Shown here: positions 1-64,000 of the stretch, in pieces
Layout of the letters: every line of letters begins with the position of its first letter
Numbering within the stretch: the first letter of the stretch is position 1
Assembly (NCBI RefSeq): GCF_039555335.1
Contig: NC_092628.1
Location: 66,853,292-66,917,291 of the forward strand
Reading direction: 5' to 3'
DNA length: 64,000 bases
From: Amphiura filiformis
Lineage: Eukaryota > Echinodermata > Ophiuroidea > Amphilepidida > Amphiuridae
Notes under the pieces: model-generated
The model's database searches: none
What the model was told of the DNA's origin: nothing
What the model saw: only the letters and a program-made list of their open reading frames with translations
Program-made: the position numbers and the translations under genes

Positions 1-49
1 GTGACTGTCTGTGGGCTTGGTGTAGAGATCTGTGACAAGGGAGTCATTC
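1..49 (-). pseudogene. Penelope-like RT fragment (duplicate copy)
   Basis: This stretch is nearly identical to 7088-7134. Read on the minus strand it continues the Penelope-like reverse transcriptase pseudogene described at 6885-9325 (TDLYTKPTDSHQYL region). It ends at the 8-bp word agtcattc (42-49), exactly where a hAT-like MITE begins, as in the other copy. The same insertion site in both places shows that PLE plus MITE were duplicated together. The start is cut by the window edge. Confidence 0.7.
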
Positions 50-147
50 CCCGGGGGGGGGCACTCCAACTTTGGAGGTAACGCGTATGTAGGGCTGTTA
101 AGACCCCCTTTTTCAGCATCGCTGTTACCCAAAGACCCCATATTTTT
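50..147. mobile_element. hAT-like MITE, left part of a split copy
   Basis: The segment begins with CCCGGGGGGG followed by CACTCCAACTTTGGAGGT and matches 7135-7235 nearly base for base. It stops at atattttt (140-147), where a non-LTR retrotransposon has inserted. The element resumes at 5587 with the same word and runs to about 5860. The interior carries short repeats of the type cccaaagacccc. Confidence 0.75.
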
Positions 148-253
148 ATGGTTGAAAATTGATTTCGGGCGTGCATGTCGCACTGAGAAGCTCTGAACTT
201 GTGTGGGATATTTAGTCCCTGGAGCGCTGCCTATCATTTTAATTCTGTTCCAT

Positions 254-1117
254 ATGCCTCCTAAACGATCACGGTCGGAAACGAGCTCGGAAACTTCACC
301 AAATTCAGTTTATTCGCTTAGAAAACAACCAAAATCTTCTAAACTCATGTCGGATTCGGACAGTGACTGTACTACAATGGACTCCCCTATGCATACCAGT
401 ATACGGCATGATCTACATCATAGCACAGTGAGCGCCGATACGCTTGACGTAACCAAGTTGTTTACCACACTCGACAGAATGGAGGGACGTTTGAATGGCG
501 GATTTAAAGACATGAGTGCAAAACTGGATGATGTGAAACAAGAAATTAAGGAGGTGAAAGAAGATGTTGAGCACGTTAAATCTTCCGTTGGCATCTTAGA
601 GGACAAAATAACATTTGTTCAGAAAACTCAAGTCCCAAAACTGGAGGCAGAACTACGCTCTAAGATTAAAGCCCTGGAACAAGCCAAGCTTGAAACGGAA
701 TTATATAGCAGGAAGTCAAACCTTCTTTTCTTCAATGTTCCCAATGTCGCAAAAGAAAACACTGAACTTGTACTTCGTGAACACCTCATAAACAACTTGA
801 AGATACCACAGGCTGCTGACTTCTTGTTTAATAATGTCCATCGTCTCCCATCAAAATCACAATCTGGCAACAAACCTCACCCGGTGATCGCTAAATTTGT
901 CCGGATGGCGGACCGTGACATGGTATTGAACCATTCTCATGATGGCTCCAAGTCCAAGTTCGGAGTCGCACCTCACCTTCCAGCTATGATGCAGGCCGAG
1001 AGGAGACGCCTTGTTCCAATCCGGGAGAAGCTGGTAGCTGAGGGGAATAAAGCCAAGATCCGTACCACAGGAACCAAAGTCCAGCTCTTTGTGAACAACG
1101 TTGTTTGGAACGGCTAA
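254..1117 (+). CDS. LINE ORF1 protein, L1-ORF1p-like RNA-binding protein
   Basis: Intact 287-residue ORF. The start chosen is the ATG at 254 (MPPKRSRSE); the in-frame ATG at 203 would add a hydrophobic 17-residue leader not expected in this family. From N to C terminus: a basic, Ser-rich region (1-60); a heptad-rich coiled coil (about 70-145, with runs like VKQEIKEVKEDVEHV); an RRM-like fold (about 150-215, with LLFFNVP as the RNP2-like strand and HPVIAKFVR as the RNP1-like strand); and a basic C-terminal domain (GVAPHLP to VQLFVNN). Such proteins trimerise and coat the element RNA during retrotransposition. An open frame suggests a young insertion, although the partner ORF2 lacks its enzymes, so mobility would need help in trans. 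Confidence 0.85.
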   Translation: MPPKRSRSETSSETSPNSVYSLRKQPKSSKLMSDSDSDCTTMDSPMHTSIRHDLHHSTVSADTLDVTKLFTTLDRMEGRLNGGFKDMSAKLDDVKQEIKEVKEDVEHVKSSVGILEDKITFVQKTQVPKLEAELRSKIKALEQAKLETELYSRKSNLLFFNVPNVAKENTELVLREHLINNLKIPQAADFLFNNVHRLPSKSQSGNKPHPVIAKFVRMADRDMVLNHSHDGSKSKFGVAPHLPAMMQAERRRLVPIREKLVAEGNKAKIRTTGTKVQLFVNNVVWNG

Positions 1118-1404
1118 CTTGCCTATCGTAAGTCTACTTGCACTTGGACTTGAAATTTTGAACATGATTTTGAGTTTTGCTTACAATTATACCATATGTA
1201 TCATGCTTGCCATGCTTGGTTTCATCAGAACTTTGCGAATTTCGCAGTTTGCTAAACTTGGACTTGAACTTTTCCATTAATTTGCATGGCTTCAAAGCAT
1301 CTTCATCGCATTGACTCTCACAAGTTTCAATTGAAATTTGTTGTTCTCATCTTAATAAATGTTTTTAGTAACATTGTTGGTTTAATTGCCTATTATACCA
1401 CCTT

Positions 1405-2066
1405 AATTCGTCGTCCGTATTCCATAGTGGCGCATAGTGGGGCGCTGCGAATAAACAACTTTTCGAGAAAATCGGGTTTGAAGAAATGCCAATTTAAAAT
1501 CGAGTTGTGTAAATCAGACATTCATTATATTTTGTAAATGATGTGAAATTTCTGTAGTAAACTAAATAGATTTTATTGTTATATATTTTTCAAAAGAAAT
1601 AAATACATACTATTGCTGGCAAACTGACAATAAAACTATACGTCACTATGGAAAACGAACAAAACGCAATACCCTAACCTTACGTTAACCGTACGCCACC
1701 TCGGTCGCCGTGTAATCCCTATGGCGTTACTTTTCGTCGTTCGTATTCCATAGTGGCGTATAGGTCCGATACGCGTACGCCACTATGACATACGATGTTT
1801 TTCATTTTTGCCGATATTTCATAATTATAAAAATAAAAAGTGTATAAAAAGTGGCGTATGGTCGATACGCCACTATATGGAAACAACAAAATATCACTTT
1901 GTAACTATACGCCACATTGAATTAATTAATTACTAATTAATTAGCTAATTATGACTGATGAGACTTAGAAAAAATGAAAGAGAACATCATTAAAAACATA
2001 TGTGCCAATTTTCAAAAAAATGGCCAAAAATCACTATACGCCACTATGGAATACAGCCGACGAATT
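1405..2066. mobile_element. Terminal-inverted-repeat element with internal gtggcgtat motifs
   Basis: The ends are inverted copies: aattcgtcgtccgtattcc at 1405 and its near complement ending at 2066 (gacgaatt). The phrase cgccactatgg or its complement recurs at about 1425, 1750, 1785, 1850, 1870 and 2040, in both orientations. There is no coding capacity. The segment sits in the spacer of the LINE and separates ORF1 from the PHD ORF. A target-site duplication was not resolved. Confidence 0.55.
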
Positions 2067-2197
2067 GTGACCTTGTTATCCATCTTATGCTCGGTTGATC
2101 TCCAACATTTCTTGTGCTCAGGTGATATAATCTGTTTAATTCATGCTCTCATAACTTTTCTTTTTACACAGTTCCACACAGTTCCAACTTGCTTTTG

Positions 2198-4350
2198 GGT
2201 CAGTCCATATCAAAACAGATTGAGTGTACACCCACCCTCTTGGATTTTGCTCTCCTTTGGCTCAGGGGTACCTTTCATGGATCCCTAGGTGAGGTCACAA
2301 GAAAAAATTCAAATTCCATTTCGTTTGCGAATGGCGGGCAATCAAAGTTTGGCGACCTCGACCAAAATTGGGAATTTAAGGGGTCCAAATGACAAAGTGC
2401 TCTCTTTGAGGGGCACTTTCTTCTTAATTGAATCAGTTGTGATCCTCTTTTTGAATGTGGTCACTCACTGGCTGTGTCTGAAATACCTAATGCAAAAAAA
2501 GATAGATTTCGGAATTTCGTTGGGATTTCAGAGGGGGTCAAAATCAGCACTTCGTACTGTTCAATCAAATTATCTTGATTTTGAAGGACCCATGATAATG
2601 TCACAGTGCACTTATAGGTCCTAATTATGTTCAGAATGGATTAACCATATGCCAATGTCTATGAGCAATTCAAAAAAGAGAAATTTCTAGACCCCTACAG
2701 AATTTTAGGCCACCCCTAAAGTGGTTCAGCCACAAATGGCACTTAAAATCGGCAAATTTTGACCCCTAATAACTTTAGGTGTACACCAGATATGAATTTC
2801 TAGTCTTTTGCATCTGAAAGAATGTAGTTTAAAGTTACTAGGAACATAAGATTTGTTTTGTATTTTTTTGTGTTTTAGTATTAAGTTGACGCTTTCAAAA
2901 ATAGTCATTTTTGCCTAACATACCATGCATACAGGATGCCAATTTTAGTATGATATTTTTTTTATATTTTTGATCACTTTATAGCCATTTGTATTATTTA
3001 TCCTGATATTTCAAGTTGCTCTTGAGTCAAGTAATAAGAAAAACTACTTTCTAATCCCTGTATGGATTTTTAAGGGGTCAAAAATGCACTTCCTGGCAAC
3101 GATGCACATGCAAAGTACAGGTTGGGGGTCAAATTTTCAGAATGCTCCCAATTATGTCAAGTAATATATCAAATTACTCGTATGGTCATGAGGATTCCAA
3201 AATGTATAGTTTGTTATGTGTCAGACCTTTCAGGAGGGCGCTATGACGAAAAATGTTCATAGGTCAACGACCTTTTTGAATTCTGACCATAGTTAACAAC
3301 GTCTGATTTTGGTAATTTTGGTGTCTAATTATATATGTTTTCTTGCATGAGAAATACAACTTAGCAAATTAAAAAACTATACAAGGAACCGATGACCCTC
3401 TTTTGCAATATGTCTGCCAAAAGCGTCCATATTGTAATTAGGAGGTCATTGGTTCCTTGTACAGTTTTTTAAGTTGCGTAATTGTATTTCTCATGCAAGA
3501 AAACATAATTAGACACCAAAATCGGACGTTGTTAACTATGTAATAACAGGATAAATAAGACAATGATCAAAAATAGAAAAAAGGGTATGTTGAAATTGAC
3601 ATTTTGTACCCATAACCTGTACATTATTAGTCAAAATTGGGATTTTTGGGACCATCAACTTAGTATCAAAACACAAAAATACAAAACAAATCTTATGTTC
3701 CTAGTAACATTAGACTACATTCTTTCAGATGCAAAAGACTAGAAATTCATATCTGGTGTACACCTAAAGTTATTAGGTGTCAAAATTTGCCGATTTTAAG
3801 CGCCATTTGTGGCTGAACCACTTTAGGGGGCCTAAAATTCTGTAGGGGGTCTAGAAATTTCTCTTTTTTGAATTGCTCATAGACATTGGCACATGGTTAA
3901 TCCATTCTGAACATAATTAGGACCTATAAGTGCACTGTGACATTATCATGGGTCCTTCAAAATCAAAGATAATTTGATTGAACAGTACGAAGTGCTGATT
4001 TTGACCCCCCCTGAAATCCCAACAAAATTCCGAAATCAATCTTTTTTGGCATTAGGCATTTCAGACACAGCCAGTGAGTGACCACATTCAAAAAGAGGGT
4101 CACAACTGATTTAATTAAGAAGAAAGTGCCCCTCAAAGAGAGCACTTTGTCATTTGGACCCCGCCCCTTAAATTCCCAATTTTGGTCGAGGTCGCCAAAC
4201 TTTGATTGCCCGCCATTCGCAAACGAAATGGAATTTGAATTTTTTTCTTGTGACCTCACCTAGGGATCCATGAAAGGTACCCCTGAGCCAAAGGAGAGCA
4301 AAATCCAAGAGGGTGGGTGTACACTCAATCTGTTTTGATATGGACTGACC
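2198..4350. mobile_element. 2.15-kb fold-back (long inverted repeat) element
   Basis: The two arms are reverse complements over most of their length: ggtcagtccatatcaaaac at 2198 pairs with the complement ending at 4350, and pairing continues past the ggatccctaggtgag region (2279 against 4260) to at least 2930 against 3650. A direct repeat cttttg flanks the element (2192-2197 and 4351-4356), a likely 6-bp target duplication. The left arm has about 300 bp (roughly 2990-3290) with weaker pairing. Open frames in it, such as 2289-2624 and 3963-4259, are mirror images of each other and are not genes. Confidence 0.85.
3288..3540. repeat. Inner hairpin at the centre of the fold-back
   Basis: ccatagttaacaacgtc at the left pairs with the complement ending in gacgttgttaactatg. 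The stem is about 105 bp per arm with a short loop near 3400-3440 and forms the apex of the larger inverted repeat. Confidence 0.8.
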
Positions 4351-4550
4351 CTTTTGTGCTTCTATTTGTATACGCTATTAGATTATGTTCATATTATATA
4401 TGTTATGTATTTTGGCAGAACGATTTTATCTGGTATATCTGTTTGAGTGTTTTTTGTGTTACATGTTGGCAGCTATGGTAAGTGAATGTTATTTTATTGA
4501 TATTATTGAAATGCTGTATTATTTGATACATATTAATTCTGTAATTACTT

Positions 4551-5153
4551 ATGAGTATGATTGAAAAATGTAATTCTTGTTACAAAAACATCACGCATCA
4601 CCAGCCAAATATTTTGTGTAATGGGTGTAATACATTCTATCACACCCGTTGTGTTTATTCTGATCTTAATCATGAGAGTTGGTTTTGTTTTAAATGTACT
4701 GGTGATATTTTCCCTTTTAATCATTATATTGATGACAATGAATTTAAATTTGCTTTATTTAGTTTTGACCATAGTATTGATTATAATAGAATGTTAAGTC
4801 TCAAATTTAATCCGTTTGAACATTCGACACCTTTATTTGCCAGACTTAATACTCTTACTGTATATGATATTCATAAATTATCTAAAGCTGTGTTTATGTA
4901 TAAATTTACGAATGATTTACTGCCTGTAAATTTTTCTGATTATTTTGTTACTGTCAATAGAATTCATAATTATGGTACCAGGTATTCTGAATTGTTTCGC
5001 CCTCATAATTTTGTCTCTGATCTTGCCAGAAATACGATCAGAAGACAGGGTCCCATTCTATGGAATGCTATTGAGACATGTACTCGTAATTCCATATCAG
5101 TTAAAAAATTTAAACTAATGTATAAAGTGAATTTACTGTCTAATTATCATTAA
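4551..5153 (+). CDS. PHD finger fused in frame to the C-terminal tail of a LINE reverse transcriptase
   Basis: Intact 200-residue ORF. Residues 7-49 form a complete C4HC3 PHD finger: Cys7, Cys10, Cys23, Cys26, His31, Cys34, Cys46 and Cys49, with Trp44 two residues before Cys46. In CR1/L2-type elements a PHD finger of this kind precedes the endonuclease, and IFPFNHYIDDNEF (53-65) is the usual lead-in. From about residue 75 to the end the sequence matches the post-catalytic tail of CR1/L2 reverse transcriptases (TVYDIHKLSKAVFMYKF, NYGTRYSELFRP, GPILWNAIE). Endonuclease, the RT palm and the YxDD box are all absent, so roughly 700 or more residues appear to have been removed without breaking the frame. 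It could be a chance deletion or a selected short product; the sequence cannot decide. Confidence 0.8.
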   Translation: MSMIEKCNSCYKNITHHQPNILCNGCNTFYHTRCVYSDLNHESWFCFKCTGDIFPFNHYIDDNEFKFALFSFDHSIDYNRMLSLKFNPFEHSTPLFARLNTLTVYDIHKLSKAVFMYKFTNDLLPVNFSDYFVTVNRIHNYGTRYSELFRPHNFVSDLARNTIRRQGPILWNAIETCTRNSISVKKFKLMYKVNLLSNYH

Positions 5154-5586
5154 GTGGTGATTATTTTATGCTCTGAATATTATTCATGTTATTTAATACT
5201 GTTATCTATTTGTAGTCCGCACTTCCAGACATTTCTGTCCTTTTCGTGTCATTTGCTCTCTTGTTATGCTGCTTCTGCTTTTCCATTTTGCACGCTTGTT
5301 TCGTTCATCCTTATGGACCTAACCAACTGTCTGGGAGTGTGGTTTACTCATGGATCTGCCTTTGTTGCCAACATGTAGCGAATGTCTGTCTCACTTGTAG
5401 GTAATGTCTTTGTCTACACATAAATGGTGTCTTTGTCTTTGCACTGTTTTGTATTTTGTTATTACCTTTCAGGGTGGCCAAAGTCTTCTCGAGCTTTGCT
5501 CTTTTTTTTGGTCATCCTACCATTATGTATTATATATATTTTCATTGCGTTGATATGGTAAATAAATAAACTGAAACTGAAACTGA
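5154..5586 (+). other. 3' untranslated region of the LINE
   Basis: Non-coding, T-rich, ending in cattgcgttgatatggtaaa and a short aaactga repeat tail. A small hairpin-like pair, ggtggccaaagtcttc and ctttttttttggtcatcc, precedes the tail, as is usual where the element's own reverse transcriptase binds its RNA. Confidence 0.6.
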
Positions 5587-5860
5587 ATATTTTTTTACGA
5601 ACATATGCTCTGTCCATGCTCTGTCACCCGAAGACCCCCTATTTTTCCATTTGATCTGTGACCCAAAGACCCTTACAAGTCCAATTTGAACAGCAACTTT
5701 CATTTATCATGGATTTTGTTACTTATTTTGAAAAAACAAGGAAATTTGAAGCCATTTAGAACTAGATACTCAATTTTTGAGGTTTCTGTGGCGCTTTTTC
5801 GGCTCTCTCCCAAAGATTCCATTTTAAAAAAGGTCATGTTCTCACCCAATGACCCTGCTG
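5587..5860. mobile_element. hAT-like MITE, right part of the split copy
   Basis: Continues 50-147 after the LINE insertion and matches 7229-7500. It breaks off after the words cacccaatgacc near 5857 and lacks the right terminus, so this copy is truncated on its 3' side. Sequence from 5861 to 5944 is unrelated and unrecognised. Confidence 0.7.
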
Positions 5861-5944
5861 CTGTATTGTTCAAGTTGGCTTTTTGTGACGGGACACGGGA
5901 GGAGGGCTTCGCAAAGCTGTGTACTATGCACAGGTATATATTAA

Positions 5945-6191
5945 TTTTCAGCCACTTAAAAGAGTATTTTATGATCACAGTATCCTTTTTTTATGACATT
6001 TTCAGTAGATATCCACGGAAAAAGCTTATTTCCAAAATTTCAGTTCGATATGTTTGCTAAACGAATTAATCTTCAAGAACTTATTTTTGTACATAACCAT
6101 TACGTAGAGCTTTCCTCTGGTATAAAAATCTCAACTTTTTTTGAGAAAAGTGGAGACTGTGGATCACGAAATGTCCCTTTAAAAAGCTCTT
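5945..6191. repeat. Fragment of dispersed fold-back family F
   Basis: Contains tatgacattttcagtagat, gctaaacgaattaatc and gtggatcacgaaatg in the same order as the right half of the fold-back at 20228-21416. Only one arm is present. Confidence 0.6.
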
Positions 6192-6884
6192 TACATGTCA
6201 TGTCAGTGAAGCTTGAATTAACATGAAGATGCGTTGTTCTGGTTTATTATCGTACAGGTAGCTGCACTGGTCATTTTGTTGCATTTGAGCTCATTTGATT
6301 GGGTGTGAACAGATAATCGTGGAAAAAGATACACTACATTTCTGTTTAGGCAGAATCGTTATTGGTTATGGGAAAATGCTAACACGAGGACTCGATATGG
6401 GGACCCAAGACGTCTCAACGATACCAGCAGTGAAAGGAAAAATGTGTATAGAGTGGAAACTAACTTACAAGCAATTGTACACACAACCCCAAAGCAAACC
6501 AACACAGACCAGTTCCAGATTTTTTTCTTGGCAGGTAAGATATGAAAGGAAAGGAAACAACAGGTTAAGGCGTACACACGTAGAAATAATATAACATCAA
6601 AAAGTATCGTAAACATGATAAATATAGACAACCAACCATATGTGGTGCCTCAAGATGAAGAAGGACACACAAATATTTTATTCAGATTGAAAACATCAGG
6701 AGACATTCGCCAACCTCCTTTTTGTTTACAAAAAAGCATAGTTTTCTTTTTTAATATCATTTTCGTGTAGATCACATAATTCTCTTTCGTTTGTAAAATG
6801 TACATGTATGGGTATGTTTTATTTAGGTTTCTTGTCGAAACTGCTCTTTAAAATTATGGGGAAATGCGAATTGCGGGATTTCTC
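6192..6884. other. Unassigned intergenic sequence
   Basis: No recognisable coding sequence, terminal repeats or RNA gene. Short open frames on both strands show no family resemblance. Confidence 0.5.
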
Positions 6885-9325
6885 GTCGTATGTTTTGCGT
6901 CACAGATCAACCAGCATTCGATTCATCCGTGCCCAAATTCCCAGGTGTAAGGTTTTTCTTGAGGTCCCTGGCATGCTGTGAAAAGTCAGAATCATTAGTA
7001 CAAATGCGGCGGAGGCGGAGAGCTTGACTCTATGCTATACCACTTTTACAATGTTGGGGATGTCAACTGGAAGAGTGTAGATACTGGTGACTGTCTGTGG
7101 GCTTGGTGTAGAGATCTGTGACAAGGAGTCATTCCCCGGGGGCACTCCAACTTTGGAGGTAACGCGTATGTAGGGCTGTTAAGACCCCCTTTTTCAGCAT
7201 CGCTGTTACCCAAAGACCCCATATTTTTTTACGAACATATGCTCTGTCCATGCTCTGTCACCCGAAGACCCCCTATTTTTCCATTTGATCTGTGACCCAA
7301 AGACCCTTACAAGTCCAATTTGAACAGCAACTTTCATTTATCATGGATTTTGTTACTTATTTTGAAAAAACAAGGACATTTGAAGCCATTTAGAACTAGA
7401 TACTCAATTTTTGAGGTTTCTGTGGCGCTTTTTCGGCTCTCTCCCAAAGATTCCATTTTTAAAAAAAGGTCATGTTCTCACCCAATGACCCCATATTTTT
7501 CACATTTTGCTCTCACCGAATGCCAAAAATCATTCTCTCACCCAATGACCTCATATTTTTACATTTTGCTCTCACCGAATGCCCCTTAGTGCGAAAGTGC
7601 CAGCCCTACACCTATATCCATTTCATATTGAAGTGCCCCCCGGGAGTCATTCTCCTTTCTGATGGTGACATCCAAGAAGTTGACCTGGTGGTGAGAAAGT
7701 TCAGACGTGAATTTAATTGTTCTGTGGAAAGAATTGACATGGTCAAGGAAGGTGTGAAGGGTGTCTTCTTCTCTGGTCCAGATGAAAAACACATCGTCAA
7801 TGTACCTCCACCAAATCCATGGACGACAAGGGGTAGCATCCAACATCTGCTCTTCAAGCCTAGACATGAAGAGGCAGGCGAACGACGGAGCCACGCGGGT
7901 CCCCATCGATATCCCAAATACCTGTAAGTAGTGATCTCCCATAAAGGTGAAATTGTTCTTAGTTAGTACATGATTCATGAGAGTCTTCAGATCATCAATT
8001 GGGGACTGGTGTGGCCACTTCTAGACAGCGCTTAGGTAGCTGAAATTCCTTCACTGAATGGGATGTTAGTATACAGGGATGACACATGCACAAGTGTCAA
8101 TGATGGCAGTGCTGGGGATCTGGTCCTTGATAGCTTCAAGCTTCCTGAGAAAGTCCGGGGTGTCGTGTATGTATGACGGAGTCTGAGAAACAAGGGGTTT
8201 AATGAAATGATCAACATAGAGGGATATGTTCTCAGTGGGGGAACCATTACCGGATACAATAGGTCGACCAGGATTCCCGGGTTTATGGATCTTGGGGAGG
8301 AGATCAAATCGAGCAGCTTTAGAATCTGTGGGAGAAAGAAATGCATGGGCTTTGTCAGTTAATTCATCACGAGCATGCATGTCATCCAGGGTGGTCTGTA
8401 TCTGTTGAGAGAAAGAGTCAGTAGGATCAGAATCAACAAGAGCATAGTTAGTACGATTGTTGAGGTGCTTCATGGTCTCATCGATATACTTTTGGCGATC
8501 CATGACAACCACAGCAGATCCTTTGTCAGCAGGCTTGATGATGATGTCAGTCCTGGTTCTGAGAGACTTGAGAGCCTGGCGTTCCTCACGGGGTAAGTTG
8601 TCATGTGTCCTGTGGGGAGAATTAGCAGAATTATTAACTTGGGAACTAACAACCTGCACGTATGTCTCCATGGCTGGAACCCTGTTCTTCGGAGGGACCC
8701 AACTGCTTTTCTTGCGAAAAGGCTCAGGTTCAGATGCTGGCTCATCAAGGAAAACCTCCCGTAGACGTATGCGGCGATAGTATTGAGTGAGATCCTGGCT
8801 GAGTTCTACCTGGTTGACCTCTGGAGGGTGGGACAGAACTTGAGGCCCTTGGAGAGAAGATCCAATTCAGCGGAGGAAAGAGAGGATGATGATAAATTAA
8901 CGACTGTGGAGGGAAGGTTTTCGTTATCATGGTTAGTATCTTACGGATCTGCCTGTTTCTGCGATCAAGGTGTGGACAAACATGAATTTATCTCATTATT
9001 ATACTGTTCCCATTGGGCCTCTGTACAACATGATCGCAGGTCATCTTCGAGTTCGGTGATTTCATCAGAGAAACTGTCAAGAGAAGCAGCACAATGTTCA
9101 GTTCATATTGATGAGACGGATAGATGTACCATATAACAGTTGATTCCACTTCTGCTGTAGAGGACCAGAGAGAGTGCCCAGCGCTGGTGTACATTTGACC
9201 TGTATGCCTGTAGGAATAATGCGAGAGTGGGAATAAAATCTGTAGTTATCTTGATGAAAAGAATAACGCATGGCTTTCTGTTTGGTCTTCCTGAGTTGCT
9301 GAAATAAAGATGTTGGGTTAGACAT
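6885..9325 (-). pseudogene. Penelope-like retroelement ORF, broken
   Basis: Reads from 9325 down to about 6885. Pieces in order: N-terminal region (9325-9098, with RIIPTGIQVKCTPALG), an acidic helical linker (SFSDEITELEDDL near 9070), LDLLSKGLKFCPT (near 8840), TDIIIKPADKGSAVVVMD (near 8550), LPKIHKPGNPGRPIVSGN (near 8270), SLYTNIPFSEG (near 8065), GISMGTRVAPSFACLFM (near 7900) and the catalytic YIDDVFFIW (near 7795). After the MITE at 7135-7644 it resumes with TDLYTKPTDSHQYLHSSS (7125-7065) and ends near LKKNLTPGN. These are hallmark Penelope-like RT blocks. There are at least three frame changes and several stops (near 8984, 8967, 8800, 7061 and 7034), so it is dead. No GIY-YIG endonuclease was recognised downstream. 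Confidence 0.85.
7135..7644. mobile_element. hAT-like MITE, complete 510-bp copy
   Basis: Starts CCCGGGGGCACT and ends with the complement AGTGCCCCCCGGG. It is flanked by an exact 8-bp target duplication agtcattc (7127-7134 and 7645-7652) and interrupts the Penelope-like ORF. Eight-bp duplications are typical of the hAT superfamily. The interior is non-coding, with repeated cacccaatgacc and ctcaccgaatgcc phrases. Related copies lie at 50-147 plus 5587-5860, 20453-20959 and inside 53740-54775. Confidence 0.88.
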
Positions 9326-9449
9326 AGTGAATATAGTATACAGTGGATGCAGAACTTAATAATAATTTAAAAACATTTTGTCGAAAAAAAAATGAGACTA
9401 GTGAGCGTGTGTGAGGAACACAAGCTTAGTCCAGCACAAATGAGTTTTC

Positions 9450-10380
9450 CTCAAACTAAATTTCGGCAATGGACATGGATGCATCCAGCAGGGTCGAATC
9501 GACACATCAGTTGGACCACGTCTTAATCAATAGCAAGTGGTATAACTTAGTCCCTATTCTAGAACTTAGATTCTGATCATCAGCATCTTGCTCGTTTGCA
9601 GCCTAAGAACCATCAAAGGGAAACCCTGCAATATACCAAAAGTTCGACTGGAAGAAACCTCAAGATGCTTCTACAATAGAGAGCTGTTTCAAATCGAATT
9701 GTCAAACAGAATCGAAACAGGCATCCAGTGCAACGATACGTCTACTCCAATAAATCAGAGATACGATCAGTTTGCAATACTGTTGCAGACGTGGCAGAGA
9801 CAGCTAAAGACGGAAAGGGATGAGGCCAAAAGATTAACTGGTCTTTAAGACGAAGCAGTCCAGAGAAAGATGGAGGAGCTCAATACCAGCCTGAATAGCT
9901 CTGAATGAGTCGTATACAAAACAGATGAATCGGCTGTACTCAGACTGGCCGACTTAATGGGTGACCATACTACAACATGAAAAATTTCATGATCTTTTTG
10001 GCAAAGACAGGAACCTATATTGTCAAGGCGAAGAACAGAGATGGTGCTGCACCAATGGATATTCATAACCTCGTGATAATACGCGATGTGTTTAATCCAA
10101 TCACAGATAGTAACTTTTAAATACGCAAATGCAGATGACCGCGTCTCGTGACGTAGCTAAAAGTACGCTTTACAATGACCGTGCAATCACATCTACAGCA
10201 CTCTGGAATGGAGGGGATGCAATGGTGGGACGTAGTCCATGGCTTTGGCACCGAAGTGTAAAGTACTCTAATACCCACCCAGTCAATGGATCACTAGCGG
10301 CATTGTTCCTACCTAGGAAGAGGAAGGGAGGCTTTAGTCTCATGTCCAACTAGTGAGGAACAGGCTAGATTTTGTCAAGG
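9450..10380 (+). pseudogene. Decayed LINE fragment (endonuclease and linker region)
   Basis: Across frame changes one reads WTWMHPAGSNRH then QLDHVLINSKWYN (9470-9545), the pattern of an apurinic endonuclease C-terminus (TWxxP, Q-x-D-Y/H). It continues with LRTIKGKPCNIPKVRLEE (9600-9655) and YDQFA then TVADVAETAKDGK (9755-9820), resembling the segment between endonuclease and RT. LFLPRKRKGGFSLMS near 10305-10350 resembles the PRK-GGRGL motif found downstream of RT in some LINEs. The RT core is not seen. Confidence is moderate for LINE origin and low for the clade. Confidence 0.5.
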
Positions 10381-10975
10381 GAAACGCAATGTGGTGGACA
10401 TCAGGTCCACGTTCTTAGAAGGATCATGGATGGTTTCCAAGATTACCAGCTTCCTCCGACAGTAAAATTCATACGCTCCAATTAATTAATGAAATCGCAT
10501 TCAACTGATGCGATTTCCTTTAATGGATACTTAATACAAGACAATAAGATTTTGCTGCAACTTAAATATTGGGTTACTTTCATTTAAATGTACGCTGCTG
10601 CATCCATATTGGGACCATTGCCTGCAACAAATTAGGTGTCATAATGCGCAGAAATCAATTCTGCTTAGACTGTATATGCCATTCCCATCAACCGTTTTGG
10701 AATAATTGACAATCTTTTAGAGGGTTATCACTTTCTGTTAGGTGTTTATAAGTGGTGCACATTTAGATAAAAAAATCTCTTGAATAGAATGGCCCCCAAT
10801 ATGTTAAGTTGTTCCTTTGACTGTTTGATATAATTTTTTATCAAGATATAGCACTACTATAATAGTACTAATCATTCTTGTTCAGATATTTCCCCTTTCT
10901 TGCACTGAAACAATCTTACTCTCATAATATATTTTGACAGAGAGAAGGTGGACTGGCCCTGTCAAGTTCAAACAG
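10381..10975. other. Unassigned sequence
   Basis: Apart from a small inverted repeat (gaaatcgcattcaactgatg and gatttc around 10490-10520), nothing is recognised. Confidence 0.45.
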
Positions 10976-11250
10976 TAGTGTAGCCAGCGGGGGGGCAGAT
11001 GGGGCAGACTGCCCCCCTGACAAAAAATGAAAGAAAAAAGTGCCCTCTGACAAAGGGCAAAGGAAAAGAAAAAGGGCAAGGAGCCCCTTTTCCATCAAAA
11101 TTTACCCCAATCATGGGCCAAAATGGTGTAAAATACAAAATTTTTGTAGCGCGTACACATTATCAAAATAAAGCCATTTTCATCTCGATCATGGGCAAAT
11201 ATAGTGTCAAATTCAAAATTTTTGCTCGCTACGCGCGCACATCGTCCCAA
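10976..11250. mobile_element. GTAGCCAG-type MITE fragment, GC-rich left end
   Basis: Begins cagtagtgtagccagcgggg, the left terminus style of the other CAGTGGCGTAG elements in this window (31587, 49589). Inside, two related blocks start at atcatgggccaaaatggtgt (11111) and atcatgggcaaatatagtgt (11190) and carry gcgcgtacac and cgcgcgcaca. No matching right terminus was found. Confidence 0.5.
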
Positions 11251-13437
11251 TAAACCCTTCTTTGGAAGTACAGTCTCTCTAAAAACAAAAATTGCATGTT
11301 ACAACTGCAATTTTCTTCAGATGTGCCATGGGGAATGACGTTACTTTTACTGCAGTTGGAATTGTGTAGCCCTCATTAAACCACCTACAATCATCGAAAA
11401 AAAGTCTTGGAACGCTTGCGTTGGGTGTAAATAACGGAAAACTCTCACCCCCTCTCCCCCGTTCAATGTTGAGAAATGCCAATGTCTTCAGCGGTTTCCG
11501 AATGTGTTCGAACATTGATTGATGGGGAGAGGGGAAGGGTAAATCATTGTTGTAGATGTCATGCTTGTTCCCATGCAAAATATACGTCATTAATTTCCAT
11601 GATCATATGAAATTCTGCACGGAATTTTGACAGAGTGTACCAAGCGTTCCAAGGACTTATTTCGTAGATTGTAGCTTAAAATAATGACCTCACTTGGTGA
11701 AATATGAGGTTTTTGTCGGGGTTTTTGTTAAGATTTTGATCGTGACTTGACCATTGTGTATTAGAATTATCATCAAAGTATACTATCCGACCAATGAATT
11801 GAGTCGCCAAAACAGCTTACTATAATTATACTAAAAATACGATATTCAGAGAAATGAAGAAAAGACGAGTATGAGCACAGCTCGTAAAATTGCAGTCACC
11901 CTTAAAGATGTACAAGACTGAAAGGTTGCTTTTCCTCATTTTGAGATCCAGCAGTTTTATTTTAACTTTTAATTTTTTGTTGACATCACTATTATAAAAC
12001 AGTAATATACAAGTGCAACTGTCTAGTATTCTATTTATAATGTTTCAAACAATGTATGTTTCTGACGCAGGTAAATTACTAGTACACTGAATACAGACCT
12101 TTAGGTTTTACACACTTTTCTTAACAATATGTATTTGTAATACTTTTAAAACAATAGCATGCTTAGTGTTCATTAAACACATAAACGCTCGTAAACACTT
12201 AATGATAAACGCATCGAAGCATTTAAATATTAAACATAATATATACATATTTGATTTTAAGATTAAACACCCTGCTTATAAACTAAAATTCAATGATATT
12301 TTCATTAATGTGATTGAATTATGAGTCTTTTCCCAGAAATAATGGTAATTAGAATTTCACTTGTTTGTGTACATGTACAATTACTAGTAAATATTATTGA
12401 AATTACAGTCAGGCTAACACTTTCTTCATGTTCTTCAAAAGTAACCTTTTATTGGGGATGCGTATTTTTTCAGGAATATAGCCCAATGGGTCGGTTTAGG
12501 TTATATTGGGCTTCTTGTTTAATTTGGAAACATTTTGGTATCACATTGTTGTGGTCAATCGCAGCCAGTCGCAGCTCTTGTAAATATACTCATCAACTTT
12601 GTCCCTGGTCTTTGATAGGAAGGCAAGTTTCCACATTATAGTATATGTTACATAAGGAGATGTTCGTGTAATTCTCGCAATCAGCGAGTATAAGTCATGT
12701 CAGGAAGAAAAAAACATACGTTTGAAATCATTTGTCTATCAAAGACTGATACAATCCGTGTAAATTGATCCCTCCTTATATCATACCTAGATTTGATTAA
12801 AACATACCCTCTAGTAATAACACACACTTGTATTAAATCTTGTGCCATCTTATGACAATTACATCATTATTAAGTCTAAGTTAAAAAAAAAAAAAGAAGT
12901 GCACATGTACTTTAATTTTGTTTACCTGGAATTAAAAGCCATGAATCCTATGAAAAGCTTCTTTAACATAATGCAACCTCTTTTAGAAAAAACAAAAATA
13001 ACCATGTAGCTTCTCAAATAATGTTTTCAAAAAAACAAAAAAAACTTTCAACAATGATAATATATAAAACACCTTAGCGGTACATAAAACTGAGTAAATA
13101 TAGGCAAACATGTACTGGTACATTGTACAACAAAGAAGTTATACGAAAGTAACTGTCGCCTTATCAGGAAGTCGGACCCGGCCAATTGATTTTTTTCTCA
13201 GCGTTGTGCCAAAGCCCTAAAGCAACTGGCCAAAATATGATATGTAAACATGGTAAAAGTCATCCAAAATGTGATTTTTGCGTAGTCATAAAAAAACAAA
13301 AAAAAATAAAAATAAAAATAAAAACATGAAATTCCACTATACTTGGCTCGTTAGTTTTTATTTTGGTACGAATGGAAAGAGACTCAATGCTAATGCGGTG
13401 CAAACCTTGATAAACAAATCAGTATCAAATAGCACAT
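11251..13437. other. 3' flank of gene A, no recognised feature
   Basis: AT-rich intergenic DNA with A-runs near 12885 and 13035 and an AT-rich tract at 13300-13325. No coding blocks or long repeats seen on either strand. Confidence 0.5.
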
Positions 13438-13461
13438 TATAGAATAGAATAGAATAGAATT
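13438..13461. repeat. (AGAAT)n microsatellite
   Basis: Nearly five perfect copies of agaat. Confidence 0.9.
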
Positions 13462-13959
13462 TGGGAACATCATGTGGTGCTTAGTAGAACTAACATATCT
13501 GATAAGGCGAGGGTTAAATGGTACAACCAACTCTATATTTCTATCTTATCCAACAGTTTTTATTATTTATCTTATTTATCTTACTAAACAATTTAAAGTA
13601 AGCTCATAAAAAAGAGTGATTTTGTGTTAATTAGCAATATATCACCCATGCCTTATTATACAAGATTGACAGAACTTATATTAGCAAATTATGACCCTTT
13701 GTACGGTCATCTCAAAACGAGGTTATACCTGCTAAGTGCGTGTTGTGTGTGTACGCCTTTTACACGCATACGTAATTACCATGTACGCTTTGCAAACGCC
13801 ATCTGGGGGTTATAGTAGTGCTCGGTGGGGTTCATTGCTAGAAAAGCGTTTGCAGCATGGTTTGCAGGAAGAACCTCGTTTTGGTAGCAAGATGGCGGAT
13901 CCGTGCAAATGGTGAATTAGGGAACATTTGCTAAAAAGCTCTTCCAGGTATCCTAGTGA

Positions 13960-14100
13960 CTAGATAGCACCAGGCACTGTCTTCACCTGGACAGTAGGAT
14001 TGGAGTATGCTGGTGGCAAATCTCCCTGCATGTGCTGGTAGGCAAAGGCACCGGTTCCAGATGGCAATTGTTGCTGTTCAATAACCACGGTTGTCTGTCG
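13960..14100 (-). CDS. Gene A terminal exon, with PPAY motif
   Basis: Acceptor cttctcattacag; 46 codons from RQTTVVIEQQQLPSG to TVPGAI, then TAG. It contains LPPAYSN, a PPxY motif of the kind bound by WW domains of Nedd4-family ligases; in LAPTM proteins such motifs direct lysosomal sorting. A candidate aataaa on the minus strand lies near 13559-13564. Confidence 0.82.
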   Translation of the reverse strand, partial: RQTTVVIEQQQLPSGTGAFAYQHMQGDLPPAYSNPTVQVKTVPGAI

Positions 14101-17100
14101 CTGTAATGAGAAGATCATTATGGTAAGATCATACTTTCGAGCTACAGTGTGTCCATGAAAGAATTATATCGTCAGTAACTTAAATGTTTAAGTATTTTAA
14201 TGCCCGAACCATACAAAGCTAAATAGTTAATAATTAGTTGACAATTGACCGCACCGTTCTTGAATTATAATAATTTGCAAATCATACCTCATTTTAAATC
14301 CTTTCCACGGAGTTACTCACATAAACTATGATGCTGACAATATGCCTCATGCTCAGTTCTTGGTACTCCAAATACATATCATTGATTGATATTTTGAATC
14401 CGTGGAATAGATTGTAAATGAGGTATTTTTGTAAAATTCTTATATTTCAAGAAAGAAACGGTCAATGTTCAAAATTTAGGAAGTATATTTAAGCTGTTGT
14501 ATCATGCAAATGCATCAGTCCTATTTGATTCGGGCATTATAAAATGCTCAAATATTAAAGTGTCCGACGATACAGTTCATTCAGGCTTCAAAGTAATTGT
14601 TACAAATCACAAATCACAAGACATCTTTGATGTCCCAATAATTCTTTCGAACCTGAATTTTCATCTATATCACCCGGAACCAGGATATTTTATTCCAGTG
14701 GCGGCCGGGATTTTTTTTTTCGATGGGCATGGGGTGAAATCAGATGGGTAGTTTTAAATTTTGGACAATTTTGGCCCAAATTAAGATAATTATTCATTAG
14801 TTTATTAGAGGCATTTAAATTGATATATGTCATATCAAATTCAAAACAAAACTTTTTCATTTGGAGAACTTAATGAGACAAAAGTATCAGTAATCAATTC
14901 AAACGACTTGTCAAACCCTGAACGTGTATTAGTCACTAATGGTGTTTTACTTTACTTTCTCCTATATGTTATGATTGCTCGATGTGATATGTAGCCATCA
15001 AACGATTAAGTGAAACAAAAATTGATAGGATATTAATTTCATGTGCAAACATAATCAGGCCTACTTTAGTGATTATTTAGCAAATACAAGAGCAATATTT
15101 TCCTAGTTTTCTTTGCCTTAATAAAATGTCACCTTCAGATTTTCCACAGAGATGACAAAATCAAAATATTTAGTGCATATCGTTGTTTGAATAATATAAC
15201 TCGAAGGCCGTGACACACCGCTGGGATAGCGACGTTTCACGTATTCACTGTACATGGTCGAGCCCCCAGCGACTAATCCGGGACACCCACCCTGTGGTGA
15301 GGAGTGGGGAGCTGGACCCCTGTCAGAAAAGAACCAGATCTGACTAATATAAGAGCTCCTTTAGATCGGGCAGGAGTCCAAGGAGTTCATCCAGCACATC
15401 TATGAATGCCATTGTGGTAGACTTGCCAACCCCGGGTTGCCAACCCGACCATCGTGGCAAGTATTGGTCGGAAACCTTCCAAACATTATAGTACAACAAA
15501 AGCCAAGGCCCTCAGTCCACAGCAGCGAAAAACAAAAAAAAGTAGGTAACGGGTTGACCAGTGATGGAGCGAAGGGTGCTAAGAATCTCTGGAAGAAAAG
15601 TTTCAAGATAAATTATATATCTGCACCTACAACACAAGAACATTAGAAGGAGAAGACAAACTCACTGATCTTGAGAATGAACTCGAACATATCAATTATT
15701 GGGACATAGTAGGACTCAGTGAAATTAAGAGGAGAGGCGAAGAACTATCAGTCCAAGAGAACGCCAAATATGGATCAGGAGTATTACATATTATATACCT
15801 CATATATAGATTCCGCTCATCTGATTGGTTAAAAGTGGAGTCATTAAAATAGCTGTGCCCCCTTTTTCTATCAAGATGACGTCATACAACAACTGTGCCC
15901 CAGGCACAGTTGATTCTATCCCGGAAAATAATTGGATATTCGCAACCCCGAATACACACATTGCGCACCCACTATACGGCCGGCGTTGATTACGAGTGTT
16001 GAGACTATCGCGGTCACAGTTCGCAATGAATTTGACCTCTCCTTGACGACGATCTTTCACCGGCCGCCGTGAGTGCAGTGATTGTTTACAATCTGTTACA
16101 TGTCAAGGATTTATGCCTGCCAAATGTCACTTTTTAGACAAATTACTACGACCTGGAGACTCGGCAGTGTGTGATGTTAGCACAGAAACGGTAGGGTTGT
16201 TTTAGATATGAAATCGGTAGATATCGGTCCAAATTCTGCACCCTTGCTCTTGCATGCACTGTGTGCATTTAAGCCTACTTAGGCCTATGCAGTTAAAAGC
16301 TTGTACTCGTAGCCTTGTCAGTCAGGAAATCTTTTAACCAATCAAATGAGAAGAATCTATATTATTCGGTATATAAAACAAATATTGACTGCTTAATATT
16401 CGGGGCAGTTTAAAATTATAGGCCCTCGGTGATGTCAAAACCATGACTATGCCCTCAGCTTCGCTTCGGGCATAGTCATGGTTTTGACATCACCTCGGGC
16501 CTATAATTTTAACTGTGCCCCTCATAGCAGTCAATATTTGTATAATAATACCCTGCTATGACAATAGCTGCACTAGGTTAATCGTATAATCTCCTTATGT
16601 GGTTAGCATGGCTGGGCCAGGAAATCCACAAGGTCAGCCAATGTATGTACATGTATTCGGTACATGTGCCATATCTTTTACAATGGTGATAAATTTCTGG
16701 TTTGTTTTATTTCAAAACGCAACATTCGATATTCTAAAGCTTGGTCCAAATCCAAGAGAAGAACCAACTCTAGTAATTTATGTGGTTTCAAATTATATCA
16801 GACGTTGCCTTTTTGATAGAAATGGTGTTTGTTGATGTGCACAGTTTCCCATTAGATCATAACATGCTGTTGTACATCCAAGGTCAAAGGTCTTTTAATC
16901 CATATTTGGCGTTGTTCTGGGACTGACTATAGTGGAACCACGAAGAGGGTCCATGGATAATGACAAGTGTAAATGACAGCAACAGTGGAGTGAGCTTCTT
17001 GTTGAACAAGAACATCAAGGACAAAGTCATCAGTTACATGAATTCGGGAGATAGAATAGCCCAGATTATCATCCAACTTTCATATGTAAAATCGTTATGG

Positions 17101-20100
17101 AAGACTTTGTCTTTAACGCTCAAGTTGGGAAAAAGGAAGATGCAAAAGAAACATCAGTTGGCAACTTCGGATACAAGAAGAGAAATGAACGAGGAGGTCT
17201 TTCAGTAGATTTTGCAGAGGCAAATAAACTGAGAACAGGGAATACTTTCTTCAAATAGAAAGAAAGACACAAGTGGACCGGTAAGTGTCCAAATGGTCTT
17301 CACTAGATTGAAATCGACTATATTCTGTGTGACAGATAACAAACTTGGCTCGATATCCCAGTACTCAACATATTTTCAACAGAAAGTGATTTCAGATTGG
17401 TTAGAAGTATAGCAAACTTCAATATCCGTTACGAAAGGAGGAAACTCGTTAATACGAAGAAAAAGGTCATTGACTTTAACAAGTTACAGGAGGAGAAATA
17501 CATGAAGTGTATGGCACAAGAAAGGCATTAAATAAACCAGAACATAAAGAGCTATGTAAATCAGCAAGAAAGAATATGAAAACCGACATTCGCAATTTTA
17601 ATACAGAGCATCTCTGAAGAAAAATGAAAAATGACAGGAGTGTAAAAAAGGCTAAAGAAGCTTAGTTATATAGGGATAAATCAAATCATTAAAATGAAGG
17701 TAGAAGATGGTACCATCATCAATGACAGTGACAGAAATAGATCAATAATCAAAATAGTAGAAGAATTTTACCAAGACAGTAAAACCCCAGTACCAGAACA
17801 TGAGGAAGATATCCTTGATGTGGGAGCAGATGAGGTGGAAGCAATTTTGAAGTCAATGAAAAATGGAAAATATCCAGGGCCAGATGATAATGGCAGAAAT
17901 GCTGAAGTGTGGAGGAAACACAGTCATCCAAGCATTGACAAAGAGTCCTAATGTTATTATTTTGCACAAAAAAGGCGACACTAAAGATCTTAAAATATAC
18001 CGACCAATTAGCCTTCTCTTATAAACTGCACACATACAAACTCATCACCAAAGTAATCAGTCACAAACAGGATGACCACTCAACTGGACGAAAACCAACC
18101 TGCAGAACAAGCTGGATTCAGGAGCAATTTCTCCAACAATTGACCACTTACAGGCAGTAGATCAACTTGTTGAAAAATCTAGGGAATACCAGCTGAACTT
18201 ATGACTCGCTTTTGTGGATTATGAAAAAGCTTTTGATTCGGTGGAAACAAATTCAGTCATCCAAGCACTCAAAAACCAACGCATAAACACAATCTACATT
18301 AAGACCATCCAGGAAATTTATACCAATGCCACAGCTATACTATAAGGACAATAAACCAATTTTTATCAGAAGGGGAGTACGTCAGGGAGATACCATGTCA
18401 CCGAAGTTGTTTATGGCAACCCTATAGAAGACATCTTCAAGAGATTGAACTGGGTTGATAAAGGCATCAATGTAAATGGAAAGCAATTAAACCATCTAAT
18501 GTTTGCAGATGACATTGTGATCATATCTGGAGATGCAGCCGAGTTGGGAGAAATGTTAACTGATTTGACAACGAGAGTGTCGAGTAGGAAAGTGGGGCTA
18601 ACAATGAACATGTCAAACACATATGTCACGTATGATGATAACAAGGAAATCAAAATTGGAACTGAAATACTGGAACAGATATCCAAATACACATACCTAT
18701 AGGACAAGAAATTTGGCCAACGATACGTACTAACATTTTCAAATGATGGACGGCTTTTCCTCCCAGCTACATACACTAAAAGTACATATCATTAGATTTA
18801 TGAAGTTTACTTCGAGGACTGTTAAATGTTAAAAATATTAATTTTCAATAAATCTGACGGAAGCTAAAGCCCAAGTTTGAGATGGGGGATTCCCCAATGC
18901 CCTCGTGGCACCGGCACCACGGCCTTGTTATTCCTACCTCATTAACCCTGTTGGCGTCAGAAATACGGCCTCTACCATCACGGTATTCTTGGTACTGCGA
19001 CAGGACGCACAAAACGCACACAATCTAAAGTGTTGAAAAAACACAACAGAAGAATGTAAGTATGTTTTTATTTGTTTCACTATTGTTGTCATTTTCACTG
19101 GTCACCCATGCCAGAAATTACACTCACAAAACTGACTGTTTTGGCTTGTTAAATAAGCTGCACTCATCTTATGTTCTACTAACAAATCAAAAAAGCTCAA
19201 AAGGTCGGTTTAGTCTTAGTAATGCCAACAATTTGTTGGGTTTACTTAGAGTTTCAACTTTTCTGATTTTGCTAACTTAAAGAATTTAAGTTGTCAGGGA
19301 ACGTATAGGTTAATGCAGCTCTACTATGACACCCATGCGGCGCCTACGTTGTTGCAACTCAACCAAATTAAATTGTTGCAGCTCTAACAAAATGAGTTTA
19401 TCCAACTTAGCATCTTTCGAATTTGTCAAAATCTGACCCCTTTTCCTCCACAGAATTTAGCTTAATAACTTTTATTTTCGTAATTGGCGCAACAAATCAT
19501 ATGGAAACAACTCTTCTGCAAATTTGTATAAGTATACAATTCATTTGTAATAACCAATTCAATAGTCATGATACAATACAATAAACAATAAACGGAATTT
19601 ATATAGCGCCGTAGCATAAGTATGAACAAAGCGCTTAATCAAGTGATCTTGAGTTAGCATTACTTAAACTACCTCAAAATCCTAAAATTAATAATTAATC
19701 GATCTGATATCAGCTCATTAGCTATTTTGGGTTGACAATACATAGAACAGTAGAAAAGGGCGTTTAAACTTACATCCGTGATGAAGAATGGAAATAGGGC
19801 TATCAGTTCAGCCACAATAGCAACGCCGCCATACTCATAGCCGATCTGCAAAGGTAGAAACCACGGTGAACAATTAAAACACGAAATAATTACAATTCAT
19901 CGAATAATTATAACTCATACATCCTGAATAATCATTGCTCATCTTCTGATTTTCAAAAAATGCTCTACACATTCAGAAAGGGCTAGCTATAAAGCCAAGA
20001 AAATGTGTTTCCTTGCCCTCCACCGACCGACCCAAAATTGGCTAAAATCAGGGTATGCCCTTTAAAAATTGGGGGTTTTTTTTGTTGTTTTTTAGATTTT

Positions 20101-23100
20101 AAGGCTAAATTTGGCCAACAACGTTTTGTTCAGAAGAAAATCATTGCTATAAATTAATGATGTCGCATGTTATATGAGACGATAGATGCACGACAGCGGA
20201 TATAAACAATACCTTTATTCTCATTCTTAAAAGGGCATTTCATGATCCACAGCCTCATCCCCCACTTTTCTCCAAAAAAAATTGAGATTTTTATACCACT
20301 GGAAACCTCTCGCTACATAATATTTATCACGGTACAAAATATTTCTTGCAGATTATTTTGTTTATGAGCAAGGTTTTTAAGTCAAGTCAACACATACATA
20401 TATGACAGCCAGTGAAAAAATTTCACTGACTATCCAGGATTTGAACCTGGGACCCGGGGGGGGCACTCAACTTTGGAAGTGACGGGTATGTGCCTCCCGG
20501 AGTCGCGAAGTAGGGGCCTATCGGGTACAAAGCGTTATTTTAAAAAGGGGTCATTGGGTACAAACAAAATAAAAAAGGGGTCATTGGGTACAATATTTTG
20601 AAAAAAGGGGGTCATCGAGTATAAGATTTAAAAAAAAGGGTCATCGGGTAGAAAATTTTGAAAAAATGGAGCAAAATTTTGAAAATTTCGGCATAATTTT
20701 GAAAAAATGGAGCAAAATTTGACAGTTTCGGCATTTTTTTGTTGCATTTTGATGATGCTATTCTAGAAAAAAGGGGGTCATTGGGTAGCTGCAACCAAAA
20801 AAAGGGGGTCATTGGGTAGCCGCAACTAAAAAAAAAGGGGGTCATCGGGTATTGCTTTTTTAAAAAGGGGTCATCGGGTATAGTCGACTTCAAAAGAGGG
20901 GCCTATTGACAGGCACATACCGTCACTTCCAAAGTTGAGTGCCCCCCCCCCCCCCCGGGACCTGGGACATTCGAATTATTTTGTTTAGCAAAAATATCGT
21001 CAAATTTGAATTACGTTCTGGTATACCAGAATGAAATTACAACACAGTGGCTTTTGGAGCAATGTAATACACATAGTCATGCATAACTCGCAAATGCAAA
21101 ATCGGAATCAACTGAAATTTTAGGAATAAGCTTTTTTCGTGGATATCTACTAATTTCAGTTGATTCCGATTTTGCGTTAGCGAGTTATCCATGATTATGT
21201 ATATTATAATGCTCCATGGCCACTGTTGTAATTTCGTTATGGTATACCAGAACGAAATTCAAATTTGACGATATTTTTGCTAAACGAATTAATCTGCAAG
21301 AAATTTTTTGGCACATAAACATTATGTAGCCAGCGCTTTCCAGTGGTATAAAAAGCTCAACTTTTTTTGAGAAAAGTGGGGGGGATGAGGCTGTGGATCA
21401 CGAAATGCCCTTCTAAGTGTTTAAGAATGATCAATAAAATTCATGTTGTAGTGTTTATTTTTGGTAGGGGCCTATTCTTTCGTCCCTTACCGAAATCACG
21501 GAGTACAAACTGACAGCTATAGCATAGAGATACCAAACAAATCCAACCGATTTGGCCACAATGAACGGGCTCAACAGCTGCTTGTTGTCCTGTGGAAAAA
21601 ATAAAAGAACAACATTAAAGTAATGATACAAATTGGAATTGGTGAGCATTCTTCTATTTTGAAATACAAAAAAGTCTTTGAGCAACGCGAAGATGGTAAA
21701 TGAAAGGCAAACGTATTGGATACAGTAGAATTATCACATAGCATAGACTGGCCCCCAGTCTCGGTTCGGTTCCATCTCTGGATAATGTAACAATAAATAA
21801 TTACATAATGCCCTATGAAAAAAATGCCAAAGTCCTCTACCCCCCCCTTATTTTGTTCAATGCCAAAAATCCATTCCTCTTCATCCACAAATCGACGCCA
21901 CTAATTATACCACCACAGTCAACCATGCAGCAATATAGAAATATACTCGTATTATAAGTGAACGCGAAAGTCCATTGAGCGCTGATTCCTCGACTGGTCC
22001 AATCTGTTAGAGATCTCACTTCCAAATATTCGTTCAACGAAGTACGGTGATTCCGATGTCAATTACGAAAGCCCCGCCCCAGTTTCAATTCAAATATGGT
22101 AGCACAAAATGGGGGGCAAAGTGAATTTCAGGGGGGGCAAAATTGGCACATTTTGCGCAAAATTGCCGCAAAAAGTGAAAATTTACGTGGTTTTGGGGGT
22201 TTTGCCTCAAAAGTGGGGGGACAAACTGGGGGGCAAGAAAATACCCCCCCGTAGCGCCGCCACTGACTTTGTATAAGCCTGCCGGATAAGCCTATGCGAA
22301 TCCAAGCAGCCATTTCATTCAACCACAGACCTAGACTTCTCCGTAGTCTACTTGCCCATTTTGCATACATTGTACTCAAGCATAAAACGCTGAATTGTAT
22401 TAATTTGTGTGCAATTGATAGATTTTCACATCTGATATTTTCAGTCACCATACTTCCTCTGTTTGTTAGCTTCCCAAGAATTTTTTACTCGATCAATAAA
22501 CTGGTAGATTCCAAAAGCGAACCAGTATAATTATGAAAGATATGTTACATTCGATAACTTTTATTGTCACTAATCATCTAATTATATAAACTCTTTATGA
22601 CCATTTTACTATTGAACACTTTAATTTTAACATGTTTAATAAACATCAGTATAATTTTGAGTTCAACGGAATGCGTTCATCATGTTCATTATGCATGCGC
22701 GTATTTTTTTTTGGGGGGGGGCTTTGGGGCGCCAACCCCCGGGGTAAAAAGCAGGGGCGGCAAAATCGAAGGGCGGCGGAAGAAGAGGGGCGGCAAACGA
22801 AGGGGCGGCGGAAGAAGAAAGGGCGGCAAAAAGAATTAGTAAAGAAAAAAGGGCGGAAAAAAGTAGGCTATACAAAATTTTGGAAAAAATTGTACTATAC
22901 ATCAAAATGTGTTGCTTTTAGGGCGCTAGCGCTGAAAATCCTTTTTTTTTGCTCTTCACTTTTTCAAACCACCGAAAAATTGTTTGGGTCAACCTTTTCG
23001 GGCTGTTGAGGAAGGGGCGGCAAAATTTAATTTTCTTCAGCCCCCCGGGGTAGGGGCGGCCACGGTACGCCACTGTTATGATTAAATAATAATGACATAT

Positions 23101-26100
23101 TTTTTATCAAAATTCGACTATGGCATAGTCTACCACAGACCCTTAAAAGATAACCAACCTGGTTGATACCGACGATAACAAAGATACTGGTGATGAACAC
23201 GAAGGAAAGGGTGATGTCAGCCAGCACGTAGTCCACTGTCAACGCAACGATGTAGGAGTCAATGTCCAGATTACCAAACAAACCCGGAAGTTCTGCCTGG
23301 ATTTCATCTGGAGAAAGAAAAAACGTGGGTTACTCCTTCATGTAATTATACACGAAATTAGGGTTAGGGTTAGTTTAGGGTTAGGATTAGGTTTAGGGTT
23401 AGGATTAGGGTTAGGATTAGCTTACACGAAATAATTACATGAAGGATCGACCAAAACGTGGCTAAATCGTCCGTTAGTCCTTAGTGGTATTAGAGACTGG
23501 ATTCAGTTAGTCCTTTCTCGTTACCCAGAGGATGATTTAAGGAAGCCCCATCATGCACTGTAAAAGTGTTATCACTAGAGTTTCAACTGCCACTTTACTT
23601 TTCAAATCCCATTGAACTCTGTGCAAAAGATGTTGTTTTAGAATTGCCCGTGTGTCATTATTACTTGGTCGATTTCAGATTTAAAGTGATGTATGCATGA
23701 AGGATAATTCACACCTTCTGTAGATAACATAAAATGTGAAATCGACCAACTTTTTGAAGGTGTTTTTATTGTAAATATATCTGTCCAAATTCAAATTTAA
23801 CTATGCACGTGTGTATGCAGTGGGCGGGCAGTGGTGTCATGTTCACTCACACAGCTGTGCTAACCGCAAGACTTGCTGGGAAGTGCTTAAATCATCCTCT
23901 GCTCGTTACCCAAAAGGTTAGAGCAAATATTGTACCGTCCAAAAAGGATTGTCAAGACGCGCACAAGTCTTACAAAATGACATTTCCTGACTGACGTATA
24001 AGTTTGTAGAAATTAGCCTTAGTTGTGCCAGCTTAGCTTAGACCGGGGATGGGGATAGTGCGAGTCGTTATGGGTTGTTGTCGAGTTCCTACAGGAAGAT
24101 CATTTAAAACAAACAAACAAACATAATTGATCAAATTTATAATGTTTAAAACGTCAGATTAAGGGATGTATAGAGGGCGGGAACCTGGTTTGGATTCCAG
24201 AGGGAGTGTGTCTGTAAGAAAAGGGCTAGCTCAGATCGCGCGCCAAAGAAGCTATAGCAGTTCAGAAATTGCAATTATATCCTAGCCTTGAAAAAAAAAT
24301 AGGCAGAGCTGGGAATCGAACCCTGGACCTCCCCATTGTGAAAGGTTGAGAGGTTGGCCATTTATACTCTATAAAGATTTACATCACACCTGTATAGATA
24401 GAGTCCACAGAATATACCGGAGTGTTTTTATAATCTGTAAAAAATATGCATTTTGGGTTTCAACCAAAAACCGACTAAACCACGTTAATAGTTAGCATTT
24501 ATTATTTGCTTTAATCAGTTGATTGATTATAGTATTTTCTATTTTGAAGAGAAGAAAGAACTTGGGGACATCAAATTCTGGCCGTTCATTATTTATCATG
24601 CTTATGATTTGTCGTGCACTTCTCATAAATTAGACTTCTTCGTAGTCTACTTGCCCACTGTGCATACTCTTGCTATTACATTCAAGCATAAAACCCTGGT
24701 TTGTATTAATGTGTAATTGATAGCTTTTCAGATCTGATCTTTTCAGTCACCGTACTCCCTCTGTTTGCTAGCTTCCCAATACTCGGGCTTTCGCGATCAA
24801 TAAACTGGTAGATTCCAAAATCAGAGATGTTCAGTATTGAAGTGAGCCAGTAGAATTATGCAAAGATATGTTGCATTCAATAACATAATAATAATTATGC
24901 ATAATTATGTACTAAACTTTTACTGTCACTAACAATATAAACATTTTGTGACCATTTACTATTGAATACTTTAATTCGAATACATTATAAGTATAGTTAT
25001 GAATTCAACGGAATGCGTTCATCATGATTAAAAACATAATTATTTTATTTATCAAAAATCGACTATGGCATAGTCTACTCATGAATGCGTTTCAATTTAA
25101 TAACTTACACAGCGTATTCTCCGTATTATGGATGCCAGCCCAACTGAAGGAAAACGAAGCTATTCCCAGCAGTGCAATGACCTGCAAAAAAACAAAACAA
25201 ACAAAAAACGTACAAAGACGTAATTAACAAAGTTTTTAATTAAAAGTCAAGATATTAGACTTGTATAAATCAACAAGCTTGAGTGTCGACTCGAGTTGAG
25301 TCATATAGGCTCGAGCAGTCGATTCATTTGAGATTTGAGACTCACTTAAGTCCTGAGGTTCGAGTCCGATTCATTTGGGATTTGAAACTCGGGTCGAATC
25401 ACGAGTCCTCAAATGTCGAGTTCGAATCAAGTCGTTCAAATTCTTGTATATATAGCCTTCAATGCCATTCATGTTGTTTCTGAGTTGTATTAAGGAATCA
25501 GATATAAACGTTTGCACAGTATTTTTGTGTGACCTGAGATCAACTTGCATTCTGAATACGAGGAATGTCCCTCTGATATCAAATAATTTTGATTTTATGA
25601 AACTCGCGATAAAATACTAATTTTATGGCAAATTATTAAAATTTGAGAGTTTTTTTAAATTTGTTATATTTAACAGTCCTCAAAGTAAGCTTTATATATC
25701 TAATTATATGTATACTTTTTTTAAAGTACATAAATAGATTTATAAAGTTTACTTTGAAAAGTGTTTGTAGCTGGGATGAAAAGCCGACCATCGATTGACC
25801 TTTCATATTGAAGATATACATTTTCCCAAAAAGACTTTTGGGGGGGATGGGGGGGGGGGTAGGGAAAAAATCTATATCTTCGATACAAAAGGTATGATGG
25901 ACGAATTTTCATCCCGGCTACATAAACTTTAAGTAGCCTACATAACATATCATTAGATTTATACAATTTACTTCGCGGACTATTAAATTTCAAAATATCA
26001 ATTTTCCATCATTTACCATAAAGTGTGTATTATATCGCGAGTTACAAAAAAATCAAATTTATTTGATATCAGAAGGACTTTCTTCGTATTCAAAATTCGT

Positions 26101-29100
26101 TCTCAGGTCCTACAAAAAATACGTGAAAACTTTGCTATCCTAAAGTCGTGTTTACACGGTCGGACATAAGTGAGTTATCACCGGTAATAAGCGACTTATA
26201 ACCGGTAATAGTGACTTATTACCGGCAATAGCGACTTAAGTCTGACAGTGTGAACAAGACTTAACATCAGATGATTTGCTCAAAACCCTTTACACTTTTG
26301 TGGATGGAGTTCAGTTCTTCATGTTTGCATGTTTTAAAAGCGCTCGATGTTAAACACATAGGCCGTACGGTATACACTCGGAACACGGATGTGAATTTCA
26401 CTGCCGTGATTACTGTACGCGCCATTCAATTTGGAGCAGATTGCCAATTTAGACATTTTGGCAGATTGAAAACCGTTACTGCGGCGGCTCCCACAATCAA
26501 ATGTGTACAGTTTAAGTATTTAATAAAGGCATGCGCGGATCAGGATCAATCCCCACATGTACCCCCCCCCCCCCCCCTCCCACCACCACAAAAAAAAAGG
26601 AGAGAAGAGGAAGGGAGAATAGGAGAAAAAGAGAAGAGAAAAAGTTAAATTGCACCTTGCACGTAATTGAGTAAGCACTGAAGTATTTCGTGATCCCGGT
26701 CATAGCATCCTCTTTTTATGACATTTTGCAGTAGATATCCGCGAAAAAAGCTGGTCCTGGACCATACCATCGGGCCAAAATCGCATAAAAGCGATCGGTG
26801 CTCGCTTCGCTTATAACGTGCAATCGCTGCCATTAATAGACAAATCAACATAAAAATTATGTCAATCTCGCTGAAAAAAATTGACATGTTGATTGTGTCC
26901 AATAATAGGAGAACGTGTAGTTGTTGACATAAGCTAATTTACATAAAATCGGTGTATTGTGGGCGCATTCGTAACGTAGTGATTTGGAAATTGACACGTC
27001 AATTTCTAAATTGGCATATCAATTAGGCCTACATTTTAAATCTTTCTGTCGGTAATTTCAATTTTCAACCAATGATACGGAAGACCGGTTGCAGCAACCA
27101 ATAAACAGCAATAAATTCGACACTAGTTTTGAAATAATGAACATTTCTCCTAAGGTAATTGACATGTAAATTTTACGCAAATTAGCTTACTTATGTCGAT
27201 TACAAGTTCTGCTATTAGATGAAATCAACATATTATGTCGATTTCACTGAAAGAAATTGACATATATGTCAATTTGTCCATTTATGGCAGCGATCGCACG
27301 TCATATTCGCTCGCTATTCGTGAGGCGTCACGGTTTGTGAACGGGACTAGTTCTATTGCTGGTAGGCCTAATATGGCTGCGTTTTTGACCTTGACATCGA
27401 GCCAGTGTTTACGCTGCGCGCTGCGATGACACAGGGCCATGTTCGCCCTACACACCCCTACACTGTACACATCTGACATGTCCTACATCATTTTAAACGA
27501 TCTTTTCAAATGAAATTTTGTTGTTGTTTTTTCTTTCAAACCTGATATGTGCAATGTTTTGATACATTTCATCCAAATCTGTTGTGTGTCAGATATTACA
27601 GAGCAATTTTGAATGTATCTCTATAGATAGGCCTACCACAGGACCCAAGTGAAGTTTCTTTCATTTTTATTGAATATACCCAGGGTATATTTGGCCTATT
27701 TCATACTTTTTGGCAAATAATAATAAAATTGAAATTTGATCGAAATCGTTCTATAGCTTTTATAGGGCCTATTTGTCCCGGCTCCCATTGTGGCCTGTAC
27801 ACCATCCGCGATAATAAAAAAAGGGTAGTTTTTTCGTGGCTAGGCACGATACGGTTTAGGGTGTCAAAAACATGAAAATTGGGGAACTTAGGGTAGCAAA
27901 ATTGCAATTTGCTAATATGCGGAAATGCAATTTAGGGTATGAAATTTGACCCCGAATTTGACGCAAGGAATAAAATCCCTGTTTAGGGTTCGAAAACAGG
28001 CGCGTGTTACCTGTTTAGGGACAGGGTATCGACCGTATCGTTTTAGCCAAGGGTTAAATCCTTGTTTAGGGTGCTTCTCAAAAGTTGATTATCGCGGATG
28101 GTGTACACTGAGACTAGTCTCAGGTATTGTTATTTCACTCCAGAAAATTGATTTCAATTCGATTCAAATTCAATTCTTTCTACACCTGAGTCTTACTATT
28201 CAATTCCAATTCAATCCACCTTGCTTTAGAATTAATTCAATTCGATTCCAATTCAATTTTTCAATTTCAAAATCATTTCATTTCAATTCCAATCCAATGC
28301 AGTGAAATTAACAGCTAATCAATTTCAATTCAATTCTTAGCATTCATTTCAATTCCAATTCAATTCCAATTCCAATACAGTTGCAGTTTGTGTCAACCAA
28401 AGGCACACTGCAAAAACGGTGTCTGGAGATTGAACACTTTTTTGTCATTGATATGTAAACACATGTAAAATCTAAACACAAATGTCAAACTTTAAAACAT
28501 CAAGTGTTTAATATCTAAACACAAGGCATCAAATTACTAAACATGTTTAGCATTTAGACATGTTTACAAATCGAGGACAAGATGGTATCTAGAATGGTGT
28601 TTAATATCTAGACACTGTTTTTGCAGTGCATGTTTTAAATTTTACTACCAATTTTATAACACTAGAGTCAGCAGCACATTAAGTCAAAATCAAGTACACT
28701 AGTAGTACTACATGTCACAAAAGCATTTCAACAGAAGATACTAGTACTTTAGTTTTATGTTAACTCACTTTTCACATTCAAACAATGCAATTATTTTCTA
28801 AACTTAAGGTGTGTGGTACTATCGATAACGGGACTCTGTCCCCACACTGATCTCAAAGATGTCAAAAATCTTGTCTCCTGCTCCTCCTAAGATTTTACAC
28901 CCAAAAATCCTTGTACTTTTGAAAAAGTGTGAAAAAAGCTGTCAAAGATATAAGCATTTTCTTTAATGGTTTTATCACAATTTGTTCAAATGTACAATGA
29001 CTTTTGAGCATAAAAATTAGGAGCTTGAGAAAAATAGGGGCTTTATGATTATTGTCAAAAGTTTGAGATCTTTGGCAAGTTGGAGGGGGTCTCATACTCA

Positions 29101-30197
29101 CATTATCGATCATATCAAGCAATTTAAAACATTGGAAATGCTAAGAATCAATTTGCATCATACATGTATTAGAAGATATTAGTGTCTTTATGAACATAGA
29201 ACCTATAATTTTTCCACATGACAAGAGAGACAGTAGATATTCTTCTAAAGAAAGATAAAGAAGAACTCCCAAAAAGTCTCAAAAAGTTTAACTATACGGT
29301 ACCTGTGTATGAGAGATGATATCAATTTATCATGCTTTTAATTTTCTTCAATATATGTGTATTTTATGCTATCATTTTGAAATGAAAGCTTTCGAGAATA
29401 CTTAGTTGCAATAAGTTTTGTAACACTATTGATGTTAAATTTTTAATGTGCGTCTCTTGTGTGAATAAACCTGGAAGTGTATCAGAATTCAGAACGGGCA
29501 ATGACGGGGCAAGGACACTTTTTTTCAGATGGAATGATCTGGAATCACAGACATCTGCTTGTGAATTGAAATGCTGAATTGAAATCAAAGCTGAATTTCA
29601 TTTCAATTCCACTTCATTCTTCATCACTCAACATGATTTCAATTCCAATCCAATTCAATTCTTCATTGGTCACGATGATTTCAATTCCAATCCAATTCAA
29701 TTCATGCCCAAGCCCACTCATTTCGATTCCAATTCAATTCCAATGCATTGAAATGAAAATCGCCCAAAATTCATTTCAATTCAATTCGATTTCAATGCAT
29801 TGAATTAACGTTAGTCTCAGGTGTACAGGCCACAATTATTGGGAGTGAAAAAGAGAAACTGGCCTCTACTCCGGGAGAGTCTATGTAGGCCTATAGCATG
29901 ATTTGAGCGATACGTTCAACTCACTCGCAGTTTATATTGATAATAGACCTAAATTACTATTATAAACAACAAGCCCTCTAACATGCATACATAATATGTA
30001 GGATGACATGATGAAGAAAACAAAACTTTAGGCCTAGTATATTACTATTGATTAAATATAAGATTTCAATGAACATTTATATAATTATATAATTATGAAG
30101 AACTATATGAACTCGTAACACTTACTATGGAATAAACTGCACAGGCTATGGACCCAGACCGGATCCCACAACAGCAACACATCCTTATTATCGCCAT
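13960..30197 (-). CDS. Gene A: LAPTM-like four-helix membrane protein (gene span, spliced)
   Basis: Assembled from splice sites; exons (minus strand) are 30197-30126, 25181-25109, 23307-23159, 21589-21491, 19845-19774, probably 18994-18938, and 14100-13960. All junctions are GT-AG and keep frame, giving about 220 residues with the probable exon. Features: N-terminal CCCCGIRSGS; four hydrophobic segments (about 14-41, 76-96, 105-131 and 137-154); a cytosolic tail with PPAY at 203-206. This matches the layout of lysosomal LAPTM4/LAPTM5 (Mtp) proteins, which have a CC-C-R-G start, four helices and tail PY motifs that bind Nedd4-type ubiquitin ligases for sorting. Human relatives are 233-262 residues. 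Family assignment is by pattern, so another tetraspan family is possible. Gene B on the other strand is a clear paralogue. Confidence 0.8.
14101..15189. other. Gene A last intron, distal part
   Basis: Mostly unrecognised AT-rich DNA. The phrase ccagtggcggccggga at about 14695 resembles the left end of the CAGTGGCG-type elements, but no right end was found. Confidence 0.45.
15190..18715 (+). pseudogene. RTE-type LINE, broken, in a gene A intron
   Basis: Plus-strand blocks across many frame changes: endonuclease start ICTYNTRTL (about 15620) and WDIVGLSEIKRR; then, after an insertion at roughly 15786-16940, GVSFLLNKNIKDKVI (16990), VGKKEDAKETSVGNFGYKKR (about 17125-17180), IDYILCD (17310) and SDFRLVRSIANFNIRYERRK (17390-17450). 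Linker: EVEAILKSMKNGKYPGPDD (17835-17890). RT: ILHKKGDTKDLKIYRPISLL (17960-18015), GFRSNFSPTIDHLQAVDQLV (18115-18170), LAFVDYEKAFDSVE (18210-18245), GVRQGDTMSPKLF (18375-18412) and the catalytic MFADDIVII (18499-18525). These are RTE/BovB-like motifs. It lies antisense to gene A and is dead. The 15190-15600 part is probably its 5' leader. Confidence 0.8.
15791..16538. mobile_element. Fold-back element inside the RTE LINE
   Basis: The left segment tagattccgctcatctgatt (15808) pairs with the complement at 16331-16360 (aaccaatcaaatgagaagaa). Immediately after, 16381-16538 is a near-perfect palindrome with a loop near 16455-16465 (agcttcgcttcggg). It interrupts the endonuclease reading frame of the LINE. 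The sequence from 16539 to about 16940 is also foreign to the LINE but was not identified. Confidence 0.65.
18720..18860. repeat. Fragment of dispersed repeat family C
   Basis: The words gatggacggcttttcctccc, acatatcattagatttatga and tttacttcgaggactgttaa match, in order, the right arm of the fold-back at 25510-26130. Only one arm is present. Confidence 0.6.
18938..18994 (-). CDS. Gene A probable exon 6 (cytosolic tail)
   Basis: A 57-nt open segment, YQEYRDGRGRISDANRVNE, lies between a cag acceptor (after gcgtcctgtcg) and a gtagga donor. It is phase 0 at both ends, so it can be included or skipped without changing frame. Its base composition is richer in G and C than the surrounding intron. 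A charged juxtamembrane segment fits here, after the fourth helix. No homologue was found in gene B, so this exon is less certain than the others. Confidence 0.55.
19565..19645. repeat. Short dispersed repeat fragment
   Basis: The phrase ataaacggaatttatatagc followed by gccgtagcat and aaagcgcttaatc has the look of a widespread marine-invertebrate short repeat tail. There is only one copy in the window, so the support is from pattern memory alone. Confidence 0.3.
19774..19845 (-). CDS. Gene A exon 5
   Basis: Acceptor tctacctttgcag; codes IGYEYGGVAIVAELIALFPF then FITD; donor gtaagt, phase 0. It forms the fourth helix. The counterpart in gene B is two codons longer and ends in a similar FLIGD. 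Confidence 0.85.
20437..20447 (-). promoter_or_regulatory. tRNA/SINE B-box-like motif
   Basis: On the minus strand this reads GGTTCAAATCC inside a T-arm-like stem (ccagg...cctgg). No A box or cloverleaf is present because the hAT-like MITE has inserted directly beside it. It is most likely a SINE or tRNA-derived relic. Confidence 0.4.
20453..20959. mobile_element. hAT-like MITE, 507-bp copy
   Basis: Starts CCCGGGGGGGGCACTC and ends GAGTGCCCC...CCCGGG, flanked by the exact 8-bp duplication acctggga (20445-20452 and 20960-20967). The next 25 bp of the ends (aactttggaagtgacggg and complement) also pair. The interior is the same kind of gggtcattgggta repeats as in the 7135 copy, in the opposite orientation. 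Confidence 0.88.
20978..21290. repeat. Palindrome (about 145-bp arms)
   Basis: atttgaattacgttctggta at the left pairs with its complement near 21240-21270; the loop around 21125-21150 contains aagcttttttcgtgg. It is part of fold-back family F. Confidence 0.8.
21491..21589 (-). CDS. Gene A exon 4
   Basis: Acceptor attttttccacag; 33 codons beginning DNKQLLSPFIVAKSVGFVWY, donor gtaagg, phase 0. It forms the third helix. The length is identical to gene B exon 4, with 10 of 33 residues the same, including the D-x-K and PF-x-VA patterns and the central WY. Confidence 0.87.
22085..22275. mobile_element. GC-rich MITE fragment ending GCGCCGCCACTG
   Basis: Runs of gggggcaaa alternate with AT-rich DNA, and the right end tagcgccgccactg matches the CAGTGGCG terminus style. 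The left terminus was not found. Confidence 0.45.
22332..23133. repeat. Dispersed repeat H, copy 1, split by a GC-rich insertion
   Basis: Matches 24631-25078 from tagacttctccgtagtctac to the terminal hairpin gactatggcatagtc. The sequence from about 22690 to 23078 is absent from copy 2 and is a foreign element rich in gggcggcaaa words, ending at acgccactg. The repeat ends 25 nt from the donor of gene A exon 3. Confidence 0.7.
23159..23307 (-). CDS. Gene A exon 3
   Basis: Acceptor ctttctccag; codes a polar luminal loop (EIQAELPGLFGNLDIDSY) followed by the second helix (VLADITLSFVFITSIFVIVG) and ends INQ at a gttggt donor, phase 0. It is nine residues longer in the loop than gene B exon 3. A telomere-like repeat starts 27 nt upstream of the acceptor. 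Confidence 0.85.
23334..23446. mobile_element. 113-bp palindromic element with telomere-like TTAGGG repeats
   Basis: The ends tccttcatgtaattat and complement (attacatgaagga) enclose about 60 bp of TTAGGG with TTAGGA and TTTAGGG variants (23357-23420). It sits in gene A intron 2, with its edge 27 nt upstream of the exon 3 acceptor. Confidence 0.7.
24301..24365 (-). other. tRNA-derived 3'-half relic
   Basis: The minus strand reads AGGGTTCGATTCCCAGCTCT, a perfect T-arm with the B-box GGTTCGATTCC and a partial acceptor stem, followed by a T run. An anticodon-arm-like stem (cctc...gagg) precedes it, but no 5' acceptor strand or D arm pairs with it. Best read as a tRNA pseudogene or SINE piece. 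Confidence 0.45.
24631..25078. repeat. Dispersed repeat H, copy 2
   Basis: Uninterrupted relative of 22332-23133. Both ends carry small hairpins (agacttcttcgtagtct and gactatggcatagtc). It ends 30 nt from the donor of gene A exon 2. Confidence 0.7.
25109..25181 (-). CDS. Gene A exon 2
   Basis: Acceptor tttttttgcag, then VIALLGIASFSFSWAGIHNT and ENTL; donor TGT|gtaagt in phase 1. It completes the first membrane helix begun in exon 1. The phase is the same as gene B exon 2. A copy of a dispersed repeat lies only 30 nt beyond the donor. Confidence 0.82.
25270..25440. repeat. Degenerate gactcgag-type repeat
   Basis: Variants of gactcgag, gagtccgattcatttg and gggatttga recur about every 30-50 bp. 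There is no coding sense. Confidence 0.5.
25510..26130. mobile_element. Fold-back family C, complete copy
   Basis: The ends gtttgcacagtatttttgtg and the complement ending aatacgtgaaaac pair, and pairing continues inward through gaatacgaggaatg, ctctgatatcaaat and the gctgggatgaaaagccgacc region. A G-rich loop lies near 25840. It is in gene A intron 1. Confidence 0.75.
26141..26263. mobile_element. 123-bp MITE with internal 20-bp repeats
   Basis: The terminal arms taaagtcgtgtttacac and gtgtgaacaagactta are inverted copies. The middle holds about three copies of an approximately 20-bp unit built on gacttattaccggtaata. Confidence 0.65.
26800..27315. mobile_element. 516-bp fold-back element
   Basis: gctcgcttcgcttataacgt at the left pairs with the complement at 27290-27314, continuing through gcaatcgctgcc and the aattgacat words. 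There is no coding content. Confidence 0.65.
27797..28107. mobile_element. 311-bp MITE with perfect 19-bp terminal inverted repeats
   Basis: gtacaccatccgcgataat at the left is the exact complement of the right end at 28089-28107. The interior repeats tttagggt/cttagggt words at least six times. Confidence 0.85.
28140..28385. repeat. ttcaattccaattcaa minisatellite, left block
   Basis: Short irregular repeats of caattc and caattcc; the sister block is at 29560-29812. Confidence 0.75.
28406..28628. mobile_element. 223-bp MITE with CACTGCAAAAAC termini
   Basis: cactgcaaaaacggtgtctg pairs with the complement at the right end (agacactgtttttgcagtg). The interior carries repeated tctaaacacaa phrases. 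Confidence 0.8.
29560..29812. repeat. ttcaattccaattcaa minisatellite, right block
   Basis: Same unit and orientation as 28140-28385, ending next to the outer right terminus. Confidence 0.75.
29846..30125. other. Gene A intron 1, proximal end
   Basis: No recognised feature between the composite element and the exon 1 donor. Confidence 0.5.
30126..30197 (-). CDS. Gene A exon 1
   Basis: Codes MAIIRMCCCCGIRSGSIACA and then VYSI, 24 codons, ending at a gtaagtg donor in phase 0. The Cys cluster just after the start and the following G-x-R-x-G-S match exon 1 of gene B at 14 of 24 positions. The start is the first in-frame ATG after an A-rich leader, which matches gene B (aaaATGGC in both). Confidence 0.85.
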
Positions 30198-30514
30198 TTT
30201 CGTTTTTCCTGATGCGTGACAAAAATATTATTGCATGAACTTGAAGCGCAACCAAACGACAACCTTTCTATTCAAGGAGTGGTGCTTCCGTGCTGCAATG
30301 AAATAAAATAATTGTCGCGTGTCGTGCGGAATATGGAAGCGTAGACTAGGCTACTCCACAGTCCAAGTTGAGTGTGGGTATGAAAACTATTGTGCGACTC
30401 ATATTCAGTGATTTGCTCATGCGGATGATTGCAAAAATCATCAAAATTCGGATTTGGACACCTTTTAAAGTGTCAAAGCTGTGAACATATAGCCTGCTAG
30501 ACCCAAAAGCCATG
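30198..30514 (-). promoter_or_regulatory. Upstream region of gene A
   Basis: This should hold the 5' UTR and promoter of gene A by position. No TATA box or other defined promoter element was identified with confidence. Confidence 0.35.
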
Positions 30515-31151
30515 TATACTGCGCCAATAAAGTATCCTTACAGTTGGAAAAATAATCACAATTTTAAAACTGAACAATATTGGGGTAAATAATCCTGCAC
30601 ATTATGACACCACATTGAATCCAATGTGACCTCAAGAAGTAAAGTTACAAGCATTTGAATAGACGAAGGTCCAGTTTTAAAAGTGACAAACTGGCCTATA
30701 CAAGGCGCAAAAAGATTCCAACAAGCGAAACAAAGTGACAACACAGTTTCTTCAATGAAGCGTTATTTAAAGCAGTTTTATTTCAGTTTTACTTCTCTGT
30801 ACTTTTCAAAGCTTTCATTTTATTTGTCAGTTCTTTTGTTTCAATTTTCTTTTGTTCCTTTTGTTTTAAATTAAAGCCAAACGCATAAATTAGCCATTCA
30901 CCACTCTCAACCCAGATGTCTAGTCTGTGGTGTTTTGAATAGGCTAGTTTGTCACTTTTAAAACTGTACCTTCGTCTAATCAAATGCTTGTAACTTTGCT
31001 TCTTGAAGTCACATTGGATTCAATGTGGTGTCATAATGTGCAGGATATGTGCTAGTGCATATGTTAAAAAAACAAATTTACCCCAATATTGTTCAGTTCG
31101 GAAATTGTGATTATTTTTCCAAGTGTAAGGATACTTTATTGGCGCAGTATA
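30515..31151. mobile_element. 637-bp mariner/Tc1-type MITE (fold-back)
   Basis: tatactgcgccaataaagta at the left is the exact complement of the right end, and the arms pair for about 190 bp (30515-30705 against 30945-31151). Ends next to TA fit a TA-target transposon. Confidence 0.82.
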
Positions 31152-31364
31152 TTTAGACGACATATTAAGACATTTTACACGCATGTATATTTTGAATGGG
31201 GCTTCAATTTTGTACTGCTGCTTTCCTTGTTTTTGTTTTTATTTTGTCAATTTTTTATTACAAAAATAGGCCTACCTAATGACAATTTAAAGGACTTCAC
31301 GTTTAGGAAAATTATACAGAATTTTTATTTTTTACACTCTCGCTGGGCTCACTGAATTTGTTTT

Positions 31365-31405
31365 TTGTTTGTTTTTGTTTTGTTTTTGTTTTGTTTTTGG
31401 GGTTT
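31365..31405. repeat. (GTTTTT)n-type simple repeat
   Basis: Repeated gtttttgtttt units. Confidence 0.85.
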
Positions 31406-31586
31406 TCTTAACTACTACCGTCTGTCCAATTAAAGACCCGGTTTTTTTATTGCTTATTTAAATATGTTTTCGAAAATAAGTCATGAAAGAATTTATAATT
31501 ATCGATGGGTGTGACTTCAGTGAAGAACAATCAGGAGGCCCAATTGAGTGCATTTGGGGAAAGTGAAACGCCCTTATAAAAGCTCT

Positions 31587-32155
31587 CAGTGCTAGTGGCG
31601 TAACCAGACCTGACCTTGGGGGTAAGATTTAACAATTTCCCAACTTCTGATCAAAAGCTGTAGTATTTATGTGCGAGCGATAGTACACCATGAGCGGCCG
31701 TTAATGGGTCCACAGGGGCCCCCCGGCGGGGACCCAGGGGGCGGAGTCCCCTTAAGCTTCTGGTTTTAGGCATATTATAAGCTAAAAAATCGGTGTTTCA
31801 GAGTACAAATTTCACAATGAAAGTATAGCATAGATTTGTTTGAAGGTGCACTGAGATTTGCACAACAGTTATCTGTTATCCTTGATTTTAGATATATCAA
31901 TAAATAATGTGCAAAAATTAAAACTAAAATTTATACAATATGGTGAACACTATTAGGCCTATAGCTTATAGGTCTTTTCCATTTTTCATTCTTCCTTCCT
32001 CTTCTTCCCTCTTTCTTTCCTATTCTTCTCTTCTCCCTTTCTCTTTTTTCTCCCCTCTTTTTTCTCCTTTCCCCCTTTTCCCCCTTCCCTATTTTTTGCT
32101 CGTCTTCCCAGTTTTTGTGAGGGGGCAGCTTGCTCCCCCACTAGTTACGCCACTG
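31587..32155. mobile_element. CAGTGGCGTAAC-type hAT-like MITE
   Basis: The right end gttacgccactg is the complement of gtggcgtaac near the left end. Flanks aaagctct (31579-31586) and aacgctct (32156-32163) are an 8-bp duplication with one mismatch. It contains a GC-rich block (31700-31755) and a long pyrimidine tract (31985-32095). Confidence 0.65.
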
Positions 32156-32574
32156 AACGCTCTGAAAGGCACCGAATTTGGGCGAATAGTGTGCTATTTG
32201 GGTGATTTTTGTGAAAAATCGGTACACTGATATACTTTTGAAGTTCTATTTGAAGGAAATAAAATTAGGACTGTGGAATAGTCTAAATTTCTAAATGCAA
32301 GTCTGATCCTGTGCATATGGGTATCCGGGTCATTAGTCAATGTCATGTTGGTTGCCGTGCATAGTCCGACGAATAGCACTTTTTTCATAGTTATCAGACT
32401 TAACTCTCAGACTATGATCAGCTATCTCACATGGACCAAAAAAGACGAAACGTGAAAGTCCATCAGTGACCACGCCAGCCCGTTTCGGGCGGGGCGGTTC
32501 GTGGATTTTCGTGGTTTAAATCTTTCTTGAACATGTTGAGCGATCAAAGTTTGAGTGTATAGGCTGGTAACCCC

Positions 32575-33210
32575 AGCAAACACAAAACGTTTTCGACATC
32601 ATTCGCAAAAGGTTATAAAAGATTGTCAGAAAACGTTTAAATGTCGGGTTATATAAAGGGTATATTAAGAGTATAAAACGTTTTCATAACCTTAAAAAAC
32701 ATTTTTTCATAATCCACTGCTCAGCAAACAAAAATGTTTTACAGAAAACGTTTAAATGTCGGGTTATATAAAGGGTATAAAACGTTTTAATAACATTCCA
32801 AAAACATTCTTGAAAACTTGATACAAAACATTCGAAACAGAATGTTATTTTGGGGTTGAAAAAATATTTTGCGAAAAATGTTTGCCCAAAATATACGTTT
32901 TAAAAACGTTTTCATGAGCTTTATATAACCCGACATTTCAAATGTTATTAAAAGGTTTTGAAAAAAAAAAAAAAACATTTTAAGAACATTTCTGTGTTTT
33001 CTTGGTTCAAATATTTTAACATAGGCCTAATGTGATTTAAGTATTGACAATTTGGCAAAAATGTTTGCAAAAATAGTTTACAATAACATTTTTGAAAACA
33101 TTTAAAAATATTGTTGTAGTGTGTTTTCATACAAAACGTTTTAAAACGTTATCATGACCTTTATATAACCCGACATTTTAATGTTATTAAAACATTTTTA
33201 CCTAAACCAA
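32575..33210. repeat. Inverted aaacgtttaaatgtcgggtt repeat cluster
   Basis: The phrase atgtcgggttatataaag occurs at 32642 and 32757 on the plus strand and as its complement at about 32918 and 33160, with aaaacgttttaaaacg words between. This gives the segment a fold-back character. It is part of the duplicated block described at 32741. Confidence 0.65.
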
Positions 33211-33237
33211 AAGCCAAAATATAACTTATTTAAAACG

Positions 33238-33390
33238 TCATAAATACTTTGGTGGGGGCTGGGCAAAATGGAGGTGTCAAAAAAGATTTAGATCTTCAAA
33301 AGGGGGACCAAAAAGTTCGAACTAATATTGATAAAAAAAAAAGTTTCTACTCCGAAAATGTCCACCCCCACCCCACCAAAGTATTTATGA
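33238..33390. repeat. Small palindromic element
   Basis: tcataaatactttggtgggg pairs with the complement ending at 33390. It is repeated in the duplicate at about 35652-35803. Confidence 0.7.
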
Positions 33391-33919
33391 ACACTTCCTA
33401 TAAACTGTGCCAAAATGGTCCACCAAATCGCTCCAATTAGGTCTTTATTTTGCAAAAGTTTCTTACTTCTCAGAGGGCACACCCCCTTCAAACACCTACT
33501 GAATCCCGCAAGCTCCGCGGCCATTTTTTACATTTTATTATTTTTTCTCGAAATGATCTGCTCTAGATCCGCCATTGATGACCACCAAACTTTGTCAGAA
33601 GACACTGGTCAAGGTTTCATAAAAGTTATGCACAGGTTTGAAAACCGAAACCTAAATATGCAAATTATTCCAGGTCATCTGTCAAAAAAAGGCGTGAGCC
33701 TAAATGGCTAAGAGCTTGGAACATCGCAACAAATGTTTAAATTGGTGTCTAAATTGGTGTCAGACCTCTCATAATGATACAACGATAATTGTCCCCAGAT
33801 ATTGGCTTTCATTGTAACCGTTATTTGCTAAACTGCGATTTTTTTCTACTTTATAGACAATTATAGATTTTATCGGAAGTGTCACATTAAGTTACCCCCA
33901 CTTACGTGTTTCTTAATAA

Positions 33920-35150
33920 ATCTCTACTGAAGAAAACGTTTCTTGCACTGACCGATGGAAGCTATCTACTGAAGACAACATTTATTTGCAATAACTGATT
34001 GTAAGATATCTACTGAAGACAGCATTTATTGTACTGACCGATGCAAGATATCTACGGAAGACAGCATTTATTGTACTGACTGATGCAAGCTATCTACTGA
34101 AGAAAACGTTTATTGTACTTACCGATGCAAGCTATCTACTGAAGACAACATTTATTGCACTTACCGATGCAAGCTATCTACTGAAGACAACATTTATTGC
34201 AATAACTTATGTAAGCTATCTACTGAAGACAGCATTTATGGCAATAACTGATTGCAAGATATGTACTGAAGACAGCATTTATGGCAATAACTGATTGCAA
34301 GCTATCTACTGAAGACAGCATTTATTGTACTGACCGATGCAAGATATCTACGGAAGACAGCATTTATTGTACTGACTGATGCAAGCTATCTACTGAAGAA
34401 AACGTTTATTGTACTTACCGATGCAAGCTATCTATTGAAGACAACATTTATTGCACTTACCGATGCAAGCTATCTACTGAAGACAGCATTTATGGCAATA
34501 ACTGATTGCAAGATATCTACGGAAAACAGCATTTATTGCAATAACTGATGTAAGCTATCTATTGAAGACAGCATTTATTGCAGCAACTGATGCAAGCTAT
34601 CTACTGAAGACAGCATTTATTGCAATAACTGATGCAAGCTATCTACTGAAGACAGCATTTATTGTACTGACTGATGCAAGCTATCTACTGAAGAAAGCGT
34701 TTATTGCACTGACCGATGCAAGCTATCTACTGAAGACAGCATTAATTTTATGGCAATAACTGATTGCAAGATATGTACTGAAGACAGCATTTATTGCAAT
34801 AACTGATGCAAGCTATCTACTGAAGACAGCATTTATTGTACTGACTGTTGCAAGATATCTACTGAAGACAGCATTTATTGTACTGACTGATGCAAGCTAT
34901 CTACTGAAGAAAACGTTTATTGCACTGACCGATGCAAGCTATCTACTGAAGACAACATTTAATGCAATAACTGATGCAAGCTATCTACTGAAGACGGCAT
35001 TTATTGCACTGACCGATGCAAGATATCTACTGAAGACAGCATTTATTGCAATAACTGATGCAAGCTATCTACTGAAGACAACATTTAATGCAATAACTGA
35101 TGCAAACATTTATTGCAATAACTGATGCAAGCTATCTACTGAAGACAACA
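33920..35150. repeat. 42-bp satellite, block 1 (about 29 copies)
   Basis: Monomer example: 34602-34643. The plus strand can be read as DASYLLKTAFIAIT per unit because 42 is divisible by three. Variants differ at the end of the unit (gcaataact, gcactgacc, gtactgact), and some have an extra t (tgattgcaag). The order of variants repeats, as in a higher-order array. Confidence 0.9.
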
Positions 35151-35161
35151 GTCTGAAGATT

Positions 35162-36331
35162 ACAGAAAACGTTTAAATGTCGGGTTATATAAAGGGTATA
35201 AAACGTTTTAATAACATTCCAAAAACATTCTTGAAAACTTGATACAAAACATTCGAAACAGAATGTTATTTTGGGGTTGAAAAAATATTTTGCGAAAAAT
35301 GTTTGCCCAAAATATACGTTTTAAAAACGTTTTCATGACCTTTATATAACCCGACATTTAAATGTTATTAAAAGGTTTTGAAAAAAAAAACATTTTAAGA
35401 ACATTTCTGTGTTTGCTTGGTTCAAATATTTTAACATAGGCCTAATGTGATTTAAGTATTGACAATTTGGCAAAAATGTTTGCAAAAATAGTTTACAATA
35501 ACATTTTTGAAAACATTTAAAAATATTGTTGTAGTGTGTTTTCATACAAAACGTTTTAAAACGTTATCATGACCTTTATATAACCCGACATTTTAATGTT
35601 ATTAAAACATTTTTACCTAAACCAAAAGCCAAAATATAACTTATTTAAAACGTCATAAATACTTTGGGGGGGCTAGGCAAAATGGAGGTGTCAAAAAAGA
35701 TTTAGATCTTCAAAAGGGGGACCAAAAAGTTCGAACTAATATTGATAAAAAAAAAAGTTTCTACTCCGAAAATGTCCACCCCCACCCCACCAAAGTATTT
35801 ATGAACACTTCCTATAAACTGTGCCAAAATGGTCCACCAAATCGCTCCAATTAGGTCTTTATTTTGCAAAAGTTTCTTACTTCTCAGAGGGCACACCCCC
35901 TTCAAACACCTACTGAATCCCGCAAGCTCCGCGGCCATTTTTACATTTTATTATTTTTTCTCGAAATGATCTGCTCTAGATCCGCCATTGATGACCACCA
36001 AACTTTGTCAGAAGACACTGGTCAAGGTTTCATAAAAGTTATGCACAGGTTTGAAAACCGAAACCTAAATATGCAAATTATTCCAGGTCATCTGTCAAAA
36101 AAAGGCGTGAGCCTAAATGGCTAAGAGCTTGGAACATCGCAACAAATGTTTAAATTGGTGTCTAAATTGGTGTCAGACCTCTCATAATGATACAACGATA
36201 ATTGTCCCCAGATATTGGCTTTCATTGTAACCGTTATTTGCTAAACTGCGATTTTTTCTACTTTATAGACAATTATAGATTTTATCGGAAGTGTCACATT
36301 AAGTTACCCCCACTTACGTGTTTCTTAATAA
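35162..36331. repeat. Tandem duplication unit 2, non-satellite part
   Basis: Second copy of 32741-33919, separating the two satellite blocks. Small differences include shorter A and T runs. Confidence 0.85.
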
Positions 36332-39300
36332 ATCTCTACTGAAGAAAACGTTTCTTGCACTGACCGATGGAAGCTATCTACTGAAGACAGCATTTATTTG
36401 CAATAACTGATTGTAAGATATCTACTGAAGACAGCATTTATGGCAATAACTGATTGCAAGATATCTACTGAAGACAGCATTTATTGTACTGACCGATGCA
36501 AGATATCTACGGAAGACAGCATTTATTGTACTGACTGATGCAAGCTATCTACTGAAGAAAACGTTTATTGTACTTACCGATGCAAGCTATCTACTGAAGA
36601 CAACATTTATTGCACTTACCGATGCAAGCTATCTACTGAAGACAACATTTATTGCAATAACTTATGTAAGCTATCTACTGAAGACAGCATTTATGGCAAT
36701 AACTGATTGCAAGATATGTACTGAAGACAGCATTTATGGCAATAACTGATTGCAAGCTATCTACTGAAGACAGCATTTATTGTACTGACCGATGCAAGAT
36801 ATCTACGGAAGACAGCATTTATTGTACTGACTGATGCAAGCTATCTACTGAAGAAAACGTTTATTGTACTTACCGATGCAAGCTATCTATTGAAGACAAC
36901 ATTTATTGCACTTACCGATGCAAGCTATCAACTGAAGACAACATTTATTGCAATAACTTATGTAAGCTATCTACTGAAGACAGCATTTATGGCAATAACT
37001 GATTGCAAGATATGTACTGAAGACAGCATTTATTGCAATAACTGATGCAAGCTATCTACTGAAGACAGCATTTATTGTACTGACCGATGCAAGATATCTA
37101 CTGAAGACAGCATTTATTGTACTGACTGATGCAAACTATCTACTGAAGAAAACGTTTATTGCACTGACCGATGCAAGCTATCTACTGAAGACAACATTTA
37201 TAGCAGTGATGCAAGCTATCTACTGAAGACATCATTTACTGCACTGACCGATGCAAGCTATCTACTGAAGACAACATTTATAGCACTGACTGATGCAAGC
37301 TATCTACTGAAGAAAACGTTTCTTGCACTGACCGATGCAAGCTATCTACTGAAGACAACATTTATTGCAATAACTGATGCAAGCTATCTACTGAAGACAG
37401 CATTTATGGCAATAACTGATTGCAAGATATCTACTGAAGACAGCATTTATTGTACTGACTGATGCAAGCTATCTACTGAAGAAAGCGTTTATTGCACTGA
37501 CCGATGCAAGCTATCTACTGAAGACAGCATTTATGGCAATAACTGATTGCAAGATATCTACGGAAAACAGCATTTATTGCAATAACTGATGTAAGCTATC
37601 TATTGAAGACAGCATTTATTGCAGCAACTGATGCAAGCTATCTACTGAAGACAGCATTTATTGCAATAACTGATGCAAGCTATCTACTGAAGACAGCATT
37701 TATTGTACTGACTGATGCAAGCTATCTACTGAAGAAAGCGTTTATTGCACTGACCGATGCAAGCTATCTACTGAAGACAGCATTTATGGCAATAACTGAT
37801 TGCAAGATATGTACTGAAGACAGCATTTATTGCAATAACTGATGCAAGCTATCTACTGAAGACAGCATTTATTGTACTGACTGTTGCAAGATATCTACTG
37901 AAGACAGCATTTATTGTACTGACTGATGCAAGCTATCTACTGAAGAAAACGTTTATTGCACTGACCGATGCAAGCTATCTACTGAAGACAACATTTAATG
38001 CAATAACTGATGCAAGCTATCTACTGAAGACGGCATTTATTGCACTGACCGATGCAAGATATCTACTGAAGACAGCATTTATTGCAATAACTGATGCAAG
38101 CTATCTACTGAAGACAACATTTAATGCAATAACTGATGCAAACATTTATTGCAATAACTGATGCAAGCTATCTACTGAAGACAACATTTAATGCAATAAC
38201 TGATGCAAGCTATCTACTGAAGACAGCATTTATTGCACTGACCGATGCAAGATATCTACTGAAGACAGCAATTATTGCAATAACTGATACAAGCTATCTA
38301 CTGAAGACAACATTTATTGCAATAACTGATGCAAGCTATCTACTGATGACAACAGTTATTGTAATAACTGATGCAAGCTATCTACTGAAGACAACATTTA
38401 TTGCAATAATTGATGCAAGCTATCTACTGAAGACAGCATTTATTGCAATAACTGATGCAAGCTATCTACTGAAGACAACAGTTATTGTAATAACTGATGC
38501 AAGCTATCTACTGAAGACAACATTTATTGCAATAACTGATGCAAGTTATCTACTGAAGACAACATTTATTGCAATAACTGATGCAAGCTATCTACTGAAG
38601 ACAGCATTTATGGCAATAACTGATTGCAAGATATCTACTGAAGGCAGCATTTATTGTACTGACCGATGCAAGATATCTACGGAAGACAGCATTTATTGTA
38701 CTGACTGATGCAAACTATCTACTGAAGAAAACGTTTATTGCACTGACCGATGCAAGCTATCTACTGAAGACAACATTTATTGCACTTACCGATGCAAGCT
38801 ATCTACTGAAGACAACATTTATTGCAATAACTTATGTAAGCTATCTACTGAAGACAGCATTTATGGTAATAACTGATTGCAAGATATGTACTGAAGACAG
38901 CATTTATTGCAATAACTGATGCAAGCTATCTACTGAAGACAGCATTTATTGTACTGACCGATGCAAGATATCTACTGAAGACAGCATTTATTGTACTGAC
39001 TGATGCAAACTATCTACTGAAGAAAACGTTTATTGCACTGACCGATGCAAGCTATCTACTGAAGACAACATTTATAGCAGTGATGCAAGCTATCTACTGA
39101 AGACAGCATTTACTGCACTGACCGATGCAAGATATCTACTGAAGACAACATTTATAGCACTGACTGATGCAAGCTATCTACTGAAGAAAACGTTTCTTGC
39201 ACTGACCGATGCAAGCTATCTACTGAAGACAACATTTATTGCAATAACTGATGCAAGCTATCTACTGAAGACAGCATTTATGGCAATAACTGATTGCAAG

Positions 39301-42300
39301 ATATCTACTGAAGACAGCATTTATTGTACTGACCGATGCAAGATATCTACGGAAAACAGCATTTATTGCAATAACTGATGTAAGCTATCTACTGAAGACA
39401 GCATTTATTGCAATAACTGATGCAAGCTATCTACTGAAGACAGCATTTATTGTACTGACCGATGCAAGATATCTACTGAAGACAGCATTTATTGTACTGA
39501 CTGATGCAAGCTATCTACTGAAGAAAACGTTTATTGCACTGACCGATGCAAGGTATCTACTGAAGACAACATTTATAGCAGTGATGCAAGCTATCTACTG
39601 AAGACAGCATTTACTGCACTGACCGATGCAAGCTATCTACTGAAAACAACATTTATAGCACTGACTAATGCAAGCTATCTACTGAAGAAAACGTTTCTTG
39701 CACTGACCGATGCAAGCTATCTACTGAAGACAACATTTATTGCAATAACTGATGCAAGCTATCTACTGAAGAAAACGTTTCTTGCACTGACCGATGCAAG
39801 CTATCTACTGAAGACAACATTTATTGCAATAACTGATGCAAGCTATCTACTGAAGACAGCATTTATGGCAATAACTGATTGCATGATATCTACTGAAGAC
39901 AGCATTTATTGTACTGACCGATGCAAGATATCTACGGAAGACAGCATTTATTGTACTGACTGATGCAAGCTATCTACTGAAGAAAGCGTTTATTGCACTG
40001 ACCGATGCAAGCTTTCTACTGAAGACAGCATTTATGGCAATAACTGATTGCAAGATATGTACTGAAGACAGCATTTATTGCAATAACTGATGCAAGCTAT
40101 CTACTGAAGACATCATTTACTGCACTGACCGATGCAAGCTATCTACTGAAAACAACATTTAATGCAATAACTGATGCAAGCTATCTACTGAAGACGGCAT
40201 TTATTGCACTGACCGATGCAAGATATCTACTGAAGACAGCATTTATTGCAATAACTGATACAAGCTATCTACTGAAGACAACATTTATTGCAATAACTGA
40301 TGCAAGCTATCTACTGAAGACAACATTTAATGCAATAACTGATGCAAGCTATCTACTGAAGACGGCATTTATTGCACTGACCGATGCAAGATATCTACTG
40401 AAGACAGCATTTATTGCAATAACTGATGCAAGCTATCTACTGAAGACAACATTTATTGCAATAACTGATGCAAGCTATCTACTGAAGACAACATTTATTG
40501 TAATAACTGATGCAAGCTATATACTGAAGACAACATTTATTACAATAACTGATGCAAGCTATTTACTGAAGACAACATTTATTGCAATAACTGATGCAAG
40601 CTATCTACTGAAGACAACATTTATTGTAATAACTGATGCAAGCTATCTACTGAAGACAACATTTATTGCAATAACTGATGCAAGATATCTACTGAAGACA
40701 ACATTTATTGCAATAACTGATGCAAGCTATCTACTGAAGACAACATTTATTGCAATAACTGATGCAAGCTATCTACTGAAGACAACATTTATTACAATAA
40801 CTGATGCAAGCTATCTACTGAAGACAACATTTATTGCAATAACTGATGCAAGATATCTACTGAAGACAACATTTATTGCAATAACTGATGCAAGCTATCT
40901 ACTGAAGACAACATTTATTGCAATAACTGATGCAAGCTATCTACTGAAGACAACATTTATTGCAATAACTGGTGCAAGCTATCTACTGAAGACAACATTT
41001 AATGCAATAACTGATGTAAGCTATCTACTGAAGACGGCATTTATTGCACTGACCGATGCAAGCTAGCTACTGAAGACAGCATTTATTGCAATGACTGATG
41101 CAAGCTATCTACTGAAGACAGCATTTATTGCAATAACTGATGCAAGCTATGTACTGAAGACAACATTTATTGCAATAACTGATGCAAGCTATCAACTGAA
41201 GACAACATTTATTGCAATAACTGATGCAAGCTATCTACTGAAGACAACATTTAATGCAATAACTGATGCAAGCTATCTACTGAAGACAGCATTTATTGCA
41301 ATAACTGATGCAAGCTAACTACTGAAGACACCATTTATTGCAATAACTGATGCAAGCTATCTACTGAAGACAACATTTATGGCAATAACTGATTGCAAGA
41401 TATCTACTGAAGACAGCATTTATTGCAATAACTGATGCAAGCTATCTACTGAAGACACCATTTATTGCAATAACTGATGCAAGCTATCTACTGAAGACAA
41501 CATTTATTGCAATAACTGATGCAAGCTATCTACTGAAGACAACATTTATTGTAATAACTGATGCAAGCTATCTACTGAAGACAACATTTATTGCAATAAC
41601 TAATGCAAGCTATCTACTGAATACAACATTTATTGCAATAACTGATGCAAGCTATCTACTGAAGACACCATTTATTGCAATAACTGATGCAAGCTATCTA
41701 CTGAAGACAAAATTTATTGCAATAACTGATGCAAGCTATCTACTGAAGACAACATTTATTGTAATAACTGATGCAAGCTATCTACTGAAGACAATATTTA
41801 TTGCAATAACTGATGCAAGCTATCTACTGAAGACAACATTTATTGCAATAACTGATGCAAGCTATCTACTGAAGACAGCACTTTTTGTAATAACTGGTGC
41901 AAGCTATCTACTGAAGGCAGCATTTATTGCACTGACCAATGCAAGCTACTACTGAAGACAAGACAGCATTTATTGCAATAATTGATGCAAGCTATCTACT
42001 GAAGACGGCATTTATTGCAATAACTGATGCAAGCTATATACTGAAGACAGCATTTATTGCAATAACTGATGCAAACTATCTACGGAAGGCAGCATTTATT
42101 GCAATAACTGATGCAAGCTATCTACTGAAGATAGCATTTATTGCACTGATCGATGCAAGCTATCTACTGAAGACAGCAATTATTGCACTGACCGATGCAA
42201 GCTATCTACTGAAGACAGCATTTATTGCACTGACCGATGCAAGCTATCTACTGAAGACAGCAATTATTGCACTGACCGATGCAAGCTATCTACTGAAGAC

Positions 42301-42690
42301 AGCATTTATTGCAATAACTGATGCAAGCTATCTACTGAAGACAGCAATTATTGCACTGACCGATGCAAGCTATCTACTGAAGACAGCATTTATTGCACTG
42401 ACCGATGCAAGCTATCTACTGAAGACAGCAATTATTGCACTGACCGATGCAAGCTATCTACTGAAGACACCATTTATTGCAATAACTGATGCAAGCTATC
42501 TACTGAAGACAACATTTATTGCAATAACTGGTGGAAGCTATCTACGGAGATGGCATTTATTTGCACTATATTCTATGTATGCTATTTACTGAAGACAGCA
42601 TTTTACTGCACTGATTTGTGTTAGCTATCTACTGAAATCCACATGTATTCCACTGACTGATGTAAGCTGATGCATGCTATCTACTGACAT
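36332..42690. repeat. 42-bp satellite, block 2 (about 150 copies)
   Basis: Same monomer as block 1. From 36.3 to about 40.2 kb the array shows mixed variants in a recurring order. From about 40.2 to 41.9 kb it is homogenised to the type with gcaataact. From 42.1 to 42.5 kb it is mostly the gcactgacc type. The edge after 42.55 kb is degenerate. The main variant contains TTATTGCAATAA, a perfect 12-bp palindrome. Open frames in it arise from the repeat length. Confidence 0.92.
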
Positions 42691-43668
42691 GATTTACGCC
42701 ACAGCTTTAATCTCAAAATGTTTGTGGTACAAAAACAAATTTGGTATTATTTTAAAGGTCATTAACTCTAATTTGTTTCATGTTTCAAGTAAACCTTGGC
42801 ACTATGCAGGGACAAGAATGTTCACACCAGAAAGCAATGCATGCCGCGAGGTGCCAGAATACCCCGTACCTTATACATACAAAGTATAAGAAATATAAAC
42901 ACAATTATGCCGGTCATTTTTCACGCGTGAACAAACCCATTGAATATTTTGCTGAAGAATTTCATGGACGACAAGCCGTGGACAAAACCCCACTTATTGT
43001 TTTACGTCATCTAAGATTTGAAGTCAAGGCGGAGTCTAATAGTATTTTAGCCAATAGAGAATGTTTTCTGCGTTTTCTGAAATTTTATTAATGAGCTCAT
43101 TCAGCATGGCTCCTTTCTGTGAATTTCGTTTGAAGGTTTTAATTTACAAATATTCACACGTTGTACTGTTCACTAATATCATCACTGCTAATGCTATGCA
43201 ATGTGTATGGACAGCATTTTTAAATTTCGAAAGTGGGCATTAAAACTAATGCAATTAGTCAACTTTTCTCTTAGAGTGAACTTGGGGGTTAAAACATAAA
43301 AGCGATCTTTCCTAAACACATTTGTGAAATTGGTATTTTAATAAGAAATTACAGTAACACATCATTCCATGCACATGAAATGTCGAAGACTGTAAAACTA
43401 TTAGGTTGTTTTTTTCTCAGCAGTCTTCCAGAAACAGGTTGTTTTTAATTGTCTCAGAGATGAGGTAAAAACGGCCTGGTAGTCTCTTCTCACTTTTTCA
43501 TCTATGTTGTGAAGTTGAAAATATAGAGTTGGCTTAATCATTTGAATAATGATAACATTAAAATAATCTTAAATGTTAAATTAATACTCTCCCATGCAGC
43601 AGAATCTGACGTAAGGCAGCCACAGGTACAGGGTAACTTGCCATTTGACAAAAACCATTGGGCTACTC
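42691..43668. other. Sequence between satellite and gene B promoter region
   Basis: No repeats or coding blocks recognised. Confidence 0.45.
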
Positions 43669-44096
43669 CGGTTGAAATCCATACACCTCATATTTAAGTC
43701 TAGTCAGTGGGAGTCATAGACATACCACCTAGACCTATGACTGCCCATCCCTTACCACAGCGAGAGGTGAAGCCCCGTATCCAAGGTGATATTGACGGAT
43801 TGACGGGGTTACTAGGCGCGGAGATATATCGCGTACATGCTGACTCGCTCGTTTGCGTGGTTACTGCGCCGTTATCGCCCTCGTCAAATGCAACATGTTC
43901 CGAGACGCGAACATATCTGCTTGCTTGCGCATTATCAAGACGCATGATAGACGGCACCCGAAATCATGCGATTGTCCAATCAGAAATGTGTCTACGAACT
44001 AGACCACTCCCACTGACTAAGAATCACCGATCACACTTCTGTGTGAGCGATAAGGTCATGTCTAGGTGGTATATGGATTTCAACTAGAATAGCCCA
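43669..44096. mobile_element. 428-bp MITE just upstream of gene B
   Basis: The ends tgggctactccggttgaaat and the complement at 44062-44096 are inverted copies; a second inner pair uses agtcagtgggagt. The centre is CpG-rich (43810-43950). Its right edge is 176 bp from the gene B start codon, so it may overlap the promoter. Confidence 0.75.
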
Positions 44097-44272
44097 TTAT
44101 TCAAATAGGCTACATAATAATTATTGTAATTTGAATCGTTCGTCACAGTCACATAAATCGGACTTGGGTGAGGTCGCGCCCTTCTGCGGCACGTACACAC
44201 TAACATTTAAACGATTTTCAAATTCACACGTTGCATTTTTGGCATTTCTTCTTTGAAATATTTTAACGCAAA
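44097..44272 (+). promoter_or_regulatory. Proximal upstream region of gene B
   Basis: Only 176 bp separates the MITE from the start codon. This must hold at least part of the 5' UTR and perhaps the core promoter. No TATA box was clearly seen. Confidence 0.35.
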
Positions 44273-44344
44273 ATGGCAGTTATGCAAACATGTTGCTGTT
44301 GTGGTGTGAGGCAAGGATCTGTCGCAAGTGCGATATATAGCATG
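44273..44344 (+). CDS. Gene B exon 1
   Basis: Codes MAVMQTCCCCGVRQGSVASA and IYSM (24 codons, as in gene A), donor gtaagt, phase 0. The Cys4 run could be acylated, as juxtamembrane Cys clusters often are; that is inference. Confidence 0.85.
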
Positions 44345-47300
44345 GTAAGTGGAAAAAATAAAAATTATAATTTGTATGAAACCCTATAAAAATAAAGTAC
44401 GAGATGATAGATGACGCGTGTGTAAATATTTTTAAACAGATTAAAAAAATGTTTTGTTATGTATATTTTGCTTATATGTTATTTATGTTATGTTATGTGA
44501 TGTGATGTGGTGTGATGTTATGTTATGTTATGTTATGTTATGTTATTTTATGTTATGTTATGTTATGTTATGCTATGTTATGTTATGTTATGTTATGCTG
44601 TGTTGTGTTGTGTTGTGTTATGTTTATTCCTTCCTTGTTATCTTGTTTTAAAATACAACGTTTGTCTCATTTCGTGTTTTTTTTATTTGAAGATTACTAA
44701 AATAAATGAGCAGTAAGACAAGTTGTTTCTTTCATATCTTTCATAACAGGTTATCGCTATAATTGGGATTATATACTTTGGTTACAGTGCAGCAGTGATT
44801 GGTGTGGTGAAAGGTAATTTATTCTATATAAAAACGTGTATCAAAGCGCTTTATACCGGTATACATTTTAATCCTCTGTCGAAAGAGTATACCCCAAATT
44901 ATTGGCATGTTGAAGGGGGGGTGGGCGGGCTGGGGGGAGGCAAGCGTTATTTGGCGGGCCGAGATGGGGGCATGCGATTTTTGGCGGGCCGTTCGGAAAT
45001 TTACCCCCCCGACTCATAATTATTGAGCAGCCCCTAATCATCTCTTCACAATGGAAATTTTCATTTTAGATTAAGCATTTCAATTGGAATAATTCCGGGG
45101 AATAATTCTGTTTAAAATATTTCTTCCATTTCGCCTGGGCTACTTCACCATAATGTCGCATTCTATAACAGGCCTGTTCTATAGCAGCTGGTCCATGAAG
45201 CTCCGTGTATAGGGGGGACCGGGGCAAGTCCGCACTCGGGGCAAGTCCGCCCACCCCATGTTTCTGATCTCGTGACTGCTGGAAAAGTACAATGATGATG
45301 TAATTAGCTGGCACACGTCATAACTAAGTACCCAAGAAAACAAGACAGTCTGACACATCTCGCCACAGAAATTATCGTCAATAAAAATTCCCTTTAAAAG
45401 GGAAAGCCAGCCTCAATGTAGAAGAGGTCTTGTAATTAGTTTTGGTCAATGTGAAAGGCATTTTTAGGATCACGCTTACATCCATGTTACATGACAGTCC
45501 ACCAAACCATCAACGATGAGAACATGTACACTGAAACAGCAGAAAACATTAATTCCTCATCTCATGTCAACTCTTAATTCATTACTCCAAATTGTTCTGG
45601 TACTGGTCTGTTTTGTGTTTGTTTTTTGGTTTTTGGTTTTCTTTTTGTCTTTTCAGCTTTTTACCCACGATATCTCAATTTCCAATTTTGTAATACCAGA
45701 ACTTACGAACTCAATATCTTCGCTTAGGAGTGTCCGATTTCACTGCTTTCGATATACCATGTCACAAATACACTGCCGGTTTGAGTTAACTTACATGTAC
45801 ATTTTATTTTAAAATAACTTGATATTAATTCGCAATGTATAGTTTAAGCCTACTATATTATAATAAATAGTGGCCAGCACAAAGGACTGATTTACTCACT
45901 ACAATCTTCACTCTTAAACTGTGTTTTTCTGAATGTGCTGATCATGTTGATTGCTAGTCGGAAACTCCTGCGAAGCTATGGACATGGCATCTTACCTACT
46001 CCATTCTATAACAGTCTGCCTAGTGCCTTGTGTGTTTTCTCTTCAATCATTTTGTTGAATGTAATTTTATGAATCAAATAAAAAAGATAGAAAGTGACTT
46101 CAAATAATTTATGTGTCTTTTTATTTATACTAAAGAAGTTATTAAATTAATAAAGTAAGACAATTTATTTATCTATAAGTGCATGTCAAATGGGGTACAT
46201 TGTTCAATACTATAGGCCTACATGCACAAAACTGATGTTTATGATAGCAACCATTTCATCAATAACATTTTCAGTCATTTTTATCCATAAAACGACACAG
46301 GATATGATAGATAAATACTTTCACATCAATGGTCCATATGATCACAGATTGTTGAGAATCTGTGATATGATGAAGATTTTGATTCTATAGATCTGTTATC
46401 AACATGATATCACGCTGTTCAGTGGTCAAGGAGTAAGGACCCACGGTCAAGGACACTGATATGACATCATAGGTGATGTAATTTTCTTCTGCTGACCATA
46501 TGATGCTGTATATTAACTATTATTGTTACATTTAGGCCTATACCTAGAACTTTTAAAGTCATAATTGGTTCAAACATAACTTTGGTAATACTCATTCGTT
46601 TTCATTCGTTGAAACGGCAAAACATACTTACTTTTCCTTACAAATCGAATAACAATAATTTTAAAACATTCCACTTCAAAAAGTAAAATAAAATAATTCT
46701 TACCAATACCAATAAAGTTAATCTCTTGAGCATACAAACCCAATCTCAGAAATAGATACCAGCCCGCGTATGGGCTGGCGATAATCTCTTGAGCATACAA
46801 ACCCAATCTCAGAAATAGATACCAGCCCGCGTATGGCCTGGCGAAAACGTTTTTGAGTCAAGGAAGTTTACATTTTTGAAATTAGTAATATTGTAATAAT
46901 CTCAAGACCTTGCAGAGACGGTTTTCGTTATTATATTTATTTGGAAGGTGAACGTTTTGCCCAACATATTATGCAATTAAAAGATTGACATATTGTGTTT
47001 AGTAGGCATAACACGAGTTAAAGAAAAAAAAGTAGCGTTGGGGCAAGTCCGCCCTGTATGTGAAGGGGCAAGTCCGCCCTGTATTTTCCCCAGGCGGACT
47101 CCCGGAGCGGATTCGCCCCATCGGTGTATTATGCAAAATATTGATAATAGTACCTTTAAGAAGAGTAAAACTAAAGACTCTCTTAAGGGTAAAAAATATG
47201 CACTGAAAAAAAAACACTGAAACAAAATAGTTAAGAGTATAAGCCTATTGAGTAGCATGCTTTATTAATAAAAAGCTTCAAAATGTAGGTTAAGCGTCTG

Positions 47301-50300
47301 ACCCATCAGATGCAAGTGTTTTTTGCGTGTTCAATTTCAATGAAATGCTGCCCAAAGCCCCATCTATCATGATTTCATTAACATGATTATGATGATTATG
47401 ACAATAATGTGAAATGATGCAGCTTATCGATAAAATGGATCTTTTCTTTTAATATGTTGATATAATGCTTTTTATAACAGTCCTACTTTTCAAAGAGAAC
47501 ATTTTAATACCCTGTATTTGGGATATTCCATTTAAAATCCACACCGTACACCCCAGCTGAAACTTGATTATAAATACGGTTGAATTTGGCCTAAATTAGA
47601 CAATATTTTGTATGGAATTCTAAAACCTTCTACACCTTTTCTACCTTTTATGGATGAAAGTGGTTGGATCATCTGGATTTGGTTTCAATTCCAAAATCTT
47701 CCACAGTTGGGAGTGTGGTTTTCAAATAGAACAGTCCATTGTTTGTAATTATGAGGCCATTAACAAATTAATCTATCGTGAGTAATGATCTGATCTGATG
47801 ATGAACATGTATAAACATGTATTTGAGCATTATAGGTCAACGTTAAAACATAATTCAAGTTGCTCATTTACTGCCAAATGCTATAGCAAATACCGATGTC
47901 ATATCTGATATAGAAACAATAAACCCGTACTATTGGTATAGTCAGGGAGCGGAGAAGGTTAATGTTTTTAATGTGGGAGTGAAATTATGTTTTGAACTTA
48001 CCTCCCTGGATTTTGCACAAAAAGGGGGTATAACGGAAATAAAAATTCTGTGCAGACATGTGGGGTACGGGGTGGGGTATATTTGAAAAATTGTACGATC
48101 ATGGTTATCCACTAGAATGTAGGCCTGTATTAGCCCATCACAACCTCTCTACAACGTGCAGCGAGAAGCATAGAATTCTTTATTTTTATACTTCCTGTTT
48201 GATAAAAAAAAACTGTAGTTTGCATGTGCACGTCTTTTGACATACTAAATAAAAGATTAATTATCCAAAATGATCGGCTGCGCAAAATGGGAACTAGTCT
48301 TTCGTTTGAAATCTAAACAAGAACTGTCTTTGAAAAAAGACAACGCAGTTTATATTAAATTAAATTAATATTTAATTAAACAGGCATGAGAATTTTCAGG
48401 TTACGACCTGAATTCACGTTTTTGTTGTCCAAATTTATTCAATTTTGTTATTTTTAGCCTGTTTTTAGGACTTTTGGTCATTTTCACTCTACTTTTCAGG
48501 GCTTTTTTATGATGTTCAATTTTGTTTTTAGAATAGTTCATCATGCCTGATTAAACGACTATGCTAGGGTTTACTACTGTAGCTAAATGGTTAACTACTA
48601 ATATTATATCTATAATGTCTGTGTGCTAGCTTTCTGATAAATTGAGCGATTTCAATTTGATTGAAACACACGCTAATGTCAATTGAAAAGACATTGGTCC
48701 ACAAACATCATGAACATTTAAAGATATTAGAACATTTTATATAGTCTAACCATGAGGGTCTGAAGTGTAATAAGGCCAGTTGCTCAGGTTTTATAGGGTG
48801 TTTACCCTGGTGGGGCACTTAACACAAATGACCGGATTTAATCCACCCAATTGGGCAGTAACAACATCAATTTGGTGCAGACGGGACCCAGTAATGACCG
48901 ACTGAATTCTGACCATTGGCTCTTGGATTCGTCTATGAGTGAGTTCAGTCCAGGGCCGGATTTACCAGTCCAGGCCCAATATTTTTCAAGAGGAAAAAAT
49001 GATAAAAAAATTCAACAATTAAGGAAGAGGAAGTTGGAATAAGTTGTAGCTTGAAAGAGGTCATAAAATGGTGACATGCCATTCCAGTAATTACTATATT
49101 CAACTTCCTATATTATCCAGCATTCTTTAAAATCTGCATAACTTAACTTATTTATATATCTTTAATTCATTCAGCCAGGCATTATACCCCCTGCAACTAC
49201 AAAATATTTCTCACGATATAATCTATTTTAATTGTGAGGTTTGTTTATATTTGCAGTGACAAAAGACTACTAATTAAAAAAATCCAGCTTGTTTTGCCAG
49301 ATGAAACATGACTCTGTCTTAAATCTTTAAGTTCCACCATATAACTTGAAATAAACGTTAAAATTCCATATCTAATCTTTTTTTTGGGGGGGGGGGGGGA
49401 GCCGAAACCCTTACTTTGCATGACTTCTGACAATAACTGTCACTATAATGTCATATACGGCACAATTCTTAATTTCACTCTTTTGTCTTTATTTCAATGA
49501 ACTATAAAAAGGAGAATATGAAGCACCAAATATCAGAATGCGACTCAAGTAAGTCTGCATACAAATCTTTAGGATTTCTTGTCACAGACAGTGGCGTAGA
49601 TTTCTTGTTGACATTGGGGGGGATGAAGTTGGACAAAAAATCTTGAAGTATAGTCAATCCAGCACCCTTTGGCGACAAAATTAGTTTATGATATAAATGC
49701 GCGCGAAGCGCGCGAAAATTGTTGCTATTTTGAAGCTAAACTGATGAAATATGGTGTAAAAGTAGATTAAATGCGCGCGAAGCGCGCGAAAATTTGCACT
49801 TTTGGGGCTAAAATGTGCAAATATGAGGTTAATTTGGTCAGAAACCCATTATCAGGCGTCAACATTGGGGGGATGATTGTATGGACCACCCCCCCCTGGC
49901 AAAATATGGGGGGGGGGGGGATAAATCCCCCCATCCCCCCGGGATCTACGCCTATGGTCACAGAATACAAAAAAAACACCCTTATTCCCAAAAAAAATCA
50001 AAATTTGACTTTTATTGCCAGTTATTTATGCCCGACTAGCTGTATGTTTAATTTGGCAAGATATATTTTGTTGCCAAAATACATGCTGAGTATTCTGGAA
50101 TCGGGAGTAGCTTGCTGGAGTTGTTCTATTTTGTACTGGTATCACTCAAGCTACAGGTGCATTACTTACATAATAAAAATATTAATGTGCAGTGACCTGA
50201 CAATTCATTTTCTGGATGATGGTTCCGCTTTCATACAGGTAATCATGCTTTCATACAGGTAGTCAGGCTTCAAGTTTGGCAAAATCAATACTTGCGGTGG

Positions 50301-53300
50301 AAACCGTAGACACAAAGCTTGAATTGTATTTAGGCCTACTCTTTGAAATGTCATCATAAAAGAATTATGTGTTGTTGTTTTTTGGTGTGGTTCCTTTTTT
50401 CATCTTTAGGACTGAACACATATTTACCATTTCTACAGAAACAACACATTTCTATTCAATTTCAAACCAATAGCTCGAAAATATTTTTACTTTTGTATTG
50501 ATTTGAAATATGCATTAGATCTATATTTATATATACAACACGTAGCCATGTAATTAAATTAAATTAAATTAAAAGACTCTGACTTTTACTAGTTGGAGGT
50601 TGTAATTTAATTTTTTCGCGCATTGTAATCCTGCATCTTCTGTATTTTTGATAAACCTGAATGTTCATCTGCCTCCGGGCCGGGCGATCTCATCATCTAT
50701 ATATGATCTACCCTTCCCCGTACCCGTTAATTAGGGCCGCACCAGTTGGCTTCCAGGGGGCTGGAAGTTTCTGAAAACTTCCCCACAAATGAGAAAAATA
50801 AACTTTCCCAACTATCACAATAAAAAATAATTCCCCACTGTCACTAAACTAGAGCGGTTACCGCACCATAGCTGAACCATGGGGCTGCGGCAGTCGAGAT
50901 ATAGACATGATGCAGTCATGTATACAGTAGAATTCACCACGACCTTTGCAGGACTTAAACCCCATTAAAGCTATATTAAACCAAGATAACACTCATTGAA
51001 AACAGCTCAACTGATTAAATCAGATCTTCTCTGGTTGTACACATGTTTCTGTTTTACCTGTGCGGTATCGCAATGAGCTGGTATTGTAGTTTCAGTTGGG
51101 TAACCGATTATAAAGGAAACGCAAGGGAACAATGGTATGTGGGCCTTTGTTCACGAAATGAGACAAAAGTCTGCTTATTGTTAACCAGCATTCTTGAAAA
51201 TGAGCAACATAATGATTGTTGACTTAACACGGTTTGGAAATAATTTCTTCCTATTTTTTGGTGTTATCTGTCGTTTACATATCCTTCCTAAAACACAAAA
51301 GTGCGAATACTTCCAAACACCTAAATTAGCTAAAAATTTAGGACATGTTACAAAACTATATTTTCTAGAATTTCCGAGAATAGGCCTACTTTAAATGTAG
51401 CTTGTACCGTTTTTTTGTGGCATCCTTCAGAAGTGATCGGTCCGTTACCAATATTTTCGGTCAAATCTCCATTCAATTAACACGGGGAGTTGGCTAGCTA
51501 TGCCTTGCCCTCACTCATATTTTACCAAAGTGCGAATATTTCTGAACATCTAACCTAGCTGTAATTTTAGGTCATGTTAGAGAAATATATTTGCTAGAAG
51601 TTTGGAGAATACTTTAAATATTGGCCGGTTATCTTTCACACAGTGATGTTAACTAGGCAAATGCCTATACTTCTAACATACTTCTCTTTCATTTGACACC
51701 ACTCGGGGGTCGTACCTTCTTGGCATTTCGCGACATAAAAATTACATAAAATATGAATATTGACCCAGGTCTTATGAGGAGTGTTACCCCGGTGGTGAAA
51801 TTATTTTTATTATATTCTTTACTTTGTTCTCTTTTATTTGACACCACTCGAGGGGTCATACCTTCTTGGCATTTCGAGATATAGGCCTAGGAAAAGGACC
51901 CAAAATATGCATATATTGGCCCAGGTCTTGTGAGGAGTGTCACCCCCGGTGGGGATATTATTCTTTACTTTTTTCTCTTTCATTTGACGCCACTCAAGGG
52001 GTTATATCTTCTTGGCATTTTGAGATACGAAAAGGACCCATATGAATATCGACCCGGGTCTTATGATGAGTGTCACCCCCGGGTGGGGAAATATTTTTTT
52101 ATATATATTCTATACTTCTTCCTCTTTCATTTGACACCGCTCGGGGGTTTATACCTGGCATTGTTCATTGTGGCATTTAAAGATATATGTCCATTTCAGA
52201 CCAAAAGGTTAGTGAGTAACATCATGGAAGTAAGAGACATGGAAGCTGGTCGATCCAAGGGCACACACCACTAAATAATCGTCCCATTGAAATACACGGG
52301 AAAATGCAAGAAAGTAAGTTTGTTTTTCTACCCCATGTAACAACATTTTTAATATTTTGATCAAACCAATGTCTTAAATAAAGATTAAACTTTTATTTTA
52401 ATTTAATTTTTTGGGACAAGTTAAGACAAACTTGAGAGATACGAACTCCTGAACAGCGCCATCCCGAATTTCAGCCGACACGCTCGCCTCCTTACCAGTT
52501 CCGGCCATGATATTGTTCCGAGGGCCTATTACCCATGCACATTCGATTCAGAAAATTTTCTGAACAGATATGTAATGTTGAGCTCCTATTCTATCATTTT
52601 TATCAAAACAGCGAAGAGTCACTCAAATTTGGTTCCCTCGGGACGCCGATATATTTCGCATAGGTGCTATTTTTTACCGAACTATGAAGGGTTACACCAA
52701 ATGCGGAAGGATTTAGTGTAGTGCACCCTCCAACACCTATTGAATTATTTACGTAACATTCTATAGAGGGTACGTAGGCCTATCAAGCTATTGTGATAAC
52801 AATGTAGTCAGCGTGTCTTTGATGTGGATCAGACTTGCCGCCTTTATTGCCAGTTCGTTTATTTACAGGTTTATTATTATGAGCAAAAATCGTGTTTTTC
52901 TTGATTATGTTTCAAGTATGTTGTTTTTATTCCGAAAAAAGTGACAGGGATGTTAGATTTGTAATCCATAATTACAGAAATCCAATCAAAATATCGATTT
53001 CTACCCTATACTTACAGATTTTCTTAAACTTCAAAATATAGGAAATCATGCATTTACGTCTCAAACCGCTAATTAGCGGTAATAATTGATATGCGCACTT
53101 GGCACATGCGTTACATTATAAAATTAATCCCGCATCTATTTGTGTGCCCGGGGCTGCCCGAAATTGCTGTTGACCAGAATGTTCCAGAGTCGGGTATTAT
53201 TTTTACATTCTGCGTAAAATAAATTGTATTTCATTTCATTTTCTGTTTTAAAACTGCTATCTGAGAGTCTAGCATATATTCATTTAATCGGTAGGTTTTC

Positions 53301-56300
53301 ACATAATTACATACTTTTAATAAAATTGTATAAATAAACTGATAGCATTCTGACCATTACGTAGGGATTTTTATAAAATCTGTTTGTGTTCATAAAACTA
53401 GTCATGCACTGCGGTAATATAACACAGCCCATTGTCAGGACTTAGTACACGACCTCGTACTGCTATTGATTTTAAGCGGGAACTTTGATTTTAGACATGG
53501 TACACGTTGACCATGCGTTGACTCAATTGTTCCACTTTCACCTGTACTGCTTTTGTTCAGTATCGCGGCAAGTATGATACTCACTTTGATGTAGTATTTG
53601 ACCAGCTTCCATGTGTATTACTTCCATGGTAACATACACTATTATAGGCTGATCCCATTTCATGTTTCAGCAAAAATGTCAACTCTGTAGGGCTTTGGCT
53701 GTACAATAATCCATGAAAAAACTTGTGTAAAAAGGAATGGGCCCCCAATGGGAGCTTTGATGTGATGTGCTGAAATCCGGGGGGGTGGGCACTCCCACTT
53801 TGGAGGTGAGGCGTATGATATGTAGGGCTGTTAAGACCCCCTTTTTCACCATCGCTGTCACCCAAAGACCCCATTACCAGCACATGCTCTGTCACCCAAA
53901 GACCCCATGTTTTTCCTTTAGATCTGTCCCAAAGACCCTTATATTTCCATCTGAACACTGATTTGGTTAATTCTTTTGAAATAAACCATTTGAAGCCATA
54001 GAACTAGAAATTCAATTTTCGAGGCTTCTTTTTGGCTCTCACCCAAAGATTAATTTTCAAATAAAGTCATATTCTCACCTAATGCCTCCTAGTTTAGATC
54101 CAAACGGTTCGTCTCTCCATCGACCCCCTATATTTTATAAATGTTGCTCTCATCGAATGCCAAAACTCATGCTCTCATCCTTACAATGACCCCATATTTG
54201 TTATTTTGCTCCCACCGGATGCCCCGTACTGCCCAGCCATATACACATATCCATTTCACATTGAAGAGTCACCCCCGTTTTGTTTTTGTTTGTTTGTTTC
54301 TTTCTTTGTTTTTGGGGCAGTTCTCGTTCTGATCTTATCATTGTGAGATAAGTTGATATTGAAGTATGAATTTCAAAAAGGGGCTATGAAGTAGACTTGA
54401 ATGGGGTCTTTGGGTGACAGCGATGGTGAAAAGGGGGGTCTTAACAGCCCTACATACGCGTCACCTCCAAAGTGAGAGTGACCAGGCCCGTACGCAGGGG
54501 GTGCGGTGGTGGGTCGCAAAAACGTTCAAAAATATGACAATTTGCGAGCGTATCGAGCAAAAAAACAGGTTTTTTACACCTTTTTTTTGGCCAAAAAAAG
54601 GTCCAAATTTTTGAGGAAAAGTCCACTTTTTACAAAATCGCCCCCTTTAGAAAAAAGGTCCACTTTTTCAAAATCAGCACCCCATCCCCTTCCAAAAAAA
54701 TCCTGTGTACGGGCTCAGTGACTCCCACCCCCGCGGATTTCAGCGCATTACATCAAAGCTCGCATTGGGAATTTATAGGAATTTTTATATCGTTTCAATT
54801 ACAGTTCAATTTGGTGCCAATGGCGTGGCAATTCTCGACGCATTTTTTGCTCTCTACATCCTGGCGGTCATCATATTTATATTTGTAGTGATTGCTTGCA
54901 TTTTCGTCTTCGTGGGTATCAGCCAGGTAATTTGCACTTTTTTTTTCAATACAACAGTCACTGACAGTATTTACTGCCAAGATCTATGAGATGAGAGAAG
55001 AAATTGTGTCAATATAACCGGAATGTCCCGTTACATACTGTCTCATTTTGTTGTCAAACATTCAAATTAGTAAAATGAAGTACAACAAACTTGACAAAGA
55101 GTAAATTTCTACTTGTTGGGTGATCCCGGAGGATCATGCTTCGTTTTTGTTTAACAATTTTAGGTCTATACCGTTAGAATTGAAACAACCAATTTTATTA
55201 TCGTGGTGTATCGGCTTCATAAAATGTGCATGGCTGGGTAAACTGTGGCAGCATAGCATATCGAATTCAAAATGTCTTCAAATAATTTGTGTCATTTTTT
55301 TTTAAATTTTATTTTACACATACAGGATTCCAAAGCAATGTTGATTCCATTTATGGTGGCCGCAGGACTGCATTTGCTCTGGTACGTCCTTCTCTTTATC
55401 GTGGATGCGGTCTTCTTGGGAATGGTAAGCTATCATTGCCTACCGTTTTCCTATAGTTCGCATGGTTACGCTGATACCATTAAAGCAATGATAGATTTTT
55501 CTAAATAATCTTGATTTTTACTTCTTTAGAAAAATGTTTAAAAATTCAACAACTTGTTTACCAATAAAACAACTTGTTTAAAAGTTCCAATTTAACAACT
55601 TGTTTAAAAGTTTAAACAACTTATTTAAAAGTTCAAGTAACATTTGTTGAAATTTTTAAACAAGTTGTTTAATTTTAGTTTTAAACAAGGTTGAGCAATG
55701 CACATGGTAAGCAGTAGTTGTTTAAAGTCATGCAAGTTGTTAAAACTTAATAAACAACATTGTTTAAAACCTATTAAGGCCTATTATTCAACCTTTTAAG
55801 ACAACATGTTATAACAAAAAACTGAACAATGTTGCTTAAAACTTTAAACAACAACCCTTTAAACAACGTCTTTTTAAACAGCAAAATTTTAAACAGTGTT
55901 TTAACAGTGAAGATTCCGAGACTTATTCAAAAAATCTCAGATTTGTCAAATACATTTATACAGTTTATTAATTAGTCGTGTAAAATTGAAAAGATCTTGA
56001 ACGTGTATTTTTTTAAATTTAAATAGAGTTCAGCTATTTTATTCAATCAAATGTTGAATAATCCAGAACTCGGACATGGTGCTGAAACGATATATATATA
56101 TTGAGTTGGTGATCCGTGACACTGAAAATCTGCAAATGTATATAAGAACAAAGTATAATAAAATTTAAAATATTCGAGGGAATAATACAAATGCATGCAG
56201 CTTCAAATGTATGTAATGGCCCAGTTAACAAACATGGTAGAAACCTGTACGTTTTACAAAAGTGTTGTTGTTTCAGCCCTCTTTGTAACATATATTACTC

Positions 56301-56583
56301 AAGAACCACAGGACCTATAAAGTATTAGTATATCTGTGATCCTGATGGTCTGTGCATATTTGAATTCTTCTACATGGTCAATGCAATTTTTGCCAAAGCT
56401 CACTACCATTCACAAGATGCTGTGAACTTCCAAATCGCACCAGTCATGACAGTTTAAAATAGTTGCTAACCTTAAACTTAAAGGTATATCTTTCTATTCT
56501 TCCAGATAGGTGGAGATATCCTGTACTATGGATATGCTTATTTAGCAACAATCATTCTTCTGATACCGTTCCTCATCGGTGAT
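44273..56583 (+). CDS. Gene B: LAPTM-like four-helix membrane protein (partial gene span, spliced)
   Basis: Five exons with GT-AG junctions that stay in frame: 44273-44344, 44750-44813, 54805-54926, 55326-55424 and 56506-56583, giving 145 residues so far. Intron phases (0, 1, 0, 0, 0) equal those of gene A. It starts with CCCCGVRQGS and has four hydrophobic segments, the last ending FLIGD before a gtgagt donor. The exons coding the cytosolic tail and stop were not found up to 64000, so the gene either continues past the window or has lost its 3' end. Intron 2 is about 10 kb and holds MITEs and tandem repeats. Role inferred from gene A: lysosomal or endosomal membrane protein. Confidence 0.75.
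44470..44625. repeat. (TTATG)n microsatellite
   Basis: About 25 imperfect copies of ttatg, with gtgat and ttgtg variants, inside gene B intron 1. The open frames through it are repeat artefacts. Confidence 0.92.
44750..44813 (+). CDS. Gene B exon 2
   Basis: Acceptor ctttcataacag; codes VIAIIGIIYFGYSAAVIGVV and K plus one base; donor gtaatt, phase 1. It completes helix 1. VIA-x-x-GI at its start matches gene A exon 2. Confidence 0.82.
44910..45015. mobile_element. GC-rich element fragment with ggcgggccg words
   Basis: The phrase tttggcgggccg occurs twice (about 44950 and 44980) between G and C runs. It resembles the interiors of the G-rich MITEs elsewhere, but no termini are defined. Confidence 0.4.
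45205..45260. repeat. ggggcaagtccgc repeat, two copies
   Basis: ggggcaagtccgc occurs at about 45221 and 45237, and again twice at 47036-47085. Together with the later copies it may mark the ends of one element of about 1.9 kb. Confidence 0.5.
45261..46718. other. Gene B intron 2, unassigned part
   Basis: No recognised coding sequence or repeat boundaries. Confidence 0.45.
46719..46844. repeat. 63-bp direct repeat, two copies
   Basis: Units start at taatctcttgagcataca (46719 and 46782) and each contains a hairpin built on ccagcccgcgtatgggctgg; the second copy has one change in that stem. Confidence 0.85.
47036..47125. repeat. ggggcaagtccgccctgta direct repeats
   Basis: Two copies (about 47040 and 47065), followed by an inverted version (ggcggact...cggattcgcccc). 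Confidence 0.55.
47126..49580. other. Gene B intron 2, unassigned part
   Basis: Mostly unrecognised. At about 48952 the words cagggccggatttaccagtc look like a TE terminus, but no partner was found. A G-run lies at 49385-49400. Confidence 0.4.
49589..49956. mobile_element. CAGTGGCGTAGAT hAT-like MITE, complete
   Basis: Starts cagtggcgtagat and ends with the complement atctacgcctatg, flanked by the exact 8-bp duplication gtcacaga (49581-49588 and 49957-49964). Inside, a block containing gcgcgcgaagcgcgcgaaaa occurs twice (about 49699 and 49772). Confidence 0.88.
49965..50904. other. Gene B intron 2, unassigned part
   Basis: AT-rich DNA with a short attaa repeat near 50555-50572. No features recognised. 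Confidence 0.4.
50905..51665. repeat. Dispersed repeat D, copy 1
   Basis: Matches 59255-60540 over about 760 bp, from catgatgcagtcatgt through ggttgtacacatgt to gtgatgttaactaggcaaat. Copy 2 carries an extra 508-bp insertion. It contains no coding motifs. Confidence 0.8.
51690..52185. repeat. Tandem repeat, four copies of about 145 bp
   Basis: Each unit carries ctttcatttgacaccactcg, a run of g, taccttcttggcattt and ggtcttatgaggagtgt. Units begin near 51690, 51835, 51980 and 52125. Confidence 0.8.
52443..52508 (-). CDS. Candidate first exon of an unknown gene
   Basis: The minus strand reads MAGTGKEASVSAEIRDGAVQ then EF up to a gtatct donor-like site. Composition is coding-like (GC-rich codons in an AT-rich setting). 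If not spliced, the frame continues 14 codons to a stop. No family is recognised, and a downstream exon was not found. Confidence 0.3.
52509..53735. other. Gene B intron 2, unassigned part
   Basis: No recognised feature. Confidence 0.4.
53740..54775. mobile_element. Large inverted repeat containing a CACTC-type MITE
   Basis: The left arm (gggagctttgatgtgatgtg at 53751, then gctgaaatccgggg, gggcactcccactttggagg and the gggctgttaagacccc block) pairs with the right arm, split as 54395-54480 and 54715-54775. The interior carries caaagacccc and caccgaatgcc words of the hAT-like MITE family at 7135. Confidence 0.7.
54481..54714. mobile_element. Nested CAGGCCCGTAC-type element
   Basis: Starts caggcccgtacgcag and ends gtgtacgggctc, an imperfect inverted pair, flanked by agtgac on both sides. 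It splits the right arm of the surrounding inverted repeat. The interior repeats ggtccactttttcaaaa-like phrases. Confidence 0.6.
54805..54926 (+). CDS. Gene B exon 3
   Basis: Acceptor gtttcaattacag; begins QFGANGVAILDAFFALYILA, continues through a strongly hydrophobic helix and ends VGISQ at a gtaatt donor, phase 0. It aligns with gene A exon 3, which ends VGINQ, but with a shorter luminal loop. It lies 30 bp beyond the edge of a fold-back repeat. Confidence 0.83.
55326..55424 (+). CDS. Gene B exon 4
   Basis: Acceptor tttacacatacag; 33 codons beginning DSKAMLIPFMVAAGLHLLWY; donor gtaagc, phase 0. Same length and key residues as gene A exon 4. Confidence 0.87.
55535..55912. repeat. aacaacttgtttaaaag repeat block
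   Basis: Irregular direct and inverted copies of aacaacttgtttaaaa across the segment, ending in gttttaacagtg. Probably a MITE interior, in gene B intron 4. Confidence 0.55.
56506..56583 (+). CDS. Gene B exon 5
   Basis: Acceptor ctattcttccag; codes IGGDILYYGYAYLATIILLI then PFLIGD; donor gtgagt, phase 0. It is the fourth helix, the counterpart of gene A exon 5. Confidence 0.83.
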
Positions 56584-56994
56584 GTGAGTACATTAGCCTA
56601 TATTATATAGGGTGTATTTATATTTATGCGCATTTTTGATTTGGGACTATAAAGTACTGAGTTTGACCCTTTTAGGAGCACTTGAAAAACGGTGAAATCA
56701 AAACGGAAATTCTGACAAAAGTCGTTGGTCCTTATATATTCGGGCTCTACCCCAGCAGCGCACTCGAATTACCATGACCTGAACAACGTAATAACTCCAA
56801 ATATGGTTGGTCACCCCGCCCATCATTTAACCGCATCTGTTATGTAACTGGGACGAGTACGCTAGTCATCTCAATCGATTGATTTTGAGATTACATGGAT
56901 CAAAACACTTCACACTGTTGAAGTAGCTGGGTTTCGATAGACCAGTGTAAAGCGCGCTTCAGACTCCGAGTATTGTACCTGAGACTAGTCTCAG

Positions 56995-57247
56995 ATTGTA
57001 CGTACAATATTGTATGTACAATATGTACGTTATTTAATCTATTGCCATTCTATTTCCAGTAATGTTTAAGTTCTAACGAATGTTTGATGACGAAAAATCG
57101 ATAATATGTTACATACAATATCTAGCAGAAATATATTATCGATTTTACGTCATCAAACATTCGTTAGAACTTAAAAACAGTACTGGAAATAGAATTGCAA
57201 TAGATTAAATAACGTACATATTGTACATACAATATTGTACGTACAAT
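56995..57247. mobile_element. 253-bp near-perfect palindrome
   Basis: attgtacgtacaatattgta at the left pairs with the complement ending at 57247. Both arms include aaacattcgttagaactta or its complement. The loop is about 57110-57135. It is a MITE-type hairpin. Confidence 0.85.
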
Positions 57248-57342
57248 AAAAAGTCTGTATACTGCTTAAGCCTAAATCGTGATATCATATTGATTTAATC
57301 AGTGTTATAAAAATAGTGTGGTTCTATTCATGTATGTACATG

Positions 57343-58816
57343 ATCCACCAGTGGAGCTTCTGCGACCCCTACGCAGAACTTCCGATAGTGGATTATCTGC
57401 GCACGGTGGACGCAAGGAATCCACAGTCGGATTTTCTGCGCACGTGCACAGAAAATCCCCTCCGTTTATTACAATTCATAAGATAAGATGATTAAAACGT
57501 GCGCCCGAAAATCCGTCAGTGGATTCCCTGCGACCGTGCGCAGAATTACTCCACCGGAGCTATATACGGAGGGGAGTTTCTGCGCACGTGCGCCGAAAAT
57601 CCGACTGTGGATTCCCTGCGACCGTGCGCAGAAATACTCCACCGTTCTGACTCTAAATATATATATAATATTTCTTACTCCACTGTGGACCGTTCTGACT
57701 GTAAATATATATATAATATTTCTTACTTTCTAAGTTATTTTTTTAAACATGGTTTTTAAACATGAAACTTGATGCTGACTCTAAACATATAGGCCCTAAA
57801 TAATATTTCATACTCTCTACCATTTTATAATATTAAATCATAACAATTCATGAGATGATTAAAACGTGCGCCGAAAATCCGTCCGTGGATTATCTGCGAC
57901 CGTGCGCAGAATTACTCCACCGGAACTATATAGGCTACGGAGGGGAGTTTCAGCGCACGTGCGCCGAAAGTCCGACTGTGAATTCCCTGCGACCGCAGAA
58001 TTACTCCACCGGAGCTATATACGGAGGGAAGTTTCTGCGCACGTGCGCCGAAAATCCGCCCGTGGGTTCCCTGCGACCGTGCGCAGAATTACTCCACCGG
58101 AACTATTCAGCGCACGTGCGCCGAAAGTCCGACTGTGGATTCCCTGCGACCGTGCGCAGAAATACTCCACCGTTCTGACTCTAAATATATATATAATATT
58201 TCTTACTTTCAAAGTTATTTTTTAAACATGTTTTTTAAACATGATACTTGATGCGCAGAACTGACTCTAAACATTATAGGCCTACATAATATTTCTTATT
58301 TCTACCATTTAATAATATTAAATCATAACAATTCATGAGATGATTAAAACGTGCGCCGAAAATCCGTCCGTGGATTCCCTGCGACCGTGCGCAGAATTAC
58401 TCCACCGGAGCTATATACGGAGGGGAGTTTCAGCGCACGTGCGCCAAAAATCCGTCAGTGGATTTCCTGCGACCGTGCGCAGAATTACTCCACCGGAACT
58501 ATATATACGGAGGGGATTTTCAGTGCACGTGCGCAGAAAATGAATTGAAAATCCGTCCGTGGATTCCCTGCGACCGTGCGCAGAATTACTCCACCGGAGC
58601 TATATACGGAGGGAGTTTCAGCGCACGTGCGCCAAAAATCCGTCAGTGGATTTCCTGCGACCGTGCGCAGAATTACTCCACCGGAACTATATATACGGAG
58701 GGATTTTCAGTGCACGTGCGCAGAAAATCCGACTGTGGATTCCTTGCGTCCATCGTGCGCAGCTAATCCACTATCGGAAGTTCTGCGTAGGGGTCGCAGA
58801 AGCTCCACTGGTGGAT
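57343..58816. mobile_element. 1.47-kb inverted-repeat element with internal GCGCACGTGCGC tandem units
   Basis: The ends atccaccagtggagcttctg and the complement ending at 58816 pair for about 120 bp. The interior has three larger repeats (starting near 57470, 57838 and 58318, each opening with a gatgattaaaacgtgcgc phrase). Each of these holds several units of roughly 88 bp with cgtgcgcagaattactccac and gcgcacgtgcgc. Overlapping short open frames here are repeat artefacts. Confidence 0.85.
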
Positions 58817-59052
58817 AGCTTACATAACTCTTCTATTTTGGAAATGTGCTTATTTAAAGTCATAAGGTACGATCTTAAATAGGCCTATATATATTCAAGA
58901 ATTATGACTTTATGTCCTCCTATAGAACTGCGTGTTATACGGCCAAAATAACAAGCAGTGTTTACCTCGTTAATTAGTTAATAATCAATTTTGTTACGTA
59001 ATACTGGTGTCAATCCCAAGCTAGAAGCTAGTGTTCTAGTATCAGGTAGGCA

Positions 59053-59135
59053 AGCCACACCTACTGACAGCTATTGAAGATATTCAGTCAATCGCATTGG
59101 CTGAATATCAGTAGTATCTGTCAGTAGGCGTGGTT
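59053..59135. repeat. Small hairpin element
   Basis: agccacacctactgacag pairs with ctgtcagtaggcgtggtt, and inner segments gatattcag and ctgaatatc also pair. Confidence 0.75.
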
Positions 59136-59254
59136 AGTCAGTTTGACATTTCCCCCGACTTTCCGGGAAGGATATGTCGACTGTAGAAGGACCCACGCCT
59201 GACGGCGTGGACTATCGTACTAAATGGAGCGTGGTCCTCCTTGAAGGACTATTC

Positions 59255-60540
59255 ATGATGCAGTCATGTCTACAGTATCACAGTGACATCGCCCCGATAT
59301 CTTCATGGTAGAAATCGCCATGGTAGGTTGAATCCACAGCCACCCATGCCCATTTTATTCGGACCTTATGAGATGCATAATTAGCGAAGTGACCTGACTA
59401 AGGCTACTGACAATAGACGGGGTAATTGATTTCTCGCTGTGTGAGCAAGCTTGTATACGACATTGCGGTCAATGGTTATGGTCTCCACTTGAGTGAGTGC
59501 CGCTATAGCCTGCTGCGCGCTGTAGTCCATCGCAATATAAAATTAAGAGTTTTGGTCAAATTTTGAGTTCAAAGCGCACGGCCAAGTTTTCAAGTGTATG
59601 AGACCACATCTGGTTTCTTGAGAAAAATTCATTTATGGGAGATATTCATCATTTTCTAAACCAGTATCCGAAGATTTTCGTCTGATATCAAAATCGTGCA
59701 TAGCAATTCACGTGTATCGATCCCGAGTATTCATTTTAATGTCTCTGCTGCACCAAATAATTATTAGCCAGGCGATGTCGGTGTGCAGTAGAATTCACCT
59801 CGACCTTTGCAGGACTTAAACCTCATTAAAAAGCTATTAAACCAAGATAACACTCATTGAAACAGCTCAACTGATTAAATCGGATCTTCTCTGGTTGTAC
59901 ACATGTGTCTGTTTTATATGTGCGGTATCGCAATGAACTGGTATAATACAGCTTGGTAACCGATTATAAAGGAAACGCAAGGAAACAATGGTATGTGGAC
60001 CTTTGTTCACGAAATGAGACAATGGTCTGCTTTTTGTAACCAGCATTCTTGAAAATGAGCAACATAATGATTGTTGACTTAACACGGTTTGGAAATAATT
60101 TCTTCATATTTTTGGTGTTATCTGTCGTTTACATATCCTTCCTAAAACACAAAAGTGCGACTATTTCCAAACACCTAAATTAGCTAAAAATTTAGGACAT
60201 GTTACAAAACTATATTTTCTAGAATTTCATAGAATAGTTTTTTGTGGCATCCTTCAGAACTGAGCGGTCCGTTACCAATATAGCTCAATATTTTCGGTCA
60301 AATCTCTATTCAATTAACACGGGGAGTTGGCTAGCTATGAGCTAGCTATGCCTTGCCCTCACTCATATTTTACGAAAGTGCGACTATTTCTGAACATCTA
60401 ACCTAGCTGTAATTTTAGGTCATGTTAGAGAAATATATTTGCTAGAAGTTTGGAGAATAGTTTCAATATTGGCCGGTTATTTTTCACACAGTGATGTTAA
60501 CTAGGCAAATGCAATATACTTCTAACATACACTATTTGTA
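59255..60540. repeat. Dispersed repeat D, copy 2
   Basis: Related to 50905-51665, split by the 59278-59785 insertion. Many small indels separate the copies. Confidence 0.78.
59278..59785. mobile_element. 508-bp insertion with short inverted ends
   Basis: Absent from repeat D copy 1. The ends tcacagtgacatcgcc and ggcgatgtcggtgt form an imperfect inverted pair, and cagta flanks both sides (59273-59277 and 59786-59790). Confidence 0.65.
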
Positions 60541-60819
60541 AAGGTCGCGCGTCAATGGTGAGAGCACTGTGTATTGTGTATAGGAAAACGGACAGTAACT
60601 GCAGTATGTCTGAGTGCGTGATTCATCTGAGTAAATAAGAGCGTTTCACTGGTAGGCCGGATCCGTTGCCAGATGACTAGAGGAGTCTTCGCAGGCCAGG
60701 TTCGCATGACGAGAGTTAATGTATTTTATGTTCTTATTTTGAACACTGCACTGTCAATAACTTCGCTGTGCTTAACAATAAAAATGTGACCTATCACGTA
60801 CCTGTTCAATTCACACTCT
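60541..60819. other. Unassigned spacer
   Basis: Ends with aacaataaaaatgtgacc, which contains a polyadenylation-like word, but no gene is evident. Confidence 0.35.
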
Positions 60820-63800
60820 TTACACAGCCGTGACGTTTTTACACAGCCGTGTCGTTAGTCACGGCTGTGTCTTTTTTCTTACAGGTTCTTTCTTTCTTTC
60901 TTTCTTCTTTCTTCTTTACAACGTCACGGCTGTGTCTTTTTTCTTACAGGTTCTTCTTCTTTACCTAGCCGGGACACCGGCTAGGTCTTGTGATGCTATC
61001 GGATCTTTCTTTCTTCTTCTGGCAACAAATTCAAAATGCTTCTTCTCCTACATGTTACATCCTACAATGACGTCATTTGCACATATGCATCGGCTATATC
61101 CAGTGTCTATAGGATGTTCACAAATTTGGGGTCAAAGGTCATTAAGGGGTCATTTCCGGTATAAAACCAAATATCTTCAAAATGCATCTTCTCCTACATG
61201 TTACATCCTACAATGACGTCACTTGCACATATGCATTGGCTATATCCAGTGCCTATAAATTATTCACAGAATTTGGGTCAAAGGTCATTAGGGGGTCATT
61301 TTCGGTCTGAAAGCTAAAAATATTCAAAAAATCACTGTTTTTACAAATTACATAGCAGAGTGTTGTCTTTAGCACACATGCATTGCTACCAACCAGGGTC
61401 TTTGGGGTGTCTACAGTTTTGGGGTCAAAGGTCATTAAGGGTCGCTTCCGGTCAAAAACCACAAATCATCAAATATGTTAATTTTTTTATCTCAAAACAT
61501 AACCAGACCAGAGTTGCATTAACTTCATATATGCATTAGTGTTACCTGATGTGTGCACGGTATTTTTATTTTTTGGTCAAAGGTCATTTAGACGTCATTT
61601 CCGGTTTTAAGCTAAATAAGTTCAAGAATTTTTATCTCCATAACTAAGCATAGTAGATTTTTTTAATATAAACTGTAACAATACATTTTCGTGGTGTATA
61701 TGAGGGTTTTTTTTGTATTGGGGTCAAAGGTCATTAAGGAGGTCAAAACGTCAAATTTGCAAAAAAATGTTTAAAACTACGGAAAAGTAGCTGTATCTCA
61801 GCCTATGGAAGACGGATAAAGCCCCTACATGCTACAGTGATGCACCATTAATGGTATGAGATGTCCATAAACTTTAAGACTGGCATTTCCGGCTCCGGCT
61901 AGGTCCAGATCTGTAACCAGATCTAGTTACACAGCCGTGACGTTAGTCACGGCTGTGTCTTTTTTCTTACAGGTTCTTCTTTCTTTCTGTCAACCATTAC
62001 ATTTGCTCTAGCACTCACATGCTTACATCGATTTTGACCTAACTTGGTCACAATGATCATTGACCGTGCCCCTACATGTCACATGAAACTTGTGGGGTCA
62101 AAGGTCACGCAGGGGTCAAACACGTGATTTCAACTAAAAATGCATCTTCTCCCACAACTTAAATATGACAGTGACGCCACTTGCACACATGAATTGTTAT
62201 TACCCAGTGTCTATGTGATGTACACAGATTTGGGGTCAAAGGTCATTAAGGGGTCACTTCCGGTATAAAACGAAATACCTTCAAAAAATTGTATTAGCTA
62301 AACAAAACATAGGACAGTAACGGTATGTTCACAAATGAATTGTTCTTACCCACTTTATATGTGGTATTTTTTAAATTTGGGTCAAAGGTCATTAAGGGGT
62401 CACTTCCGGTATAAAACGAAATACTTTTAAAATGCATCTTCTCCCACAAATTACGTAGGACAGTGACGCCACTTGCACACATGAATTGTTATTACCCAGT
62501 GTCTATAGGGTGTACACAGATTTGGGGTCAAAGGTCATTAAGGGGTCACTTCCGGTATAAAACGAAATACCTTCAAAAAATTTCTATTAGCTAAACAAAA
62601 CATAGGACAGTAACGGTATGTTCACACATGAATTGTGGTTACCCAGTGTATATGTGATATTTTTTTATTTTGGGTCAAAGGTCATTAAGGGGTCACTTCG
62701 GTATAAAACGAAATACCTTTAAAATGCATCTTCACCCACAAATTACGTAGGACAGTGACGCCACTTGCACACATGCATTGTCATTACCCAGTGTCTACGT
62801 GGTGTGCACAGATTTGGGGTCAAAGGTCATTAGGGTCATTTCCGGTATAAAACGAAATACCTTCAAAAATATTTATTAGCTAAACAAAACATTGGACAGT
62901 AACGGTATGTTCACACATGAATTGTGGTTATCCAGTGTATTTCTGGTATTTTTTTTATTTGGGATTAAAGGTCATTTAGGGTCACTTCCGGTCTAAAACG
63001 ATATACCTTCAGAATGCCTCTTCTGCCACAAATAACATGGTAAAGTGATGCCACATGCACACATACATTGACATTAGCCAATGTCTATGGGGTTTTCATA
63101 TATTTTGGGGTCAAAGGTCATTAAGGGGTCATAACACGGCTGTGTTCGTGGTCTTAGACCACAGCTAAGTCTAGTTCTTCTTTCTTTCTTCTTTCTGTCA
63201 ACCATTACATTTGCTCTAGCACTCACATGCTTACATCGATTTTGACCTAACTTGGTTACCATGATCATTGACCATGCCCCTACATGTCACATGAAACTCG
63301 CGGGGTCAAATGTCACGCAGGGGTCACAGGGGTCAAAAACGTGATTTCAACTAAAAATGCATCTTCTCCTACAATTTACGTAGGACAGCGACCCAACTTG
63401 CACACATGCATTGTTATTACCCAGTGTCTATGTGGTGTACACAGATTTGGAGTCAAAGGTCATTAAGGGGTCACTTCCGGTATAAAACGAAAAACCTTCA
63501 AAATTTTTATTAGCCAAGTAAAACATGGGACAGTAACGATATGTTCACACATGACCTGCAGCCACCTAATGTATATGTGGTATTTTTTTTTTATTTGGGT
63601 CAAATCTCATTAAGGGTCACTTCCGGTATAAAATGAAATACCTTTAAAATGAATCTTCTTCCACAGATTCTGTAGGACAGTGACGCCACTTGCACACATG
63701 CATTGTTATTACCCAGTGTCTATGTGGTGTACACAGATTCGGGGTCAAAGGTCATTAAGGGGTCACTTCCGGTATAAAACGAAAAACCTTCAAAATTTTT

Positions 63801-64000
63801 AATTAGCCAAGTAAAACATGGGACAGTAACGATATGTTCACACATGATCTGCAGTCACCCAATGTATATGTGGTACTTTTTTTTTTTTTATTTGGGTCAA
63901 ATCTCATTAAGGGGTCACTTCCGGTATAAATTGAAATACCTTTAAAATGCATCTTCTTCAACAGATTCAGTAGGACAGTGACGCCACTTGCACACATGCA
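60820..64000. repeat. Repeat array of about 147-bp units, each with a DR1-like motif; hairpin-bounded
   Basis: About 18 units carry ggggtcaaaggtcattaagg or a variant followed by cacttccggtataaaacgaa. Spacing alternates near 144 and 148 bp, and two monomer types alternate (acagtaacggtatgttcac and gacagtgacgccacttgc), so the true repeat is a dimer near 292 bp. Hairpins acacagccgtgacgttagtc/acggctgtgt occur at 60824-60940 and 61925-61965, and a related hairpin at 63134-63175, dividing the array into sections. It continues beyond the window. Open frames on the minus strand with DPLMTFDP are readings of the repeat. Confidence 0.88.

Follow-up and report, generated by a model that had tools for sequence, protein, structure and literature searches.

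The divergent gene pair in this stretch of Amphiura filiformis DNA (64,000 nucleotides, hereafter the window) raises the question of how its two genes are related and to which family of membrane proteins their products belong. Gene A, on the minus strand, has six exons with a predicted product of 201 aa, and five exons accounting for 145 aa so far were located for gene B on the plus strand (Table 1). The original prediction of two opposite-strand genes with intron phases 0,1,0,0,0 and a common CCCCG-x-R-x-G-S start was borne out, with GT donors and AG acceptors at every junction, the phases common to both genes, and the start present in both translations. Moreover, neither joined exon model holds an in-frame stop, and an in-frame stop lies 5' of each Met start, at 11 codons in gene A and at 3 codons in gene B. 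The mean pyrimidine content at the nine acceptors is 0.76, versus 0.50 for all AG on both window strands.

Table 1. Features of the divergent gene pair (positions in the window)
Feature	Position	Strand	Codons	Encoded part	Junction or end
Gene A, six exons	13960..30197	-		201 aa	
Gene A exon 1	30126..30197	-	24	Met start, CCCCG-I-R-S-G-S	phase 0 end, donor gtaagt
Gene A exon 2	25109..25181	-		helix 1	phase 1 end
Gene A exon 3	23159..23307	-		loop and helix 2	phase 0 end
Gene A exon 4	21491..21589	-	33	helix 3	phase 0 end
Gene A exon 5	19774..19845	-	24	helix 4	phase 0 end
Gene A exon 6	13960..14100	-		tail with LPPAYS	stop codon 13960-13962
Region separating the start codons of the head-to-head genes	30198..44272	.			
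Gene B, five exons located	44273-56583	+		145 aa so far	
Gene B exon 1	44273..44344	+	24	Met start, CCCCG-V-R-Q-G-S	phase 0 end
Gene B exon 2	44750..44813	+		helix 1	phase 1 end
Gene B exon 3	54805..54926	+		helix 2	phase 0 end
Gene B exon 4	55326..55424	+	33	helix 3	phase 0 end
Gene B exon 5	56506..56583	+	26	helix 4	phase 0 end, donor gtgagt

Protein A displays four hydrophobic stretches, at residues 3-42, 67-99, 106-133 and 135-156, followed by a tail in which the predicted PPAY was found within the last exon as a single PY motif, LPPAY. This motif is one of seven PPxY cases in open stretches of at least 22 codons across the six frames of the window, which indicates that PPxY alone is not rare. 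In protein B, the threshold applied gave one merged hydrophobic stretch (14-145) in which the helices were not separated. The final coding exon of gene B was not found between 56584 and the window end at 64000. Among the candidates downstream of 56583, defined as phase-0 open stretches of at least 20 codons after an AG with a pyrimidine content of at least 0.55, 0 carried PPxY and none was convincing. Two plus-strand strings of the L/PPxY type, both LPFY, were rejected as the gene B tail, their open stretches not being tail-like.

A and B are paralogues from one ancestor and share a gene structure, the latter as a sequence model. Indeed, the proteins are identical at 62/157 positions (E 2e-28), a similarity reached by 0/1000 segment-preserving shuffles, and four of the five introns are co-located, with introns 1, 3, 4 and 5 in identical alignment columns; intron 2, in phase 1 in both genes, is displaced by two columns within a gapped loop. 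Exon 4, which had been described as identical in the two genes, is equal in length, but its residues agree at 10/33. Searches with tblastn gave weak matches of gene B to exon 3 (58% across 24 residues) and exon 4 (E 0.004) of gene A, and no third copy within the window. Identity at the three codon positions is 0.545/0.671/0.350 over 143 codons, which is an indication of protein-level constraint. Fourfold sites agree at 4/25, and the duplication is thus old. A recent duplication is also ruled out by the lack of any blastn match between the two loci at E 1e-3 with default filters. The local duplication with inversion that had been proposed fits the opposite-strand adjacency as an old event but not as a recent one, the comparison being between the two window copies alone. 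Gene duplications of this type are ordinary.

Between the genes, a 42-bp satellite occupies the blocks 33923-35105 and 36335-42668; it was assigned to neither gene. The satellite reading frame matched DUF6812 and phage ssDBP in Pfam, but these matches were discounted as products of the repeat because no single stretch passes. Scanning the window with Rfam, at the gathering threshold, and for tRNA genes gave no hit.

Membership of the LAPTM (Mtp) family had been proposed for both genes, together with an HMM search of the joined exons against PF03821. That search listed no match for either protein up to an E of 10, and the part of the proposal that stood is a likeness to LAPTM. Approximate human LAPTM4A, LAPTM4B, LAPTM5 and CD9 sequences were used for comparison. 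A profile built from A and B matched the human LAPTM4A/4B/5 profile with a probability of 92.9, an E of 3.6e-7 and a score of 50.2, which was reached by 0/300 shuffles; shuffled A+B averaged 15.7. Against human LAPTM4A alone, the A+B profile gave a probability of 48.7 and an E of 0.00018, and the single-sequence scores were reached by 3/1000 shuffles for A and 21/1000 for B.

Nearly all of this signal lies in the first 49 alignment columns, which comprise the cysteine cluster and helix 1 and alone gave an E of 1.6e-7 (0/200 shuffles). From exon 3 onward the score was 18.3 (reached by 6/200 shuffles), and with the first 24 columns removed it was 16.1 (16/200), both below the 22.7 of the reversed A+B profile. 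These comparisons support a distant LAPTM relation of A and B, mainly via the first 49 columns. The label LAPTM is thereby partly supported, with the exact family unsettled, and A and B are best read, at the level of sequence, as LAPTM-like short-loop tetraspans.

The likeness extends to several features of the alignment. The cysteine cluster and Arg before helix 1, a LAPTM feature, are present in A and B as CCCCGxRxGS, and the Cys-rich N-terminus with R-x-G is common to the LAPTMs and this pair, human LAPTM5 lacking the Gly. Hydrophobic stretches come in similar order in A/B and the human LAPTMs, a Pro-Phe pair opens helix 3 in both, and a C-terminal PPxY is found in gene A as in the human proteins. 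In contrast, A and B show alignment gaps where human LAPTM4A, 4B and 5 have their long helix 3-4 loop, and the CVWxCYxxI that follows helix 4 in the three human sequences is replaced in A by FFITDRQTTVV; the located exons of B end at FLIGD. LAPTM4 has four transmembrane helices. LAPTM5 has five according to the available part of a review (PMC13170719). Tetraspanins resemble A and B solely in the four-helix layout: the Pfam matches listed for the two proteins (E up to 10) include no tetraspanin, and the score of A+B against human CD9, 14.7, is close to what shuffled A+B averaged on the LAPTM profile.

Other Pfam families were matched below their cut-offs, which are 25.2 bits for PF03821, 27 for DUF7027 and 26.7 for DUF4728. 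The best match of protein A was DUF7027 (PF22954; residues 81-125, E 0.001, 19.4 bits), and a second was DUF4728 (PF15860; residues 85-133, 15.1 bits); both are weak and resemble those of human LAPTM4A. Protein B reached DUF7027 at E 5.5 (7.4 bits), and DUF4728 was not listed for it at E up to 10. PDB matches to Kv1.2-type potassium channel chains (A and the A+B profile) and to a GPI transamidase chain (A), all with E of at least 0.1, were set aside as membrane-helix noise. Searches for relatives of the A+B profile gave 164 pattern matches in viral contigs and 61 in genome contigs, of which none was confirmed, and A alone had no pattern match in viral contigs.

We consider it likely that these two head-to-head genes, which look intact and go back to an ancient duplication, code for short membrane proteins with four helices, and that these proteins belong to a wider LAPTM-like group. 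It appears rather unlikely that they are instead true PF03821 members whose fast divergence cost them both the long loop and the segment past helix 4. Such membership would agree with the N-terminal Cys/Arg/Gly pattern, the four hydrophobic stretches of A, its C-terminal PPxY, which an S follows in A and in human LAPTM5 alike, and the significant match to the human LAPTM profile. In addition, the PF03821 model may be narrow, since human LAPTM4A and 4B score 78 and 67.7 bits on it, far under the 417 bits of LAPTM5. Nevertheless, the model lists neither A nor B, similarity past exon 2 is near background, and the CVWxCYxxI segment and long loop are absent.

It is possible, though doubtful, that A and B form a separate family nearer to DUF7027/DUF4728, the LAPTM likeness having arisen convergently, through a Cys-rich motif next to the membrane and a tail with a PY motif. 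The rank of DUF7027 as the best Pfam match of A and the concentration of the LAPTM signal near the N-terminus point in this direction, but the match falls under the cut-off and B hardly reaches the family. DUF7027 does not separate the two readings, since human LAPTM4A and LAPTM5 score about alike on it (18.9 and 17.7 bits). The missing last exon of gene B would suit pseudogenes, in one or both cases, or exon models assembled by chance; this is very improbable given the stop-free joined models, GT-AG junctions throughout and codon positions 1 and 2 more conserved than 3.

For the LAPTM-like proteins that we favor, we infer expression, topology, binding to WW domains and sorting to lysosomes from LAPTM4 and LAPTM5. 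The N-terminus of A and B is most likely cytosolic, with the cysteine cluster membrane-proximal; four helices joined by short loops would follow, and the tail would again lie in the cytosol. Through the PPAY in its tail, protein A would be bound by the WW domains of a ubiquitin ligase of the NEDD4 type. This ligase would direct protein A, and possibly partner cargo too, to late endosomes or lysosomes. By analogy, protein A is probably sorted by a ligase of this type: the available text on LAPTM4 (PMC3214061) reports late endosome/lysosome location and NEDD4 binding, with PY motifs that are required for Nedd4 co-precipitation and influence sorting. There are three such motifs in LAPTM4a and two in LAPTM4b, versus one in gene A (PMC3214061).

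Among the papers listed for DUF7027/DUF4728, LAPTM phylogeny, intron phase, PY motif/Nedd4, sea urchin, deuterostome duplication and LAPTM4B gene structure, none was seen to describe this gene type, and those listed for intron phase and LAPTM4B gene structure showed nothing on LAPTM intron phases. In the accessible part of a syndecan paper, LAPTM genes appear only as vertebrate neighbors of syndecans (PMC1464127).

More tentatively, A and B might represent an unnamed short-loop, PY-tailed four-helix family that links LAPTM to DUF7027 and DUF4728, which would suggest a single superfamily whose members have a Cys-cluster entry helix in common. If the LAPTM relation is not true, the pair would be an old gene duplication of a routine sort, in a genome rich in repeats. 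If it is true, there are LAPTM-like proteins that share a conserved exon plan yet escape the PF03821 model, and A and B would help to test the common origin of LAPTM, DUF7027 and DUF4728, and whether PY-tail sorting predates the long loop.

Re-reading of the window confirmed two neighbouring genes on opposite strands, A and B, with the outer exon limits, intron phases and 33-codon exon 4 of the original prediction. The six exons of gene A join into a product of 201 residues plus stop, and the five of gene B encode 145 residues as far as the donor site, GTGAGT, that follows exon 5. All five introns of gene A and the four complete introns of gene B are GT-AG, and the phases at the ends of exons 1 to 5 are 0,1,0,0,0 in both genes. 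The pyrimidine content of the nine acceptors is 0.76, versus 0.50 for every AG in the window, and an in-frame stop lies 11 codons 5' of the start codon of gene A and 3 codons 5' of that of gene B.

Exons of genes A and B (window positions, from sequence reading)
Feature	Position	Strand
Gene A exon 1	30197-30126	minus
Gene A exon 2	25181-25109	minus
Gene A exon 3	23307-23159	minus
Gene A exon 4	21589-21491	minus
Gene A exon 5	19845-19774	minus
Gene A exon 6	14100-13960	minus
Gene B exon 1	44273-44344	plus
Gene B exon 2	44750-44813	plus
Gene B exon 3	54805-54926	plus
Gene B exon 4	55326-55424	plus
Gene B exon 5	56506-56583	plus

The final exon of gene B was sought from exon 5 to the window end (64000) and was not found. 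Since the corresponding intron of gene A measures 5673 bases, this exon may lie outside the window; it may also have been missed by the search because it carries no PY motif (PPxY type). Tandem arrays at 57864-58748 and 61029-64000, with units of ~73-188 bp and 146/292 bp, make up 2654 of the 7417 bases 3' of gene B exon 5.

The paralogy of A and B is well above chance. BLASTP aligned them with 62/157 identical residues (39%, E 2e-28), and when A was shuffled separately inside its hydrophobic and its remaining segments, none of 1000 trials reached the observed score. The MAFFT alignment places introns 1, 3, 4 and 5 in the same column and phase, and intron 2 is of phase 1 in both genes, offset by two columns inside a gapped loop; exon 4, of equal length, agrees at only 10/33 residues. 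Identity over 143 aligned codons is 0.545, 0.671 and 0.350 at the first, second and third positions, and fourfold sites at shared residues agree at 4/25, so that the proteins look constrained and silent sites saturated. This saturation, together with a blastn comparison of the two loci that gave no hit at E 1e-3, indicates that the duplication is old. The start codons face each other across ~14 kb, and tblastn found no third copy within the window. The local duplication with inversion originally proposed is plausible and fits the adjacency of the genes on opposite strands; A and B may be sister copies.

The assignment to the LAPTM/Mtp family (PF03821) stood only in part. The Pfam search listed no PF03821 match for either protein at E up to 10, whereas human LAPTM4A (like all control proteins here, used as a provisional sequence) reached 78 bits. 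The best match of gene A was to another family, DUF7027 (PF22954; 19.4 bits, E 0.001), which is below the cut-off of 27 and not necessarily a tetraspan family, followed by DUF4728 (PF15860; 15.1 bits); that of gene B was DUF7807 (12.1 bits, E 0.16). The LAPTM controls also score on DUF7027 (LAPTM4A 18.9, LAPTM5 17.7, LAPTM4B 10), so this weak score does not tell gene A from a LAPTM; LAPTM4A also scored 16.5 on DUF4728.

A profile of the aligned A and B proteins matched LAPTM4A alone with probability 48.7 (E 0.00018) and a profile of three LAPTMs with probability 92.9 (E 3.6e-7, score 50.2). None of 300 block-wise column shuffles reached 50.2 (maximum 36.1), and CD9, the sole other control protein, scored 14.7. 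Region-wise dissection weakens this match: columns 1-49 (about exons 1-2) scored 43.1, equalled in 0/200 shuffles, but exon 3 onward scored 18.3 (6/200) and the stretch up to helix 4 without the first 24 columns 16.1 (16/200), both exceeded by the reversed profile (22.7). Single sequences against LAPTM4A were equalled in 3/1000 (A) and 21/1000 (B) shuffles. The likeness therefore rests on helix 1, the cysteine cluster and its R-x-G, the overall arrangement and the PPAY tail of gene A, one of seven PPxY occurrences in open stretches of the window. In contrast, gene A lacks two features of the human proteins, the long loop joining helices 3 and 4 and the CVWxCYxxI segment. The pair is best called LAPTM-like, without assignment to PF03821. 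The cysteine cluster is a candidate lipid-attachment site.

The introns mark the window as eukaryotic, and the LAPTM likeness suggests an animal source. The window is repeat-rich, with retroelement-like frames, and holds no tRNA or Rfam family at the gathering threshold. Between the two gene starts, 33923-35105 and 36335-42668 are occupied by a 42-bp satellite, whose 14-codon unit is open over long stretches; the DNA of 34760-35125 is identical to that of 37796-38161, which points to a duplication within the array that is either recent or a product of the assembly. The last intron of gene A contains a near-perfect inverted repeat (16410-16512; two 50-base arms, 92% complementary, 3-base gap), perhaps a small foldback element, with two further arms of 22 bases each on either side (16372-16393, 16526-16547). 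Two adjoining minus-strand frames at 7586-8866 may belong to a Penelope-type element; that at 7586-8020 resembles reverse transcriptase (RVT_1, 22.7 bits, under the cut-off of 29.6), and that at 8066-8866 had no Pfam match. Plus-strand frames at 197-1117 and 4545-5153 resemble LINE remains by eye, with sub-threshold matches to DUF1664 (its sole match) and a PHD finger (17.3 bits), respectively.

The pair is an ordinary kind of finding, and the family-level question it raises is modest. LAPTM4a and LAPTM4b are described as co-precipitating with Nedd4 via PY motifs, on which their lysosomal sorting partly depends (PMC3214061), and both termini of LAPTM4A and LAPTM4B as cytosolic (recent review, PMC13170719). 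By analogy with these PY motifs, the LPPAY motif in the tail of gene A would recruit a NEDD4-type ligase.
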